Shown here piece by piece: positions 1 through 40,682 of a DNA stretch of 40,682 nt. Location of the stretch: the NCBI GenBank assembly GCA_903897335.1, contig CAIUAY010000213.1, forward strand, positions 1-40,682. The letters are read 5' to 3'. Every line of letters begins with the position of its first letter. The first letter of the stretch is position 1. The stretch comes from an uncultured Chromatium sp. GTDB lineage: Bacteria; Pseudomonadota; Gammaproteobacteria; Chromatiales; Chromatiaceae. The notes under the pieces were generated by a model. The model worked only from the letters and a program-made list of their open reading frames with translations. It was not told where the DNA came from and did no database searches. The translations under genes and the position numbers were made by a program.

Positions 1-61
1 AGACGCACGCGGCCTTTTCAACTGACGACAGACTCAGATGATTCTGAGATCAGTCAACGCA
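1..61 (-). other. groL downstream flank with a small hairpin
   Basis: Just after the groL stop there is a 6-bp stem, CTCAGA (33-38) and TCTGAG (43-48), with a 4-nt loop. No run of T follows on the minus strand, so it is not a convincing intrinsic terminator. The window begins here and the true terminator may lie outside. Confidence 0.3.
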
Positions 62-1723
<1,662 letters not shown>

Positions 1724-1750
1724 TCAGTGAATCGACGTGTCGGGATGCGG

Positions 1751-2038
1751 TCAGGCCATCACGCCCAGGATGTCGTCTTCACGCATCACCAGCAGTTTTT
1801 CCTCGGCCAGCTTGACCTCGGTGCCCGAATATTTGCCAAACAGCACCCGGTCGCCGACCTTGACATCAAGCGGACGTACGCTGCCGTCATCGAGCAGCTT
1901 GCCGTTGCCAACGGCGATCACTTCGCCCTGAATCGGTTTTTCGGTGGCGCTGTCCGGGATCACGATGCCACCGGCAGAAGTACGTTCTTCTTCGCTACGG
2001 CGGACGACAACACGGTCATGCAAAGGACGGAGGTTCAT
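1751..2038 (-). CDS. groES: Co-chaperonin GroES (Hsp10), 95 aa
   Basis: Heptameric lid of the GroEL folding chamber. The protein begins [14 protein letters not shown], has the mobile-loop region [11 protein letters not shown] at about residues 21-31 and the [14 protein letters not shown] strand near residue 62, and ends with the usual DDILGVMA. The 95-residue length matches the family. The start is supported by an AGGAG at about 2049-2053, some 10 nt upstream. It is the first gene of the groESL operon; the CIRCE operator lies 57 bp upstream of the start codon. Confidence 0.99.
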
Positions 2039-2095
2039 GGATCGCCATCTCCTTGATGGAAAGTCAGGGGGGTTGAAAACTTCAGCGGCGGGTAT

Positions 2096-2122
2096 TTAGC
2101 ACTCAGTTCGCTAGAGTGCTAA
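2096..2122. promoter_or_regulatory. CIRCE operator (HrcA binding site) of groESL
   Basis: A perfect inverted repeat TTAGCACTC (2096-2104), 9-nt spacer, GAGTGCTAA (2114-2122). This is the exact CIRCE consensus bound by the heat-shock repressor HrcA. Its position 57 bp upstream of groES implies heat-inducible derepression of groESL. Possible -35 elements on the minus strand are the TTGACA matches at 2146-2151 and 2131-2136; no clear -10 element was found. hrcA itself is not in the window. Confidence 0.96.
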
Positions 2123-2164
2123 CAATGTCATGTCAAAACCGCGCTTGTCAAGCGGGGGCAGCGG

Positions 2165-3277
2165 CTACCTGAAAACCTGATAACGGTTTTTGCCAGTCAG
2201 TTTGGCCTGATACATGGCCAGGTCAGCCTGTCGCAGCAGTTGATCCGCAGTGATCTCACGCGCTTGTGGATAGAACGTGACGCCGATGCTGGCCGACACC
2301 TGAAGCCAGTGATTGTCGATCGGAACCGGCTGGGATGCCGCTGCAAGCAGGCGGACGAGCATGGGCACGCTGTCGGCTTCCACCGCCAGATCCACCAGCA
2401 CCGCGATGAATTCATCGCCGCCCAGACGTGAAAGGGTATCGCCCTGGCGCAGGCTCTGCCTCATGTTCGCGGCAATGGCAATTAGAAACTGGTCGCCAAT
2501 ATCATGTCCGTAGGTGTCGTTAATAATTTTAAAGCCATCCAGGTCGAGATAGGCCACTGCCAGGCGTTGTCGGTGTCGCTCGGTCTGCGCCATGTCCTGA
2601 AGCAGACGGTCGACCAGCAGCAGACGGTTGGGCAGCGTGGTGAGCGGATCGTAGTAGGCAATGTGTTCGAGTTGTTGCTGATACGCCTTGATCACGCTGA
2701 TGTCACTCAGCACGACGCGACTGACAGGCGCCCCAGGATGGTCTCCAGGAGAAGGCTCGCTGGCGGCATCCAGTCGCGCCCAGAACGTGGTGCCGTCGGC
2801 TTTCAGCATTCGCAGTTCACACCCCTGCGGCGTTGTCGCAAGGACTGAGCTGGCCATGTTCGGGCGGAGTATCCAGGAGGCATTCAGGAGCTGTTTGCGG
2901 TACAGGTAAAAATGATCCTGATCATCCCTAAAGATGAACCGGGTGAGCGGCTGCTTAATCAGTGCGTTTTTGGACACGCCCAGCATGTTCGCGGCGGTCA
3001 GATTGATTTCCAGGACCGACCCTGATTCGGAGAGCGTGAAATAGCCGACCGGCGCCCGGTCATAGAGATCAAAATAACGCGCCCGCGTGGTTTCGATCTC
3101 CTCCTGCACCCGACGCAATTCCTCATTCTGCATCGTCAGTTCGACCTGATGCACCCGCAGTTCGTGGAGCGTCTGCTGGATGTCTGCGGGCAGGAAAGCC
3201 GCGAGTTCTTCGTCCTGAATGATCGCTTCGGCGCGTTGGCGCAGCGTCAGTTCTCTGTCTGATGGCGCGTCTACCAT
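2165..3277 (-). CDS. PAS-GGDEF diguanylate cyclase, 370 aa
   Basis: Makes the second messenger c-di-GMP from two GTP. An N-terminal helical stretch (about 1-68, with VELTMQNEELRRVQEEIE) leads into one PAS sensor domain (about 70-195), then a GGDEF domain (about 205-370). The catalytic motif is an intact GGDEF at residues 286-290. An RQGD at 277-280, five residues upstream, matches the RxxD inhibitory I-site, so product feedback is expected. There is no EAL domain, signal peptide or transmembrane helix; the protein should be cytosolic. It lies downstream of the CheB-CheR-PAS gene on the same strand, but 253 bp of repeat-rich sequence separates them, so separate transcription is likely. The PAS ligand is unknown. 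Confidence 0.93.
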   Translation of the reverse strand: MVDAPSDRELTLRQRAEAIIQDEELAAFLPADIQQTLHELRVHQVELTMQNEELRRVQEEIETTRARYFDLYDRAPVGYFTLSESGSVLEINLTAANMLGVSKNALIKQPLTRFIFRDDQDHFYLYRKQLLNASWILRPNMASSVLATTPQGCELRMLKADGTTFWARLDAASEPSPGDHPGAPVSRVVLSDISVIKAYQQQLEHIAYYDPLTTLPNRLLLVDRLLQDMAQTERHRQRLAVAYLDLDGFKIINDTYGHDIGDQFLIAIAANMRQSLRQGDTLSRLGGDEFIAVLVDLAVEADSVPMLVRLLAAASQPVPIDNHWLQVSASIGVTFYPQAREITADQLLRQADLAMYQAKLTGKNRYQVFR

Positions 3278-3330
3278 GGGGTCGGCACGCTCTGGTCGGT
3301 TAAGTTATGCTGTTGAAACATGATTATCGC

Positions 3331-3400
3331 CGACAGCCGACAGCCGACAGCCGACAGCCGACAGCCGACAGCCGACAGCCGACAGCCGACAGCCGACAGC
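3331..3400. repeat. Heptanucleotide tandem array, 10 exact copies of CGACAGC
   Basis: Ten uninterrupted identical 7-bp units fill 3331-3400, in the gap between the CheB-CheR-PAS gene and the diguanylate cyclase gene and about 54 bp upstream of the cyclase start. Exact repetition without point changes suggests recent or continuing slippage. The 7-nt unit can be read through in any frame, giving an artificial 7-residue peptide repeat, but nothing supports translation. Confidence 0.97.
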
Positions 3401-3432
3401 GATTGTTGCTTGACATATCGTAAACGCCAGCA

Positions 3433-3503
3433 GTTGAGTTGATGCAATCAACCTAACGCCACCGTCAACACGGATGTTGGGTTGCCAACAGCGGCAATCC
3501 AAC
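3433..3503. repeat. Dispersed two-hairpin repeat, copy A
   Basis: The first hairpin has arms GTTGAT (3438-3443) and ATCAAC (3447-3452) around GCA. The second half contains TTGGGTTGCCAACAGCG (3477-3493), identical to the same segment in copy C (24879-24895), followed by CAATCCAAC. The outer ends match the GTAGGGTTG/CAACCCTAC termini of copy B at 6/9 and 7/9 positions. This is the most degraded of three copies. It lies just downstream of the CheB-CheR-PAS gene, next to the heptamer array. Confidence 0.75.
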
Positions 3504-3530
3504 CAACGCGGTTTTGGCATCTTAAACCTC

Positions 3531-6500
3531 TCACGCAGAGTTCCGCGCCCATTCAATGGTCGCCAGACCATACACTTGTCCTGTCTCGTTCACCAGCGCG
3601 GTGGCGGTGATCCACACCTCTAGGATAGTTCCTTCTTTAGTGAGTCGCTGGCTGCAAAATGGCTCCAGCCGGTCAGCCGGACGCAGTGGCGGCAGTCTGG
3701 CCAAATCCGCAGCGCGCGCGTCTTCCGGGATGCGGTCGCGGGCGTTCATGTTGAGCGCCTCGGCTTCCGTCCAGCCATAGAGCCGCGCCGCACCGGGATT
3801 CCAGGCCAGGATGTGGCCATCCAGATCCTGCGTGGTGATGGCATCCTGCGCATCGCGCACGATCGCGGCGAGGTGCAGCAGATCATGGGATTGTCGCAGC
3901 GACTCGCGGGCCTGCACGATTTCGGTGAGATCGACAAAGGTGATCACCGCGCCTTCGATCACGTTATCGAGCGTGCGGTAGGGGTGAATGCGTAGCGCAT
4001 ACCAGACACCAGCCGTGGTCTGGACTTCCAATTCTTTTGAAATCAGGGTATCCAGCACTGCCTGTGTGTCCGCCACCAGTCGATCATAGCCCACCAGGTT
4101 GGACAGGATATGACCCACCGGTCGCCCGACGTCGCTCGAAATCAGGTTAATGATCTGGGTCACGGCGGGGGTGAAACGCAGGATGCGCAGTTGATAATCG
4201 ACATAGATGGTGCCGATGCCGGTGCCGGCCAGCAGGTTGTTCATGTCGTTGTTGGCTCGTGACAGGTCGGTCACCCGGTTTTGCAGCTCGGCATTGACGG
4301 TGGCCAGCTCTTCGTTAACTGATTGCAGCTCCTCTTTGGAGGTCTCCAGTTCTTCGTTGGTGGACTGCAATTCTTCGTTGACCGACTGCATTTCCTCGTT
4401 CGAGGATTTTAGTTCTTCGTTGATGGTCTCCAGTTCCTCGTTGGAGGTCTGGAGAAACTCTTCCTTAGTGCGCAGTTCCTGCTTGAGCGCGACGATGCGT
4501 TCATCGACACTCACTGCGCTGGGTGCGTCGGTCAGGTGATCGTCAGGCGGCAGATCCGCCGACCTGAGTGGCGCAACCGGTTGCCCCGGCTCCAGGATGA
4601 CCAGATACAGCGGTACCTCGCTGTTCGGGGTTGAGGTGCCCGTCACCCGCCGGATGGTCAGATTGACGCTCGTGAAATCGCCATTGGTTTTCACTCGCAG
4701 ATCATCGCGCTGCACGGCGTCTTCGCTCTCCACCGCTTGGTGCAGAGCCGTGGTCAGTTCACGTCGCAACCCCTCACGCGCCATTTTGAGGAGATTGCTG
4801 ACGCCGGTCTCGCCCGGCGTCGGTTCCAGATACTGACCGGTGCGTCCGTGCAGATAGAAGATGTCTCCCTGCGCGTTGACGAGCACGGCAGCCAGCGTAG
4901 TGGCTTGCAGAAGTGACTGTTCGGTCAGTTCACGCAGCGAGGAGTTTGCGGATAGTGGTGATATTGGCTTTTTGTCGGTGGTTTGTGTGCGCATTGCATC
5001 GCTATAAGTTGTTATGGGCGGCAAAAAACGCTCTAGCAAGGGGCGCACGGCACCGTATTGATCATCCTGACGCCGATAAATTTTCTGTTTACGGTTCAGC
5101 ACGGTAAACAGATCATGAAAATCACCCACGCTTTCGGACGTTCCCAGAAACAACACGCCGCCTGGCTTCAGCGCGTAATGGAACAGCGGAATCAGCTTTT
5201 TCTGCAAGTCCGCGCTGAGATAGATCAAGAGGTTGCGGCAACTGATGACATCGAGCTTCGAGAATGGCGGGTCTTTGATCAGGCTATGCTGGGAAAAGAT
5301 CAGCAGGTCGCGGATGGCTTTGTGGATGCGGAACATGTCGCCACCCGGCTCCGAAGAAAAAAAGTGGGCGAGACGCTCCGATGACAGATCGCTGGCAATA
5401 CTGGCCGGATAGAGTCCGGTACGCGCCGTGGCAATCGCCTCACTGTCGATGTCGGTGGCAAAGATCTGGATCTTGAAACGCGACTTCAGCGTTTCCTGAT
5501 GTTCGGCAAGCAGGATGGCGAGCGAATAGGCTTCCTCTCCGGTGGAACAGCCCGGCGACCAGACGCGGATCGCGCTATCCACCGAGCGGCCAGTGAAGAG
5601 CGCCGGGATGACCGTATCTTTCAGCGACTGAAAGGCCGCCGGGTCGCGGAAAAAGCTGGTGACGCCGATCAGGAGGTCACGAAACAGCGCATCAATTTCG
5701 CTGGGAACCTGTTGGAGATAAGCGACATAGCTATACAGCGTATCGATCTGGTGAACCGCCATGCGTCGCTCGATGCGGCGATGGACGGTGCTTGGTTTGT
5801 ACTGTGAAAAGTCGTGGCCGGTCTGAGCGCGCAACAGGATGAAAATCTTGCGTAGCGCGTTGTCAGTCTGGGGCGCCAGAATGGTTCCGGAACTGCGCGG
5901 TCGACCAAAGGCGTGAACCACGTAGGCGATCAGTTGGGCGGGCATCTGGGCGGGCGGCAGTTCATAGTCCACCAGTCCGGTGGTGATGGCGCTGCGCGGC
6001 ATTCCGTCGTACTCGGTTGAATCGGGCGTTTGAGCCATGACGAGACCGCCCTCGCCCTTGATTGCCCGCACCCCCAGCGTACCATCGCTGCCGGTGCCAG
6101 ACAGCACGATGCCGATGGCGCGGGCATGTTGATCCTGAGCGAGCGAGCGGAAAAAGAAATCAATCGGCAGACGTTGGCCACGCGGGGCGGTCGGTTCGAT
6201 CAGATGCAGTGCGCCGTTGAGAAAGGCCATGTCGCGGTTGGGCGGGATGATGTAAGTGCAGTTGGGTTGCACCACCATCTCATCTTCAACCTCGAATACC
6301 TGCATCCGGGTATAGCGCCGGATGAGGTCGGTCAGGATGCTCTTGTGATCTGGCGCCAGATGCTGCACCAGCACGAAGGCCATGTTCGGATTGGCATCGG
6401 CGGGCATCCCGGAGAAGAATGCCTCGAAGGCCGCCAGCCCGCCAGCGGAGGCACCGATGCCGACGATGGGAAAGTCGGGAGGCGTGGGCGTCTCCGGTGC

Positions 6501-6539
6501 TGGCGTGGTCAATGTTTGATCGTTGCTGCCTGCCGTCAT
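3531..6539 (-). CDS. CheB-CheR-PAS fusion protein, 1002 aa
   Basis: A hybrid chemotaxis-type signalling protein. Residues about 22-212 form a CheB methylesterase domain with the catalytic triad visible: Ser31 in GASAGG, His60 in VQHL and Asp152 in GTGSDG. Residues about 225-495 form a CheR methyltransferase, with the SAM-binding loop WSPGCSTGEEAYS near 328-339 and ATDIDSEA near 361. A long coiled coil of NEEL/TNEE heptads follows (about 678-765), then two PAS domains (about 768-880 and 885-1000). There is no CheY receiver in front of CheB, and no kinase or GGDEF output at the C-terminus. Such fusions are common in environmental proteobacteria, but the target of methylation is not established. 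No chemoreceptor or cheA/cheW gene is adjacent, so its partners are elsewhere. Cytosolic by sequence. Confidence 0.95.
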   Translation of the reverse strand: MTAGSNDQTLTTPAPETPTPPDFPIVGIGASAGGLAAFEAFFSGMPADANPNMAFVLVQHLAPDHKSILTDLIRRYTRMQVFEVEDEMVVQPNCTYIIPPNRDMAFLNGALHLIEPTAPRGQRLPIDFFFRSLAQDQHARAIGIVLSGTGSDGTLGVRAIKGEGGLVMAQTPDSTEYDGMPRSAITTGLVDYELPPAQMPAQLIAYVVHAFGRPRSSGTILAPQTDNALRKIFILLRAQTGHDFSQYKPSTVHRRIERRMAVHQIDTLYSYVAYLQQVPSEIDALFRDLLIGVTSFFRDPAAFQSLKDTVIPALFTGRSVDSAIRVWSPGCSTGEEAYSLAILLAEHQETLKSRFKIQIFATDIDSEAIATARTGLYPASIASDLSSERLAHFFSSEPGGDMFRIHKAIRDLLIFSQHSLIKDPPFSKLDVISCRNLLIYLSADLQKKLIPLFHYALKPGGVLFLGTSESVGDFHDLFTVLNRKQKIYRRQDDQYGAVRPLLERFLPPITTYSDAMRTQTTDKKPISPLSANSSLRELTEQSLLQATTLAAVLVNAQGDIFYLHGRTGQYLEPTPGETGVSNLLKMAREGLRRELTTALHQAVESEDAVQRDDLRVKTNGDFTSVNLTIRRVTGTSTPNSEVPLYLVILEPGQPVAPLRSADLPPDDHLTDAPSAVSVDERIVALKQELRTKEEFLQTSNEELETINEELKSSNEEMQSVNEELQSTNEELETSKEELQSVNEELATVNAELQNRVTDLSRANNDMNNLLAGTGIGTIYVDYQLRILRFTPAVTQIINLISSDVGRPVGHILSNLVGYDRLVADTQAVLDTLISKELEVQTTAGVWYALRIHPYRTLDNVIEGAVITFVDLTEIVQARESLRQSHDLLHLAAIVRDAQDAITTQDLDGHILAWNPGAARLYGWTEAEALNMNARDRIPEDARAADLARLPPLRPADRLEPFCSQRLTKEGTILEVWITATALVNETGQVYGLATIEWARNSA

Positions 6540-7381
6540 CGTTATTCGCTCTTGATCACTCGCTTTGATCCAGACTTATCATTTCTAGCACGATTAGTGT
6601 AACTCAAGATCTGTCCAGATGATAGACGTCGACCGGATCATCGCAGACCTGCTTTTCGTGCTGGGTACGTTCGGGCATGTGACAGCGGGTTTTCGGGACG
6701 TTACAAAGACAATGCAATTGTGAAACAGACCAACTCAACGACCTACGCCATCAGGCGGGATCGTTGATAAGATGTCCTGATATTTTATTCGTGCAAAAAG
6801 TACGCATACGCGCTAACGCGTTCTGTGCGATGACGCACAGAGACGCAGACTTGTTTCTTTGCGCGACTGTTTTTGGGGCTGCGGCTCCTGACCGCACGAA
6901 TCGACAGCACGTCTCTGAGTCACATCTAGTGATAGACTTCAAGCGAAGTTTTAGCGTTTAAACGTCCTAATCAGGTTGACCAACCGCTGCTGGCGTGCGC
7001 GAGCGGTCGGACGACACCGAACAACTGGCGATGGATGCCATGCGCCTGCTGTCGGTGCGACCCGAGCAATTCAGCCCTTTTTCAAGCGAGCCTGACCGGG
7101 CAGACCCTGGATCAGATGGCCGCCTCGCAGATCGACACCAGCGTCACCGTCACGCTGCGCGATCTGGCGGTCGGATTGCTGGGTTGTCATGGGTTGGTGT
7201 TGGGATTGCTGGGGGCGGTCGGTGAGCCGATGAAAACGGATGCTGGGACTGGCGGGGATCGGCAATCCGCCTCAACGAATCGTCAGGAGCTACAATGGAT
7301 TAGTTCGCATTGTCCGCAACCCACAGTAACCCCGCCCCAGCAATCCCCGAACGCAGCGAAGGCTGAAATTCAATCACCCCC
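6540..7381. other. 842-bp stretch without an intact gene
   Basis: No complete, convincing gene is seen between the CheB-CheR-PAS start and the Rpn-family gene. It holds an 8-bp perfect hairpin, TCTGTGCG (6822-6829) and CGCACAGA (6834-6841), and a decayed coding-like stretch at 6995-7260, listed separately. The promoter of the fusion gene should lie at its left end; I see no clear -35/-10 pair. Confidence 0.6.
6995..7260 (+). pseudogene. Possible decayed coding remnant, two frames
   Basis: In one frame, from 6995, the translation includes DDTEQLAMDAMRLLSVRPEQ. One frame over, from about 7075, it continues as SALFQASLTGQTLDQMAASQ and IDTSVTVTLRDLAVGLLG. Both pieces have normal amino-acid texture and GC-rich codon use, and joining them would need one frameshift around 7065-7080. 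I do not recognise the family. It could be the residue of a gene broken before the Rpn-family gene arrived, or chance. Confidence is low. Confidence 0.3.
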
Positions 7382-8440
7382 ATGCGCCACGACCCCGGCT
7401 ACAAACTACTCTTCTCCCATGCCCGAATGGTCGAGGATCTGCTGCGCGGATTCATTCCCGAGGACTGGGTTCAGGGTCTGGATTTCACGACCCTGGAAAA
7501 GGTCAGCGCCAGCCAGATTACGGATGACCTGCGCGAGCGTCACAACGATCTGATCTGGCGGGTGCGCTGGCACTCGCCCAACGCGCCGCCGTGCTGGCTG
7601 TATCTCTATCTGATGCTGGAATTTCAGTCCTCCGTCGATCACTGGATGGCGGTACGCATCCTCACTTATGTCGGTTTGCTGTATCAGGATCTGATCCGCC
7701 AAGGTCAGCTTGGAGCGAACGGGAAACTGCCGCCGGTGATGCCGATCCTGCTCTACAACGGACGCCCCGCCTGGACGGCTCCCTGTGATCTGGATGCCTT
7801 GGTGGAGCAGGTTCCGGGGCTGGAAGGCTACCGCCCACGGATCCGCTATTTTCTGTTGGACGAGCAACATTACGATGAAGCCCGTCTGACCGAGCTGCGC
7901 GGACTGAGCGCCGCCCTGTTTCGCCTGGAGCGCAGTCAAACGCCCGAGGCGATGGTCGAGGTGCTGACCCTGCTGGTCGGCTGGCTCGACGCGCCGGGTA
8001 ATGGTTCGCTACGGCAGGCATTCACCGAATTTCTGCGCCTAGTGTTGCTGCCAGCCCGGTTGCCCGGTGTCGAATTACCGATCATGCACGAATTGAGCGA
8101 GGTACGCGCCATGTTGAGCGAGCGAGTGCAAGAATGGACCGAACAATGGAAACAGCAGGGACTTGAGCGGGGGCTGCAAGAGGGGCTGCAAGAGGGGCTG
8201 CAACAGGGGCGACGGGAGGGGCGTCAGGAGGGACTCCATGCCGAGCGCATGCTGTTATCCCGCCAGGCGGGACGCCGTTTTGGTCCGGCCATTGCCGCCC
8301 GGCTGGATGAGCTGACCGTCGCCCTTGATGACCCTGAACCACTGGCTGCCATCGGCGAATGTCTGATCGACTGCGCCAGCGGCGAGGAGTTGATGCAACA
8401 GGTCGAGCGGATCGCGCACGATCATCGAACCCAATCGTGA
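7382..8440 (+). CDS. Rpn-family PD-(D/E)XK nuclease / transposase-like protein, 352 aa
   Basis: Belongs to the YhgA/Rpn (recombination-promoting nuclease, 'transposase_31') group. The N-terminal start MRHDPGYKLLFSH is typical. The nuclease signature is present: Asp56 in HNDLIWRV, then Glu80-x-Gln82 in LMLEFQSS, with the usual PVMPILLYNG segment near 118-127. The C-terminal part has a Gln/Gly-rich repeat LQEGLQEGLQQG (about 265-276), encoded by three 12-bp units at 8171-8206, followed by a DUF4351-like helical tail. E. coli Rpn proteins promote RecA-independent recombination and cut DNA; that activity is only inferred here. Such genes often occur in many copies per genome in purple sulfur bacteria and cyanobacteria. 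No terminal inverted repeats were found around it. The start has no strong ribosome site. Confidence 0.85.
   Translation: MRHDPGYKLLFSHARMVEDLLRGFIPEDWVQGLDFTTLEKVSASQITDDLRERHNDLIWRVRWHSPNAPPCWLYLYLMLEFQSSVDHWMAVRILTYVGLLYQDLIRQGQLGANGKLPPVMPILLYNGRPAWTAPCDLDALVEQVPGLEGYRPRIRYFLLDEQHYDEARLTELRGLSAALFRLERSQTPEAMVEVLTLLVGWLDAPGNGSLRQAFTEFLRLVLLPARLPGVELPIMHELSEVRAMLSERVQEWTEQWKQQGLERGLQEGLQEGLQQGRREGRQEGLHAERMLLSRQAGRRFGPAIAARLDELTVALDDPEPLAAIGECLIDCASGEELMQQVERIAHDHRTQS
8171..8206 (+). repeat. Three 12-bp in-frame repeats inside the Rpn-family gene
   Basis: GGGCTGCAAGAG occurs twice (8171-8182, 8183-8194), then GGGCTGCAACAG (8195-8206). Each unit adds GLQE or GLQQ, so copy-number changes would keep the frame. 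Confidence 0.9.
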
Positions 8441-8558
8441 TGACTGAGGCAATGCTGGATGTTGCCGATGCTCCGATGATGTTTGAAATGGCTGACGCTC
8501 ATTGAATCCTGTCGCCACTTGAAAGACCGACCCAAACAGGACGGGGAGACCCACCGCG

Positions 8559-9110
8559 ATGAAGACGACCGCGACGATGCCACGGATGACCGGCACCGAG
8601 GCCAAGCTGGAATTGATGATTCTGAATACCGAGACTCAGGCGCTGGAATGGACTGACATGGCGACGCTGCTGCATGGACGCGGTGCCTCGCTGGAACTGG
8701 TCACCCGGATGCAGGATCTGTGGGAAAAGACCAAGGTGGTCGGCGGCGTCCTGGTGAATATCGGGCGCGTCATCGTGCTGAAAATCTGGGAGTTCATGCG
8801 GGCTAATTCCAACATGGTTCTGGGAGCGGCACTCGGCGCGCTGGTGAATCTGATTCCCTGGATCGGCCCACTGCTGGCGCCCATCGGCATCACCCTTGGG
8901 ATACTGCAAGGACATCGGCTGGACAAGATCGCCGAGGGTCAGCAGGTCAGCTATTCGATCATCGAGGATCTGATCACCGCTGCAAAACGCTTCTTCCAGT
9001 TGCTCGCCGATATTTTTCTGGCGTTGCGCGATGACTATTTCCCCAAGACGCAGGTCGCCGAGATCGACCAAACCGGACAGCAAGCATGGGAGGCGATCGG
9101 TCGGTTGTGA
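8559..9110 (+). CDS. Hypothetical protein with one hydrophobic hairpin, 183 aa
   Basis: I do not recognise the family. Residues about 84-112 (NMVLGAALGALVNLIPWIGP and onward) are strongly hydrophobic with a central Pro-Trp-Ile-Gly-Pro, suggesting a membrane-inserted helical hairpin. The N-terminal 80 residues and C-terminal 70 are amphipathic and partly acidic. There is no signal peptide. The ATG at 8559 has a GGGGAG about 10 nt upstream. It stands alone between the Rpn-family gene and recJ, 37 bp before the chosen recJ start, so it may be co-transcribed with recJ. Codon use matches the neighbours, so it is probably a real gene; function unknown. Confidence 0.75.
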   Translation: MKTTATMPRMTGTEAKLELMILNTETQALEWTDMATLLHGRGASLELVTRMQDLWEKTKVVGGVLVNIGRVIVLKIWEFMRANSNMVLGAALGALVNLIPWIGPLLAPIGITLGILQGHRLDKIAEGQQVSYSIIEDLITAAKRFFQLLADIFLALRDDYFPKTQVAEIDQTGQQAWEAIGRL

Positions 9111-9147
9111 GTGCGATGTGTCAATATTCCAGAATGATCTCTTTTTA

Positions 9148-10872
9148 GTGACTCCGATCCAGATCCGCCGTCGCTCAACTCATGACGACATCGCTAGCGC
9201 CCAGACGCCCGCTGAACTGCTGTGTGCGCTCTATGCCGGTCGCGGTCTGAGCGATGCCGAGGAGGCCACGCCGGGACTCGGCTTGCTGGAACTGGCGCAG
9301 TCGCTGCACGGTCTCGATCAGGCGCTTGCGCTGCTGGAGGAACAGCTTCGAGCTGGTGGCCATCTGCTGGTGATCGGCGACTATGACGCCGACGGCGCAA
9401 CCGGTAGTGCGCTGGCGGTGCGTGGTTTGCAGGCACTGGGCGCGGCACGGGTGTCCTATCTGGTGCCCAGCCGGTTCGCCTTTGGCTATGGTCTGAGTCC
9501 GGCGGTGGTCGATCTGGCGGCAACCCATCAGCCCGATCTCATCATCACGGTCGATAACGGCATCGCCAGTCTCGCCGGGGTTGCGCGGGCACATGAACTG
9601 GGAATTCCAGTGCTGGTGACTGACCATCATCTGCCGGGCGACCAGCTCCCGGATGCTGCGGCCATCGTCAATCCCAATCAGCCTGGCTGCGACTTTCCCA
9701 GCAAGCATCTGGCTGGCGTGGGCGTGGTCTTCTATCTGCTGGCCGCGCTGCGAACCCGGCTGCGCGAGCGCGGCTGGTTTGATAGCGGGCGCACGGCACC
9801 TAATCTGGCAGACCTGCTGGATCTGGTCGCGCTCGGCACGGTGGCCGATGTCGTGACCCTGGATCGCAACAACCGCATCCTGGTCGAGCAGGGTCTGCGA
9901 CGGATTCGCGCCGGACGCTGCTGTCCGGGCATCCTGGCGCTGCTGAAGGTGGCCGGGCGCGATCCGGCGCAGGTGACGACAACAGACCTTGGTTTCTTCG
10001 TCGGGCCACGTCTGAATGCCGCCGGACGGCTGGAAGAGATGTCGCTGGGTGTCGCCTGTCTGCTGACCGACGACCCGGTACAGGCACAGGCGCTGGCGCA
10101 GGAACTGGATGATCTCAATCGCCGCCGGCGCGAGATTGAGGGCGAGATGAAGGGTCAGGCCGAGGCACTACTGGATACGCTCTGTTTCGACGGCGAAACG
10201 CTGCCACCGGCACTCTGTCTGTTCGGCGAGGACTGGCATCAGGGCGTGGCGGGGATTGTTGCCGCCCGCATCCGCGAACGTTATCACCGCCCAGTGATCG
10301 CGTTTGCTCTGGCTGATGACGGACTACTGCGCGGTTCGGCGCGTTCCATCGACGGGCTGCATATCCGCGATGCCATTGCGTTGGTGGATCGCCGCCATCC
10401 GGGGCTGATCGAGCGTTTCGGCGGTCACGCGATGGCGGCGGGTCTAACCCTAGGTGCCGAGTCTCTTGCGGACTTCCGTGAGGCGTTGATCGAGGCAGTG
10501 CTGGCACAGCTTGGCGATGTTCCGCCGCAGCCCGAAATTCGCTCGGATGGCTCACTCTCTGCGCGACTACTAACGCTGGAGACTGCTGACATGCTGCGTT
10601 TTGCAGGCCCCTGGGGCAAGGGGTTCCCGGAGCCGTGTTTTGATGGTGTATTCGCGGTGCGGCAGGCGCGAATCGTCGGCGCACGCCACCTGAAACTGCG
10701 GGTGGCCACGCCTGACGGCGAGCTGTTCGATGCCATTGGATTCAACCTGGGCGAGCAACTGCCCGTTGCGCAGGGGCGCGTACGGCTGGCCTATCGGCTG
10801 GATGTCAACGAATATCGCGGCGTCCGCTCGCTGCAACTGGTGTTTGATGTGCTACAGCAAGCGGATTCGTGA
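9148..10872 (+). CDS. recJ: Single-strand-specific 5'-3' exonuclease RecJ, 574 aa
   Basis: RecJ degrades single-stranded DNA 5' to 3' in RecF-pathway recombination, base excision and mismatch repair. DHH-family motifs are intact: GDYDADG (77-83), DNGIAS (136-141) and TDHH (158-161), followed by the DHHA1 region with GRLEEMSLG and FGGHAMAAGL, and the C-terminal OB-like domain. The 574-residue length is close to E. coli RecJ (577). I chose GTG at 9148 because it gives VTPIQIRRR, aligning with the start of E. coli RecJ. The frame is open further up, including GTG at 9115, but that would run into the preceding gene, and no in-frame ATG lies between. The ribosome site is weak. It converges with the Nudix gene 6 bp away. 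Confidence 0.96.
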   Translation: MTPIQIRRRSTHDDIASAQTPAELLCALYAGRGLSDAEEATPGLGLLELAQSLHGLDQALALLEEQLRAGGHLLVIGDYDADGATGSALAVRGLQALGAARVSYLVPSRFAFGYGLSPAVVDLAATHQPDLIITVDNGIASLAGVARAHELGIPVLVTDHHLPGDQLPDAAAIVNPNQPGCDFPSKHLAGVGVVFYLLAALRTRLRERGWFDSGRTAPNLADLLDLVALGTVADVVTLDRNNRILVEQGLRRIRAGRCCPGILALLKVAGRDPAQVTTTDLGFFVGPRLNAAGRLEEMSLGVACLLTDDPVQAQALAQELDDLNRRRREIEGEMKGQAEALLDTLCFDGETLPPALCLFGEDWHQGVAGIVAARIRERYHRPVIAFALADDGLLRGSARSIDGLHIRDAIALVDRRHPGLIERFGGHAMAAGLTLGAESLADFREALIEAVLAQLGDVPPQPEIRSDGSLSARLLTLETADMLRFAGPWGKGFPEPCFDGVFAVRQARIVGARHLKLRVATPDGELFDAIGFNLGEQLPVAQGRVRLAYRLDVNEYRGVRSLQLVFDVLQQADS

Positions 10873-10878
10873 CCTCGC

Positions 10879-11445
10879 TTAACAGCCGGGATCTTCGGAC
10901 AGCATCTCGACGGCGTTCCTGATCAGCGCGCCAGTACGGTAAAGACCGATCAGGGTTTTGCTGTCAGTGATGGTGCCATCGTGACACCAGTCGAGCGCCT
11001 GGCTCAGTGGCAACCAGTTGATCTCGATCACTTCTCCAGGTTCATGGGCAGGTTCGGCAATGATCAGCCCTCTGGCCAGCCAGAGATGGATGACCTCGGT
11101 GAAAATCCCCGGAGAGCTGTGCATCGGACCGAGATCAGTCCAGTCTACGGCTTGTAATCCGGCCTCTTCAGCCAGTTCGCGGCGGGCGGTATCGAAGGGC
11201 AATTCGCCTGCGTCGATGCGCCCGGCTGGAAGTTCCCAGAGCCAGCCCTGACTGGCGTGGCGGAACTGACGCAGCAGACAGACCCGATCCTGTTCATCCA
11301 GTGCAACGGCAGCGGCTCCTCCAGGATGGTGAACGATCTCAAGTTCCACCTGGTCGCCGTTCGGTAACTCCACGGTCTCCAGTGCAAGCTCGATCACGCG
11401 CCCCTGATAGATTGACTCGCGTTTTAGAATTTGGCATTCACTCAT
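10879..11445 (-). CDS. Nudix ADP-ribose pyrophosphatase, 188 aa
   Basis: Hydrolyses ADP-ribose or related nucleoside diphosphate sugars. The Nudix box GX5EX7REUXEEXGU is perfect at residues 75-97 (Gly75, Glu81, Arg89-Glu90, Glu93-Glu94, Gly96), and PGGAAAVAL plus LLRQFRH upstream is typical of the NudF/NudE-type ADPRase clade. The start at 11445 (MSECQILKRES) has a GAGGAG 6-7 nt upstream; two upstream in-frame ATGs either overlap that ribosome site or lie beyond it and are less likely. It converges with recJ and is divergent from phoB. Exact substrate cannot be told from the sequence. Confidence 0.9.
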   Translation of the reverse strand: MSECQILKRESIYQGRVIELALETVELPNGDQVELEIVHHPGGAAAVALDEQDRVCLLRQFRHASQGWLWELPAGRIDAGELPFDTARRELAEEAGLQAVDWTDLGPMHSSPGIFTEVIHLWLARGLIIAEPAHEPGEVIEINWLPLSQALDWCHDGTITDSKTLIGLYRTGALIRNAVEMLSEDPGC

Positions 11446-11555
11446 CGTCATCTCCTCATGGGATGTAGTCTGCATTCGAGAACCGAACAGCGGGCGTCAG
11501 GATCATCATCGCCGACTTCAGTCTTGAAATCGAGTCGTTGTCTACACGATCAAGA

Positions 11556-11573
11556 CAGTCATCCGACCGTAAC
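11556..11573 (+). promoter_or_regulatory. Possible PHO box upstream of phoB
   Basis: CAGTCAT (11556-11562), 4 nt, CCGTAAC (11567-11573) resembles the PHO-box half sites CTGTCAT with 11-bp spacing (6/7 and 4/7 matches). A TAAGAT at 11584-11589 lies 10 nt downstream, the distance expected for a -10 element at a PhoB-activated promoter. The second half site is poor, so this is a tentative autoregulatory site. Confidence 0.35.
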
Positions 11574-11676
11574 CAGATGTCAATAAGATAGGCATGAAGT
11601 GGTTTGAGGCTCCGATCACGATGTTCAATAGACGCCCCGGGCGCGGCGTTCGGTTTCCTTATAAGGACTCATGGCT

Positions 11677-12363
11677 ATGACAACCATTCTTGTCGTCGAC
11701 GATGAACCGGATATTCGTGAAGTGATCCGGTTTGCACTCGAAAACGAGCAATTTCAGGTTCTTGAAGCCGGTCACGCAGACGATGCGCGCCGACTGTTGA
11801 GCAACGCCAGCGCGGATCTGATCCTGCTCGACTGGATGCTGCCAGGCCGCTCTGGTCTGGAACTAGCGCAGCAACTCAAACAGAACAGCAAGACTCGCAG
11901 CATCCCAATCATCATGATCAGCGCCAGAGGTGAGGAAGAGGATCGCGTCAAGGGGCTTGATACCGGCGTCGACGATTATATTGCCAAGCCGTTTTCATCG
12001 CGTGAAATGATCGCCCGCGTCAAGGCCGTCTTGCGTCGCACCCAATCCGGCGAGGTCGCCGAAGAGATTGATATCGGCGGTCTGTGCATCGACCACATCA
12101 GTCACCGTGTCAGCACCGGCGGACGAGTCATTGAGGTGGCGCCGACTGAATATCGCCTGCTGCATTTCTTCATGACTCATCTCGACCGTGCTTTCAGCCG
12201 TTCGCAGCTCCTGGATCAGGTGTGGGGCGATCAAGTCTATGTCGAAGAGCGTACTGTGGATGTCCATGTCCGCCGACTCCGCAAGGCGCTGGAGACATCG
12301 GGGCATGACCGTTTGCTGCAAACCGTGCGTGGTGTCGGTTATCGTTTTTCAGACAAGACCTGA
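11677..12363 (+). CDS. phoB: Phosphate regulon response regulator PhoB, 228 aa
   Basis: OmpR-class transcription factor activated under phosphate limitation by PhoR. The receiver domain (about 1-120) has the acidic pocket VVDDEPDIRE, the phospho-acceptor Asp in LILLDWMLPG, and Lys in DDYIAKPFS. LDWMLPG and ISARGEEEDRVKGL closely match E. coli PhoB. The winged-helix DNA-binding domain (about 130-228) includes FSRSQLLDQVWG, EERTVDVHVRRLRKAL and TVRGVGYRF. I chose ATG 11677 because AAGGA (11663-11667) sits 9 nt before it; ATG 11671 would give only 3 nt of spacing and two extra residues. phoR follows 5 bp after the stop. Confidence 0.95.
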   Translation: MTTILVVDDEPDIREVIRFALENEQFQVLEAGHADDARRLLSNASADLILLDWMLPGRSGLELAQQLKQNSKTRSIPIIMISARGEEEDRVKGLDTGVDDYIAKPFSSREMIARVKAVLRRTQSGEVAEEIDIGGLCIDHISHRVSTGGRVIEVAPTEYRLLHFFMTHLDRAFSRSQLLDQVWGDQVYVEERTVDVHVRRLRKALETSGHDRLLQTVRGVGYRFSDKT

Positions 12364-12368
12364 GCGAT

Positions 12369-13724
12369 TTGGACGCTCTGCCTAACGTGCATGGAATCGC
12401 CGTGCGCCTGTCCGTGTTCCTCGAACTGGGTTTGCTGCTGCTGTCGGTCGGCTGTGGCGCGGGGCTGTGGCTGCTGTCTGGAGGCGTTCTCTGGGCATGG
12501 CCACTGGCGTTGTTGCCTTATCCATTGCGCCATCTCTATCACCTGATCCGGTTGGTGCGCATGATTCACCGTCATCACCGGCTGATTCCGCCTTTCCCAT
12601 ATGGACTCTGGGGCGAGATCTATCGCAGCATCGCCCGTTATCAGCAGCGTGGACGCAAGAGCCGCAAACGCCAGATCCGTTTCTCGCGGCGCTTTCGTGA
12701 AGCGGCCAATGCGCTACCTGACGCGCTGGTCATTCTCGACAAGCAACTGCGCATCGACTGGGCGAATCCAGCGGCAGCCAGACTCATGGATATCCACTGG
12801 CCTGAAGATGACCGGCGTTCTTTCATCGAGATCATGGCCAACCCCAACCTGAACGATTTTGTCGACGCCTGTGATTACATGCGTCCGCTTGATCTGGCAC
12901 CGAACCATCATCGCGCCATCATGCTCTCGCTGCGGATTACCCCGTTTGGCGAGCGCAAGAAGCAGCGTCTGGTCGTTGGGCGCGACATCACCAAAATCCA
13001 TCATCTGAACATGATCCGCCGTGATTTTGTCGCCAATGCGTCACATGAACTGCGCACGCCACTGACTGTCATTGCCGGTTTTCTGGAACCACTGATCGAT
13101 GCGCCGACAACGCCGGCCAAGCATCGCCGACCGCTGACGCTAATGCGTAGTCAGGCCGAACGGATGCGCCTGATCATTGAGGATCTCCTGACGCTCTCGC
13201 GTCTGGAGATGCACGAAAGTCCAACCGGGCGGGAACCAGTCGATGTTCCCGACGAGCTGTATCTGATCCTTCAGGAAGCGCAGGCGCTTAGTCAGGGCGA
13301 GCATCACTTTGAGACCGTTATCGACGAGGATCTGCTGCTGCTTGGCAACCAGCCGGAACTGCACAGCGCCTTCTCGAACCTGATCTTCAATGCCGTGCGG
13401 CATACACCGACTGGAACGCGCATCAGGATTCGCTGGTGTCGTGATCCAGATCGATTAGTGTTCGCAGTGGAAGACGATGGCCCCGGAATTGCGCAGGAAC
13501 ATCTGCCAAGGCTGACCGAGCGGTTCTATCGGGTCGATAGCGCCCGCTCACGCGAGTCAGGCGGAACCGGTTTGGGGCTGGCCATCGTCAAGCATGTGCT
13601 GAACCGGCACGATGCGCGTCTGTGGATCACAAGCGAGATGGGTAAAGGCACCGTCTTTTCGTGCCGGTTTCCGCTGAGCCGCAGGCTGGTGCGTGAAACG
13701 CTGGATGCTGAGGTGAATGCCTGA
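12369..13724 (+). CDS. phoR: Phosphate regulon sensor histidine kinase PhoR, 451 aa
   Basis: Membrane-bound kinase/phosphatase partner of PhoB. Residues about 13-52 form two closely spaced hydrophobic helices without a large periplasmic domain, as in known PhoR. A PAS domain follows (about 105-210), then the H-box FVANASHELRTPLT with phospho-His226. The ATPase domain has the N-box region SAFSNLIFNAVRHT, DDGPGIA (G1), RFYRVDSARSRESGGTGLGL (G2) and a final TVFSCRFPL. The start is taken as TTG 12369, 5 bp after the phoB stop. No ATG or clear ribosome site is available nearby, so translational coupling is likely; GTG codons at 12387 and 12402 are alternatives. No pst or phoU gene follows. Confidence 0.92.
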   Translation: MDALPNVHGIAVRLSVFLELGLLLLSVGCGAGLWLLSGGVLWAWPLALLPYPLRHLYHLIRLVRMIHRHHRLIPPFPYGLWGEIYRSIARYQQRGRKSRKRQIRFSRRFREAANALPDALVILDKQLRIDWANPAAARLMDIHWPEDDRRSFIEIMANPNLNDFVDACDYMRPLDLAPNHHRAIMLSLRITPFGERKKQRLVVGRDITKIHHLNMIRRDFVANASHELRTPLTVIAGFLEPLIDAPTTPAKHRRPLTLMRSQAERMRLIIEDLLTLSRLEMHESPTGREPVDVPDELYLILQEAQALSQGEHHFETVIDEDLLLLGNQPELHSAFSNLIFNAVRHTPTGTRIRIRWCRDPDRLVFAVEDDGPGIAQEHLPRLTERFYRVDSARSRESGGTGLGLAIVKHVLNRHDARLWITSEMGKGTVFSCRFPLSRRLVRETLDAEVNA

Positions 13725-13795
13725 TCTGACGTTCGTGTGTCATGGTGACAACGCAGAGGACCGCCGGTTGCAAGAGGCTTGCCTGGGTTGTTTCT

Positions 13796-14119
13796 TTAGC
13801 TGGCCACAGATGCCTGAGCGTCGTTGAGCGACGCATGAAAGGCATCGTTGACCCGATCCCGAAGCTCCTTGCCGGGCTTGAAATGCGGGACATGCTTGCC
13901 GGTCAGCGCGACTGCATCCCCTGTTTTCGGATTGCGCCCGATGCGAGGTGGGCGGTAGTGCAGCGAAAAACTTCCAAACCCGCGAATTTCGATGCGTTCG
14001 CCGGATGCCAGTGCTCCAGTCATGCGCTCGATGATCTTGCGAACGGCCACTTCAACATCTTTATAGGGAAGATGGTTCTGTTCGGCAGCCAGAATGTCGA
14101 TCAGCTCCGATTTGGTCAT
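13796..14119 (-). CDS. ihfB: Integration host factor beta subunit, 107 aa
   Basis: DNA-bending nucleoid protein, active as a heterodimer with Ihf[12 protein letters not shown], the dimer helices, the arm segment [17 protein letters not shown] and [13 protein letters not shown] are all diagnostic of IHF-beta. The last 13 residues or so extend beyond the 94-residue E. coli protein. The start at 14119 follows a strong GGAGGAA. An ATG 51 bp upstream would add a leader unrelated to the family and is rejected. It lies downstream of rpsA, as in other Gammaproteobacteria, separated by a hairpin at 14170-14192. Confidence 0.96.
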
Positions 14120-14169
14120 CTGTTCCTCCGCGAAAAAAACCGCCGGTTCATGGCGGGGAGAGAGGGTCA

Positions 14170-14192
14170 CAGCGACCGCAATGCGGTCGCTG
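14170..14192. other. Perfect 10-bp hairpin between rpsA and ihfB
   Basis: CAGCGACCGC (14170-14179), loop AAT, GCGGTCGCTG (14183-14192). This is a very stable stem in the rpsA-ihfB gap. No T-run follows on either strand, so it is more likely an mRNA-stability or processing element than an intrinsic terminator. Confidence 0.7.
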
Positions 14193-14223
14193 CCTGGTTC
14201 AGGTTGCCGGTCTTTTCCGTCCG

Positions 14224-15903
14224 TCAGTTCCCCCGCTGTCCCTCTTCCATCTGTTCTCTGAGGATGTCACCAAGACTTGTGCCGCTGGAGGCATCACGCG
14301 AGTAGCCCTTGATCGCCGTCTGTTCTTCTTCCATGTCTTTGGCCTTCATGGAGAGCGAGAGGGTGCGGTTCTTGCGGTCGACGCCGAGGAATTTGGCCTC
14401 GATCTCCTCGCCGACCTTGAGCACCGCACGGGCATCTTCGATGCGGTCGCGGTTGATCTCGGAAGCGCGCAGATAACCCTCGACACCATCGGCCAGGGTG
14501 ATGGTTGCCCCTTTGGGATCAACCTCGGACACGACGCCGGTCACGACACAGCCTTTCTCGTGCAGCGCCACGAAGCTGGAGAAAGGATCCTTATCGAGCT
14601 GTTTGACACCAAGCGAGATGCGCTCGCGCTCGGGATCGACCGACAGCACCACAGTCTCCAACTCATCGCCCTTCTTGTAACGACGCAGAGCCTGTTCGCC
14701 GGCCTCGTCCCAGGAAATATCGGAGAGATGCACCAGGCCGTCGATGCCACCATCCAGCCCAATGAAGATGCCAAAGTCGGTGATCGACTTGATCTTGCCG
14801 GAAACGTGATCGCCTTTCTTGTGCGTGACCGCGAACTCATCCCACGGATTCAGTGCGCACTGCTTGATGCCGAGCGAGATGCGGCGACGCTCCTCGTCGA
14901 TGTCCAGCACCATGACCTCAACCTCGTCGCCCAGATTGACGATCTTGCTGGGATGGATGTTCTTGTTCGTCCAGTCCATCTCGGAAACGTGAACCAGACC
15001 TTCGACGCCCTCCTCGATCTCGACGAAGCAGCCGTAGTCCGCGATGTTCGTGACCTTGCCGAAAACACGGGTGCTTTCTGGATAACGGCGCGAGATATTG
15101 ACCCAGGGATCCTCGCCCATCTGCTTGAGTCCGAGCGAGACACGCTGACGCTCGCGGTCGAACTTGAGGACTTTGACGTTGATCTCGTCGCCGATCTCGA
15201 CCACTTCGGAGGGATGTTTGACCCGGCGCCACGCCATGTCGGTGATATGCAGCAAACCGTCGATGCCACCCATGTCCAGGAACGCGCCATAGTCGGTTAG
15301 GTTCTTGACGACACCCTTGACCTCCATGCCTTCTTCCAGGTTCTTGAGCAGGGTATCGCGTTCGGCGCTGTACTCTTCCTCGACCACGGCACGGCGTGAA
15401 ACCACCACGTTGTTGCGCTTGCGGTCGAGCTTGATGACCTTGAATTCCTGTTCCTTGCCTTCGAGATAAGCGGTATCGCGCACCGGACGCACATCGACCA
15501 GCGAACCCGGCAAGAACGCGCGGACGGCACCCAATTCGACGGTAAAACCACCCTTGACCTTGCCGTTGATCATGCCCTTGACGGTTTCGGCGTTCTCGAA
15601 TGCCTTTTCCAGGAAATCCCAGGATGCGAAACGCTTTGCCTTCTCGCGTGACAGACGGGTGATGCCGAAGCCATCTTCGACGGCATCCAGCGCGACCTCC
15701 ACCTGGTCGCCGACAGCGACTTCGAGTTGACCCTCAGGACTGAGGAACTGGCTGCGCGGAACGACACCCTCGGACTTGAGTCCGGCATTGATCACGACAT
15801 TGTCCGCCGTGATCTCGATCACCGTACCGGTGAGGATGGCACCAGGCTGAAGCTGGGTAGTATTGAGACTCTGTTCAAAAAGTTCAGCAAAGCTTTCGGT
15901 CAT
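14224..15903 (-). CDS. rpsA: 30S ribosomal protein S1, 559 aa
   Basis: mRNA-binding ribosomal protein that brings structured mRNAs to the 30S subunit. Six S1/OB repeats are visible: two divergent N-terminal ones (about 20-170) that bind the ribosome, then four closely similar RNA-binding ones (about 190-520). Their recurring signatures are [39 protein letters not shown] and [20 protein letters not shown]. The 559-residue length is within 2 of E. coli S1 (557). It is third in aroA-cmk-rpsA-ihfB. The 164-bp leader contains a terminator-like hairpin (15976-15997), and the leader is where autogenous repression acts in E. coli. Confidence 0.98.
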
Positions 15904-15970
15904 GAGATCCAGTTATCCTGAAAACGGCGCGCTGTTCCGACCCATCCGGGGCGGGGGGGTTGTATGAAAT

Positions 15971-15997
15971 GAAAAGGTCGGCGCATCGGCGTCGACC
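15971..15997 (-). terminator. Terminator or attenuator between cmk and rpsA
   Basis: On the minus strand: GGTCGACGC, loop CGAT, GCGCCGACC, a 9-bp GC-rich stem with a single mismatch, followed at once by TTTTCATTTC. This fits an imperfect Rho-independent terminator for aroA-cmk, or partial read-through into rpsA. rpsA would then need its own promoter or regulated read-through. Confidence 0.55.
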
Positions 15998-16067
15998 CCG
16001 TTGTCTGGACGGATTGACCCCGCCGTCACAGTCTGTCCGCATGACGGGGAACCGCTGTCCTGCAAGA

Positions 16068-16736
16068 TCACCAGACCAGTTCCGGGAAGACGCGCCTCAC
16101 CTCTTCCAGTATCCGGTCAAACACTTCAGTAATGGACAACGCCGTGGAATCCACCAGGACGGCATCCCCGGCGGCACATAAAGGCGCCACCGAACGGGTG
16201 CGGTCACGGGTATCCCGTTCGCGGATGTCCATGATCAAGTTCGTCAGGTTAGCATTCAATCCCTTTTCTATCAACTGTTTATACCGACGATTCGCACGGA
16301 TTTCGGGACTGGCGTCAAGGAATATCTTGAGCGGCGCATCCGGGAACACCACGCTACCCATGTCGCGTCCATCAGCGACCAATCCCGGTAGCCGGGCGCA
16401 GCGGCGCTGCCACGCCAGCAGAGCGGCGCGTACCGGCGGGTGAATGGCCACCCGCGAGGCAGACATGCCGACTGTCTCGGTGCGGATCAGCCCGGCGACA
16501 TCCTCGCCATCCAGTAAGACCTGATCACCGGCAAAATCCAGTGGCAGGCTTGTCGCCAGCGGCGTCAGTGCGTCCGGGTCGTCGAGCGCCAGTCCGCGAC
16601 GTTCGGCGGCGAGTCCAAGGACGCGATAGATCGCGCCGCTATCGAGTAGATGCCAGCCGAGCCGCCCGGCCAGCAGTGCCGCGAGGGTTCCCTTGCCGGT
16701 TCCGGAAGGGCCATCAATGACGATGACTGGAATCAT
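16068..16736 (-). CDS. cmk: Cytidylate kinase, 222 aa
   Basis: Phosphorylates CMP and dCMP to the diphosphates, recycling nucleotides from RNA turnover. The P-loop GPSGTGKGT is at residues 9-17, LLDSGAIYR follows near 35, and VADGRDMGSVVFPDAPLKIFL is the CMP-binding core. The lid region contains RDTRDRTRSVAPL. The length (222) matches the family. The ATG overlaps the last 4 bp of aroA (ATGA), so the two are translationally coupled. The aroA-cmk-rpsA order is common in Gammaproteobacteria. Confidence 0.97.
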   Translation of the reverse strand: MIPVIVIDGPSGTGKGTLAALLAGRLGWHLLDSGAIYRVLGLAAERRGLALDDPDALTPLATSLPLDFAGDQVLLDGEDVAGLIRTETVGMSASRVAIHPPVRAALLAWQRRCARLPGLVADGRDMGSVVFPDAPLKIFLDASPEIRANRRYKQLIEKGLNANLTNLIMDIRERDTRDRTRSVAPLCAAGDAVLVDSTALSITEVFDRILEEVRRVFPELVW

Positions 16737-18112
16737 CCCCGCTGCTCCTCAATGCCAAGACCCGTGCTCGCGGCAAGTTCTGCAAATCCGGGAAACGAGG
16801 TTTCGACATTGGCGCAGTCATGAATCTCGATCAAACCGCTTGAGCGCAGGCCAGCCATCGCAAAAGACATGGCGATGCGGTGATCACCGTGGGCGTCGAT
16901 GGCACCCGTGACCGTGGTCGAACCCAGTTCGCCACCAACGATGCGGATGCCATCCGGTCGAGGTTCGGCGAGGATGCCCAGACGTGCCAGGCCGTCCGCC
17001 ATCACCTGAATCCGGTCGCTTTCCTTGACACGCAGTTCCTCGGCGCCGGTGAGGATGGTTTCACCCTCGGCACAAGCGGCAGCGATGAAGATCGCCGGAA
17101 ATTCGTCGATGGCCAGCGGCACCTGATCGAGCGGGATACGGATACCCTTGAGTCTGGCTGAACAGACCCGGATGTCGGCCAGCGGTTCGCTACCGGCGGT
17201 GCGGCGGTCGAGGAGTTCAATGTCGGCACCCATCGCCCGCAGGATATTGATGATGCCGACGCGGGTCGGGTTGATGCCGACCGCTTCGAGCAGCAGATCA
17301 GAACCTGGCGCAATGCTGGCACCCACCAGAAGAAACGCCGCCGAGGAAATATCTGCCGGGATAGCCAGCCGACAGCCGCTCAATCGCCCACCGCCGGTTA
17401 AACAGACGCGAGCACCCTGACGGCGCACCGAATAACCGAAGGCAGTCAACATGCGTTCGGTGTGGTCACGGGTGCGCGCCGGCTCAGTCACGCAGGTTTC
17501 ACCGCTGGCAGAGAGACCAGCCAGCAGAACGCTCGATTTCACCTGGGCGCTGGCGACTGGTAGAACATAGTCGATGCCGGCGAGACCGGCGGCAGGCTCG
17601 ATATGCAGTGGAGCGGTGCCGTTCTCGCTAGTGGCGATCCGTGCCCTCATCATGGCCAGCGGTTCGGTTACGCGGCGCATCGGGCGGCGTGATAGCGAGG
17701 CGTCGCCGGCGAGCGTGACCGGGAAGGACTGGCCAGCTAGCAGACCCGCCAGCAGTCGCATCGAAGTCCCCGAATTACCCATGTCGAGAGCATGCCCGGG
17801 CGGGTGCAGTCCATGCATGCCCACGCCATGCACCCGCACTTCGCCTGCATTGGGACCGTCGATCACGACGCCCATCTGCCGGAAGGCCGCCAAGGTTGCC
17901 AGAGCATCTGCGCCTTCGAGAAATCCACTAATGCGGGTTTCGCCCTCAGCGATGGCGGCCAGCATGATGGAGCGATGAGAAATGGATTTATCGCCGGGTA
18001 CCCGCAGACGTCCTGTCAGGGTGCCGCCGGGCGTGATCTGATATCGAAGGTCGGTTGGCGCGGCCAATGAATCCCCCGCGCTCACGCGGCTGATGGCTGA
18101 AAAACGAGCCAT
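16733..18112 (-). CDS. aroA: 3-phosphoshikimate 1-carboxyvinyltransferase (EPSP synthase), class II-like, 459 aa
   Basis: Sixth step of the shikimate pathway: joins phosphoenolpyruvate to shikimate-3-phosphate. Motifs include RVPGDKSISHRSIMLAA (about 37-53), LDMGNSGTSMRLL, GDASLSRRPMRR, ASAQVKSSVLLAGL, RDHTERMLTAFG, INPTRVGIINILRAMGAD, ELRVKESDRI and DHRIAMSFAMAGL. GDKSISHR, ASAQVKS and RDHTE resemble the class II/Bacillus-type lineage rather than the E. coli class I enzyme (GSKTVSNR). The substrate-loop position equivalent to E. coli Gly96 is still Gly here (GNSGT), unlike the Ala of the Agrobacterium CP4 enzyme. The first 20 or so residues are not conserved, so the exact start is uncertain. 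First gene of the aroA-cmk pair. Confidence 0.95.
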   Translation of the reverse strand: MARFSAISRVSAGDSLAAPTDLRYQITPGGTLTGRLRVPGDKSISHRSIMLAAIAEGETRISGFLEGADALATLAAFRQMGVVIDGPNAGEVRVHGVGMHGLHPPGHALDMGNSGTSMRLLAGLLAGQSFPVTLAGDASLSRRPMRRVTEPLAMMRARIATSENGTAPLHIEPAAGLAGIDYVLPVASAQVKSSVLLAGLSASGETCVTEPARTRDHTERMLTAFGYSVRRQGARVCLTGGGRLSGCRLAIPADISSAAFLLVGASIAPGSDLLLEAVGINPTRVGIINILRAMGADIELLDRRTAGSEPLADIRVCSARLKGIRIPLDQVPLAIDEFPAIFIAAACAEGETILTGAEELRVKESDRIQVMADGLARLGILAEPRPDGIRIVGGELGSTTVTGAIDAHGDHRIAMSFAMAGLRSSGLIEIHDCANVETSFPGFAELAASTGLGIEEQRG

Positions 18113-18174
18113 TTTAGTCTCGTAGCAAAGCAGGGTAAACCATTATCAAGCAATGGCTCACGACTGATGAACCA

Positions 18175-18455
18175 GCCACGCCGTGCGTTCATCGGCTCTG
18201 ATCTCGCTGTCGAGGCATTCCGGCGCAAACTGGTCATCTGCGGGCTTGCGCCCGCGCTGGGTCTCGAACAAGAACCCGGCCTGTTTCCAGAATCGCCTTC
18301 TTCCATTGCCCGACTTGCACCGCCTGCATACCATGCTCCCAGCCAATCTCGTTGACGGTCTTGACCCCACGGATGGTCTCCAACCCGACCTTGGCCTTGA
18401 ACACCGCCGCGTACGTCTTGCGCTTTGCTTCAACCCTTTCGTGCCGCCTTGCAAC
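18175..18455 (-). pseudogene. Remnant of IS3-family OrfA transposase subunit
   Basis: On the minus strand one frame reads EAKRKTYAAVFKAKVGLETI, then RGVKTVNEIGWEHGMQAVQV and GQWKKAILETG, the helix-turn-helix part of IS3-type OrfA. The sequence then shifts frame to FLFETQRGRKPADDQFAPE and LDSEI, the usual next segment. It ends without the leucine zipper, and no orfB follows. The gene is thus truncated and frameshifted. No terminal inverted repeats of the parent element were recognised. Confidence 0.8.
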
Positions 18456-18528
18456 TTAAAGGGCTACTCGATTTTCGGGATTCACTTTACGGAACAGCCT
18501 TCGGTGCTGAGTCGTGAAGAGGGAATGG

Positions 18529-18573
18529 CATTTAATCCATGGTTCGACACGTGCGCCACGAACGGATTAAATG
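18529..18573. repeat. 10-bp inverted repeat upstream of ppsR
   Basis: CATTTAATCC (18529-18538) and GGATTAAATG (18564-18573) are perfectly complementary across a 25-nt loop, about 55 bp upstream of ppsR. It might be an operator or a hairpin in the ppsR leader; neither is supported by a known motif. Confidence 0.5.
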
Positions 18574-18627
18574 TGGCGTGAGTTTTTACGGAACGATTTT
18601 TCATTACCATTGACGACACTAAATCTT

Positions 18628-19482
18628 ATGAACCGCACCGTTTTTTTCGTCTCCGAGAGTACCGGCATTACCGCTGAAACACTTGGCCACAGCTTGCTCT
18701 CACAGTTCGATACCATCGATTTCGAGCAGGTCTACATGCCCTACATCGACACCGATCTGCGCGCCAGGGCACTGACCCAGCGGATGCAGGAAGCCGCCGA
18801 ACGCGACGGGATGCGACCGATTGTCTTTGCGACCATGCTCAACAACGAGATCCGCGAGATTCTCAAAAGCGGTAACTGCTTCTATATGGAGTTGTTCGAT
18901 GGCTTCATCGAGCCGCTGTCATCTGAGCTGGGCGTCCCACCGAGCCGTAAATCCGGCCAGAGCCACGCAATCACCAAGCCAAATTTCTACACTAAGCGCA
19001 TCGAGGCCATCAATTTTGCGATGGCTAATGATGACGGCATCCGGCCTGACAACTTCCATCGTGCCGACGTGGTTCTAACCGGGGTATCGCGCTCCGGCAA
19101 AACCCCGACCTGTCTCTATCTGGCGATGCACTATGGTCTGCGTTCGGCCAACTATCCGATCACTGAAGAAGATTTCGAGCGCGGCGACGTGCCACAACTG
19201 GTCTGGGACTGCCGTCATAAGCTGTTTGCGCTGACCATCGATCCACAGCGTCTGCAACTGATTCGGGAAGAACGTCGCCCCGGCAGTCCCTATGCTTCAA
19301 TGAGCCGCTGCACGGATGACATCCGCAAGGCACAGCAGATCTACAAACGTCTACAGATCCCGGTGCTCAATACGACCACCCAATCCATCGAGGAGATTGC
19401 CTCGCAGATCATCAAAATATTGAAAGACAATCTCGAGGGCTGGTCTGAGCCAATCGCACACGCCGGTGAGTCGCTGCACTGA
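18628..19482 (+). CDS. ppsR: PEP synthase regulatory protein (bifunctional kinase/pyrophosphorylase), 284 aa
   Basis: DUF299 protein that inactivates PEP synthase by ADP-dependent phosphorylation and reactivates it by Pi-dependent dephosphorylation. It starts MNRTVFFVSESTGITAETLG, the conserved family opening, and has the P-loop-like GVSRSGKT at residues 152-159, followed by TPTCLYLAMHYG. The length is usual. ATG 18628 is chosen because conservation begins there; the frame is open 57 bp further up without family similarity. The target gene ppsA is not in the window. An IS remnant lies directly upstream. pntAA begins 95 bp downstream on the same strand. Confidence 0.94.
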   Translation: MNRTVFFVSESTGITAETLGHSLLSQFDTIDFEQVYMPYIDTDLRARALTQRMQEAAERDGMRPIVFATMLNNEIREILKSGNCFYMELFDGFIEPLSSELGVPPSRKSGQSHAITKPNFYTKRIEAINFAMANDDGIRPDNFHRADVVLTGVSRSGKTPTCLYLAMHYGLRSANYPITEEDFERGDVPQLVWDCRHKLFALTIDPQRLQLIREERRPGSPYASMSRCTDDIRKAQQIYKRLQIPVLNTTTQSIEEIASQIIKILKDNLEGWSEPIAHAGESLH

Positions 19483-19577
19483 CGCTGATCAGCGGTTGCG
19501 ATCACAGGAAGCGACCATGATAATGCGCCGATTTCGCCGCCCCCTGGTGGCGACCCTGAACGCAAAGGCGAATTACC

Positions 19578-20675
19578 ATGCAGATCGGCATTCCACTTGA
19601 AACGCACCCCGGAGAAACGCGGGTTGCGTCCACGCCAGAAGTTGTCAAAAAGCTGATCGGAAAGGGCTTTGAGGTTCTGGTTGCGGCTGGCGCTGGCGAT
19701 CGTGCCGGGTATCCTGACGCCGATTACGCCCAGGCTGGCGCACGGCTCACTGACCGTGTTGGTGCCTATGATGTTGACCTGTTGCTGAAGGTGCGGCGAC
19801 CGGATGCCGCCGACGTGGACATGATGCGTCCGGGCGGGCTGTTTATCGGTCTGCTGGAAACCTGCGGCGAAGATGACATCCTGTCGGCGATGCTGGCCAA
19901 AAACATGCGCATCCTCGGCATGGAACGGATGCCGCGCACCTCGCGGGCGCAGTCGATGGACGCGCTGTCGTCGCAGAGTAATCTTGCAGGCTATCGCGCA
20001 ACCCTGGAAGCCGCAGCACGTTATGGCCGCTTTTTCCCAATGATGATGACCTCCGCAGGATCGGCGAAACCGGCGCGACTGGTCGTGCTGGGTGCGGGCG
20101 TTGCCGGTCTACAGGCCATCGCCACGGCGCGGCGGTTGGGCGCGGATGTCCATGCCTATGACGTGCGCCCGGAAACCCGCGAGCAGATTCTGTCGCTTGG
20201 GGCTAAACCGATCACGCTTGATCTGGGCGAAAGCGGAGCCGGGGAGGGTGGTTATGCCCGCGAGCTGTCGGCGGACGCCAAGGCGCGTCAACAGGCGGCG
20301 CTCGGCGATGAACTTGCCAAGGCGCATGTCATCATCACCACCGCGCTCATTCCCTGCCGACCGGCGCCGGTGCTGGTGACTGAGGAAGTCGTGCGGCGGA
20401 TGCGTTCGGGTTCGGTCATCGTCGATCTGGCGGCGGCTAGCGGCGGCAATTGTCCGCTGACCATCGCTAACGAAGTGATCAAGTGTCACGGCGTCACCAT
20501 CGTCGGCATCACCAATTTCCCCGCCTTGATTCCAGCAGACGCCAGCGCATTCTATGCCCGCAACCTGTTCAATCTGATCGAGATCATGTTCCAGCCGGAG
20601 GATTCCGGGCCGCAACTTAAAGATCTAGTCGAGGATGACATCACGGCGGCCATGCTGGTTAGTCCATCCGCGTAG
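19578..20675 (+). CDS. pntAA: NAD(P) transhydrogenase subunit alpha part 1 (dI), 365 aa
   Basis: NAD(H)-binding peripheral subunit of the proton-translocating transhydrogenase. It shows [15 protein letters not shown] at the N-terminus, the RQD-loop region [19 protein letters not shown] (123-141) that contacts the partner dIII domain, the Rossmann loop GAGVAG (172-177), and [15 protein letters not shown]. It is split from the membrane part, as in Rhodospirillum rubrum. At 365 residues it is shorter than R. rubrum alpha-1 (384), and the tail ends [11 protein letters not shown]. The stop codon TAG (20673-20675) lies inside the repeat at 20671-20734, which may have replaced the native last residues. 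It forms an operon with pntAB and pntB. Confidence 0.96.
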
Positions 20676-20734
20676 GGTTGCTGGTTTTGGCAACCCAACT
20701 TTTGGCATGTTGGGTTGATTGCATCAACCCTACG
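20671..20734. repeat. Dispersed two-hairpin repeat, copy B, overlapping the pntAA stop
   Basis: Perfect 10-bp terminal inverted repeats: CGTAGGGTTG (20671-20680) and CAACCCTACG (20725-20734). Inside are two hairpins: GGGTTGC (20675-20681) with GCAACCC (20690-20696), and GGGTTGAT (20712-20719) with ATCAACCC (20723-20730). It is inverted relative to copies A and C. It sits between pntAA and pntAB and contains the pntAA stop codon. Confidence 0.88.
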
Positions 20735-20764
20735 ATATTGAATACTTTTTCTGGAGTGACACCC

Positions 20765-21061
20765 ATGCCCGAGGCACTCGACCCCTCGATTATCGCCCTC
20801 TATATTTTCGTTCTGGCCTGTTTTATCGGTTACTGGGTGGTGTGGGGCGTCACGCCCTCGCTGCATACCCCGCTGGTGGCGCTAACCAACGCGATTTCCG
20901 GCATCGTTCTGGTCGGCGCGCTGCTGGTGGCAGGTGATCCTCACGCGGGAATTCTGATCCAGTTCATCGGCTTTCTGGCGGTGCTGCTGGCTTCGATCAA
21001 TGTTTTCGGTGGCTTTCTGGTGACTCACCGGATGCTCTCGATGTTTAAGAAGAAAAAATAA
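20765..21061 (+). CDS. pntAB: NAD(P) transhydrogenase subunit alpha part 2 (membrane), 98 aa
   Basis: Small integral membrane subunit. Three hydrophobic helices are visible: about residues 9-29 ([20 protein letters not shown]), 38-57 (with [16 protein letters not shown]) and 62-85 ([20 protein letters not shown]). VTHRM near the end is typical of the subunit. The start at 20765 has GGAG at 20752-20755. The repeat element occupies much of the gap to pntAA. pntB follows 12 bp after the stop. Confidence 0.95.
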
Positions 21062-21073
21062 GGACAGTCAGCC

Positions 21074-22474
21074 ATGGAATTCACCGTTAATCATCAGGCC
21101 CTGGCCTATCTGGTCTCAGCGATCCTCTTCATCCTTGGCTTAAAAGGATTGACGCATCCATCGACGGCGCGGCGCGGCAACTTTTACGCCATGTTCGGGA
21201 TGCTGATTGCCATCGCCGCCACCCTGCTGAGTCGCAATGTTCAATCTTACGGTTTCATCATCGCGGGCATCGCGGGCGGCGCGGTGATCGGCACCATCGT
21301 CGCTTTGCGGATTCAGATGACGGCCATGCCGCAACTGGTCGCGGCGCTGCACAGTTTTGTCGGTCTGGCGGCAGTGCTGGTGGGTGTCGGCACTTTTTTA
21401 CATAAACAGGAGGCTGGGCTGCTCAATGCGGTCTTGATGGGCGAGATCTCGGCGGGCGTGGTCATCGGCGCGATCACCTTCACCGGCTCGATCATCGCTT
21501 TCGGCAAGCTGCAAGGGTTACTGAGCGGCGCACCGGTCAAGTTTGTCGGACAACATCAGCTCAATGCGGTGATCGCGCTGGCAACGGTCGCACTGGCGGT
21601 GTATTTCGCGCTGACCGGCAGTCTGCTGTCGCTGATGGCCGTGACACTGCTGGCGCTGACACTCGGCATCACGCTGATCATCCCGATTGGCGGCGCAGAC
21701 ATGCCGGTTATCATCTCGATGCTCAACAGCTATTCGGGCTGGGCAGCCGCGGCGACCGGTTTCACCTTGCATAACGATCTGCTGATCATCGTCGGCGCAC
21801 TGGTCGGCTGCTCAGGCGCGATCCTGTCTTTCATCATGTGCAAAGCGATGAACCGCTCGATTATCAACGTCGTGTTCGGCGGATTCGGTTCTGATAGCGG
21901 CACCGGCGACAGCGCTGGCGCACAGGCCGCGCACAAGGGCGTGAAATCGGCAGCGGTCGAGGATGCGGTTTACTGGATGGAGGATGCCAACCGGGTGATC
22001 ATCGTGCCCGGCTATGGCATGGCGGTCGCACAAGCCCAGCATTCGCTAAAAGAACTGATGGAACTGCTGGAAGCGCGGGGCGTCGAGGTGAAGTTTGCGA
22101 TTCATCCAGTCGCCGGACGAATGCCGGGACACATGAACGTGCTGCTTGCCGAGGCCGATATTCCCTATGACCGGGTGCTGGAGATGGACGAAATCAATCC
22201 CGAATTCCCCAGCACTGACGTGGTGCTGGTGGTCGGCGCCAATGATGTCGTCAACCCGGCAGCCAAGGAAGACAAAACCAGTCCCATCTACGGGATGCCA
22301 ATTCTGGAAGCCGGACGTGCGCGACAGATCTATTTCCTCAAGCGATCCATGCGACCGGGCTATTCCGGCGTCGATAATCTGCTGTTCTATCAGGACAACA
22401 CCTCGCTGGTATTCGGCGATGCCAAGGACACCATCGATGGCATGAACGCTGCGCTGAAAGGTAGCGGTCATTAA
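21074..22474 (+). CDS. pntB: NAD(P) transhydrogenase subunit beta, 466 aa
   Basis: Integral membrane (dII) plus NADP(H)-binding (dIII) subunit; couples proton entry to NADPH formation. The N-terminal about 270 residues contain roughly nine hydrophobic helices, with NSYSGWAAAATGF conserved. The C-terminal dIII has VIIVPGYGMAVAQAQHS, HPVAGRMPGHMNVLLAEADI, VVGANDVVNPAA, and KRSMRPGYSGVDN near the end, all diagnostic of PntB. AAGGA precedes the ATG at good spacing. It is the last gene of pntAA-pntAB-pntB; mutM follows 20 bp later and may be co-transcribed. Confidence 0.98.
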   Translation: MEFTVNHQALAYLVSAILFILGLKGLTHPSTARRGNFYAMFGMLIAIAATLLSRNVQSYGFIIAGIAGGAVIGTIVALRIQMTAMPQLVAALHSFVGLAAVLVGVGTFLHKQEAGLLNAVLMGEISAGVVIGAITFTGSIIAFGKLQGLLSGAPVKFVGQHQLNAVIALATVALAVYFALTGSLLSLMAVTLLALTLGITLIIPIGGADMPVIISMLNSYSGWAAAATGFTLHNDLLIIVGALVGCSGAILSFIMCKAMNRSIINVVFGGFGSDSGTGDSAGAQAAHKGVKSAAVEDAVYWMEDANRVIIVPGYGMAVAQAQHSLKELMELLEARGVEVKFAIHPVAGRMPGHMNVLLAEADIPYDRVLEMDEINPEFPSTDVVLVVGANDVVNPAAKEDKTSPIYGMPILEAGRARQIYFLKRSMRPGYSGVDNLLFYQDNTSLVFGDAKDTIDGMNAALKGSGH

Positions 22475-22494
22475 GCGGCTGATGCTGTGCAACG

Positions 22495-23322
22495 ATGCCC
22501 GAACTTCCCGAGGTTGAAACGACGCGGCGTGGCATCCAGCCGTATCTGGAAGGGCAGCGCATCGCACGGCTAGTCGTGCGTGAAGCGCGTCTGCGCCAGC
22601 CGGTTCCTTCCGAAACGGCGGAACAGGTCGCCGGGCAGCGCATCCAGTCGCTGACGCGACGCAGTAAATATCTGCTGATCGGGCTGGAGCGCGGCAGTCT
22701 GCTCGTTCATCTCGGAATGTCCGGCAGTCTGCGGATCGTGGCCGCAGAGGCTCCACTCAAACGTCACGATCATCTGGATTTGATCCTCGCCGATAACACC
22801 TGTCTGCGTTTTCATGATCCGCGCCGGTTCGGGCTGTTTCTGTGGACGCCCGACTCACCCGAACTGGCACAGCGTCAACATCCGTTGCTGCATCATCTGG
22901 GGCCGGAACCGCTGACAGATGACTTCGATGGCGAGCATCTCTATCGGTTGAGCAAAACCCGACGTGTCGCCGTCAAGAGCTTCATCATGGATGCGGCTGT
23001 CGTGGTCGGTGTCGGCAACATCTACGCCAGTGAATCGCTGTTTCTGGCAGGCATCCATCCGGCGCGTCACTGTCATTGCGTGAGTCTGGCGCGTTACTGC
23101 CATCTCGCCAGCATGATCCGTCTGGTGCTCCAGAACGCTATCGAGCAAGGCGGAACCACGTTGCGCGATTTCGTCAATGAACAGGGACAACCTGGTTATT
23201 TTGCACAGTCGCTGAAAGTCTATGGACGTGCTGGCAAACCGTGCAAACGCTGTGGCGAGCCATTGCAACAGCAGCGCATCGGACAGCGGTCAAGCGTCTA
23301 CTGTCCGCGCTGTCAGCGTTGA
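22495..23322 (+). CDS. mutM: Formamidopyrimidine-DNA glycosylase Fpg/MutM, 275 aa
   Basis: Removes 8-oxoguanine and formamidopyrimidines and nicks the abasic site. The catalytic N-terminus [13 protein letters not shown] gives Pro2 and Glu3; Lys58 in RRSKYLL is the conserved basic residue. The helix-two-turn-helix has [19 protein letters not shown]. The C-terminal zinc finger has Cys-x2-Cys twice (CKRCGEPL and YCPRCQ), with the damage-recognition QRSSVY between them. The length is close to E. coli Fpg (269). The start has no strong ribosome site. It sits between pntB and the restriction-modification locus. Confidence 0.97.
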
Positions 23323-23361
23323 GACGATGACCAAGGATCAAGGCGCTTTTCAGGACAATTC

Positions 23362-24810
23362 ATGTACGAAAACGCATTCAATCGCATTGAGCGCCATCTC
23401 CACGCCGAGGAAGGCATCAGCAACGAGCTGGATTATGTCGAGCAGATTTCCTGGGTGCTGTTTCTGAAATATCTGCACGATCTGGAGCGCGAACGGCGCG
23501 ACCGCGCTGAACTCGACGGCATCGACTACTGCCCGATCATCAGCGGGCGTTTTTGCTGGGATCAGTGGGCGGCACCGCGACAGCATGGTCTGTTTGATCA
23601 CAACGCGGCGCAGATCGGCGATGACCTGATCGACTTCATCGACGACGAGCTGTTTCCCTATCTCGCGTCTTTTCGCCGTTCAGCTACCAGCGCCGACACC
23701 ATCGACTACAAGATCGGCGAAATCTTCAACGAAATTCGTAACAAATTCCGCTCTGGTTACATCCTGCGCGACGTGCTGGAGATTGTTGACGGGCTGTCGT
23801 TCAACACCCAGGCGCAACGCTACGAATTATCCGAACTCTACGAGACGCGCATCCGGCGCATGGGCAATGCCGGACGCAACGGCGGCGAATACTACACGCC
23901 GCGCCCGCTGATCCGCGCCATGATCCAGGTGGTCAAGCCACTGATCGGCGAAACCATTTACGATGGCGCGGTTGGTTCAGCGGGCTTTCTGTGCGAGGCG
24001 TATCGTGCGCTGCGCCGCGATGATCTGACCGCCGCCGAGTACGAAACGCTCCAGAGCCGCACCTTCTTCGGGCAGGAAAAGAAATCGCTCGCCTATGTCA
24101 TCGGCATCATGAACATGCTGCTGCACGGCATCGAAGCGCCGAACATCGTCCACGCCAACTCGCTCAATGAAAACGTGCTGGACATTCAGGAACGCGACCG
24201 CCACGACGTGATTCTGGCTAATCCACCGTTCGGCGGTGGCGAGCGGCGCGAGGTGCAGCAGAATTTTCCAATCAAGTCGGGCGAAACCGCGTATCTGTTT
24301 TTGCAACACTTTATCCGCAAGCTCCACGCCGGTGGTCGGGCGGCTATCGTCATCAAGAATACTTTTCTCAGTAACACTGATAACGCCAGCGTCACGTTGC
24401 GGCGCGAGCTGCTGGAAAGCTGCAACCTGCACACCATTCTCGATTGTCCGCAGGGCACTTTTCAGGGTGCGGGCGTCAAGACTGTCGTGCTGTTTTTCGA
24501 GAAGGGCGCGCCCACCCGCCGTATCTGGTATTACCAGCTCGATCCGGGTCGCAGTCTGGGCAAGACCAACCCGCTGAACGATCAGGATTTAGCTGAGTTT
24601 GTTGCGCTGCAAGCAGGTTTCATGACCGGGCCGAAGTCGTGGCTGGTAGAGATGGTGGCGGTGGATGCGGCGACTTGCGACCTGTCGGTGAAGAATCCCA
24701 ACGCACCCAAAGCCGAGGCGCTACGTTCGCCTGAGACGATCATCGACGACATTCTTGCCCGCGACGCCGAGACGGCGGAAATTCTGGAGCGGATTCGGGG
24801 GATGCTGTGA
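23362..24810 (+). CDS. hsdM: Type I restriction-modification methyltransferase subunit HsdM, 482 aa
   Basis: Adenine N6-methyltransferase subunit. The N-terminal helical HsdM_N region is residues 1-150. Then come GEYYTPRP (175-182), SAM motif I in the variant form DGAVGSAGFL (201-210), and catalytic motif IV NPPFGG (287-292). The C-terminus ends AEILERIRGML. AGGA lies about 7 nt before ATG 23362. It is separated from hsdS by a repeat and a vapBC cassette; the last about 40 bp recur in degenerate form just before hsdS. With HsdS it forms the methyltransferase, and with HsdR the restriction complex. Confidence 0.95.
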   Translation: MYENAFNRIERHLHAEEGISNELDYVEQISWVLFLKYLHDLERERRDRAELDGIDYCPIISGRFCWDQWAAPRQHGLFDHNAAQIGDDLIDFIDDELFPYLASFRRSATSADTIDYKIGEIFNEIRNKFRSGYILRDVLEIVDGLSFNTQAQRYELSELYETRIRRMGNAGRNGGEYYTPRPLIRAMIQVVKPLIGETIYDGAVGSAGFLCEAYRALRRDDLTAAEYETLQSRTFFGQEKKSLAYVIGIMNMLLHGIEAPNIVHANSLNENVLDIQERDRHDVILANPPFGGGERREVQQNFPIKSGETAYLFLQHFIRKLHAGGRAAIVIKNTFLSNTDNASVTLRRELLESCNLHTILDCPQGTFQGAGVKTVVLFFEKGAPTRRIWYYQLDPGRSLGKTNPLNDQDLAEFVALQAGFMTGPKSWLVEMVAVDAATCDLSVKNPNAPKAEALRSPETIIDDILARDAETAEILERIRGML

Positions 24811-24820
24811 AAGTTTGCAG

Positions 24821-24905
24821 GTTGGGTTGATACAATCAACCCAACGTCACCGCTGAAGCAAGATGTTTGACGCACAGGTTGGGTTGCCAACAGCGTCAAC
24901 CCTAC
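24821..24905. repeat. Dispersed two-hairpin repeat, copy C
   Basis: The first hairpin is perfect: GTTGGGTTGAT (24821-24831), loop ACA, ATCAACCCAAC (24835-24845). The second half contains TTGGGTTGCCAACAGCG (24879-24895), identical to copy A, and ends CAACCCTAC (24897-24905), identical to copy B. It begins 10 bp after the hsdM stop and ends 32 bp before vapB, so it may also affect vapBC or hsdM transcript ends. Confidence 0.88.
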
Positions 24906-24937
24906 GACACTCGCTACTTTTTCCTTGGAGCGCCAAG

Positions 24938-25201
24938 ATGCCGACTCTGGTTCTGCGCAATGTCCCCGATGATCTATATAAGCAACTTAAGGCCACCGCT
25001 GCCGAGCACCGGCGCTCCATGACGCAGGAAGCCATCCTGTCACTACGCGACGCGCTGGAAGATACGCGGAAATCGCCACCTGTACCCGATCTGGAAGAAA
25101 TGCTCGACTGGCTGCGCCGTGAGGTCTGGTCATTGCCGGTACTCGACCGTCGGCGCGACGAGGACATCTTGGGGTATAACACGCATGGCATCCTCGATTG
25201 A
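24938..25201 (+). CDS. vapB: VapB/FitA-like ribbon-helix-helix antitoxin, 87 aa
   Basis: Antitoxin and autorepressor of the adjacent PIN toxin. It starts MPTLVLRNVPDDLYKQLKAT with the Arc-type strand and helices (residues 2-45), as in FitA/VapB antitoxins, then an extended Pro-rich and acidic C-terminus expected to wrap the toxin. TTGGAG lies 7 nt before ATG 24938. It overlaps vapC by 17 bp. The cassette is inserted between hsdM and hsdS. Confidence 0.85.
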   Translation: MPTLVLRNVPDDLYKQLKATAAEHRRSMTQEAILSLRDALEDTRKSPPVPDLEEMLDWLRREVWSLPVLDRRRDEDILGYNTHGILD

Positions 25202-25619
25202 TCTCGCGGTTGATACCAGCGCACTGACGGCGATCCTGCTCGGCGAGATTGAGGCGCCGGCTCTGTTGCGAGTACTGATTGCCGCGCCTCGAATCGGTTT
25301 GTGCGCCCCCAATCGTACCGAACTGTTGGTAGTCATACAGACACGACTTGGCGACGTTGGCGTCGAACGCGCCAGACAGCTCCTGACATTGACGCGGGTT
25401 CGCACTCTGGAACTGGACGAGGCGCTCGCCGATGCGGCTGGCGCGGCCTATCGCCGTTTCGGCAAGGGCAGACATCCAGCCGGACTGAACTTCGGCGATT
25501 GCTTTGCCTATGCATTAGCAATGCGCGAGCAGGTGCCGCTGCTGTTCAAGGGCGATGATTTTTCCAGAACCGATGTCCAGGTTGGGAGCTGGTCATTAGA
25601 TGAGACGTTGAGTGATTGA
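25185..25619 (+). CDS. vapC: VapC-family PIN-domain toxin (RNase), 144 aa
   Basis: Mg-dependent ribonuclease toxin. The PIN acidic residues are all present: Asp10 in AVDTSAL, Glu46 in NRTELLVV, Asp105 in NFGDCFAYALA and Asp124/125 in LFKGDDF. The length is usual for FitB/VapC. The start at 25185 lies within vapB (17-bp overlap), so the two are translationally coupled. It may target tRNA or rRNA, as other VapC do; this is not shown. The cassette could stabilise the restriction-modification locus. Confidence 0.87.
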   Translation: MASSIDLAVDTSALTAILLGEIEAPALLRVLIAAPRIGLCAPNRTELLVVIQTRLGDVGVERARQLLTLTRVRTLELDEALADAAGAAYRRFGKGRHPAGLNFGDCFAYALAMREQVPLLFKGDDFSRTDVQVGSWSLDETLSD

Positions 25620-25640
25620 GCGTCGGCGAGTCGGAAAGAT

Positions 25641-25680
25641 CGCGGCAGAAATTCTGGGGCGGATTTGAGGGATGGTGTAA
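25641..25680 (+). repeat. Degenerate duplicate of the hsdM 3' end
   Basis: CGCGGCAGAA followed by ATTCTGGGGCGGATTTGAGG and GATGGTGTAA matches the last 40 bp of hsdM (24771-24810) at 32 of 40 positions. In the hsdM frame it would read AEILGRI-stop-GMV-stop, against AEILERIRGML-stop in the gene. The final TAA overlaps the hsdS ATG as TAATG, the arrangement expected of an original hsdM-hsdS junction. Confidence 0.85.
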
Positions 25681-26861
25681 TGGCAGGATGGACGGTAAAG
25701 ACAATCGGCGAAGCGATTGAGAAAACCGAAACGGTTAATCCAACACATCAGCCAGAAAAACGCTTTATTTATATCGACGTTTCGAGTGTTTCTAATGAAA
25801 CATTCAAAATTACACAAACCAGCGAAATTCTCGGAGCAGATGCGCCAAGTCGGGCAAGGCGACAGATCAGAACCAATGATGTGATTTTTGCCACGATTAG
25901 ACCAACATTAAAACGCATTGCTTTCGTTACAGAAGAATATGACAATCAGGTTTGCAGTACGGGGTATATCGTTCTTCGCGCTAAACCTGAAGTCTTGCCA
26001 CAGTATTTATTTTATTACCTGTTTTCCGCTGATTTTCTTCAGGCAATGGAAACGCTTCAAGCGGGTGCCAGCTATCCTGCGGTAACTGACGTGCAGGTCA
26101 AACAGCAACCCTTTCCAATCCCGCCGCTCGACGAACAAAAGCGCATCGTTGCGATTCTGGATGATGCCTTTGAAGGGCTGAACCGCGCCCGCGAGAATAC
26201 GCAAGCCAATTTGAATGATGCGAGGGAGTTGTTTGTCAGTTTTCTTGCTGATGAATTTCAAACTCTTACATCAAGTTATCCGCTTCAGCCAATAGGTGAT
26301 GTCGCCGATTACTGTCTTGGAAAGATGCTGGATAAAAACAAAAACCAAGGTTCTCCGCGTCGGTATCTCAGAAATCTAAATGTTCGCTGGTTCTCGGTCG
26401 ATACAAGTGATGTCTTGGAAATGCGAATCGAGGAACGTGAAAAAGAACGCTATTCGGTATTGCGTGGCGATTTGCTCATTTGTGAAGGTGGTTATCCGGG
26501 ACGTGCAGCGATTTGGGAGAGTGATGATCCTATATTTTTTCAAAAGGCACTTCATCGCGTGAGATTTGCAAACCCATTTCATAATCAGTTGCTTATGTAT
26601 TATCTCTTTTTGATGGATGCGTCGGGAAAACTGAGGGAGTATTTCTCTGGCGCTGGAATACAGCATTTCACAGGTCAAGCTCTTTCTCGTTTCCGCTTAC
26701 CGATGCCACCGGCTGACGTGATCAATGTTTCTGTCGGTCGCATGTCCGAAATGCGCTTAACGGTTCGCACATTGGAAACCCGATATGAAAAAAATCTGCA
26801 AATGCTCGACACCCTCCGCCAATCACTCCTGCAAAAAGCCTTTTCCGGCGAATTGACCTGA
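25680..26861 (+). CDS. hsdS: Type I restriction-modification specificity subunit HsdS, 393 aa
   Basis: DNA-recognition subunit with two target-recognition domains. TRD1 is about residues 1-145, followed by the central conserved region PIPPLDEQKRIVAILDDAFE with a helix. TRD2 is about 200-350, and the distal conserved helix includes TLRQSLLQKAFSGELT. Its base composition is clearly more AT-rich than the flanking genes, especially in both TRDs, as expected for domains exchanged by transfer. I chose ATG 25680, in the TAATG overlap with the hsdM-tail remnant. TTG 25665 is in frame but lies in the remnant. The recognition sequence cannot be deduced. Confidence 0.93.
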   Translation: MAGWTVKTIGEAIEKTETVNPTHQPEKRFIYIDVSSVSNETFKITQTSEILGADAPSRARRQIRTNDVIFATIRPTLKRIAFVTEEYDNQVCSTGYIVLRAKPEVLPQYLFYYLFSADFLQAMETLQAGASYPAVTDVQVKQQPFPIPPLDEQKRIVAILDDAFEGLNRARENTQANLNDARELFVSFLADEFQTLTSSYPLQPIGDVADYCLGKMLDKNKNQGSPRRYLRNLNVRWFSVDTSDVLEMRIEEREKERYSVLRGDLLICEGGYPGRAAIWESDDPIFFQKALHRVRFANPFHNQLLMYYLFLMDASGKLREYFSGAGIQHFTGQALSRFRLPMPPADVINVSVGRMSEMRLTVRTLETRYEKNLQMLDTLRQSLLQKAFSGELT

Positions 26862-26874
26862 GTTCATTCGCGTC

Positions 26875-29196
26875 ATGTTCCAGAACGAAACCGAAGCCGA
26901 CACCCGCGCCAATCGCATTGATCCTGTGCTGTGCGCGGCGGGCTGGGGAATCGTGGATGGATCGCGCATCCGCCGTGAACTGATCTGTCCCGGTCGCATC
27001 CTGCCGGGCGGTCAGCGCGGGTCGCGTCTTGCCGCTGATTACGTCCTGATCTACCGTGATCAAAAGCTGGCCGTGGTCGAGGCCAAGCGGGCGGGGTTGC
27101 ACCACAGCGCTGGGCTGGCGCAGGCCAAGGACTATGCTGGACGGCTTGGGACACGTTTCGCCTATGCCACCAATGGGCGCGGCTGGCATGAGGTGGACAT
27201 GGCGAGCGGCGTCGAGGGCGAGGTCATGCCCTTTCCCTCGCCGGATGCACTCTGGGCGCGGTGTTTCTCCGATCAAAACCGCTGGCGCGAGCGTTTCGGC
27301 GCGGTGCCTTTCGAGACGGCGGGCGGCAAATGGGAGCCGCGTTATTACCAGCACCGCGCCATCAACGCCGTGCTGGAGGCCATCGGGCGCGGCGACCGGC
27401 GTCTGCTGCTGACACTTGCCACCGGTACCGGCAAGACCTCGATTGCCTTTCAGATCGCTTGGAAGCTCTTTCACGCCCGCTGGAATCTTGCGGATGAACC
27501 CACGCGCCGCCCGCGCATCCTGTTCCTGGCGGATCGCAACATTCTTGCCGATCAAGCCTATAACGCCTTTGCCGCCTTCGATGCGTACGCCGTGACCCGC
27601 ATCGACCCCGATAGTCTCCGCAAAACAGGCCGGGTGCCAAAAAACGCCAGTGTCTTTTTCACGATCTTTCAAACCTTCATGACCGGCAGCGGCGAGCCGT
27701 GCTTTCAGGGTTATCGACCTGATTTCTTCGATGTTGTCATCGTCGATGAGTGCCATCGTGGCGGCGCGAACGATGAAAGCCAGTGGCGGGTGATCCTCGA
27801 TCATTTCGCCCCCGCTGCGCAGCTTGGACTGACCGCGACCCCAAAGCGCCAGCACAACGCTGACACCTACGCTTATTTCGGTGAACCGGTTGACAGCTAC
27901 GCCCTGCGCGACGGCATCGCAGACGGCTATCTCACGCCGTTCAAGGTGCGTCAGATGGTCAGCACCATCGACGACTATGTGTGGGATAAGCGTGACGACG
28001 TGCTAACGGGCGCCATCGACGCCGACCGGCGTTACACCGAGGCCGATTTCAATACCCGGATTGTCATTGAGGAGCGCGAAAAAAGCCGCGTGGCCGAGTT
28101 CATGCGCCAGATCGACCCGCGTCAAAAAACCCTGGTGTTCTGCGCCAGTCAGGATCACGCCTTGCGGGTGCGCGATCACATCAACCAGCTCAAAACCGAC
28201 CCGAATCCAAACTACTGTCAGCGCGTCACGGCGGATGACGGCAAGCTCGGCGAGCAGTCTCTGCGCGATTTTCAGGACAACGACAAGACTATCCCGACCA
28301 TCCTCACCACGTCGCACAAACTCTCGACCGGGGTCGATGCCCGCAACGTGCGCCATATCGTACTGATGCGCCCAATCCGCTCGATGATCGAGTTCAAGCA
28401 GATCATCGGACGCGGAACGCGGATCTATGACGGCAAGGATTGCTTCACCATCTGGGATTTCGTGAAAGCGCACGAGAATTTTAACGATCCGGAATGGGAT
28501 GGCGAGCCACTGCCGCCAGAAGGAGACAGCGGTTCGCGGCAAGCGAACGACGGGGCAGCGGTTGGCGATGAGGCCGGAATCTATGGCGCGACCGGGAGCG
28601 GCGCGGAGAGCCATCCGCAGCGGGTGGAGGTCAGGCTTGCCGATGGCAGGGCGCGTCAGATCATGTATCTGGCGACGACGACCTACTGGAGTCCCGACGG
28701 CAAGCCGATTTCGGCGACTGAGTTTCTGCGCCGTCTGTTTGGGGATCTGTCGGGGCTGATTGCCGACGAGGATCAACTTCGCATGACCTGGAGCGACGCC
28801 GACGCCCGCGAGCGTTTTCTGATCCAGCTTGCCGAACGCGGCTATGACCGGGAGCGGCTCGCTGATCTCCGTCGCCTGGTCGATGCGCCGGATAGCGACC
28901 TCTACGACGTGCTTGCCCATGTGCTGTTCACCACGCCCGCGCTCACGCGCCACGACCGCGCCGAACGGGTGCGCCAGACGGGGCTGAACGGGTTCGATGA
29001 CGATCTACGCGAGGTGCTGCTGAGTCTCCTCAACGCTTACGAGACCAGCGGCGAAGCCGAACTGACGACCCAAAAGCTGAGTCAGTTGCTGGTGGCGCGT
29101 TACGGCAGCGTTAGCGAAAGCAAATCCAGGCTGGGGGAACTGTCGCAGGTACGGAACGGATTTCAGCGAATGCAAGCGGCGCTGTATGCGTCCTGA
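26875..29196 (+). CDS. hsdR: Type I restriction enzyme endonuclease/translocase HsdR, 773 aa
   Basis: Cleaves unmethylated DNA after ATP-driven translocation. The N-terminal nuclease has Asp55 and Glu69-x-Lys71 (ADYVLIY, VVEAKRAG). The helicase has Walker A ATGTGKT (182-188), the DECH box (291-294), LTATPKR (319-325), and motif VI IIGRGTRIYDG. A Gly/Ser-rich linker at about 545-580 precedes the C-terminal assembly domain. The length suits the shorter HsdR families (EcoAI-like) rather than the about 1,030-1,170-residue EcoR124I or EcoKI subunits. It starts 13 bp after hsdS. All motifs are intact, so the system is potentially active. Confidence 0.95.
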   Translation: MFQNETEADTRANRIDPVLCAAGWGIVDGSRIRRELICPGRILPGGQRGSRLAADYVLIYRDQKLAVVEAKRAGLHHSAGLAQAKDYAGRLGTRFAYATNGRGWHEVDMASGVEGEVMPFPSPDALWARCFSDQNRWRERFGAVPFETAGGKWEPRYYQHRAINAVLEAIGRGDRRLLLTLATGTGKTSIAFQIAWKLFHARWNLADEPTRRPRILFLADRNILADQAYNAFAAFDAYAVTRIDPDSLRKTGRVPKNASVFFTIFQTFMTGSGEPCFQGYRPDFFDVVIVDECHRGGANDESQWRVILDHFAPAAQLGLTATPKRQHNADTYAYFGEPVDSYALRDGIADGYLTPFKVRQMVSTIDDYVWDKRDDVLTGAIDADRRYTEADFNTRIVIEEREKSRVAEFMRQIDPRQKTLVFCASQDHALRVRDHINQLKTDPNPNYCQRVTADDGKLGEQSLRDFQDNDKTIPTILTTSHKLSTGVDARNVRHIVLMRPIRSMIEFKQIIGRGTRIYDGKDCFTIWDFVKAHENFNDPEWDGEPLPPEGDSGSRQANDGAAVGDEAGIYGATGSGAESHPQRVEVRLADGRARQIMYLATTTYWSPDGKPISATEFLRRLFGDLSGLIADEDQLRMTWSDADARERFLIQLAERGYDRERLADLRRLVDAPDSDLYDVLAHVLFTTPALTRHDRAERVRQTGLNGFDDDLREVLLSLLNAYETSGEAELTTQKLSQLLVARYGSVSESKSRLGELSQVRNGFQRMQAALYAS

Positions 29197-29206
29197 TCAA
29201 TCAGGA
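29191..29206. other. Short hairpin between convergent hsdR and ilvA
   Basis: TCCTGA (29191-29196), loop TCAA, TCAGGA (29201-29206) overlaps the hsdR stop. It lies in the 19-bp gap between two converging genes and could end transcripts from either side, but there is no T-run. Confidence 0.35.
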
Positions 29207-29215
29207 CTTGAACCA

Positions 29216-30742
29216 TCAGTCTAAACCGCCGCCAACAAACAGCCGGTAGGCTGGATTTGCCGATTCGTCCCAGTAGCTGTAACCCAGCGCATCGAGCGAT
29301 TGCCGGAAGTCGGCGCGGTCGGCGTCGGGGATCTGCGCACCCATCAGCACCCGGCCATAGGCCGCGCCGTGATTGCGATAGTGAAAGAGACTGATGTTCC
29401 AGCGTTTGCCGAGTGCGTTCAGAAAGTCGAGCAGAGCACCGGGACGCTCAGGGAACTCGAAACGCACCAGGGTTTCCAATTCGATTCCGGGAGCGTGACC
29501 GCCAACCATAAACCGGATGTGCTGCTTGGCGGTCTCGTTGTCGGTCATGTCGAGTACCTTGAAGTCTTTTTCAGTGAGCCGGGCGATCAGTTCGGCGCGT
29601 TCTTCGTCGCCGCGACTCAGTTCGACGCCGACAAACACCTGGGCGCACTGATGATCGGCATAGCGATAGTTGAACTCGGTGATCTGGCGTTTGCCAAGCG
29701 TGCGGCAGAACGCCAGAAAACTCCCTGGACGCTCCGGGATCTCAACCGCCAGCAAGGCTTCACGGTGTTCACCGAGTTCGGCGCGTTCAGCGACATGCCG
29801 CAGCCGGTCGAAATTAATGTTGGCGCCACTCTCGATAGCGACCAGGTGGGCATCACGGATGCCGGTCATTTCCACCCAGCGTTTCAGACCGGCAACGGCC
29901 AGCGCCCCGGCAGGTTCGGCAATGCCACGGGTGTCATCGAAGATGTCTTTAATCGCGGCGCAGATTTCATCGGTGCTGACCAGCACCACCTCATCGACCC
30001 GCTCGCGGGCAACCCGGAAGGTTTCCATGCCGATGAGCTTGACCGCGACGCCATCAGCAAACAGACCCACCCGTGGCAGGGTCACGCGCCGACCGACGGC
30101 CAGAGCCGCATGTAATGTCGGCGCTTCAGCGGGTTCGACGCCGATGATCCGCACCTCGGGATGCAGCCATTTGACATAGGCGGCGATTCCGGCAATCAGC
30201 CCGCCACCGCCAACGGGCACGAAAATGGCGTGAGGTGGTTCGGGATGCTGGCGCAGGATCTCCATGCCGATGGTGCCCTGACCGGCGATCACATCCGGGT
30301 CATCGAACGGGTGAATGAAGGTCAGACCCTTCTCGGCGACCAGTTCCATCGCATGAGCGTAGGCGTCGTCATAGGAATCGCCATGCAGCACCACTTTGCC
30401 GCCATGCGCCCGTACTGAGCGCACCTTGATTGCCGGCGTGGTGCGCGGCATCACGATCAGCGCCGCAATCCCCAGGCGTTTGGCGCCCAGCGCGACCCCT
30501 TGGGCATGATTGCCCGCGCTGGCCGCGATCACGCCGCGTGAACGTGATTCAGCATCCAGATGACGCAGTTTGTTATAGGCGCCGCGCAGTTTGAACGAGA
30601 ACACCGGTTGCAGGTCTTCGCGTTTCAGGAAGACCTCGTTGCCCATTCGGGTCGAGAGCTGCGGGGCACGGGTCAGCGGCGTTTCGATGGCGACATCATA
30701 GACATGCGCTTTGAGAATCCGCTCAATATAGGAATCAGGCAT
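29216..30742 (-). CDS. ilvA: Threonine ammonia-lyase (threonine dehydratase), biosynthetic, 508 aa
   Basis: PLP enzyme that deaminates threonine to 2-oxobutanoate, the first step to isoleucine. The N-terminal catalytic domain (about 1-320) has PLP Lys51 in FSFKLRGAYNK, ASAGNHAQGVA, and the phosphate-binding PVGGGGLIAG. Two ACT-like regulatory repeats follow (about 330-420 and 425-508: RPGSFLAFCRTLG and RPGALLDFLNALG), so feedback inhibition by isoleucine is expected. I chose the ATG at 30742 (MPDSYIERIL), which aligns with Pseudomonas IlvA; an ATG 48 bp upstream is possible but not conserved. It is a lone gene, convergent with hsdR. Confidence 0.96.
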   Translation of the reverse strand: MPDSYIERILKAHVYDVAIETPLTRAPQLSTRMGNEVFLKREDLQPVFSFKLRGAYNKLRHLDAESRSRGVIAASAGNHAQGVALGAKRLGIAALIVMPRTTPAIKVRSVRAHGGKVVLHGDSYDDAYAHAMELVAEKGLTFIHPFDDPDVIAGQGTIGMEILRQHPEPPHAIFVPVGGGGLIAGIAAYVKWLHPEVRIIGVEPAEAPTLHAALAVGRRVTLPRVGLFADGVAVKLIGMETFRVARERVDEVVLVSTDEICAAIKDIFDDTRGIAEPAGALAVAGLKRWVEMTGIRDAHLVAIESGANINFDRLRHVAERAELGEHREALLAVEIPERPGSFLAFCRTLGKRQITEFNYRYADHQCAQVFVGVELSRGDEERAELIARLTEKDFKVLDMTDNETAKQHIRFMVGGHAPGIELETLVRFEFPERPGALLDFLNALGKRWNISLFHYRNHGAAYGRVLMGAQIPDADRADFRQSLDALGYSYWDESANPAYRLFVGGGLD

Positions 30743-30918
30743 TAGAGAGCTCTGGAACTGATCAAGAGCGTCATATCTTATACTGATCATCTGGCGCCTG
30801 ACCGATGTCGATGGCCGACTTGCAACACGAAAGTTGTCAGGCCGGATTGGCGGGCGGTGCGTATTTTCCTTAACACGCAGTTTCAGTAAGGGTTAAGATC
30901 AATATGCTTGACATCACC

Positions 30919-30945
30919 GATTGTTCCGTTCGCGTTGGAACGATC
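30919..30945. promoter_or_regulatory. Possible operator upstream of the 197-aa membrane protein gene
   Basis: GATTGTTCC (30919-30927) and GGAACGATC (30937-30945) form an inverted repeat with one mismatch across 9 nt, about 45 bp upstream of the GTG start. A TTGACA (30908-30913) just upstream could be a -35. No clear -10 was found. Confidence 0.35.
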
Positions 30946-30989
30946 ATCACTATTCAACTCAAAAGATCTGTTTTCAGGAGGGGTTTATC

Positions 30990-31583
30990 GTGTCTACGAA
31001 GAAACAAGGCTCGCTGACGATGGCGCTGCTGCCATCCATCATTCTGTATGTCTGCGCGATCGTGCTCGTCTTACTCACTCGTGAGAGTCTTGGCGGCATG
31101 GTTCATTATTGGGAAACCTTTGTCGCGCTGGTCGCCGTCATCTCGCTGCTGTCCGGTTGGGGACAGACGTATGCCGCTAACCGCTCGTATCTCATGTACC
31201 TGGTCAAACAGATCATCCATTGGGGTTCGCTGCTGACTGTGCTGTGGCTGTTCCAGACCTATGGCATCAGCACGACCCTGGGCGATGCGAAATATACTCT
31301 GGCACTGCTCGCGCTACTGAGCATGACAGCCGTTCTCGCTGGTCTTTACATCGACTTCAAGGCGATCTTCTTCGGTGTCTTCATCGGCATCTGCACGTAT
31401 CTGCTGGCCGCGCCAGCGAATATCGCTATTCTGAAGCCAATTGGAGACAGGTTACATATCGCTGACGCAACAACCAAACCGCTGACGATGATCATCGTCA
31501 TGGGGCTGATCGCCTTCGTCGCTAGCGCACTGGTTCTGATCAGTCTGCGTGGTTCCATCATGGCTAAGCGCAACCGCGCCTAA
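30990..31583 (+). CDS. Hypothetical integral membrane protein, 197 aa
   Basis: I do not recognise the family. About five hydrophobic helices are visible: around residues 10-30 (LPSIILYVCAIVLVLLT), 38-57 (FVALVAVISLLSGW), 70-90, 105-150 (probably two; LALLALLSMTAVLAGLYI and IFFGVFIGICTYLLAAP) and 168-188. The ends are polar; the C-terminus is SIMAKRNRA. The GTG start at 30990 is well supported by AGGAGGGG (30976-30983); the frame is open a further 69 bp but lacks a ribosome site. It is followed on the same strand by a thioesterase gene 114 bp away. Confidence 0.8.
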   Translation: MSTKKQGSLTMALLPSIILYVCAIVLVLLTRESLGGMVHYWETFVALVAVISLLSGWGQTYAANRSYLMYLVKQIIHWGSLLTVLWLFQTYGISTTLGDAKYTLALLALLSMTAVLAGLYIDFKAIFFGVFIGICTYLLAAPANIAILKPIGDRLHIADATTKPLTMIIVMGLIAFVASALVLISLRGSIMAKRNRA

Positions 31584-31697
31584 TCGTCCCCCGGTCGCCC
31601 GCCTGACGTGTGCCAGCAGGCACGCAGGGCGTGGCGACCCAAATATCTGACAAGAACCCGGATGCTACAAAATCATGCACCATGTCCGGCCAACCAG

Positions 31698-32132
31698 ATG
31701 TCAGACGCTACCTTCACGCACTGGTTGACAATCCCCCTTTACGATACTGACGCAGCCGGACGGCTCTTTTTCGGGCATCTGTTCCGTCATGCCCACGATG
31801 CCTTCGAATCATTCATGGCAATGCTTGGCTTGCCGCTGGATCAATTGATCCGTGATGGGCAGATCTTGCTGCCGCTGATTCATGCCGAAGCCGACTATCA
31901 CCAGCCGCTGTGTCATGGCGATGTCGTCCAGGTGCAGGTGATGGTGCTGGAGCTGCGTCGGCGATCCTTTGCCATGGGCTATCGCTTCCTGAATGAGCGA
32001 GGAGAGCGCGCCGCGAGCGCCCGCACGGTGCATGTGCAGGTCAGCGCGGACGGGACAGCGGATGTTGAATTAGCCGCATCACTGCGGGCGGCGCTAACCG
32101 CCTGTTTGGCATCGCAGCAACAGACAGGTTGA
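31698..32132 (+). CDS. Hotdog-fold acyl-CoA thioesterase, 144 aa
   Basis: 4HBT/YbgC-like thioesterase. The catalytic region LYDTDAAGRLFFGHLFRHAH (about 12-31) has the Asp of the 4-hydroxybenzoyl-CoA thioesterase group, followed by AFESFMAMLG, the HAEADYHQPLCHGDVVQVQV strands, and LRRRSFAMGYRFL. The length is usual. Candidate roles are hydrolysis of 1,4-dihydroxy-2-naphthoyl-CoA or short aromatic/acyl-CoA; context does not decide. ATG 31698 is taken because conservation starts there; an in-frame ATG at 31662 is an alternative. No strong ribosome site precedes either. Confidence 0.82.
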   Translation: MSDATFTHWLTIPLYDTDAAGRLFFGHLFRHAHDAFESFMAMLGLPLDQLIRDGQILLPLIHAEADYHQPLCHGDVVQVQVMVLELRRRSFAMGYRFLNERGERAASARTVHVQVSADGTADVELAASLRAALTACLASQQQTG

Positions 32133-32276
32133 GCGATAGCACGTCAGTGCTGATCCGCCAGACATGACGCGGCGATTATCTGCTCCAGCAATCCGCGACG
32201 CCCAAGGTCGCGCCACTGAGATTTTTCTGTCCGAATTGAGTAGCGCCCCATCCTAATTGACCCGCTCCAGTCGATT

Positions 32277-35200
32277 TCATTGCAGAATTTCGCGCCAATT
32301 GAGACGGGCAGGGCTGCTGCTGCCACCCCCGCCACCCCCGAAATTGATCGAGACGGTACTCAGATTGCCAGATGTCAGTGACGAAACGCCAACGCCAATG
32401 TTGGTGCTCTCATTCGGATTCTGAATCAGGGTTGTTCCACCCAAGGCGGCACCAACTTTGTAGCCTCCAACCAGTGCGTCGCTATCATTAATGGTTCCGT
32501 TGCCATTGGTGTCGAAGATGCGGCGCGTGCTGACGACGCCTCCGGTCAGATAGTCCAGTGACATCAGCCAGCCCGTTCCGCCCGCGTCGCATGGCTGATC
32601 CGAGGGAATCAATGTATTGAAGTAGATTGTCTGATTGATGAGTTGAGGGATACCGGTCACACGTTCCGCGATTTGGGTTTGCATCTGTGCGGTCGTCAGC
32701 GTTGGACAGCCCGTGACGGAGGCATCCACGCCATTGGCGAGTAAATCGAGGTACCAACCGAGATGCGTGGGCGTACACGTCCCAGAGCAGTTTGCCGCCG
32801 CATCACCGACGTTGATCCGCCAACTGATGGGATTGGTGCTGGGGATGCGGAATTTCCCCGCCGTGCAATTTGAGCCAGTGCACAAGCTCATGGTTTGCTT
32901 GAGCAAATTTTCCTCGCGCGTGCCAGAGATGGCTGCTCCCTTGTCCCAGATGCCATAAAACGTCTGCGTGCCCGAACTCTTATTATCGGTGGACTCAAGG
33001 TATTTACCGGTGCCGAACAGAACCAGTTGGCCACCATTCGGATGGATGGTCACCTCGGGTGGGGAGATGATCGGTTGCGCAACGCCATGACAGTCTTTGG
33101 CCGTAAATAGCGGAGTGCAGGATGTCGTGCAGGGGCTGGAGGAAAAGGCCACCTTCCAGGTAGATGTGCTGCTGGTCACATTGGTATCAGTGGTATTTGG
33201 CCCAACCAGGAATTTCCATAAATTTCCTTTTAAATCGCCTGCGTAAACGGTATCGACATAGCCATCGTCATTGCTATCAAAGGGTACCGGCGTGGAGAGT
33301 CCATTGTCCTTTCCAGCGGGTGCATCGGCGACAATCTTCACGTAGTCACTGGTCGTGGTCGCCCATGTCCCATCTACGCCGTCCTCGATGAAGACCACGT
33401 AGAGCACGGCCTTACCGAGGCTTGCGGCATCCGCGCTATCTCGATAGCCGTTCCCCAGAATAACCGCCCATTTGCCATTGGCCATCTTGACGATCTGTTT
33501 GGCTTGATGCGTCGTGTCGCTTTTCGGAGGCAAATTGTAGGCATAACCCATGTCGGTTTCGTTGAATTCCCAAAGCAGCGTGGCGGCAGCCTGCGCCTCG
33601 GTGAAATTAGATGGATCAGACACGTCCAGCGCATAGTAGCCCTTGCCACCTGCGCCCAGCCCGCCGATCAGAATCGAGCGCCAATCGTTGGTTGTCGACG
33701 AATCGATATCCGCATCGGCGATCATGGGCGAGCCATCGACGAAATAATGGTGATCGGTCTTGTATGCGCGGTCGGTGAGTTTGCTGAGGTTCGGATAGAC
33801 TGCAGTGGGAACATAGGCCAAGACTTCCTGGCCTTTGGTCTTGCTTCCCGTATCGGCATCGAAGCCGTGGAGCATTCCATCGTTGCCGCCCACGTAAACG
33901 ACTGGCTTGCGGCTGTGCTTGGCGCTCTGGAAGGCGCTGTAACCTGGATGGGTGGCATCCGAGTATCCGGCGTTCGGCGCACCGAGATACCAAGGGCTGG
34001 AATTAATGATGTCGCCGAGCTTGAAATGGACGTCGATGTTGTTGTCAGTCTTGATTCGTTCACGGAACTTGCTGGCGACACTGGCGGTCGCCGACCCGGC
34101 AGGGTCGGTACAGGTAAAGGTTCCATTAGCCCCTTCATGCGTGGCATCGCCGCGCAGGTAAGCGACTCGTTCCGGCCCGCAGGTATCCGCAGCACCCGCC
34201 GCATTCTTATCTAAGAGATTCTGCTGCGTTCCCGCTGTCGCGGTCGGTCCGGTCAGATTGTCATAGTCAAATCCGACACCATCGGTCGCACCCTTGGTGA
34301 GGATCACCCGCGAGGCTGGTGTCTGGGCCATCAGCTTCTCGCCGGCATCCCACTCCACGGCACCGATGACGCCATTCGTTCCGATCGAGTACGACAGGAG
34401 TTGTCCGCTCCAGTCCGCGCTGGAAAACCGCGCCTGATAGATGTGGCTGTCGGTCTCCAGATTCGTCGAGTTGGTTGCGATTGAGGCGGCGGAGGCATCC
34501 GGCTGGGATGCCTTGTCAAAAACTGTCGCCAGAGAATCGTAAAGGGTGGCCGGATTGCGCACGTCAAAGAAGTTATCCGGTTCACCGTCCGGTGTCGCTA
34601 AAGCTCGATTGTTATTGTTATAGATATCCCAAGAGGTTGCCGGTGCCCCGTATTTGGCGGCATACCACAGGGGATTTTTTAGCAAACCGGCAGCGGTGCT
34701 GTTTTGAGTGTAGGTCGTTGACTTGGGACAGCCGCAATTCGCGCCATTCGTGGCATTTGTGCCTGGGCAACCCGTGGCGTTGACGATGCCCGTTGGCAGC
34801 TTCGTCACGCCATCTGGACAGGTTGGCCAGCTTGAATAACTTCCGGTTCCGGTGGCAGGACGTGACGAGAATGGTGTTGTTAATAGACTAAAAAAGTCGG
34901 CGTTAGCTCCACCAGTTGCAGTCGGATCGCAGGTCGCGGTTCCAGGAATCTTAATTGGGAAGATGGTTCCTGAACTGGAACCGGCACCTGTCAAGGTATA
35001 ACCCAGTTCCATGCCTGAACCAGTGGCTGACTGCACGGCGGAAACTGTGACTTTGATCTGACCGGCGGAAACGGTGGGCGAACAGGCCGCTGCCACGCAA
35101 TATTGAATGCGGGCGATGGTGTCCATGTCGTAATCGCTGCCGGCTGAGCCATCCTCCCAGGAGACCAGGAAGCTGGCGGCGGTCGCGGAATAACTCTCCA

Positions 35201-37181
35201 CGCGCAAGTCCGTCATGCTACAAACGGTAGAGCCGTTAGAACGGCAGGCGGGCACTAGGCTGACTTTACCGCTGCCGACGGTGACCTCGAAGCTTGGCAG
35301 GTTTTCCGCCAAGCCGACGGTATAAGTCCCTAGTGGCTGGCGCGTCACCCAATCCGCGTTGATTCCATTCCATCGGTTCGCCCGATTCGTGGCGTACGTC
35401 GGCCGCAGATCCAGTGAACGGTTGGCGCTGGCAAGACCCGCGATCAGGTAGCCACCTTTCATATGCGGTAGTTCAGGACAAATCCCGCTGGCGGAGGAGA
35501 GATTCGACAAGGTTTTGGCGCTGCAAAGATTATCCGATGTGGTGCCATTGCTACCGATCAGATAGGAACCGGAGATGCCTTCGGCTGTTCCGACAGCGTT
35601 CGTAAGGGCGGTTGGATCCAATCCCGATATGTCTGTGGTAATTGTTGCGTTGTCCAAAGAAGTCAAACCGGTCGACAAGACGATAATATTGGATAATGCA
35701 CACCACTCTGTCGAAGGCAACGGATCCGAGCTGCTATTCCAAGTCGCCTGCCCAAGACCTGCGATCACTGCCGTTGTCGCACTGTCATCCACGGCGTAGG
35801 TCGAGGTTGCGCCAGTCTTACCGGCGAAATAGCGCAGTGCCTCGTAATACATTTCCGACAATGGGTTGCCCCAATCAACACAGGTGCCATTGGTTCCCGA
35901 CAGCAGGTCAGCGGCATTACAAGCAAAAGGTGCACTGTTGTTATATCCGCTCGAACATACCTGTGAGGCTGTTATTGCACCCGATGCAGGAGTTTTATAG
36001 CCAGCGATATGAATGCGGTTGATGGCGTCGATAATACCGCGGTCAGTGGGCGCCTGATTGATGAACTGCCCGGTACAAACATCAATTTCGTCGTCCGAGT
36101 GTTGATTGCCACAAATTGAAGGACTCGTTGAAGATAGATTTGAGTTATTCGCCAGCAACTTGATATTTTTTCGCAATACTCCGCCCGCTGCATTGTTCTT
36201 GTAGCTGCCCGTCATGAGGCCAAAGCGGGTTCGCCGCTCGGCATCGATATCACCGTATTCCTGAAGCAACCCGGTTGGCTTGACGGTCTCAATTGGCGTC
36301 GTGGCGCGGGTGTAGTAGGATTTACATGTGTCTTCGAGCATACCTGGTGCGCACACGGCGACCCGTGCAGTGAGGTCGCTTGATCCAGTCAAACGGTTTG
36401 CAGAAGTTCCAGTTTTTGTGGGGCGCGTTGCGGACGTTTCCGCCGCAAAATCTTCTTTCCATTGGCACTGCAGGATTTCAGTCATTGCCCACTGCGGCCA
36501 AGAGCCGCTGGCGACCTTAATTAAAGGCGCTGGTGAGGTATTAGTCCCGTTGACAGTATTGATCGATCCCGCCTGAACGCCTGCCCCCATATCAGTCACA
36601 TTACATAATGTGATGGCGCTTTGCGAATAAGGTGTGAATTTTTTCATGTCAGTCGTTCCGCCTGTTGGCGCATAGACCTTGGCGAAAGCATGAACATCGG
36701 GAGGCAGAAAAGCGCGTTCTAGCACCGTTGTACCGAGGGTAGTTCCGGTGCTGTCCGTGGAACGAAAACCGCCATAAAGCACTTTGCGCACCACATCAAG
36801 TCGCGTCATGGTCGCCCAATTGAGGAAATTTCCGCTCCATTGACTGCTGCACTGGTGATTCAGTGGAGAGGCTAACCCACTGGCAGTTCCTGCCGGTTCA
36901 AAGCGGCTGTTACTTGAACTATAGGTATAACATTTGTTGGCATCAAAATACCCATAGTAATTCACGGCATCGTTATAGGTGGTATCCAATCCACCAACGC
37001 CGTCCAGGTCGGTATAGTCCGTATAAGCCTTTCTCGATAGCTCATGATCCCGCGACAGGAGCAGCATGATTCTAGGTTCGGTTGAAGCCAGAAAGAGCGG
37101 ACCCTGAAACAATGTCAGCGCCAGCGCCAAACCGGGCAGGGATCCTAATAGAGAGAACAGCAGAATGCGTTTTGTGTTCAT
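32277..37181 (-). CDS. pilY1: Type IV pilus tip-associated adhesin/biogenesis protein PilY1, 1634 aa
   Basis: Large secreted or tip-located protein needed for pilus extension, and often for adhesion and mechanosensing. An N-terminal hydrophobic signal (MNTKRILLFSLLGSLPGLAL) is followed by EPRIMLLLSRDHELSRKAY and NYYGYFDANKCYTY, typical of one PilY1 branch. The C-terminal third is the beta-propeller, with VYVGGNDGMLHGFDADTG, SILIGGLGAGGKGYYALDV and a Ca-binding loop DSNDDGYVDTVYAGD near residue 1299. A second loop, DTNGNGTINDSD near 1554, looks like another Ca site. I do not see a DxSxS metal site of a von Willebrand A domain near the N-terminus. It is the last gene of the minor pilin operon, 41 bp after pilX. 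Confidence 0.95.
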   Translation of the reverse strand: MNTKRILLFSLLGSLPGLALALTLFQGPLFLASTEPRIMLLLSRDHELSRKAYTDYTDLDGVGGLDTTYNDAVNYYGYFDANKCYTYSSSNSRFEPAGTASGLASPLNHQCSSQWSGNFLNWATMTRLDVVRKVLYGGFRSTDSTGTTLGTTVLERAFLPPDVHAFAKVYAPTGGTTDMKKFTPYSQSAITLCNVTDMGAGVQAGSINTVNGTNTSPAPLIKVASGSWPQWAMTEILQCQWKEDFAAETSATRPTKTGTSANRLTGSSDLTARVAVCAPGMLEDTCKSYYTRATTPIETVKPTGLLQEYGDIDAERRTRFGLMTGSYKNNAAGGVLRKNIKLLANNSNLSSTSPSICGNQHSDDEIDVCTGQFINQAPTDRGIIDAINRIHIAGYKTPASGAITASQVCSSGYNNSAPFACNAADLLSGTNGTCVDWGNPLSEMYYEALRYFAGKTGATSTYAVDDSATTAVIAGLGQATWNSSSDPLPSTEWCALSNIIVLSTGLTSLDNATITTDISGLDPTALTNAVGTAEGISGSYLIGSNGTTSDNLCSAKTLSNLSSASGICPELPHMKGGYLIAGLASANRSLDLRPTYATNRANRWNGINADWVTRQPLGTYTVGLAENLPSFEVTVGSGKVSLVPACRSNGSTVCSMTDLRVESYSATAASFLVSWEDGSAGSDYDMDTIARIQYCVAAACSPTVSAGQIKVTVSAVQSATGSGMELGYTLTGAGSSSGTIFPIKIPGTATCDPTATGGANADFFSLLTTPFSSRPATGTGSYSSWPTCPDGVTKLPTGIVNATGCPGTNATNGANCGCPKSTTYTQNSTAAGLLKNPLWYAAKYGAPATSWDIYNNNNRALATPDGEPDNFFDVRNPATLYDSLATVFDKASQPDASAASIATNSTNLETDSHIYQARFSSADWSGQLLSYSIGTNGVIGAVEWDAGEKLMAQTPASRVILTKGATDGVGFDYDNLTGPTATAGTQQNLLDKNAAGAADTCGPERVAYLRGDATHEGANGTFTCTDPAGSATASVASKFRERIKTDNNIDVHFKLGDIINSSPWYLGAPNAGYSDATHPGYSAFQSAKHSRKPVVYVGGNDGMLHGFDADTGSKTKGQEVLAYVPTAVYPNLSKLTDRAYKTDHHYFVDGSPMIADADIDSSTTNDWRSILIGGLGAGGKGYYALDVSDPSNFTEAQAAATLLWEFNETDMGYAYNLPPKSDTTHQAKQIVKMANGKWAVILGNGYRDSADAASLGKAVLYVVFIEDGVDGTWATTTSDYVKIVADAPAGKDNGLSTPVPFDSNDDGYVDTVYAGDLKGNLWKFLVGPNTTDTNVTSSTSTWKVAFSSSPCTTSCTPLFTAKDCHGVAQPIISPPEVTIHPNGGQLVLFGTGKYLESTDNKSSGTQTFYGIWDKGAAISGTREENLLKQTMSLCTGSNCTAGKFRIPSTNPISWRINVGDAAANCSGTCTPTHLGWYLDLLANGVDASVTGCPTLTTAQMQTQIAERVTGIPQLINQTIYFNTLIPSDQPCDAGGTGWLMSLDYLTGGVVSTRRIFDTNGNGTINDSDALVGGYKVGAALGGTTLIQNPNESTNIGVGVSSLTSGNLSTVSINFGGGGGGSSSPARLNWREILQ

Positions 37182-37222
37182 GATTGCCCCGGGGTGTCTG
37201 ATTGCAATCTCTCGATGCGCGT

Positions 37223-37789
37223 CTAGGGTTTGCAGCCGTAGGTGGACTGTAACCAGACGACGGTATTAGCGCTTGCCCCTTGCGCCCGCACGGTGATGCG
37301 GTAGTAGCGGTTATCGCTGCAACCGGTCACGGTTTGTTCGATCCCTTCGATGATATAGCGCGGTTGAGCCGACACACCCGAAATGCTGGCGGCGTGGGTG
37401 AAGCGGCCATATTGGACGCTGGGCGCGGCGGTCATGCTGGTCGTCGTCCAAATGGGCGTGGTGTAAGCAGTCGTGTCTTTGCAGAGCCCATCGTCCGCAT
37501 CGCTGCCCGTTGTCGATGCACCGCAGTTTGCCGTGAAGTTAGTAAAACCAGATATCCCGCGAGCGTAGCCGGCGACCTGGTTGCTGACATCGCGTTCCGC
37601 GTCGCGCAATGCCGCCTCCGCCGCCTGGAATGCGAGATTGCGGTCGCGCAGGTTGCTAGCCATGCGCTCATCCAAACTGGTCGTCTGCATGGCGGTGACG
37701 CCGATCACGGTCATGACCAGAAGAAAAATAAGCGCGATGATGAGAATCATGCCTTGCTGACGGTGGCCGCCGAATGCTCGATTCGTCAT
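37223..37789 (-). CDS. pilX: Minor pilin PilX, 188 aa
   Basis: Part of the priming complex at the pilus tip, together with the other minor pilins and PilY1. The leader MTNRAFGGHRQQG is followed by MILIIALIFLLVMTVIGV, so cleavage by PilD would fall after Gly13. Residue 5 of the mature form is Ile, not the usual Glu; PilX and GspK-type pilins commonly lack this Glu. SLDERMASNLRDRNLAFQAAEAALRDAER is a typical PilX segment. A GGAGG precedes the ATG, and the pilW stop is 11 bp upstream. Confidence 0.92.
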   Translation of the reverse strand: MTNRAFGGHRQQGMILIIALIFLLVMTVIGVTAMQTTSLDERMASNLRDRNLAFQAAEAALRDAERDVSNQVAGYARGISGFTNFTANCGASTTGSDADDGLCKDTTAYTTPIWTTTSMTAAPSVQYGRFTHAASISGVSAQPRYIIEGIEQTVTGCSDNRYYRITVRAQGASANTVVWLQSTYGCKP

Positions 37790-37800
37790 TGCTTGCCTCC

Positions 37801-38592
37801 TTAAGGCAATCGGTTGCGCAGGGCAATCGTCGTGCTGAACATCTGGTAGATCCGCCGGTCAGTTGCAGTAAAAAAAGTACCGTCATTTCGCTCAAAAGGA
37901 AGCGACATGCTGGCTTCCGCCAGATTGTTTTCGCTGCTGCCAAGCAGCAGATCGATTCTGACGGCAACAACCTGAGACCAATTCGTCACGGTACTGGCAT
38001 AGCTATCGAGTTGGGAGTCGCCGTTGGTATCAAGTCCATAACGTATCTGCATGTCGTAGACGCCTTCCACCAGTTCGGCAGTGGTGGTTGTGGTTGCAGT
38101 CGTGGTTGCGGTGGTCACGACCCTTACCCTGCGTTGCTGTAATCCAGGCTCTCCACTGGTGCCGGGTGCGATGTAATAGGTGTTGGTATGAGTCACGAGG
38201 GAGTTTGGAGTAGGTACGTCATATTGAATTCTGAAGACATCGGTGTTCGCGGTGTAACTCGTTAGACTTGCCGCCGAGGGTGCCGTATTGGCCCCTGGCC
38301 AACCCTGTATGGAATCCGTTGCCGGCCAAGTCGGTGGAATTGTTCCAAAGATGTCTCTAAATCCAGCCTGCCGGACATCGCGTGACAGATATTCAATCGC
38401 AAAGCGCCCATTTTCCTGCACCCTGGCCATACCATCGTTTGCACGATAGCTCTGTTTGGTCTCAACAAAGAGTGAAATGACGCCAGCGGAAATGAATAGA
38501 CCGATGGTCATGGCGACCATCAGCTCAACGAGTGTAAATCCGCGTTGAGTTGACGCAATACGCGAACAATTGGAGAAAGACGATGCGTTCAT
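37801..38592 (-). CDS. pilW: Minor pilin PilW, 263 aa
   Basis: Minor pilin of the type IV pilus tip complex. The leader ends QRG before FTLVELMVAMTIGLFISAGV, with Glu at position 5 of the mature protein. SYRANDGMARVQENGRFAIE and YLSRDVRQAGFR are characteristic of PilW. A run of about 12 Thr residues occurs near residue 160 (TATTTATTTTT), encoded by a low-complexity stretch at about 38080-38120. The ATG overlaps the pilV stop by 4 bp (ATGA), so the genes are coupled. Confidence 0.94.
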   Translation of the reverse strand: MNASSFSNCSRIASTQRGFTLVELMVAMTIGLFISAGVISLFVETKQSYRANDGMARVQENGRFAIEYLSRDVRQAGFRDIFGTIPPTWPATDSIQGWPGANTAPSAASLTSYTANTDVFRIQYDVPTPNSLVTHTNTYYIAPGTSGEPGLQQRRVRVVTTATTTATTTTTAELVEGVYDMQIRYGLDTNGDSQLDSYASTVTNWSQVVAVRIDLLLGSSENNLAEASMSLPFERNDGTFFTATDRRIYQMFSTTIALRNRLP

Positions 38593-39065
38593 AGTTCTGT
38601 CGTAAAGACGAATGATTGCGTGGCGCTGCTCCCTTCGAGGCGGGTTTCGTCCCAGGTGACGGTAATCGTTGCCAGTGTGCTACCCGTTGCAACCGCAATG
38701 GTGCCACGACCACTCGGTAACAGGCAGGCGAGACGATGACGCCATACAGCAAGATCGGCTGCGGCAATGGCGGTTCCAGACGCATAGGCCGACGCATAGG
38801 TCAGCGTCGTACAACTGGTTGCGAACGTACCGGGATAGCTTGCTGCATTGCCCCGATTAGCGCGCATGGAATCGGCGATCTCATAGGCCAGATTGGTCGC
38901 CTGGACGCGCAGATAGGAACCATGACTCATTTTCAGCGAGACCGTCTGCAATCCTGCCAGGCCAAGTAATCCAATGGAGAGTACCAGGACGGCAATCAGG
39001 ACTTCGATGAGGGTGAAACCTTGCTGTCTCTGTTGTCTTGTTGGATTGGAAAGATGAGCGGTCAT
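38589..39065 (-). CDS. pilV: Minor pilin PilV, 158 aa
   Basis: Type IV minor pilin. The leader ends RQQRQQG before FTLIEVLIAVLVLSIGLLGLAG, the classical PilV N-terminus, followed by LAYEIADSMRANR. I chose ATG 39065, which overlaps the fimT stop as ATGA; a TTG two codons upstream is less likely. It overlaps pilW by 4 bp at the other end, so fimT-pilV-pilW are tightly coupled. Confidence 0.94.
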   Translation of the reverse strand: MTAHLSNPTRQQRQQGFTLIEVLIAVLVLSIGLLGLAGLQTVSLKMSHGSYLRVQATNLAYEIADSMRANRGNAASYPGTFATSCTTLTYASAYASGTAIAAADLAVWRHRLACLLPSGRGTIAVATGSTLATITVTWDETRLEGSSATQSFVFTTEL

Positions 39066-39652
39066 GGACAAGTCCCTGATTCAATGCGCAGACGACCGAC
39101 CTGATTCAGGATAATGTTGCGTTGATTGGGTGTCATGCAAATCGAAAGTGTGCCCGTCCCGATGTTGGAACTGCTGCCTTCACTTTGACCATCAGATTTG
39201 AATTTCACATAGTTTGCGAAATTTGTTCCAACCGTGATTACGGCATTCGCACTCGAAGGCTGTCCCACTCTTAAGGCAAGCTCGCCGGAATCAAGCGTGC
39301 CGTCGTTATCATCATCAACAAAAACGACCCAGCCATTCTGCCAGGCGGCGCTGGTATTACAGCTCGGCGTACTATCGGAAACATCGTTGGATTTACAGAC
39401 TGTCACCGTTTTACTGCGTGTTACCGCTTCTGATCGAGCTAGTTGCAACGCGCCGCTGAGTTCATTGGTGAGCGCGGCAAGACGGTTGATTGCGATGATA
39501 TTCTGAAATGAAGGAATAGCAATGCTCATCAGAACAGCCGCAATTGAGAGGGTAACCACTAATTCAATCAGCGTGACCCCTGCCATGCGGTGCAAAGCGG
39601 CAGTGACTTCAAGTCGCCTGGTCGAGCAGCGTGACAGATCATCGGTGGGCAT
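39062..39652 (-). CDS. fimT: FimT/GspH-type minor pilin, 196 aa
   Basis: Pseudopilin of the FimT/GspH family. A long 25-residue leader ends HRMAG before VTLIELVVTLSIAAVLMSIA, with Glu5 conserved. The GspH domain includes LARSEAVTRSKTVTVCKS and WQNGWVVFVDDDNDG. Near the C-terminus VGRLRIESGTC contains a G-R-L-R that fits the GRxR DNA-binding motif reported for FimT in natural transformation. ATG 39652 is chosen because a GAGGT lies 4 nt upstream. The frame stays open almost to pilE, but that stretch is unlike any pilin and includes antisense-type sequence. The gap to pilE is 196 bp. Confidence 0.9.
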   Translation of the reverse strand: MPTDDLSRCSTRRLEVTAALHRMAGVTLIELVVTLSIAAVLMSIAIPSFQNIIAINRLAALTNELSGALQLARSEAVTRSKTVTVCKSNDVSDSTPSCNTSAAWQNGWVVFVDDDNDGTLDSGELALRVGQPSSANAVITVGTNFANYVKFKSDGQSEGSSSNIGTGTLSICMTPNQRNIILNQVGRLRIESGTCP

Positions 39653-39848
39653 GTTGACCTCGATCATCGTTCCGGCCAAGTGTGCCGGTGGCGTGAGTCG
39701 GATAGCATCGTGTGCCTTGCGCATCAATTGGCACGAACGCTGATTGGATACATGGATCGTCCGATTGAACCGCCGTGTTTTTTCTCGAAACGTGGCAATT
39801 TTTTTATGCCATGGCTGTTCTACACATGCTGCCGATAAAATCAGAAAT
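39653..39848 (-). other. 196-bp gap between pilE and fimT
   Basis: There is no gene here. It contains runs of A and T (around 39777-39784 and 39798-39806) that could form a promoter or a weak terminator on the minus strand. I could not fix -35/-10 hexamers. Confidence 0.4.
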
Positions 39849-40277
39849 TTAGCGACGCCAGCAGTCACTGACGCTGCCATCCGCGCTTTTTTGTCCCATT
39901 TGATTGATGGCCAGGGTTCCGCAGGCGTCATTGGCTTGCAGGCTGGCAGGTGATGCTTGCAATGTAAACGTCGTCGCGTCGGGATTCCCATTAAATGTAA
40001 AGGTGTAACGTAGCGGCATGGCGCCTTCTTGGGTGCAAGCTGTGCCACTGAGGAAAGCAGCCTGAGTTGTAGAATCAGGAAATGTGTAACGTGATTGCGT
40101 GGTATACCGCCGCTCCATGCGCTGCGCCAACTCAGAAAGACAGGATGCCGCATTGGAGCGCCAGGATTTTTGCACCGAGTTTTGATAAGAGGGATAGGCA
40201 ATCGCGGCCAGAATGCCAACGATAGCAACCGTGATCATAAGTTCGATGAGGGTAAAGCCAGTCGATGATTGAGACAT
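39849..40277 (-). CDS. pilE: PilE-like minor pilin, 142 aa
   Basis: First gene of the minor pilin cluster. The short leader MSQSSTG precedes [20 protein letters not shown], and [20 protein letters not shown] is typical of PilE-type minor pilins. Two C-terminal cysteines (ACGTL and SDCWRR) probably form the D-region disulfide. A GGAG sits 8 nt before the ATG. It is probably transcribed from a promoter in 40280-40390, next to the incoming insertion element. Confidence 0.93.
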
Positions 40278-40389
40278 CAGTTTCTCCGCGAGAAAAATTT
40301 AGGGTAGTGTCCTACTCTACTCAGGCCACTGGAGCGCGGTGCATGGCGGCTCTATGATGCATTCCTTGAACAGTCTAGTTGAACGTCTT

Positions 40390-40682
40390 GTCAGCGCAAT
40401 CCCCCGCCTTGAGGCGTGGGGTCAAACCGGCGCCTTCTTGACTCGATTATGCAAAGCGCATCACAGTACACCGATCAACAGAGGCTGATCGACACCATGA
40501 TCCAAACCCAACTCAAACTGCGTCTCAACGTCACCCAAGAGACGTTGCTCAACAGTTGGCTGTTCAGGCTGACCGGGGTCTGGAACTGGGCGATCCGCAA
40601 GATTGAGCATGATGCCAAGGGCGAGGTCTATTATTCCAAACAGCGCTTTCAGAACCTGCTGGCGGGGCATGGCCAGAAGATC
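40390..40682 (+). mobile_element. Left part of an IS200/IS605-family (IS1341-like) element, cut by window edge
   Basis: An imperfect hairpin CCCCCGCC-TTGA-GGCGTGGGG (40401-40421) lies about 75-95 bp upstream of a TnpB-like reading frame. GC-rich subterminal hairpins of this kind mark the ends of IS200/IS605 elements, which lack terminal inverted repeats. The exact left boundary is not determinable; no tnpA is seen on this side. Confidence 0.65.
40497..40682 (+). CDS. tnpB: TnpB/OrfB-like RNA-guided nuclease of IS200/IS605, N-terminal fragment
   Basis: Sixty-two codons run open to the window end. They begin MIQTQLKLRLNVTQETLLNS and continue WLFRLTGVWNWAIRKIEHDA and YYSKQRFQNLLAGHG, matching the N-terminal OrfB_IS605 domain pattern (basic strand, helix, WNWAI). 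The RuvC and zinc-finger parts are beyond the window, so integrity is unknown. An in-frame ATG at 40449 would add 16 residues; 40497 is preferred because the conserved opening starts there. It reads away from pilE (divergent). Confidence 0.75.
   Translation, partial: MIQTQLKLRLNVTQETLLNSWLFRLTGVWNWAIRKIEHDAKGEVYYSKQRFQNLLAGHGQKI

What the first reader, a model, noticed from the sequence alone, without database searches (positions are those of the whole stretch)
3331..3400. Ten perfect heptamer repeats upstream of a diguanylate cyclase gene
Uninterrupted CGACAGC x10 lies 54 bp upstream of the PAS-GGDEF start, just before a minus-strand GATAAT (3323-3328). Slippage would change promoter spacing or leader structure by 7 bp steps, so c-di-GMP output might vary between siblings. 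Its purity suggests ongoing length change.
Basis: partly seen in the sequence, partly recalled or inferred. Interest (0 to 1): 0.6.

Follow-up and report, generated by a model that had tools for sequence, protein, structure and literature searches.

The report
Slippage-prone heptamer array before diguanylate cyclase
A run of ten identical 7-letter DNA words sits between two signalling genes of a purple sulfur bacterium; relatives show that such runs gain and lose words and even swap the word at the same place, but whether this alters the neighbouring gene is unproven, and if it does, the likelier route is the reading frame of a small leader ORF rather than promoter spacing.

Summary
The array is real: a perfect (GCCGACA)x10.3 at 3329-3400, the only one of its kind in the genome. 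It lies in the 253-bp gap between two same-strand genes, CheB-CheR-PAS-PAS (upstream) and PAS-GGDEF. Relatives change the interpretation. In one relative (G002) three PAS-GGDEF copies carry arrays at the same site with matching flanks: CTGCCAA x8, CTGCCAA x9 and CTGGCAA x12; ours reads CTGTCGG x10 on the gene strand. Copy number changes by whole units, and whole arrays swap unit. Chromatium okenii lacks the array. CTGNNRR-class arrays occur in 72 of 210 genomes of the family, so this is a member of the known bacterial intergenic heptanucleotide repeats. The promoter-spacing idea fails: GATAAT abuts the array, so any -35 lies inside periodic DNA and unit changes do not move it. RNA structure is not conserved between unit types. 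A more plausible but unproven route: the array lies in a short leader ORF with its own Shine-Dalgarno site; in C. okenii and in the 8-unit G002 copy the ORF's stop overlaps the GGDEF start. Each 7-nt unit shifts the frame, so only one copy number in three would couple translation.

The parts
3329..3400 (-). Perfect heptamer array; unit CTGTCGG read on the gene strand, 10.3 copies
2165..3277 (-). Downstream gene: PAS-GGDEF diguanylate cyclase, 370 aa, intact GGDEF motif
   Evidence: Pfam GGDEF 3.5e-45, PAS_9 1.2e-8; LGGDEF in the translation
3531..6539 (-). Upstream co-directional gene: CheB-CheR-PAS-PAS protein, 1002 aa; probable operon partner
   Evidence: Pfam CheB 9.8e-54, CheR 1.1e-52, PAS_10 9e-27; the two ORFs are adjacent in C. 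okenii and G002 and overlap by ATGA in T. marina
3305..3520 (-). Candidate leader ORF (71 aa at 10 units; ATG at 3520, stop TAA beginning 30 nt before the GGDEF start); the array lies inside it
   Evidence: Frame analysis; start position with purine-rich SD shared by relatives. That it is translated is inferred
3525..3532 (-). Shine-Dalgarno-like GAGAGG region of the candidate leader ORF
   Evidence: Anti-SD duplex -6.5 kcal/mol versus -3.3 for the GGDEF start
3271..3277 (-). ATGGTAG: GGDEF start overlapped by an out-of-frame TAG (+4), which the leader ORF would use at 9 or 12 units
   Evidence: same layout (ATGTTAA, GTGTTAG, GTGTTAA) in relatives
3323..3328 (-).

Best explanation
It is a slippage-prone heptanucleotide tandem array of a class (CTGNNRR on one strand) spread over many Chromatiaceae genomes. 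It lies in the probably transcribed spacer of a two-gene unit, CheB-CheR-PAS then PAS-GGDEF. SHOWN by comparison: arrays at the same orthologous site change by whole 7-nt units, and whole arrays change unit sequence (CTGCCAA, CTGGCAA, CTGTCGG) while the flanks stay recognisable. INFERRED: the changes arise by replication slippage followed by homogenisation of the units, and the spacer is cotranscribed. Much of this turnover may be neutral. If copy number affects the cyclase, the most likely route is the reading frame of a short leader ORF that contains the array, not promoter spacing. The confidence is for the array, its dynamics and its operon-spacer setting; a regulatory effect of that kind by itself I put near 0.25-0.3.
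For: Perfect array, unique in the genome. Orthologous site in G002 with homologous sequence on both sides of the array (CAACAAT...array...TTAACCGRYCAGAGCG) but arrays CTGCCAA x8, CTGGCAA x12, CTGCCAA x9. The 8- and 9-unit copies are 98.7% identical over 1484 bp, and the arrays differ by exactly one 7-bp unit. Thiocystis orthologous sites: 7 vs 6 CTGACAA, 5 vs 15 CTGCCAA, and CTGCCAA swapped for CTGACAA with conserved flanks. Class census: CTGNNRR x4 in 72/210 family genomes, about 740 arrays by my sum, versus about 56 (GTCNNRR) and about 117 (TGCNNRR) for scrambled cores. In sample stretches 8 of 14 exact heptamer arrays fall in the class against 5.3% expected by unit content. Gene pair adjacent in C. 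okenii and overlapping in T. marina; no terminator-like site in the gap.
Against: No reads or second isolate of this species could be examined, so change within this population is inferred from relatives. Slippage itself was not observed; unequal recombination or gene conversion between arrays could give the same patterns. Cotranscription was not tested. The 8-versus-9 case comes from an assembly with 14% estimated contamination, although both copies lie on one contig.
Confidence: 0.75

Rival explanations
1. Frame-dependent translational switch (an added function on top of the array dynamics, so not exclusive of the best explanation). The array is read as part of a short leader ORF. At one copy number in three the leader ribosome stops at a TAR codon overlapping the GGDEF start (RTGNTAR) and reinitiates efficiently; at the other two it stops 25-51 nt upstream and the cyclase is poorly made. 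Slippage would then be a phase switch for c-di-GMP.
For: Leader ATG with a purine-rich SD at the corresponding place in G000, G002 (three copies) and C. okenii; anti-SD energies -6.5, -5.6, -10.0, -3.6 against -3.3, -2.6, -3.5, -2.4 for the GGDEF starts. In array-free C. okenii the leader ORF is MLKNSSIDQNSCTGLGAPAQC*, its TAA overlapping the GGDEF GTG at +4. In G002 the 8-unit copy ends ...NLTGQSAPELC* at +4, whereas the 9- and 12-unit copies stop at -48 and -51. Ours at 10 units stops at -30 and would couple at 9 or 12. All unit types at this locus are stop-free in the leader direction, unlike the common CTGACAA/CTGATAA units. A 3-nt, frame-keeping difference separates the downstream flanks of the 8- and 12-unit copies.
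Against: The leader peptide before the array is not conserved between G000 and G002, and the only substitutions between two G002 copies there change amino acids. Only one of four arrays is in the coupling frame, as chance would give. An open leader of this length, and the +4 overlap in C. okenii, each have an appreciable chance probability. T. marina has no leader ORF. No expression data.
Confidence: 0.27
2. Neutral array: slippage changes its length, but no copy number matters to the cyclase; selection only tolerates it in a spacer.
For: Unit sequence, length, RNA structure and leader peptide all vary freely among homologues. Arrays of the class occur at many unrelated sites in the family. 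Xanthomonas heptamers showed no detectable regulatory role (PMC4692102).
Against: All three unit types at this locus are stop-free in the gene direction, and the leader start/overlap layout recurs; both are suggestive only.
Confidence: 0.55
3. Promoter-spacing phase variation: unit number alters the distance between promoter parts or a regulator site and GATAAT, so transcription of the cyclase varies.
For: GATAAT lies next to the array. 7-bp repeats do tune hmw1A expression in Haemophilus (PMC8262952).
Against: A -35 would be inside the array and unchanged by whole-unit indels. No sigma-70-like site here. GATAAT is not kept in homologues. The gene pair looks operonic. Only a regulator bound upstream of the array would be displaced, and no such site was identified.
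Confidence: 0.06
4. The array acts as a folded RNA leader (hairpin) or as binding sites for an RNA-binding protein, as proposed for TAACTGA arrays.
For: Strong hairpin for the CTGTCGG array on the mRNA strand, spacer z-score -4.4. Translational regulators were proposed for TAACTGA arrays (PMC4679880).
Against: Energy -44 for CTGTCGG, -20.8 for CTGGCAA, -2 for CTGCCAA at the orthologous site: neither structure nor sequence is kept. No Rfam family (best E 0.57, below cutoff).
Confidence: 0.07

Closest known systems
TAACTGA (= CTGATAA) direct repeats of Beggiatoaceae, Thiocystis violascens, Cyanobacteria (MacGregor 2015, PMC4679880)
   Same: 7-nt unit with the same CTG core, intergenic, often just upstream of start codons, many sites per genome, sulfur-oxidising gammaproteobacteria including a Thiocystis
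   Different: Unit here is CTGTCGG; a single array in this genome; stop-free in the gene direction; inside a candidate leader ORF; unit differs among orthologous sites
GGGAATC / GGGGA(C/T)T heptamer arrays of Xanthomonas and Nostoc (Rehm 2015, PMC4692102)
   Same: Heptamer arrays at shared intergenic sites of related species with extensive length and sequence variation
   Different: Those are G-quadruplex formers; CTGTCGG has no run of three G
hmw1A 7-bp ATCTTTC promoter repeats of Haemophilus influenzae (PMC8262952)
   Same: 7-bp tandem array upstream of a gene; whole-unit copy-number change
   Different: There the array links two mapped promoters and expression falls with length; here no promoter was found and the setting is an operon spacer

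Membership tests
Bacterial intergenic heptanucleotide simple sequence repeat | Exact tandem 7-nt unit, several copies, between genes | tested here: met
Bacterial intergenic heptanucleotide simple sequence repeat | Copy number varies at orthologous sites | tested here: met
   Met among relatives; within this species not testable
TAACTGA repeat family (strict) | Unit is TAACTGA in some rotation | tested here: not met
   Unit CTGTCGG; shares only CTG and the wider CTGNNRR class
Phase-variable contingency locus (SSR switch) | Copy number changes within a clonal population | not testable with these tools
   One assembly only; no reads
Phase-variable contingency locus (SSR switch) | Copy number changes expression of a linked gene | not testable with these tools
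   Needs reporters; only the frame prediction was made
hmw1A-type promoter repeat | Array overlaps or separates promoter elements | tested here: inconclusive
   No sigma-70-like site, and a -35 for GATAAT would be inside the periodic array; other promoter types are not excluded
G-quadruplex heptamer repeat (GGGAATC type) | Runs of at least three G in each unit | tested here: not met
   Unit CTGTCGG / GCCGACA

The most novel reading that the evidence does not exclude
A heptamer microsatellite inside a leader ORF acts as a three-state translational-coupling switch for a diguanylate cyclase: only copy numbers of one class modulo three end the leader on the cyclase start codon, so slippage makes c-di-GMP signalling phase-variable in a free-living phototroph; in G002 three paralogous cyclases would be set independently (8 units = coupled, 9 and 12 = uncoupled).
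Probability: 0.25. Interest if true: 0.78.

Novelty: new member of a known kind. Interest (0 to 1): 0.45.

Why it matters
Slippage switches are known mainly for surface genes of host-adapted pathogens (own knowledge). If a heptamer array tuned a c-di-GMP enzyme in an environmental phototroph through reading-frame coupling, it would be a new kind of target and a simple, testable route to sibling variation in signalling. Even if neutral, the locus is a clear natural record of unit-by-unit growth and whole-array unit replacement, and the CTGNNRR class raises the question why this heptamer core is favoured across a bacterial family.

Tried and rejected
Promoter scan (nothing; on the relative: no site in gene direction). 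Rfam (nothing above cutoff). Conserved RNA structure: rejected by the G002 unit types. Array as coding part of the GGDEF protein: rejected, the GGDEF frame has a stop 30 nt before its ATG. Array as a multi-copy element in this genome: rejected, single site, though the class is multi-copy in Thiocystis. The backwards-read control was not independent, because CTGNNRR units and their reversed form can match the same array (it also hit this array), so scrambled cores were used instead. Literature searches for translational-coupling phase switches and for SSR-switched diguanylate cyclases gave no direct precedent among the titles and abstracts I saw. The C-terminal conservation of the leader frame could not be told apart from plain DNA conservation, since the GGDEF frame looks equally conserved there (by eye, from the alignment).

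Full report
OBSERVATION. The window holds a perfect period-7 tract at 3329-3400 (GCCGACA x10.3; CGACAGC x10 at 3331-3400). Chance cannot produce it (about 10^-33 expected in 40 kb). It is the only such array in the assembly. On the gene strand the unit reads CTGTCGG. It lies in the 253-bp gap (3278-3530) between a CheB-CheR-PAS-PAS gene (3531-6539, minus) and a PAS-GGDEF gene (2165-3277, minus) with an intact GGDEF motif.

SETTING. The genome belongs to a Chromatium/Thiocystis genus group. G001 has a contig of the same length and content as one of Chromatium okenii DSM 169, and G005 likewise one of Thiocystis minor. The two-gene order is kept in C. okenii (gap about 60-95 bp), in G002, and in Thiocapsa marina, where the ORFs overlap by ATGA. 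No terminator-like or sigma-70-like site was found in the gap. A shared transcript is therefore likely but not shown.

THE ARRAY MOVES IN STEPS OF ONE UNIT. In G002 the PAS-GGDEF gene is present three times within 6 kb, each copy with an array at the same place. Two copies are 98.7% identical over 1484 bp, and their arrays differ by exactly one 7-bp unit (CTGCCAA x8 and x9). The third has CTGGCAA x12 between closely similar flanks. Our array, CTGTCGG x10, sits between flanks homologous to these. So one site has carried at least three unit types, each array pure. C. okenii has no array. In Thiocystis genomes, orthologous sites show 7 vs 6 CTGACAA units, 5 vs 15 CTGCCAA units, and one site with CTGCCAA in one genome and CTGACAA in the other. 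This is what slippage followed by spread of a variant unit would give; recombination between arrays could do the same.

A CLASS OF HEPTAMERS. Arrays of at least four CTGNNRR units occur in 72 of 210 genomes of the family, about 740 arrays by my addition of the counts. Two scrambled cores gave about 56 arrays in 27 genomes (GTCNNRR) and about 117 in 34 genomes (TGCNNRR). In sample stretches, 11 of 17 exact heptamer arrays belong to the class; leaving out three that had led me to the contigs, 8 of 14, with 5.3% of heptamers expected in the class if all were equally likely. The sample is small and base composition was not modelled. The TAACTGA arrays of Beggiatoaceae and T. violascens (PMC4679880) are CTGATAA in this register, so the class contains a known family.

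WHAT IT DOES NOT DO. Slippage would not change promoter spacing for the GATAAT at 3323-3328: that hexamer touches the array, a -35 would lie at 3345-3352 inside it, and periodic DNA presents the same bases after any whole-unit change. GATAAT is not conserved. The mRNA-strand hairpin of our array (-44 kcal/mol) compares with -20.8 for CTGGCAA and -2 for CTGCCAA, so a conserved RNA structure is unlikely.

WHAT IT MIGHT DO. An ATG with a purine-rich Shine-Dalgarno-like site follows the CheB-CheR-PAS stop in G000, C. okenii and all three G002 copies, with anti-SD energies stronger than those of the GGDEF starts. In C. okenii this leader ORF is 21 codons long and its TAA overlaps the GGDEF start (GTGTTAA). 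In the 8-unit G002 copy it is 69 codons and ends at the same overlap (ATGTTAA); the 9- and 12-unit copies stop 48 and 51 nt upstream. Ours at 10 units stops 30 nt upstream, and 9 or 12 units would end on ATGGTAG. Because 7 is not a multiple of 3, each unit gained or lost changes the frame. Termination on the next start codon is the classic layout for translational coupling (general knowledge), so one copy-number class in three could give high cyclase translation. Against this: the leader peptide is not conserved between G000 and G002, two G002 copies differ there only by amino-acid-changing substitutions, only one of four arrays is in the coupling frame, and open frames of this length are not rare. 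I put this switch at about one in four.

COMPARISON WITH KNOWN SYSTEMS. It is a heptanucleotide simple sequence repeat, a known kind in bacteria. Rehm et al. found length and sequence variation at shared sites in Xanthomonas and could not identify a role in gene regulation (PMC4692102). The promoter heptamers of hmw1A are proven switches but have a different layout (PMC8262952). Searches did not show me a diguanylate cyclase switched by such a repeat or a coupling switch of this form, but the library is partial.

VERDICT. Real, and demonstrably dynamic in relatives; an ordinary kind of repeat in an interesting place. The leader-frame model is testable with a simple reporter series.

Noticed in passing
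window 3473-3504 (minus): GGTTGGATTGCCGCTGTTGGCAACCCAACATC: a ~35-nt palindromic repeat dispersed in the genus (11 matches in G000, 21 in G001, 29 in G002), apparently inserted in the spacer of G000 only.
   Followed up: partly
L119 6972-12890 (G002): Three PAS-GGDEF genes close together, each with its own heptamer array; the first and third nearly identical.
   Followed up: yes
L314 1365-1549; L332 1347-1525: Paired arrays in inverted orientation (CTGACAA on one strand, CTGCCAA on the other) about 80-90 bp apart in two Thiocystis genomes.
   Followed up: no
L298 1326-1516 versus L334 near 550: A roughly 170-bp stretch carrying a CTGACGG array is absent from the matching place in G004: a filled/empty site pair that may show how arrays are seeded.
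   Followed up: no
L321, L325, L327, L329, L330, L331 (G003 contig ends): Several contigs of G003 begin inside or next to long CTGCCAA arrays (13-19 units), so dispersed heptamer arrays probably broke the assembly.
   Followed up: no
window 4309-4447: Imperfect 21/63-bp repeats inside the CheB-CheR-PAS gene, just before the PAS_10 region, probably a coiled-coil linker.
   Followed up: no

Follow-up and report, generated by a model that had tools for sequence, protein, structure and literature searches.

The three repeat copies in the window, by which we mean the whole analysed stretch of 40,682 nucleotides from an uncultured Chromatium sp., are GTAG-tagged REP hairpins arranged in head-to-head pairs. 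We consider it very likely (probability of about 0.88) that they are REP doublets of the REPIN/BIME type that spread with a RAYT transposase as non-autonomous elements. The initial annotation had hesitated between REP/BIME and MITE-type elements; because of the GTAG tag, the TAG stop codons and the linked RAYT, the REP/BIME half of this reading is favoured, while a MITE fits less well.

Results

Anatomy of the three copies

All three copies noticed initially were found in the sequence, at revised limits: copy A at 3430-3507, copy B at 20672-20733 and copy C at 24817-24905. In each, two hairpin units face each other head-to-head across a short spacer; the stem top is GCC/GGC in one unit and GAT/ATC in the other. 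The units were matched with a model, R1, whose E-values are circular in this genome, since R1 was trained on units of the window genome itself. In copy A, the GAT/ATC-type unit lies at 3430-3457 on the forward strand (R1 match 3428-3460, E 4.7e-5, and the sequence itself), with its tag decayed to GCAG, and the GCC/GGC-type unit at 3476-3507 on the reverse strand (R1 match 3473-3508, E 1.1e-11), with its tag decayed to GTTG. Copy B opens with the GCC/GGC-type unit at 20672-20699 on the forward strand (R1 match 20669-20702, E 1.4e-7), followed on the reverse strand by the GAT/ATC-type unit at 20709-20733 (R1 match 20707-20733, E 2.3e-6), which keeps an intact tag, read as CTAC, at 20730-20733. 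Copy C again begins with a GAT/ATC-type unit, at 24817-24845 on the forward strand (R1 match 24816-24848, E 4.6e-8; tag decayed to GCAG), and ends in a GCC/GGC-type unit at 24878-24905 on the reverse strand (R1 match 24875-24909, E 5.7e-8), with an imperfect stem top and an intact tag. Overall, GTAG survives on each unit of copy B and on a single unit of copy C, and both tags of A have decayed.

The order of unit types bears out the original claim that B has the opposite orientation to A and C, both of which read GAT-type then GCC-type where B reads GCC-type then GAT-type. The identities described at the outset turned out slightly longer: the core common to A and C comprises 18 identical bases (GTTGGGTTGCCAACAGCG) instead of 17, and B and C share 12 end bases (TCAACCCTACGA) instead of 9. 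The placement of all copies between genes does not hold strictly for B, whose GTAG (20672-20675) supplies the pntA stop codon at 20673-20675, the open reading frame ending at 20675. Such tag-derived stop codons are known for GTAG REPs, according to the available text of PMC3733652. By the layout of open reading frames, the neighbouring genes of A, B and C all read in one direction. An Rfam scan of the window gave no match at the gathering score.

Copy B folds as a single nested hairpin (-32.1 kcal/mol, z -5.47 against shuffles), and one pair from Chromatium okenii reaches z -11.7; these two are inverted doublets that can fold as one hairpin unit, as REPINs do. In copies A and C the two units fold independently, each into its own hairpin; C has z -3.02 and A an unremarkable energy (z -1.25). 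That the arms had changed together, as initially proposed, cannot be judged from the three window copies, and two-sided base-pair changes numbered 0 among 16 window-genome units. In the wider family the proposal does stand: among 63 three-base-loop hairpins from the loci analysed, both innermost pairs form in 79% (copies being counted regardless of kinship), versus a mean of 35% and a maximum of 54% after partner shuffling.

Distribution in the window genome and its relatives

The initial annotation had called for a genome scan, and had envisaged that this might find only three loci, with no structural conservation in relatives. Instead, the R1 search (cut-off E 0.01) found a dispersed family of 23 units at 17 places in the window genome. 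All six pairs are inverted and of mixed stem type, and partnerless units occupy the other 11 places. Pattern searches of 3.29 Mb gave 9 places for GTTGGGTTGCCAACAG with at most one mismatch, versus 0 for the reversed pattern, and 37 matches for GGGTTGATNNNATCAACC with at most two mismatches, versus 0; the latter count scores a palindrome on both strands, and many of its two-mismatch matches are probably unrelated. The hairpin was matched in 13 of 54 genomes, the window genome among them, and also in a Marichromatium (G101) and in G079. Match counts were 124 in G101, 84 in G079, 78 in G002 and 47 in G025. One pair occupies a site in C. okenii DSM 169 (G001) and is missing at the matching place in G002, where the flanks are 75-80% alike; no target duplication could be made out there. 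The family combines short palindromes (20-40 bp) carrying an unpaired GTAG, many dispersed copies and mixed head-to-head dimers, as GTAG-tagged REPs do.

RAYT genes among the repeats in relatives

A RAYT that shares the repeat ends, which the initial annotation had suggested looking for, was found by tblastn in relatives. In C. okenii DSM 169, the RAYT lies between R1 units that share its orientation; the encoded protein scores 187 bits with NF047646 and matches E. coli TnpA-REP (PDB 4er8) with E 7.9e-40, aligning over residues 4-170. The Marichromatium RAYT, 70% identical to it, sits inside a dense REP cluster with units on both sides, which makes two genomes in which units of this family flank their cognate RAYT. 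In a third, Thiocystis violacea (G058), the RAYT is 67% identical to that of C. okenii and the nearest unit is about 140 bp off. In all three, a GTAG tag contains the TAG stop codon of the gene, and the HxH and Tyr residues are retained.

No RAYT was found by tblastn in 98 overlapping loci (317,954 bases) and two more stretches of the window genome, nor in the searched DNA portions of G002 and G025, despite their 78 and 47 repeat matches. Given the decayed tags of A and of half of C, and the lack of a RAYT in the window-genome DNA searched, the copies there may represent an older population. A search with the Pfam Y1 model PF01797 gave no Y1 transposase in G001, G002, G006 and G025; this model is too insensitive, since the C. 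okenii RAYT found by tblastn escapes it. The idea of orphan REPs, in copy-rich genomes lacking a RAYT, was accordingly dropped. The window genome has five Y1 genes (7 PF01797 matches) whose translations look like IS200/IS605, and R1 units are absent from their loci. PF01797 did detect RAYTs in G003, G004, G005 and G032, but these were rejected as cognates, since R1 units with an E-value below 0.065 are absent from their loci, and the one it found in the Marichromatium genome (L311) is likewise without an R1 unit. The G003 locus has a GTAG hairpin of its own, with the stem GTGCGGC, and served as a positive control for recognition of a REP-RAYT locus. Separately, a broken RAYT in G079 is adjoined by a GTAGGATGGGT-type and a GTAGGTTGGGTTGG-type hairpin (E 0.005 and 0.06), which is consistent with linkage but weak.

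By analogy with what has been published on E. coli TnpA-REP, these RAYTs would bind the folded single strand via GTAG and hairpin, cut nearby and join the strand elsewhere, and the doublets would thereby spread as non-autonomous miniature elements. Copies landing behind a stop codon inside operons might then persist, either through being nearly harmless or through a protective or damping effect of the transcribed hairpin on the mRNA.

Comparison with known systems and alternative explanations

The closest likeness is to the GTAG-tagged REP super-family (Di Nocera et al. 2013, PMC3733652), which, in the available text, combines short palindromes bearing a terminal GTAG, mixed dimers in inverted orientation whose spacers are short, tags acting as stop codons and RAYT genes flanked by repeats. 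The Chromatiaceae stem is GTTGGGTTGCC/GAT and could equal one of the 24 families of that paper, as far as its available text goes; the words vinosum, Thiocystis and Chromati are absent from its main text. REPINs, as described in the available part of Bertels and Rainey 2011 (PMC3116915), similarly comprise an inverted REP doublet and spacer that can fold into a single long hairpin and lies next to a RAYT; the Chromatiaceae stem differs from theirs, and the halves in the window genome are mixed rather than alike. The stems are also unrelated in sequence to the E. coli REP and are without the mismatch bulge that it needs (PMC8266576, available text).

An alternative compatible with REP doublets holds that the copies now act as RNA, transcribed intercistronic hairpins stabilising the upstream message or damping the downstream gene, with mobility old and irrelevant. 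The siting between co-directional genes, the folding of B and C (z -5.5 and -3.0) and of the C. okenii pair, and the co-varying innermost stem pairs all speak for such a role, but copy A folds no better than chance and the linked RAYT is left unexplained. Moreover, at the place of copy B, the element is missing from three same-genus relatives, while a fourth carries a pair with a different stem family, which argues against a conserved regulatory role at that operon. We regard this account as improbable. A still smaller probability falls to MITEs of a DDE transposase with inverted ends of about 14 bp: the C. okenii pairs do carry inverted ends (CGTAGGTTGGGTTG...CAACCCAACCTACG), but both ends fold into GTAG-tagged hairpins of their own, units often stand singly, a target duplication could not be demonstrated at the sites compared, and the transposase embedded in the repeats is a RAYT, not a DDE enzyme.

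It is just as hard to credit that the pairs are degenerate attC sites from an old integron, even though the inner boxes read ACCCAAC...GTTGGGT, relatives have cassette arrays with toxin-antitoxin genes, a good attC-like site lies just after one unit (L216:2036) and an N-terminally truncated integron integrase is encoded on another window-genome contig. attC sites need boxes wider apart than 9-18 bp, and those in copies A (18 bp) and B (9 bp) are too close. The units do not, as a rule, show R''/R' boxes with L''/L' inner arms: with a home-made attC finder, a candidate stood behind only 6 of 91 units, versus 0.95% of 2000 random windows, and three of the six lie in array joints of two array loci (L100 and L101). 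No integron-integrase match was obtained in G001, G002 and G025, in a search that is perhaps insensitive, as XerC/D went unmatched in these genomes too, versus matches in 14 of 14 control genomes.

Toxin-antitoxin cassette arrays in relatives

In relatives, the hairpin together with a terminator joins toxin-antitoxin cassettes in long head-to-tail arrays (the array protein scan covered 61 of 70 open frames and one other, the nine left out being mostly antisense or very short). Similar cassettes recur in changed order in C. okenii and Thiospirillum, and in six of nine cassette comparisons the hairpin goes together with the upstream gene. Between two C. okenii strains, 21,173 of 69,660 aligned bases are at least 95% alike anyway, and identity is therefore weak evidence for cassette exchange between them; the assembly of strain LaCa is listed with 14% contamination. 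These arrays resemble those of integrons in their short head-to-tail toxin-antitoxin cassettes of varying order, but differ in that the joint is a GTAG hairpin and terminator with no canonical attC, and in giving no integrase match in the possibly insensitive search.

Candidate builders of the arrays are RAYT, homologous recombination and an old integron. A doubtful possibility is that REP and RAYT have turned into a gene-cassette system in Chromatium okenii and Thiospirillum jenense, with RAYT moving gene-REP units. The GTAG hairpin would then mark the 3' end of each toxin-antitoxin pair, its TAG often ending the last gene, and the RAYT, itself carried as a gene-REP unit, would excise and reinsert units into integron-like arrays without integrase or attC. 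We found no description of REP-joined toxin-antitoxin arrays among the titles and abstract openings of the literature searched, and 'toxin', 'integron' and 'transpos' are all absent from the main text of the paper on the C. okenii LaCa genome (PMC6374484).

Significance

These results add a RAYT-linked REP family whose REP-RAYT loci are clear and which comes from the purple sulfur bacteria, an environmental group. They also indicate that a true RAYT can escape the Pfam Y1 model, and that REP families called orphan may therefore not be. If true, the cassette system would exemplify the cargo-carrying REPIN imagined, in the available text of PMC3116915, by Bertels and Rainey. The natural arrays in which exchanged toxin-antitoxin cassettes meet at REP hairpins make the idea of useful REP-doublet cargo directly testable.

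Anatomy and setting of the three hairpin pairs

The REP/BIME-type reading proposed in the initial annotation describes a real family with the testable defining features of GTAG REPs, and relatives carry loci for a REP-associated tyrosine transposase (RAYT), none of which was found in the window-genome loci searched. On inspection of the sequence, copies A, B and C were all present as described. Each consists of two mutually inverted hairpins, one with a loop of several bases and a stem topped by GCC/GGC (imperfect in B and C), the other with a three-base loop and a GAT/ATC stem, and the outer ends are now, or formerly were, GTAG. Copy A (3430-3507; spacer 18 bp) has no intact outer GTAG tag, copy B (20672-20733; 9 bp) has both and copy C (24817-24905; 32 bp) has one. 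Every copy lies downstream of one gene and upstream of another running in the same direction: A between a CheB/CheR-PAS gene and a GGDEF gene, B between pntA, whose stop codon TAG (20673-20675) is part of the copy's GTAG, and the next transhydrogenase gene, and C between hsdM and a gene pair for a FitA-like antitoxin and a PIN toxin.

A perfect tandem repeat of the heptanucleotide GCCGACA (10.3 copies, 3329-3400) separates copy A from the start of the minus-strand GGDEF gene, whose promoter region is possibly length-variable there. The antitoxin/PIN-toxin pair, with copy C at its upstream edge, lies between hsdM and hsdS of an hsdM-hsdS-hsdR operon for type I restriction-modification (23362-29196).

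Distribution of the repeat family

Two copy-derived patterns occur repeatedly in the 3.29-Mb window genome, and their reversed versions gave no matches. We built a covariance model of the REP unit (R1) from 16 units of this genome, where it gave 39 matches up to E 1. The genome scan suggested in the initial annotation revealed a dispersed family, with 23 units (both strands of each palindrome merged by hand) at 17 places up to E 0.01; six places hold pairs, all head-to-head with one unit of each type, and 11 hold single units. Because R1 was built from these copies, its E-values are circular within the window genome; matches in other genomes are not.

The suggested check in relatives was likewise positive, R1 matching, at E 0.01 or lower, 13 of the 54 genomes scanned, among them that of the window itself. 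Counting both strands, there were 58 matches in Chromatium okenii DSM 169, 78 in C. okenii LaCa, 47 in Thiospirillum jenense, 20 in relative G032 and 5 to 8 in each other same-genus genome; G030, G046, G051 and G053 had weak matches alone (best E 3e-4 or worse). Twenty-four stretches match an exact 22-mer, its carriers being both C. okenii strains, T. jenense, Thiocystis violacea, Thiocystis minor and Marichromatium bheemlicum. A 127-base joint sequence was found in 9 of 96 family genomes, including the window's own, and among the genomes added through this search there were 124 (Marichromatium, G101), 84 (G079), 4 (T. violacea, G058) and 2 (G097) R1 matches. In C. okenii, several pairs extend to about 130-140 bp, their ends being CGTAGGTTGGGTTG...CAACCCAACCTACG; one long pair has a folding z of -11.7.

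By eye, the element is absent from copy B's matching place in DSM 169, LaCa and G006; G003 and G005 have other sequence there, and the pntA-pntB locus of G004 (L220) has at that position a GTAG-type hairpin pair of a different stem family. One REP pair of DSM 169 is missing from the corresponding LaCa place. A REP unit (L215:9898-9961) also lies where C. okenii strains are joined differently by a rearrangement: its left flank matches LaCa contig C38 at about 674074, its right flank at about 539665.

A RAYT associated with the repeats

A RAYT linked to the repeats, which the initial annotation had suggested seeking, was found in C. okenii, Marichromatium and T. violacea. The Pfam Y1 model PF01797 reported no Y1 transposase in DSM 169, LaCa, G006 or T. 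jenense; reading this as absence of a RAYT was misleading, as tblastn with known RAYTs found one in DSM 169. This open frame of 181 residues (L198:2235-2780, limits that assume a TTG start) scores 187 bits with NF047646 and E 7.9e-40 with the E. coli RAYT, TnpA-REP (PDB 4er8), and is flanked on both sides by R1 units in its orientation (2794-2829 and 2173-2239). The Marichromatium RAYT, 70% identical to it, is surrounded by densely clustered REP units, one of them immediately before the gene (6783-6815), and the gene end carries a weak R1 match (7384-7454, E 0.003). That of T. violacea is 67% identical to the C. okenii RAYT, with a strong unit in opposite orientation ~140 bp past the gene end and, by eye, a variant GTAG hairpin at the stop. 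All three genes end in Gly-His-Glu-TAG, the TAG lying within GTAG, and HxH and Tyr are conserved in all three. RAYT loci with these repeats occur in three relatives, and the family therefore has its own RAYT. No RAYT turned up in 317,954 bases of the window genome (98 overlapping loci) or in two further stretches of it, in 82 LaCa loci (1.6 Mb with overlaps) or in the T. jenense loci examined. Long-loop unit variants of 65-74 bases occur at L365 and L366 (Marichromatium contig C55), where unit runs lie ~80 bp apart near the RAYT, and also at the C. okenii RAYT end and in a T. jenense array.

In published work, GTAG and the hairpin are the contacts of TnpA-REP to single-stranded REP, which it cuts at a nearby CT before transferring the strand (PMC8266576), and what moves is probably the inverted doublet (PMC3116915). 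Applied here, doublets would spread through a RAYT acting in trans; insertion behind stop codons would be tolerated, and GTAG may turn into the stop. GTAG does supply stop codons in repeats here, a pattern also described for GTAG REPs (PMC3733652). Once transcribed, the hairpins may influence mRNA.

Cassette arrays in relatives

In T. jenense (L100), LaCa (L101) and DSM 169 (L217), co-oriented units mostly 0.4-2 kb apart form arrays, in the order hairpin, conserved stretch, intrinsic-terminator-like hairpin with a T run, and small genes. A Pfam scan of 62 proteins gave DUF2442 (9), DUF4160 (7), HicA (5), BrnT, BrnA and HicB-like (3 each), PemK and RelE (1 each), among others. The unit's TAG closes a frame of at least 60 codons at 6 of 11 joints in LaCa, 4 of 7 in DSM 169, 2 of 9 in T. 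jenense and none of the 5 window-genome joints. Common cassettes reappear in changed order between arrays, with 91.9-98.8% identity in 14 of the 16 matches listed (83.2 and 89.6% in the remaining two); the gene preceding the array is 78-86% alike between T. jenense and LaCa. In six of nine cassette-break comparisons, read by eye, the hairpin is kept with the upstream gene and similarity ends in the terminator; in the others the hairpin differs too, the break falls within the hairpin, or other hairpin types are present (one each).

Homologous recombination between shared joints most simply accounts for these observations. It is possible that a RAYT-driven process made the arrays: the C. okenii RAYT sits between two co-oriented units, and TCACGAG precedes both the unit upstream of it and the unit at its end, a doubled context resembling the repetition of a gene-REP unit. 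A contribution from an old integron is also possible, because some units precede attC-like sequence, a good one immediately after a REP unit in L216 (2036-2160) and weaker ones, by eye, after units in L195, L202, L203, L205 and window-genome contig C188. The window genome has an integron integrase without its N-terminal part (L114:1495-2211, contig C214; TIGR02249, 366 bits), in whose locus a purpose-made finder detected no attC-like site. The cassette arrays are the more surprising by-product of the REP analysis.
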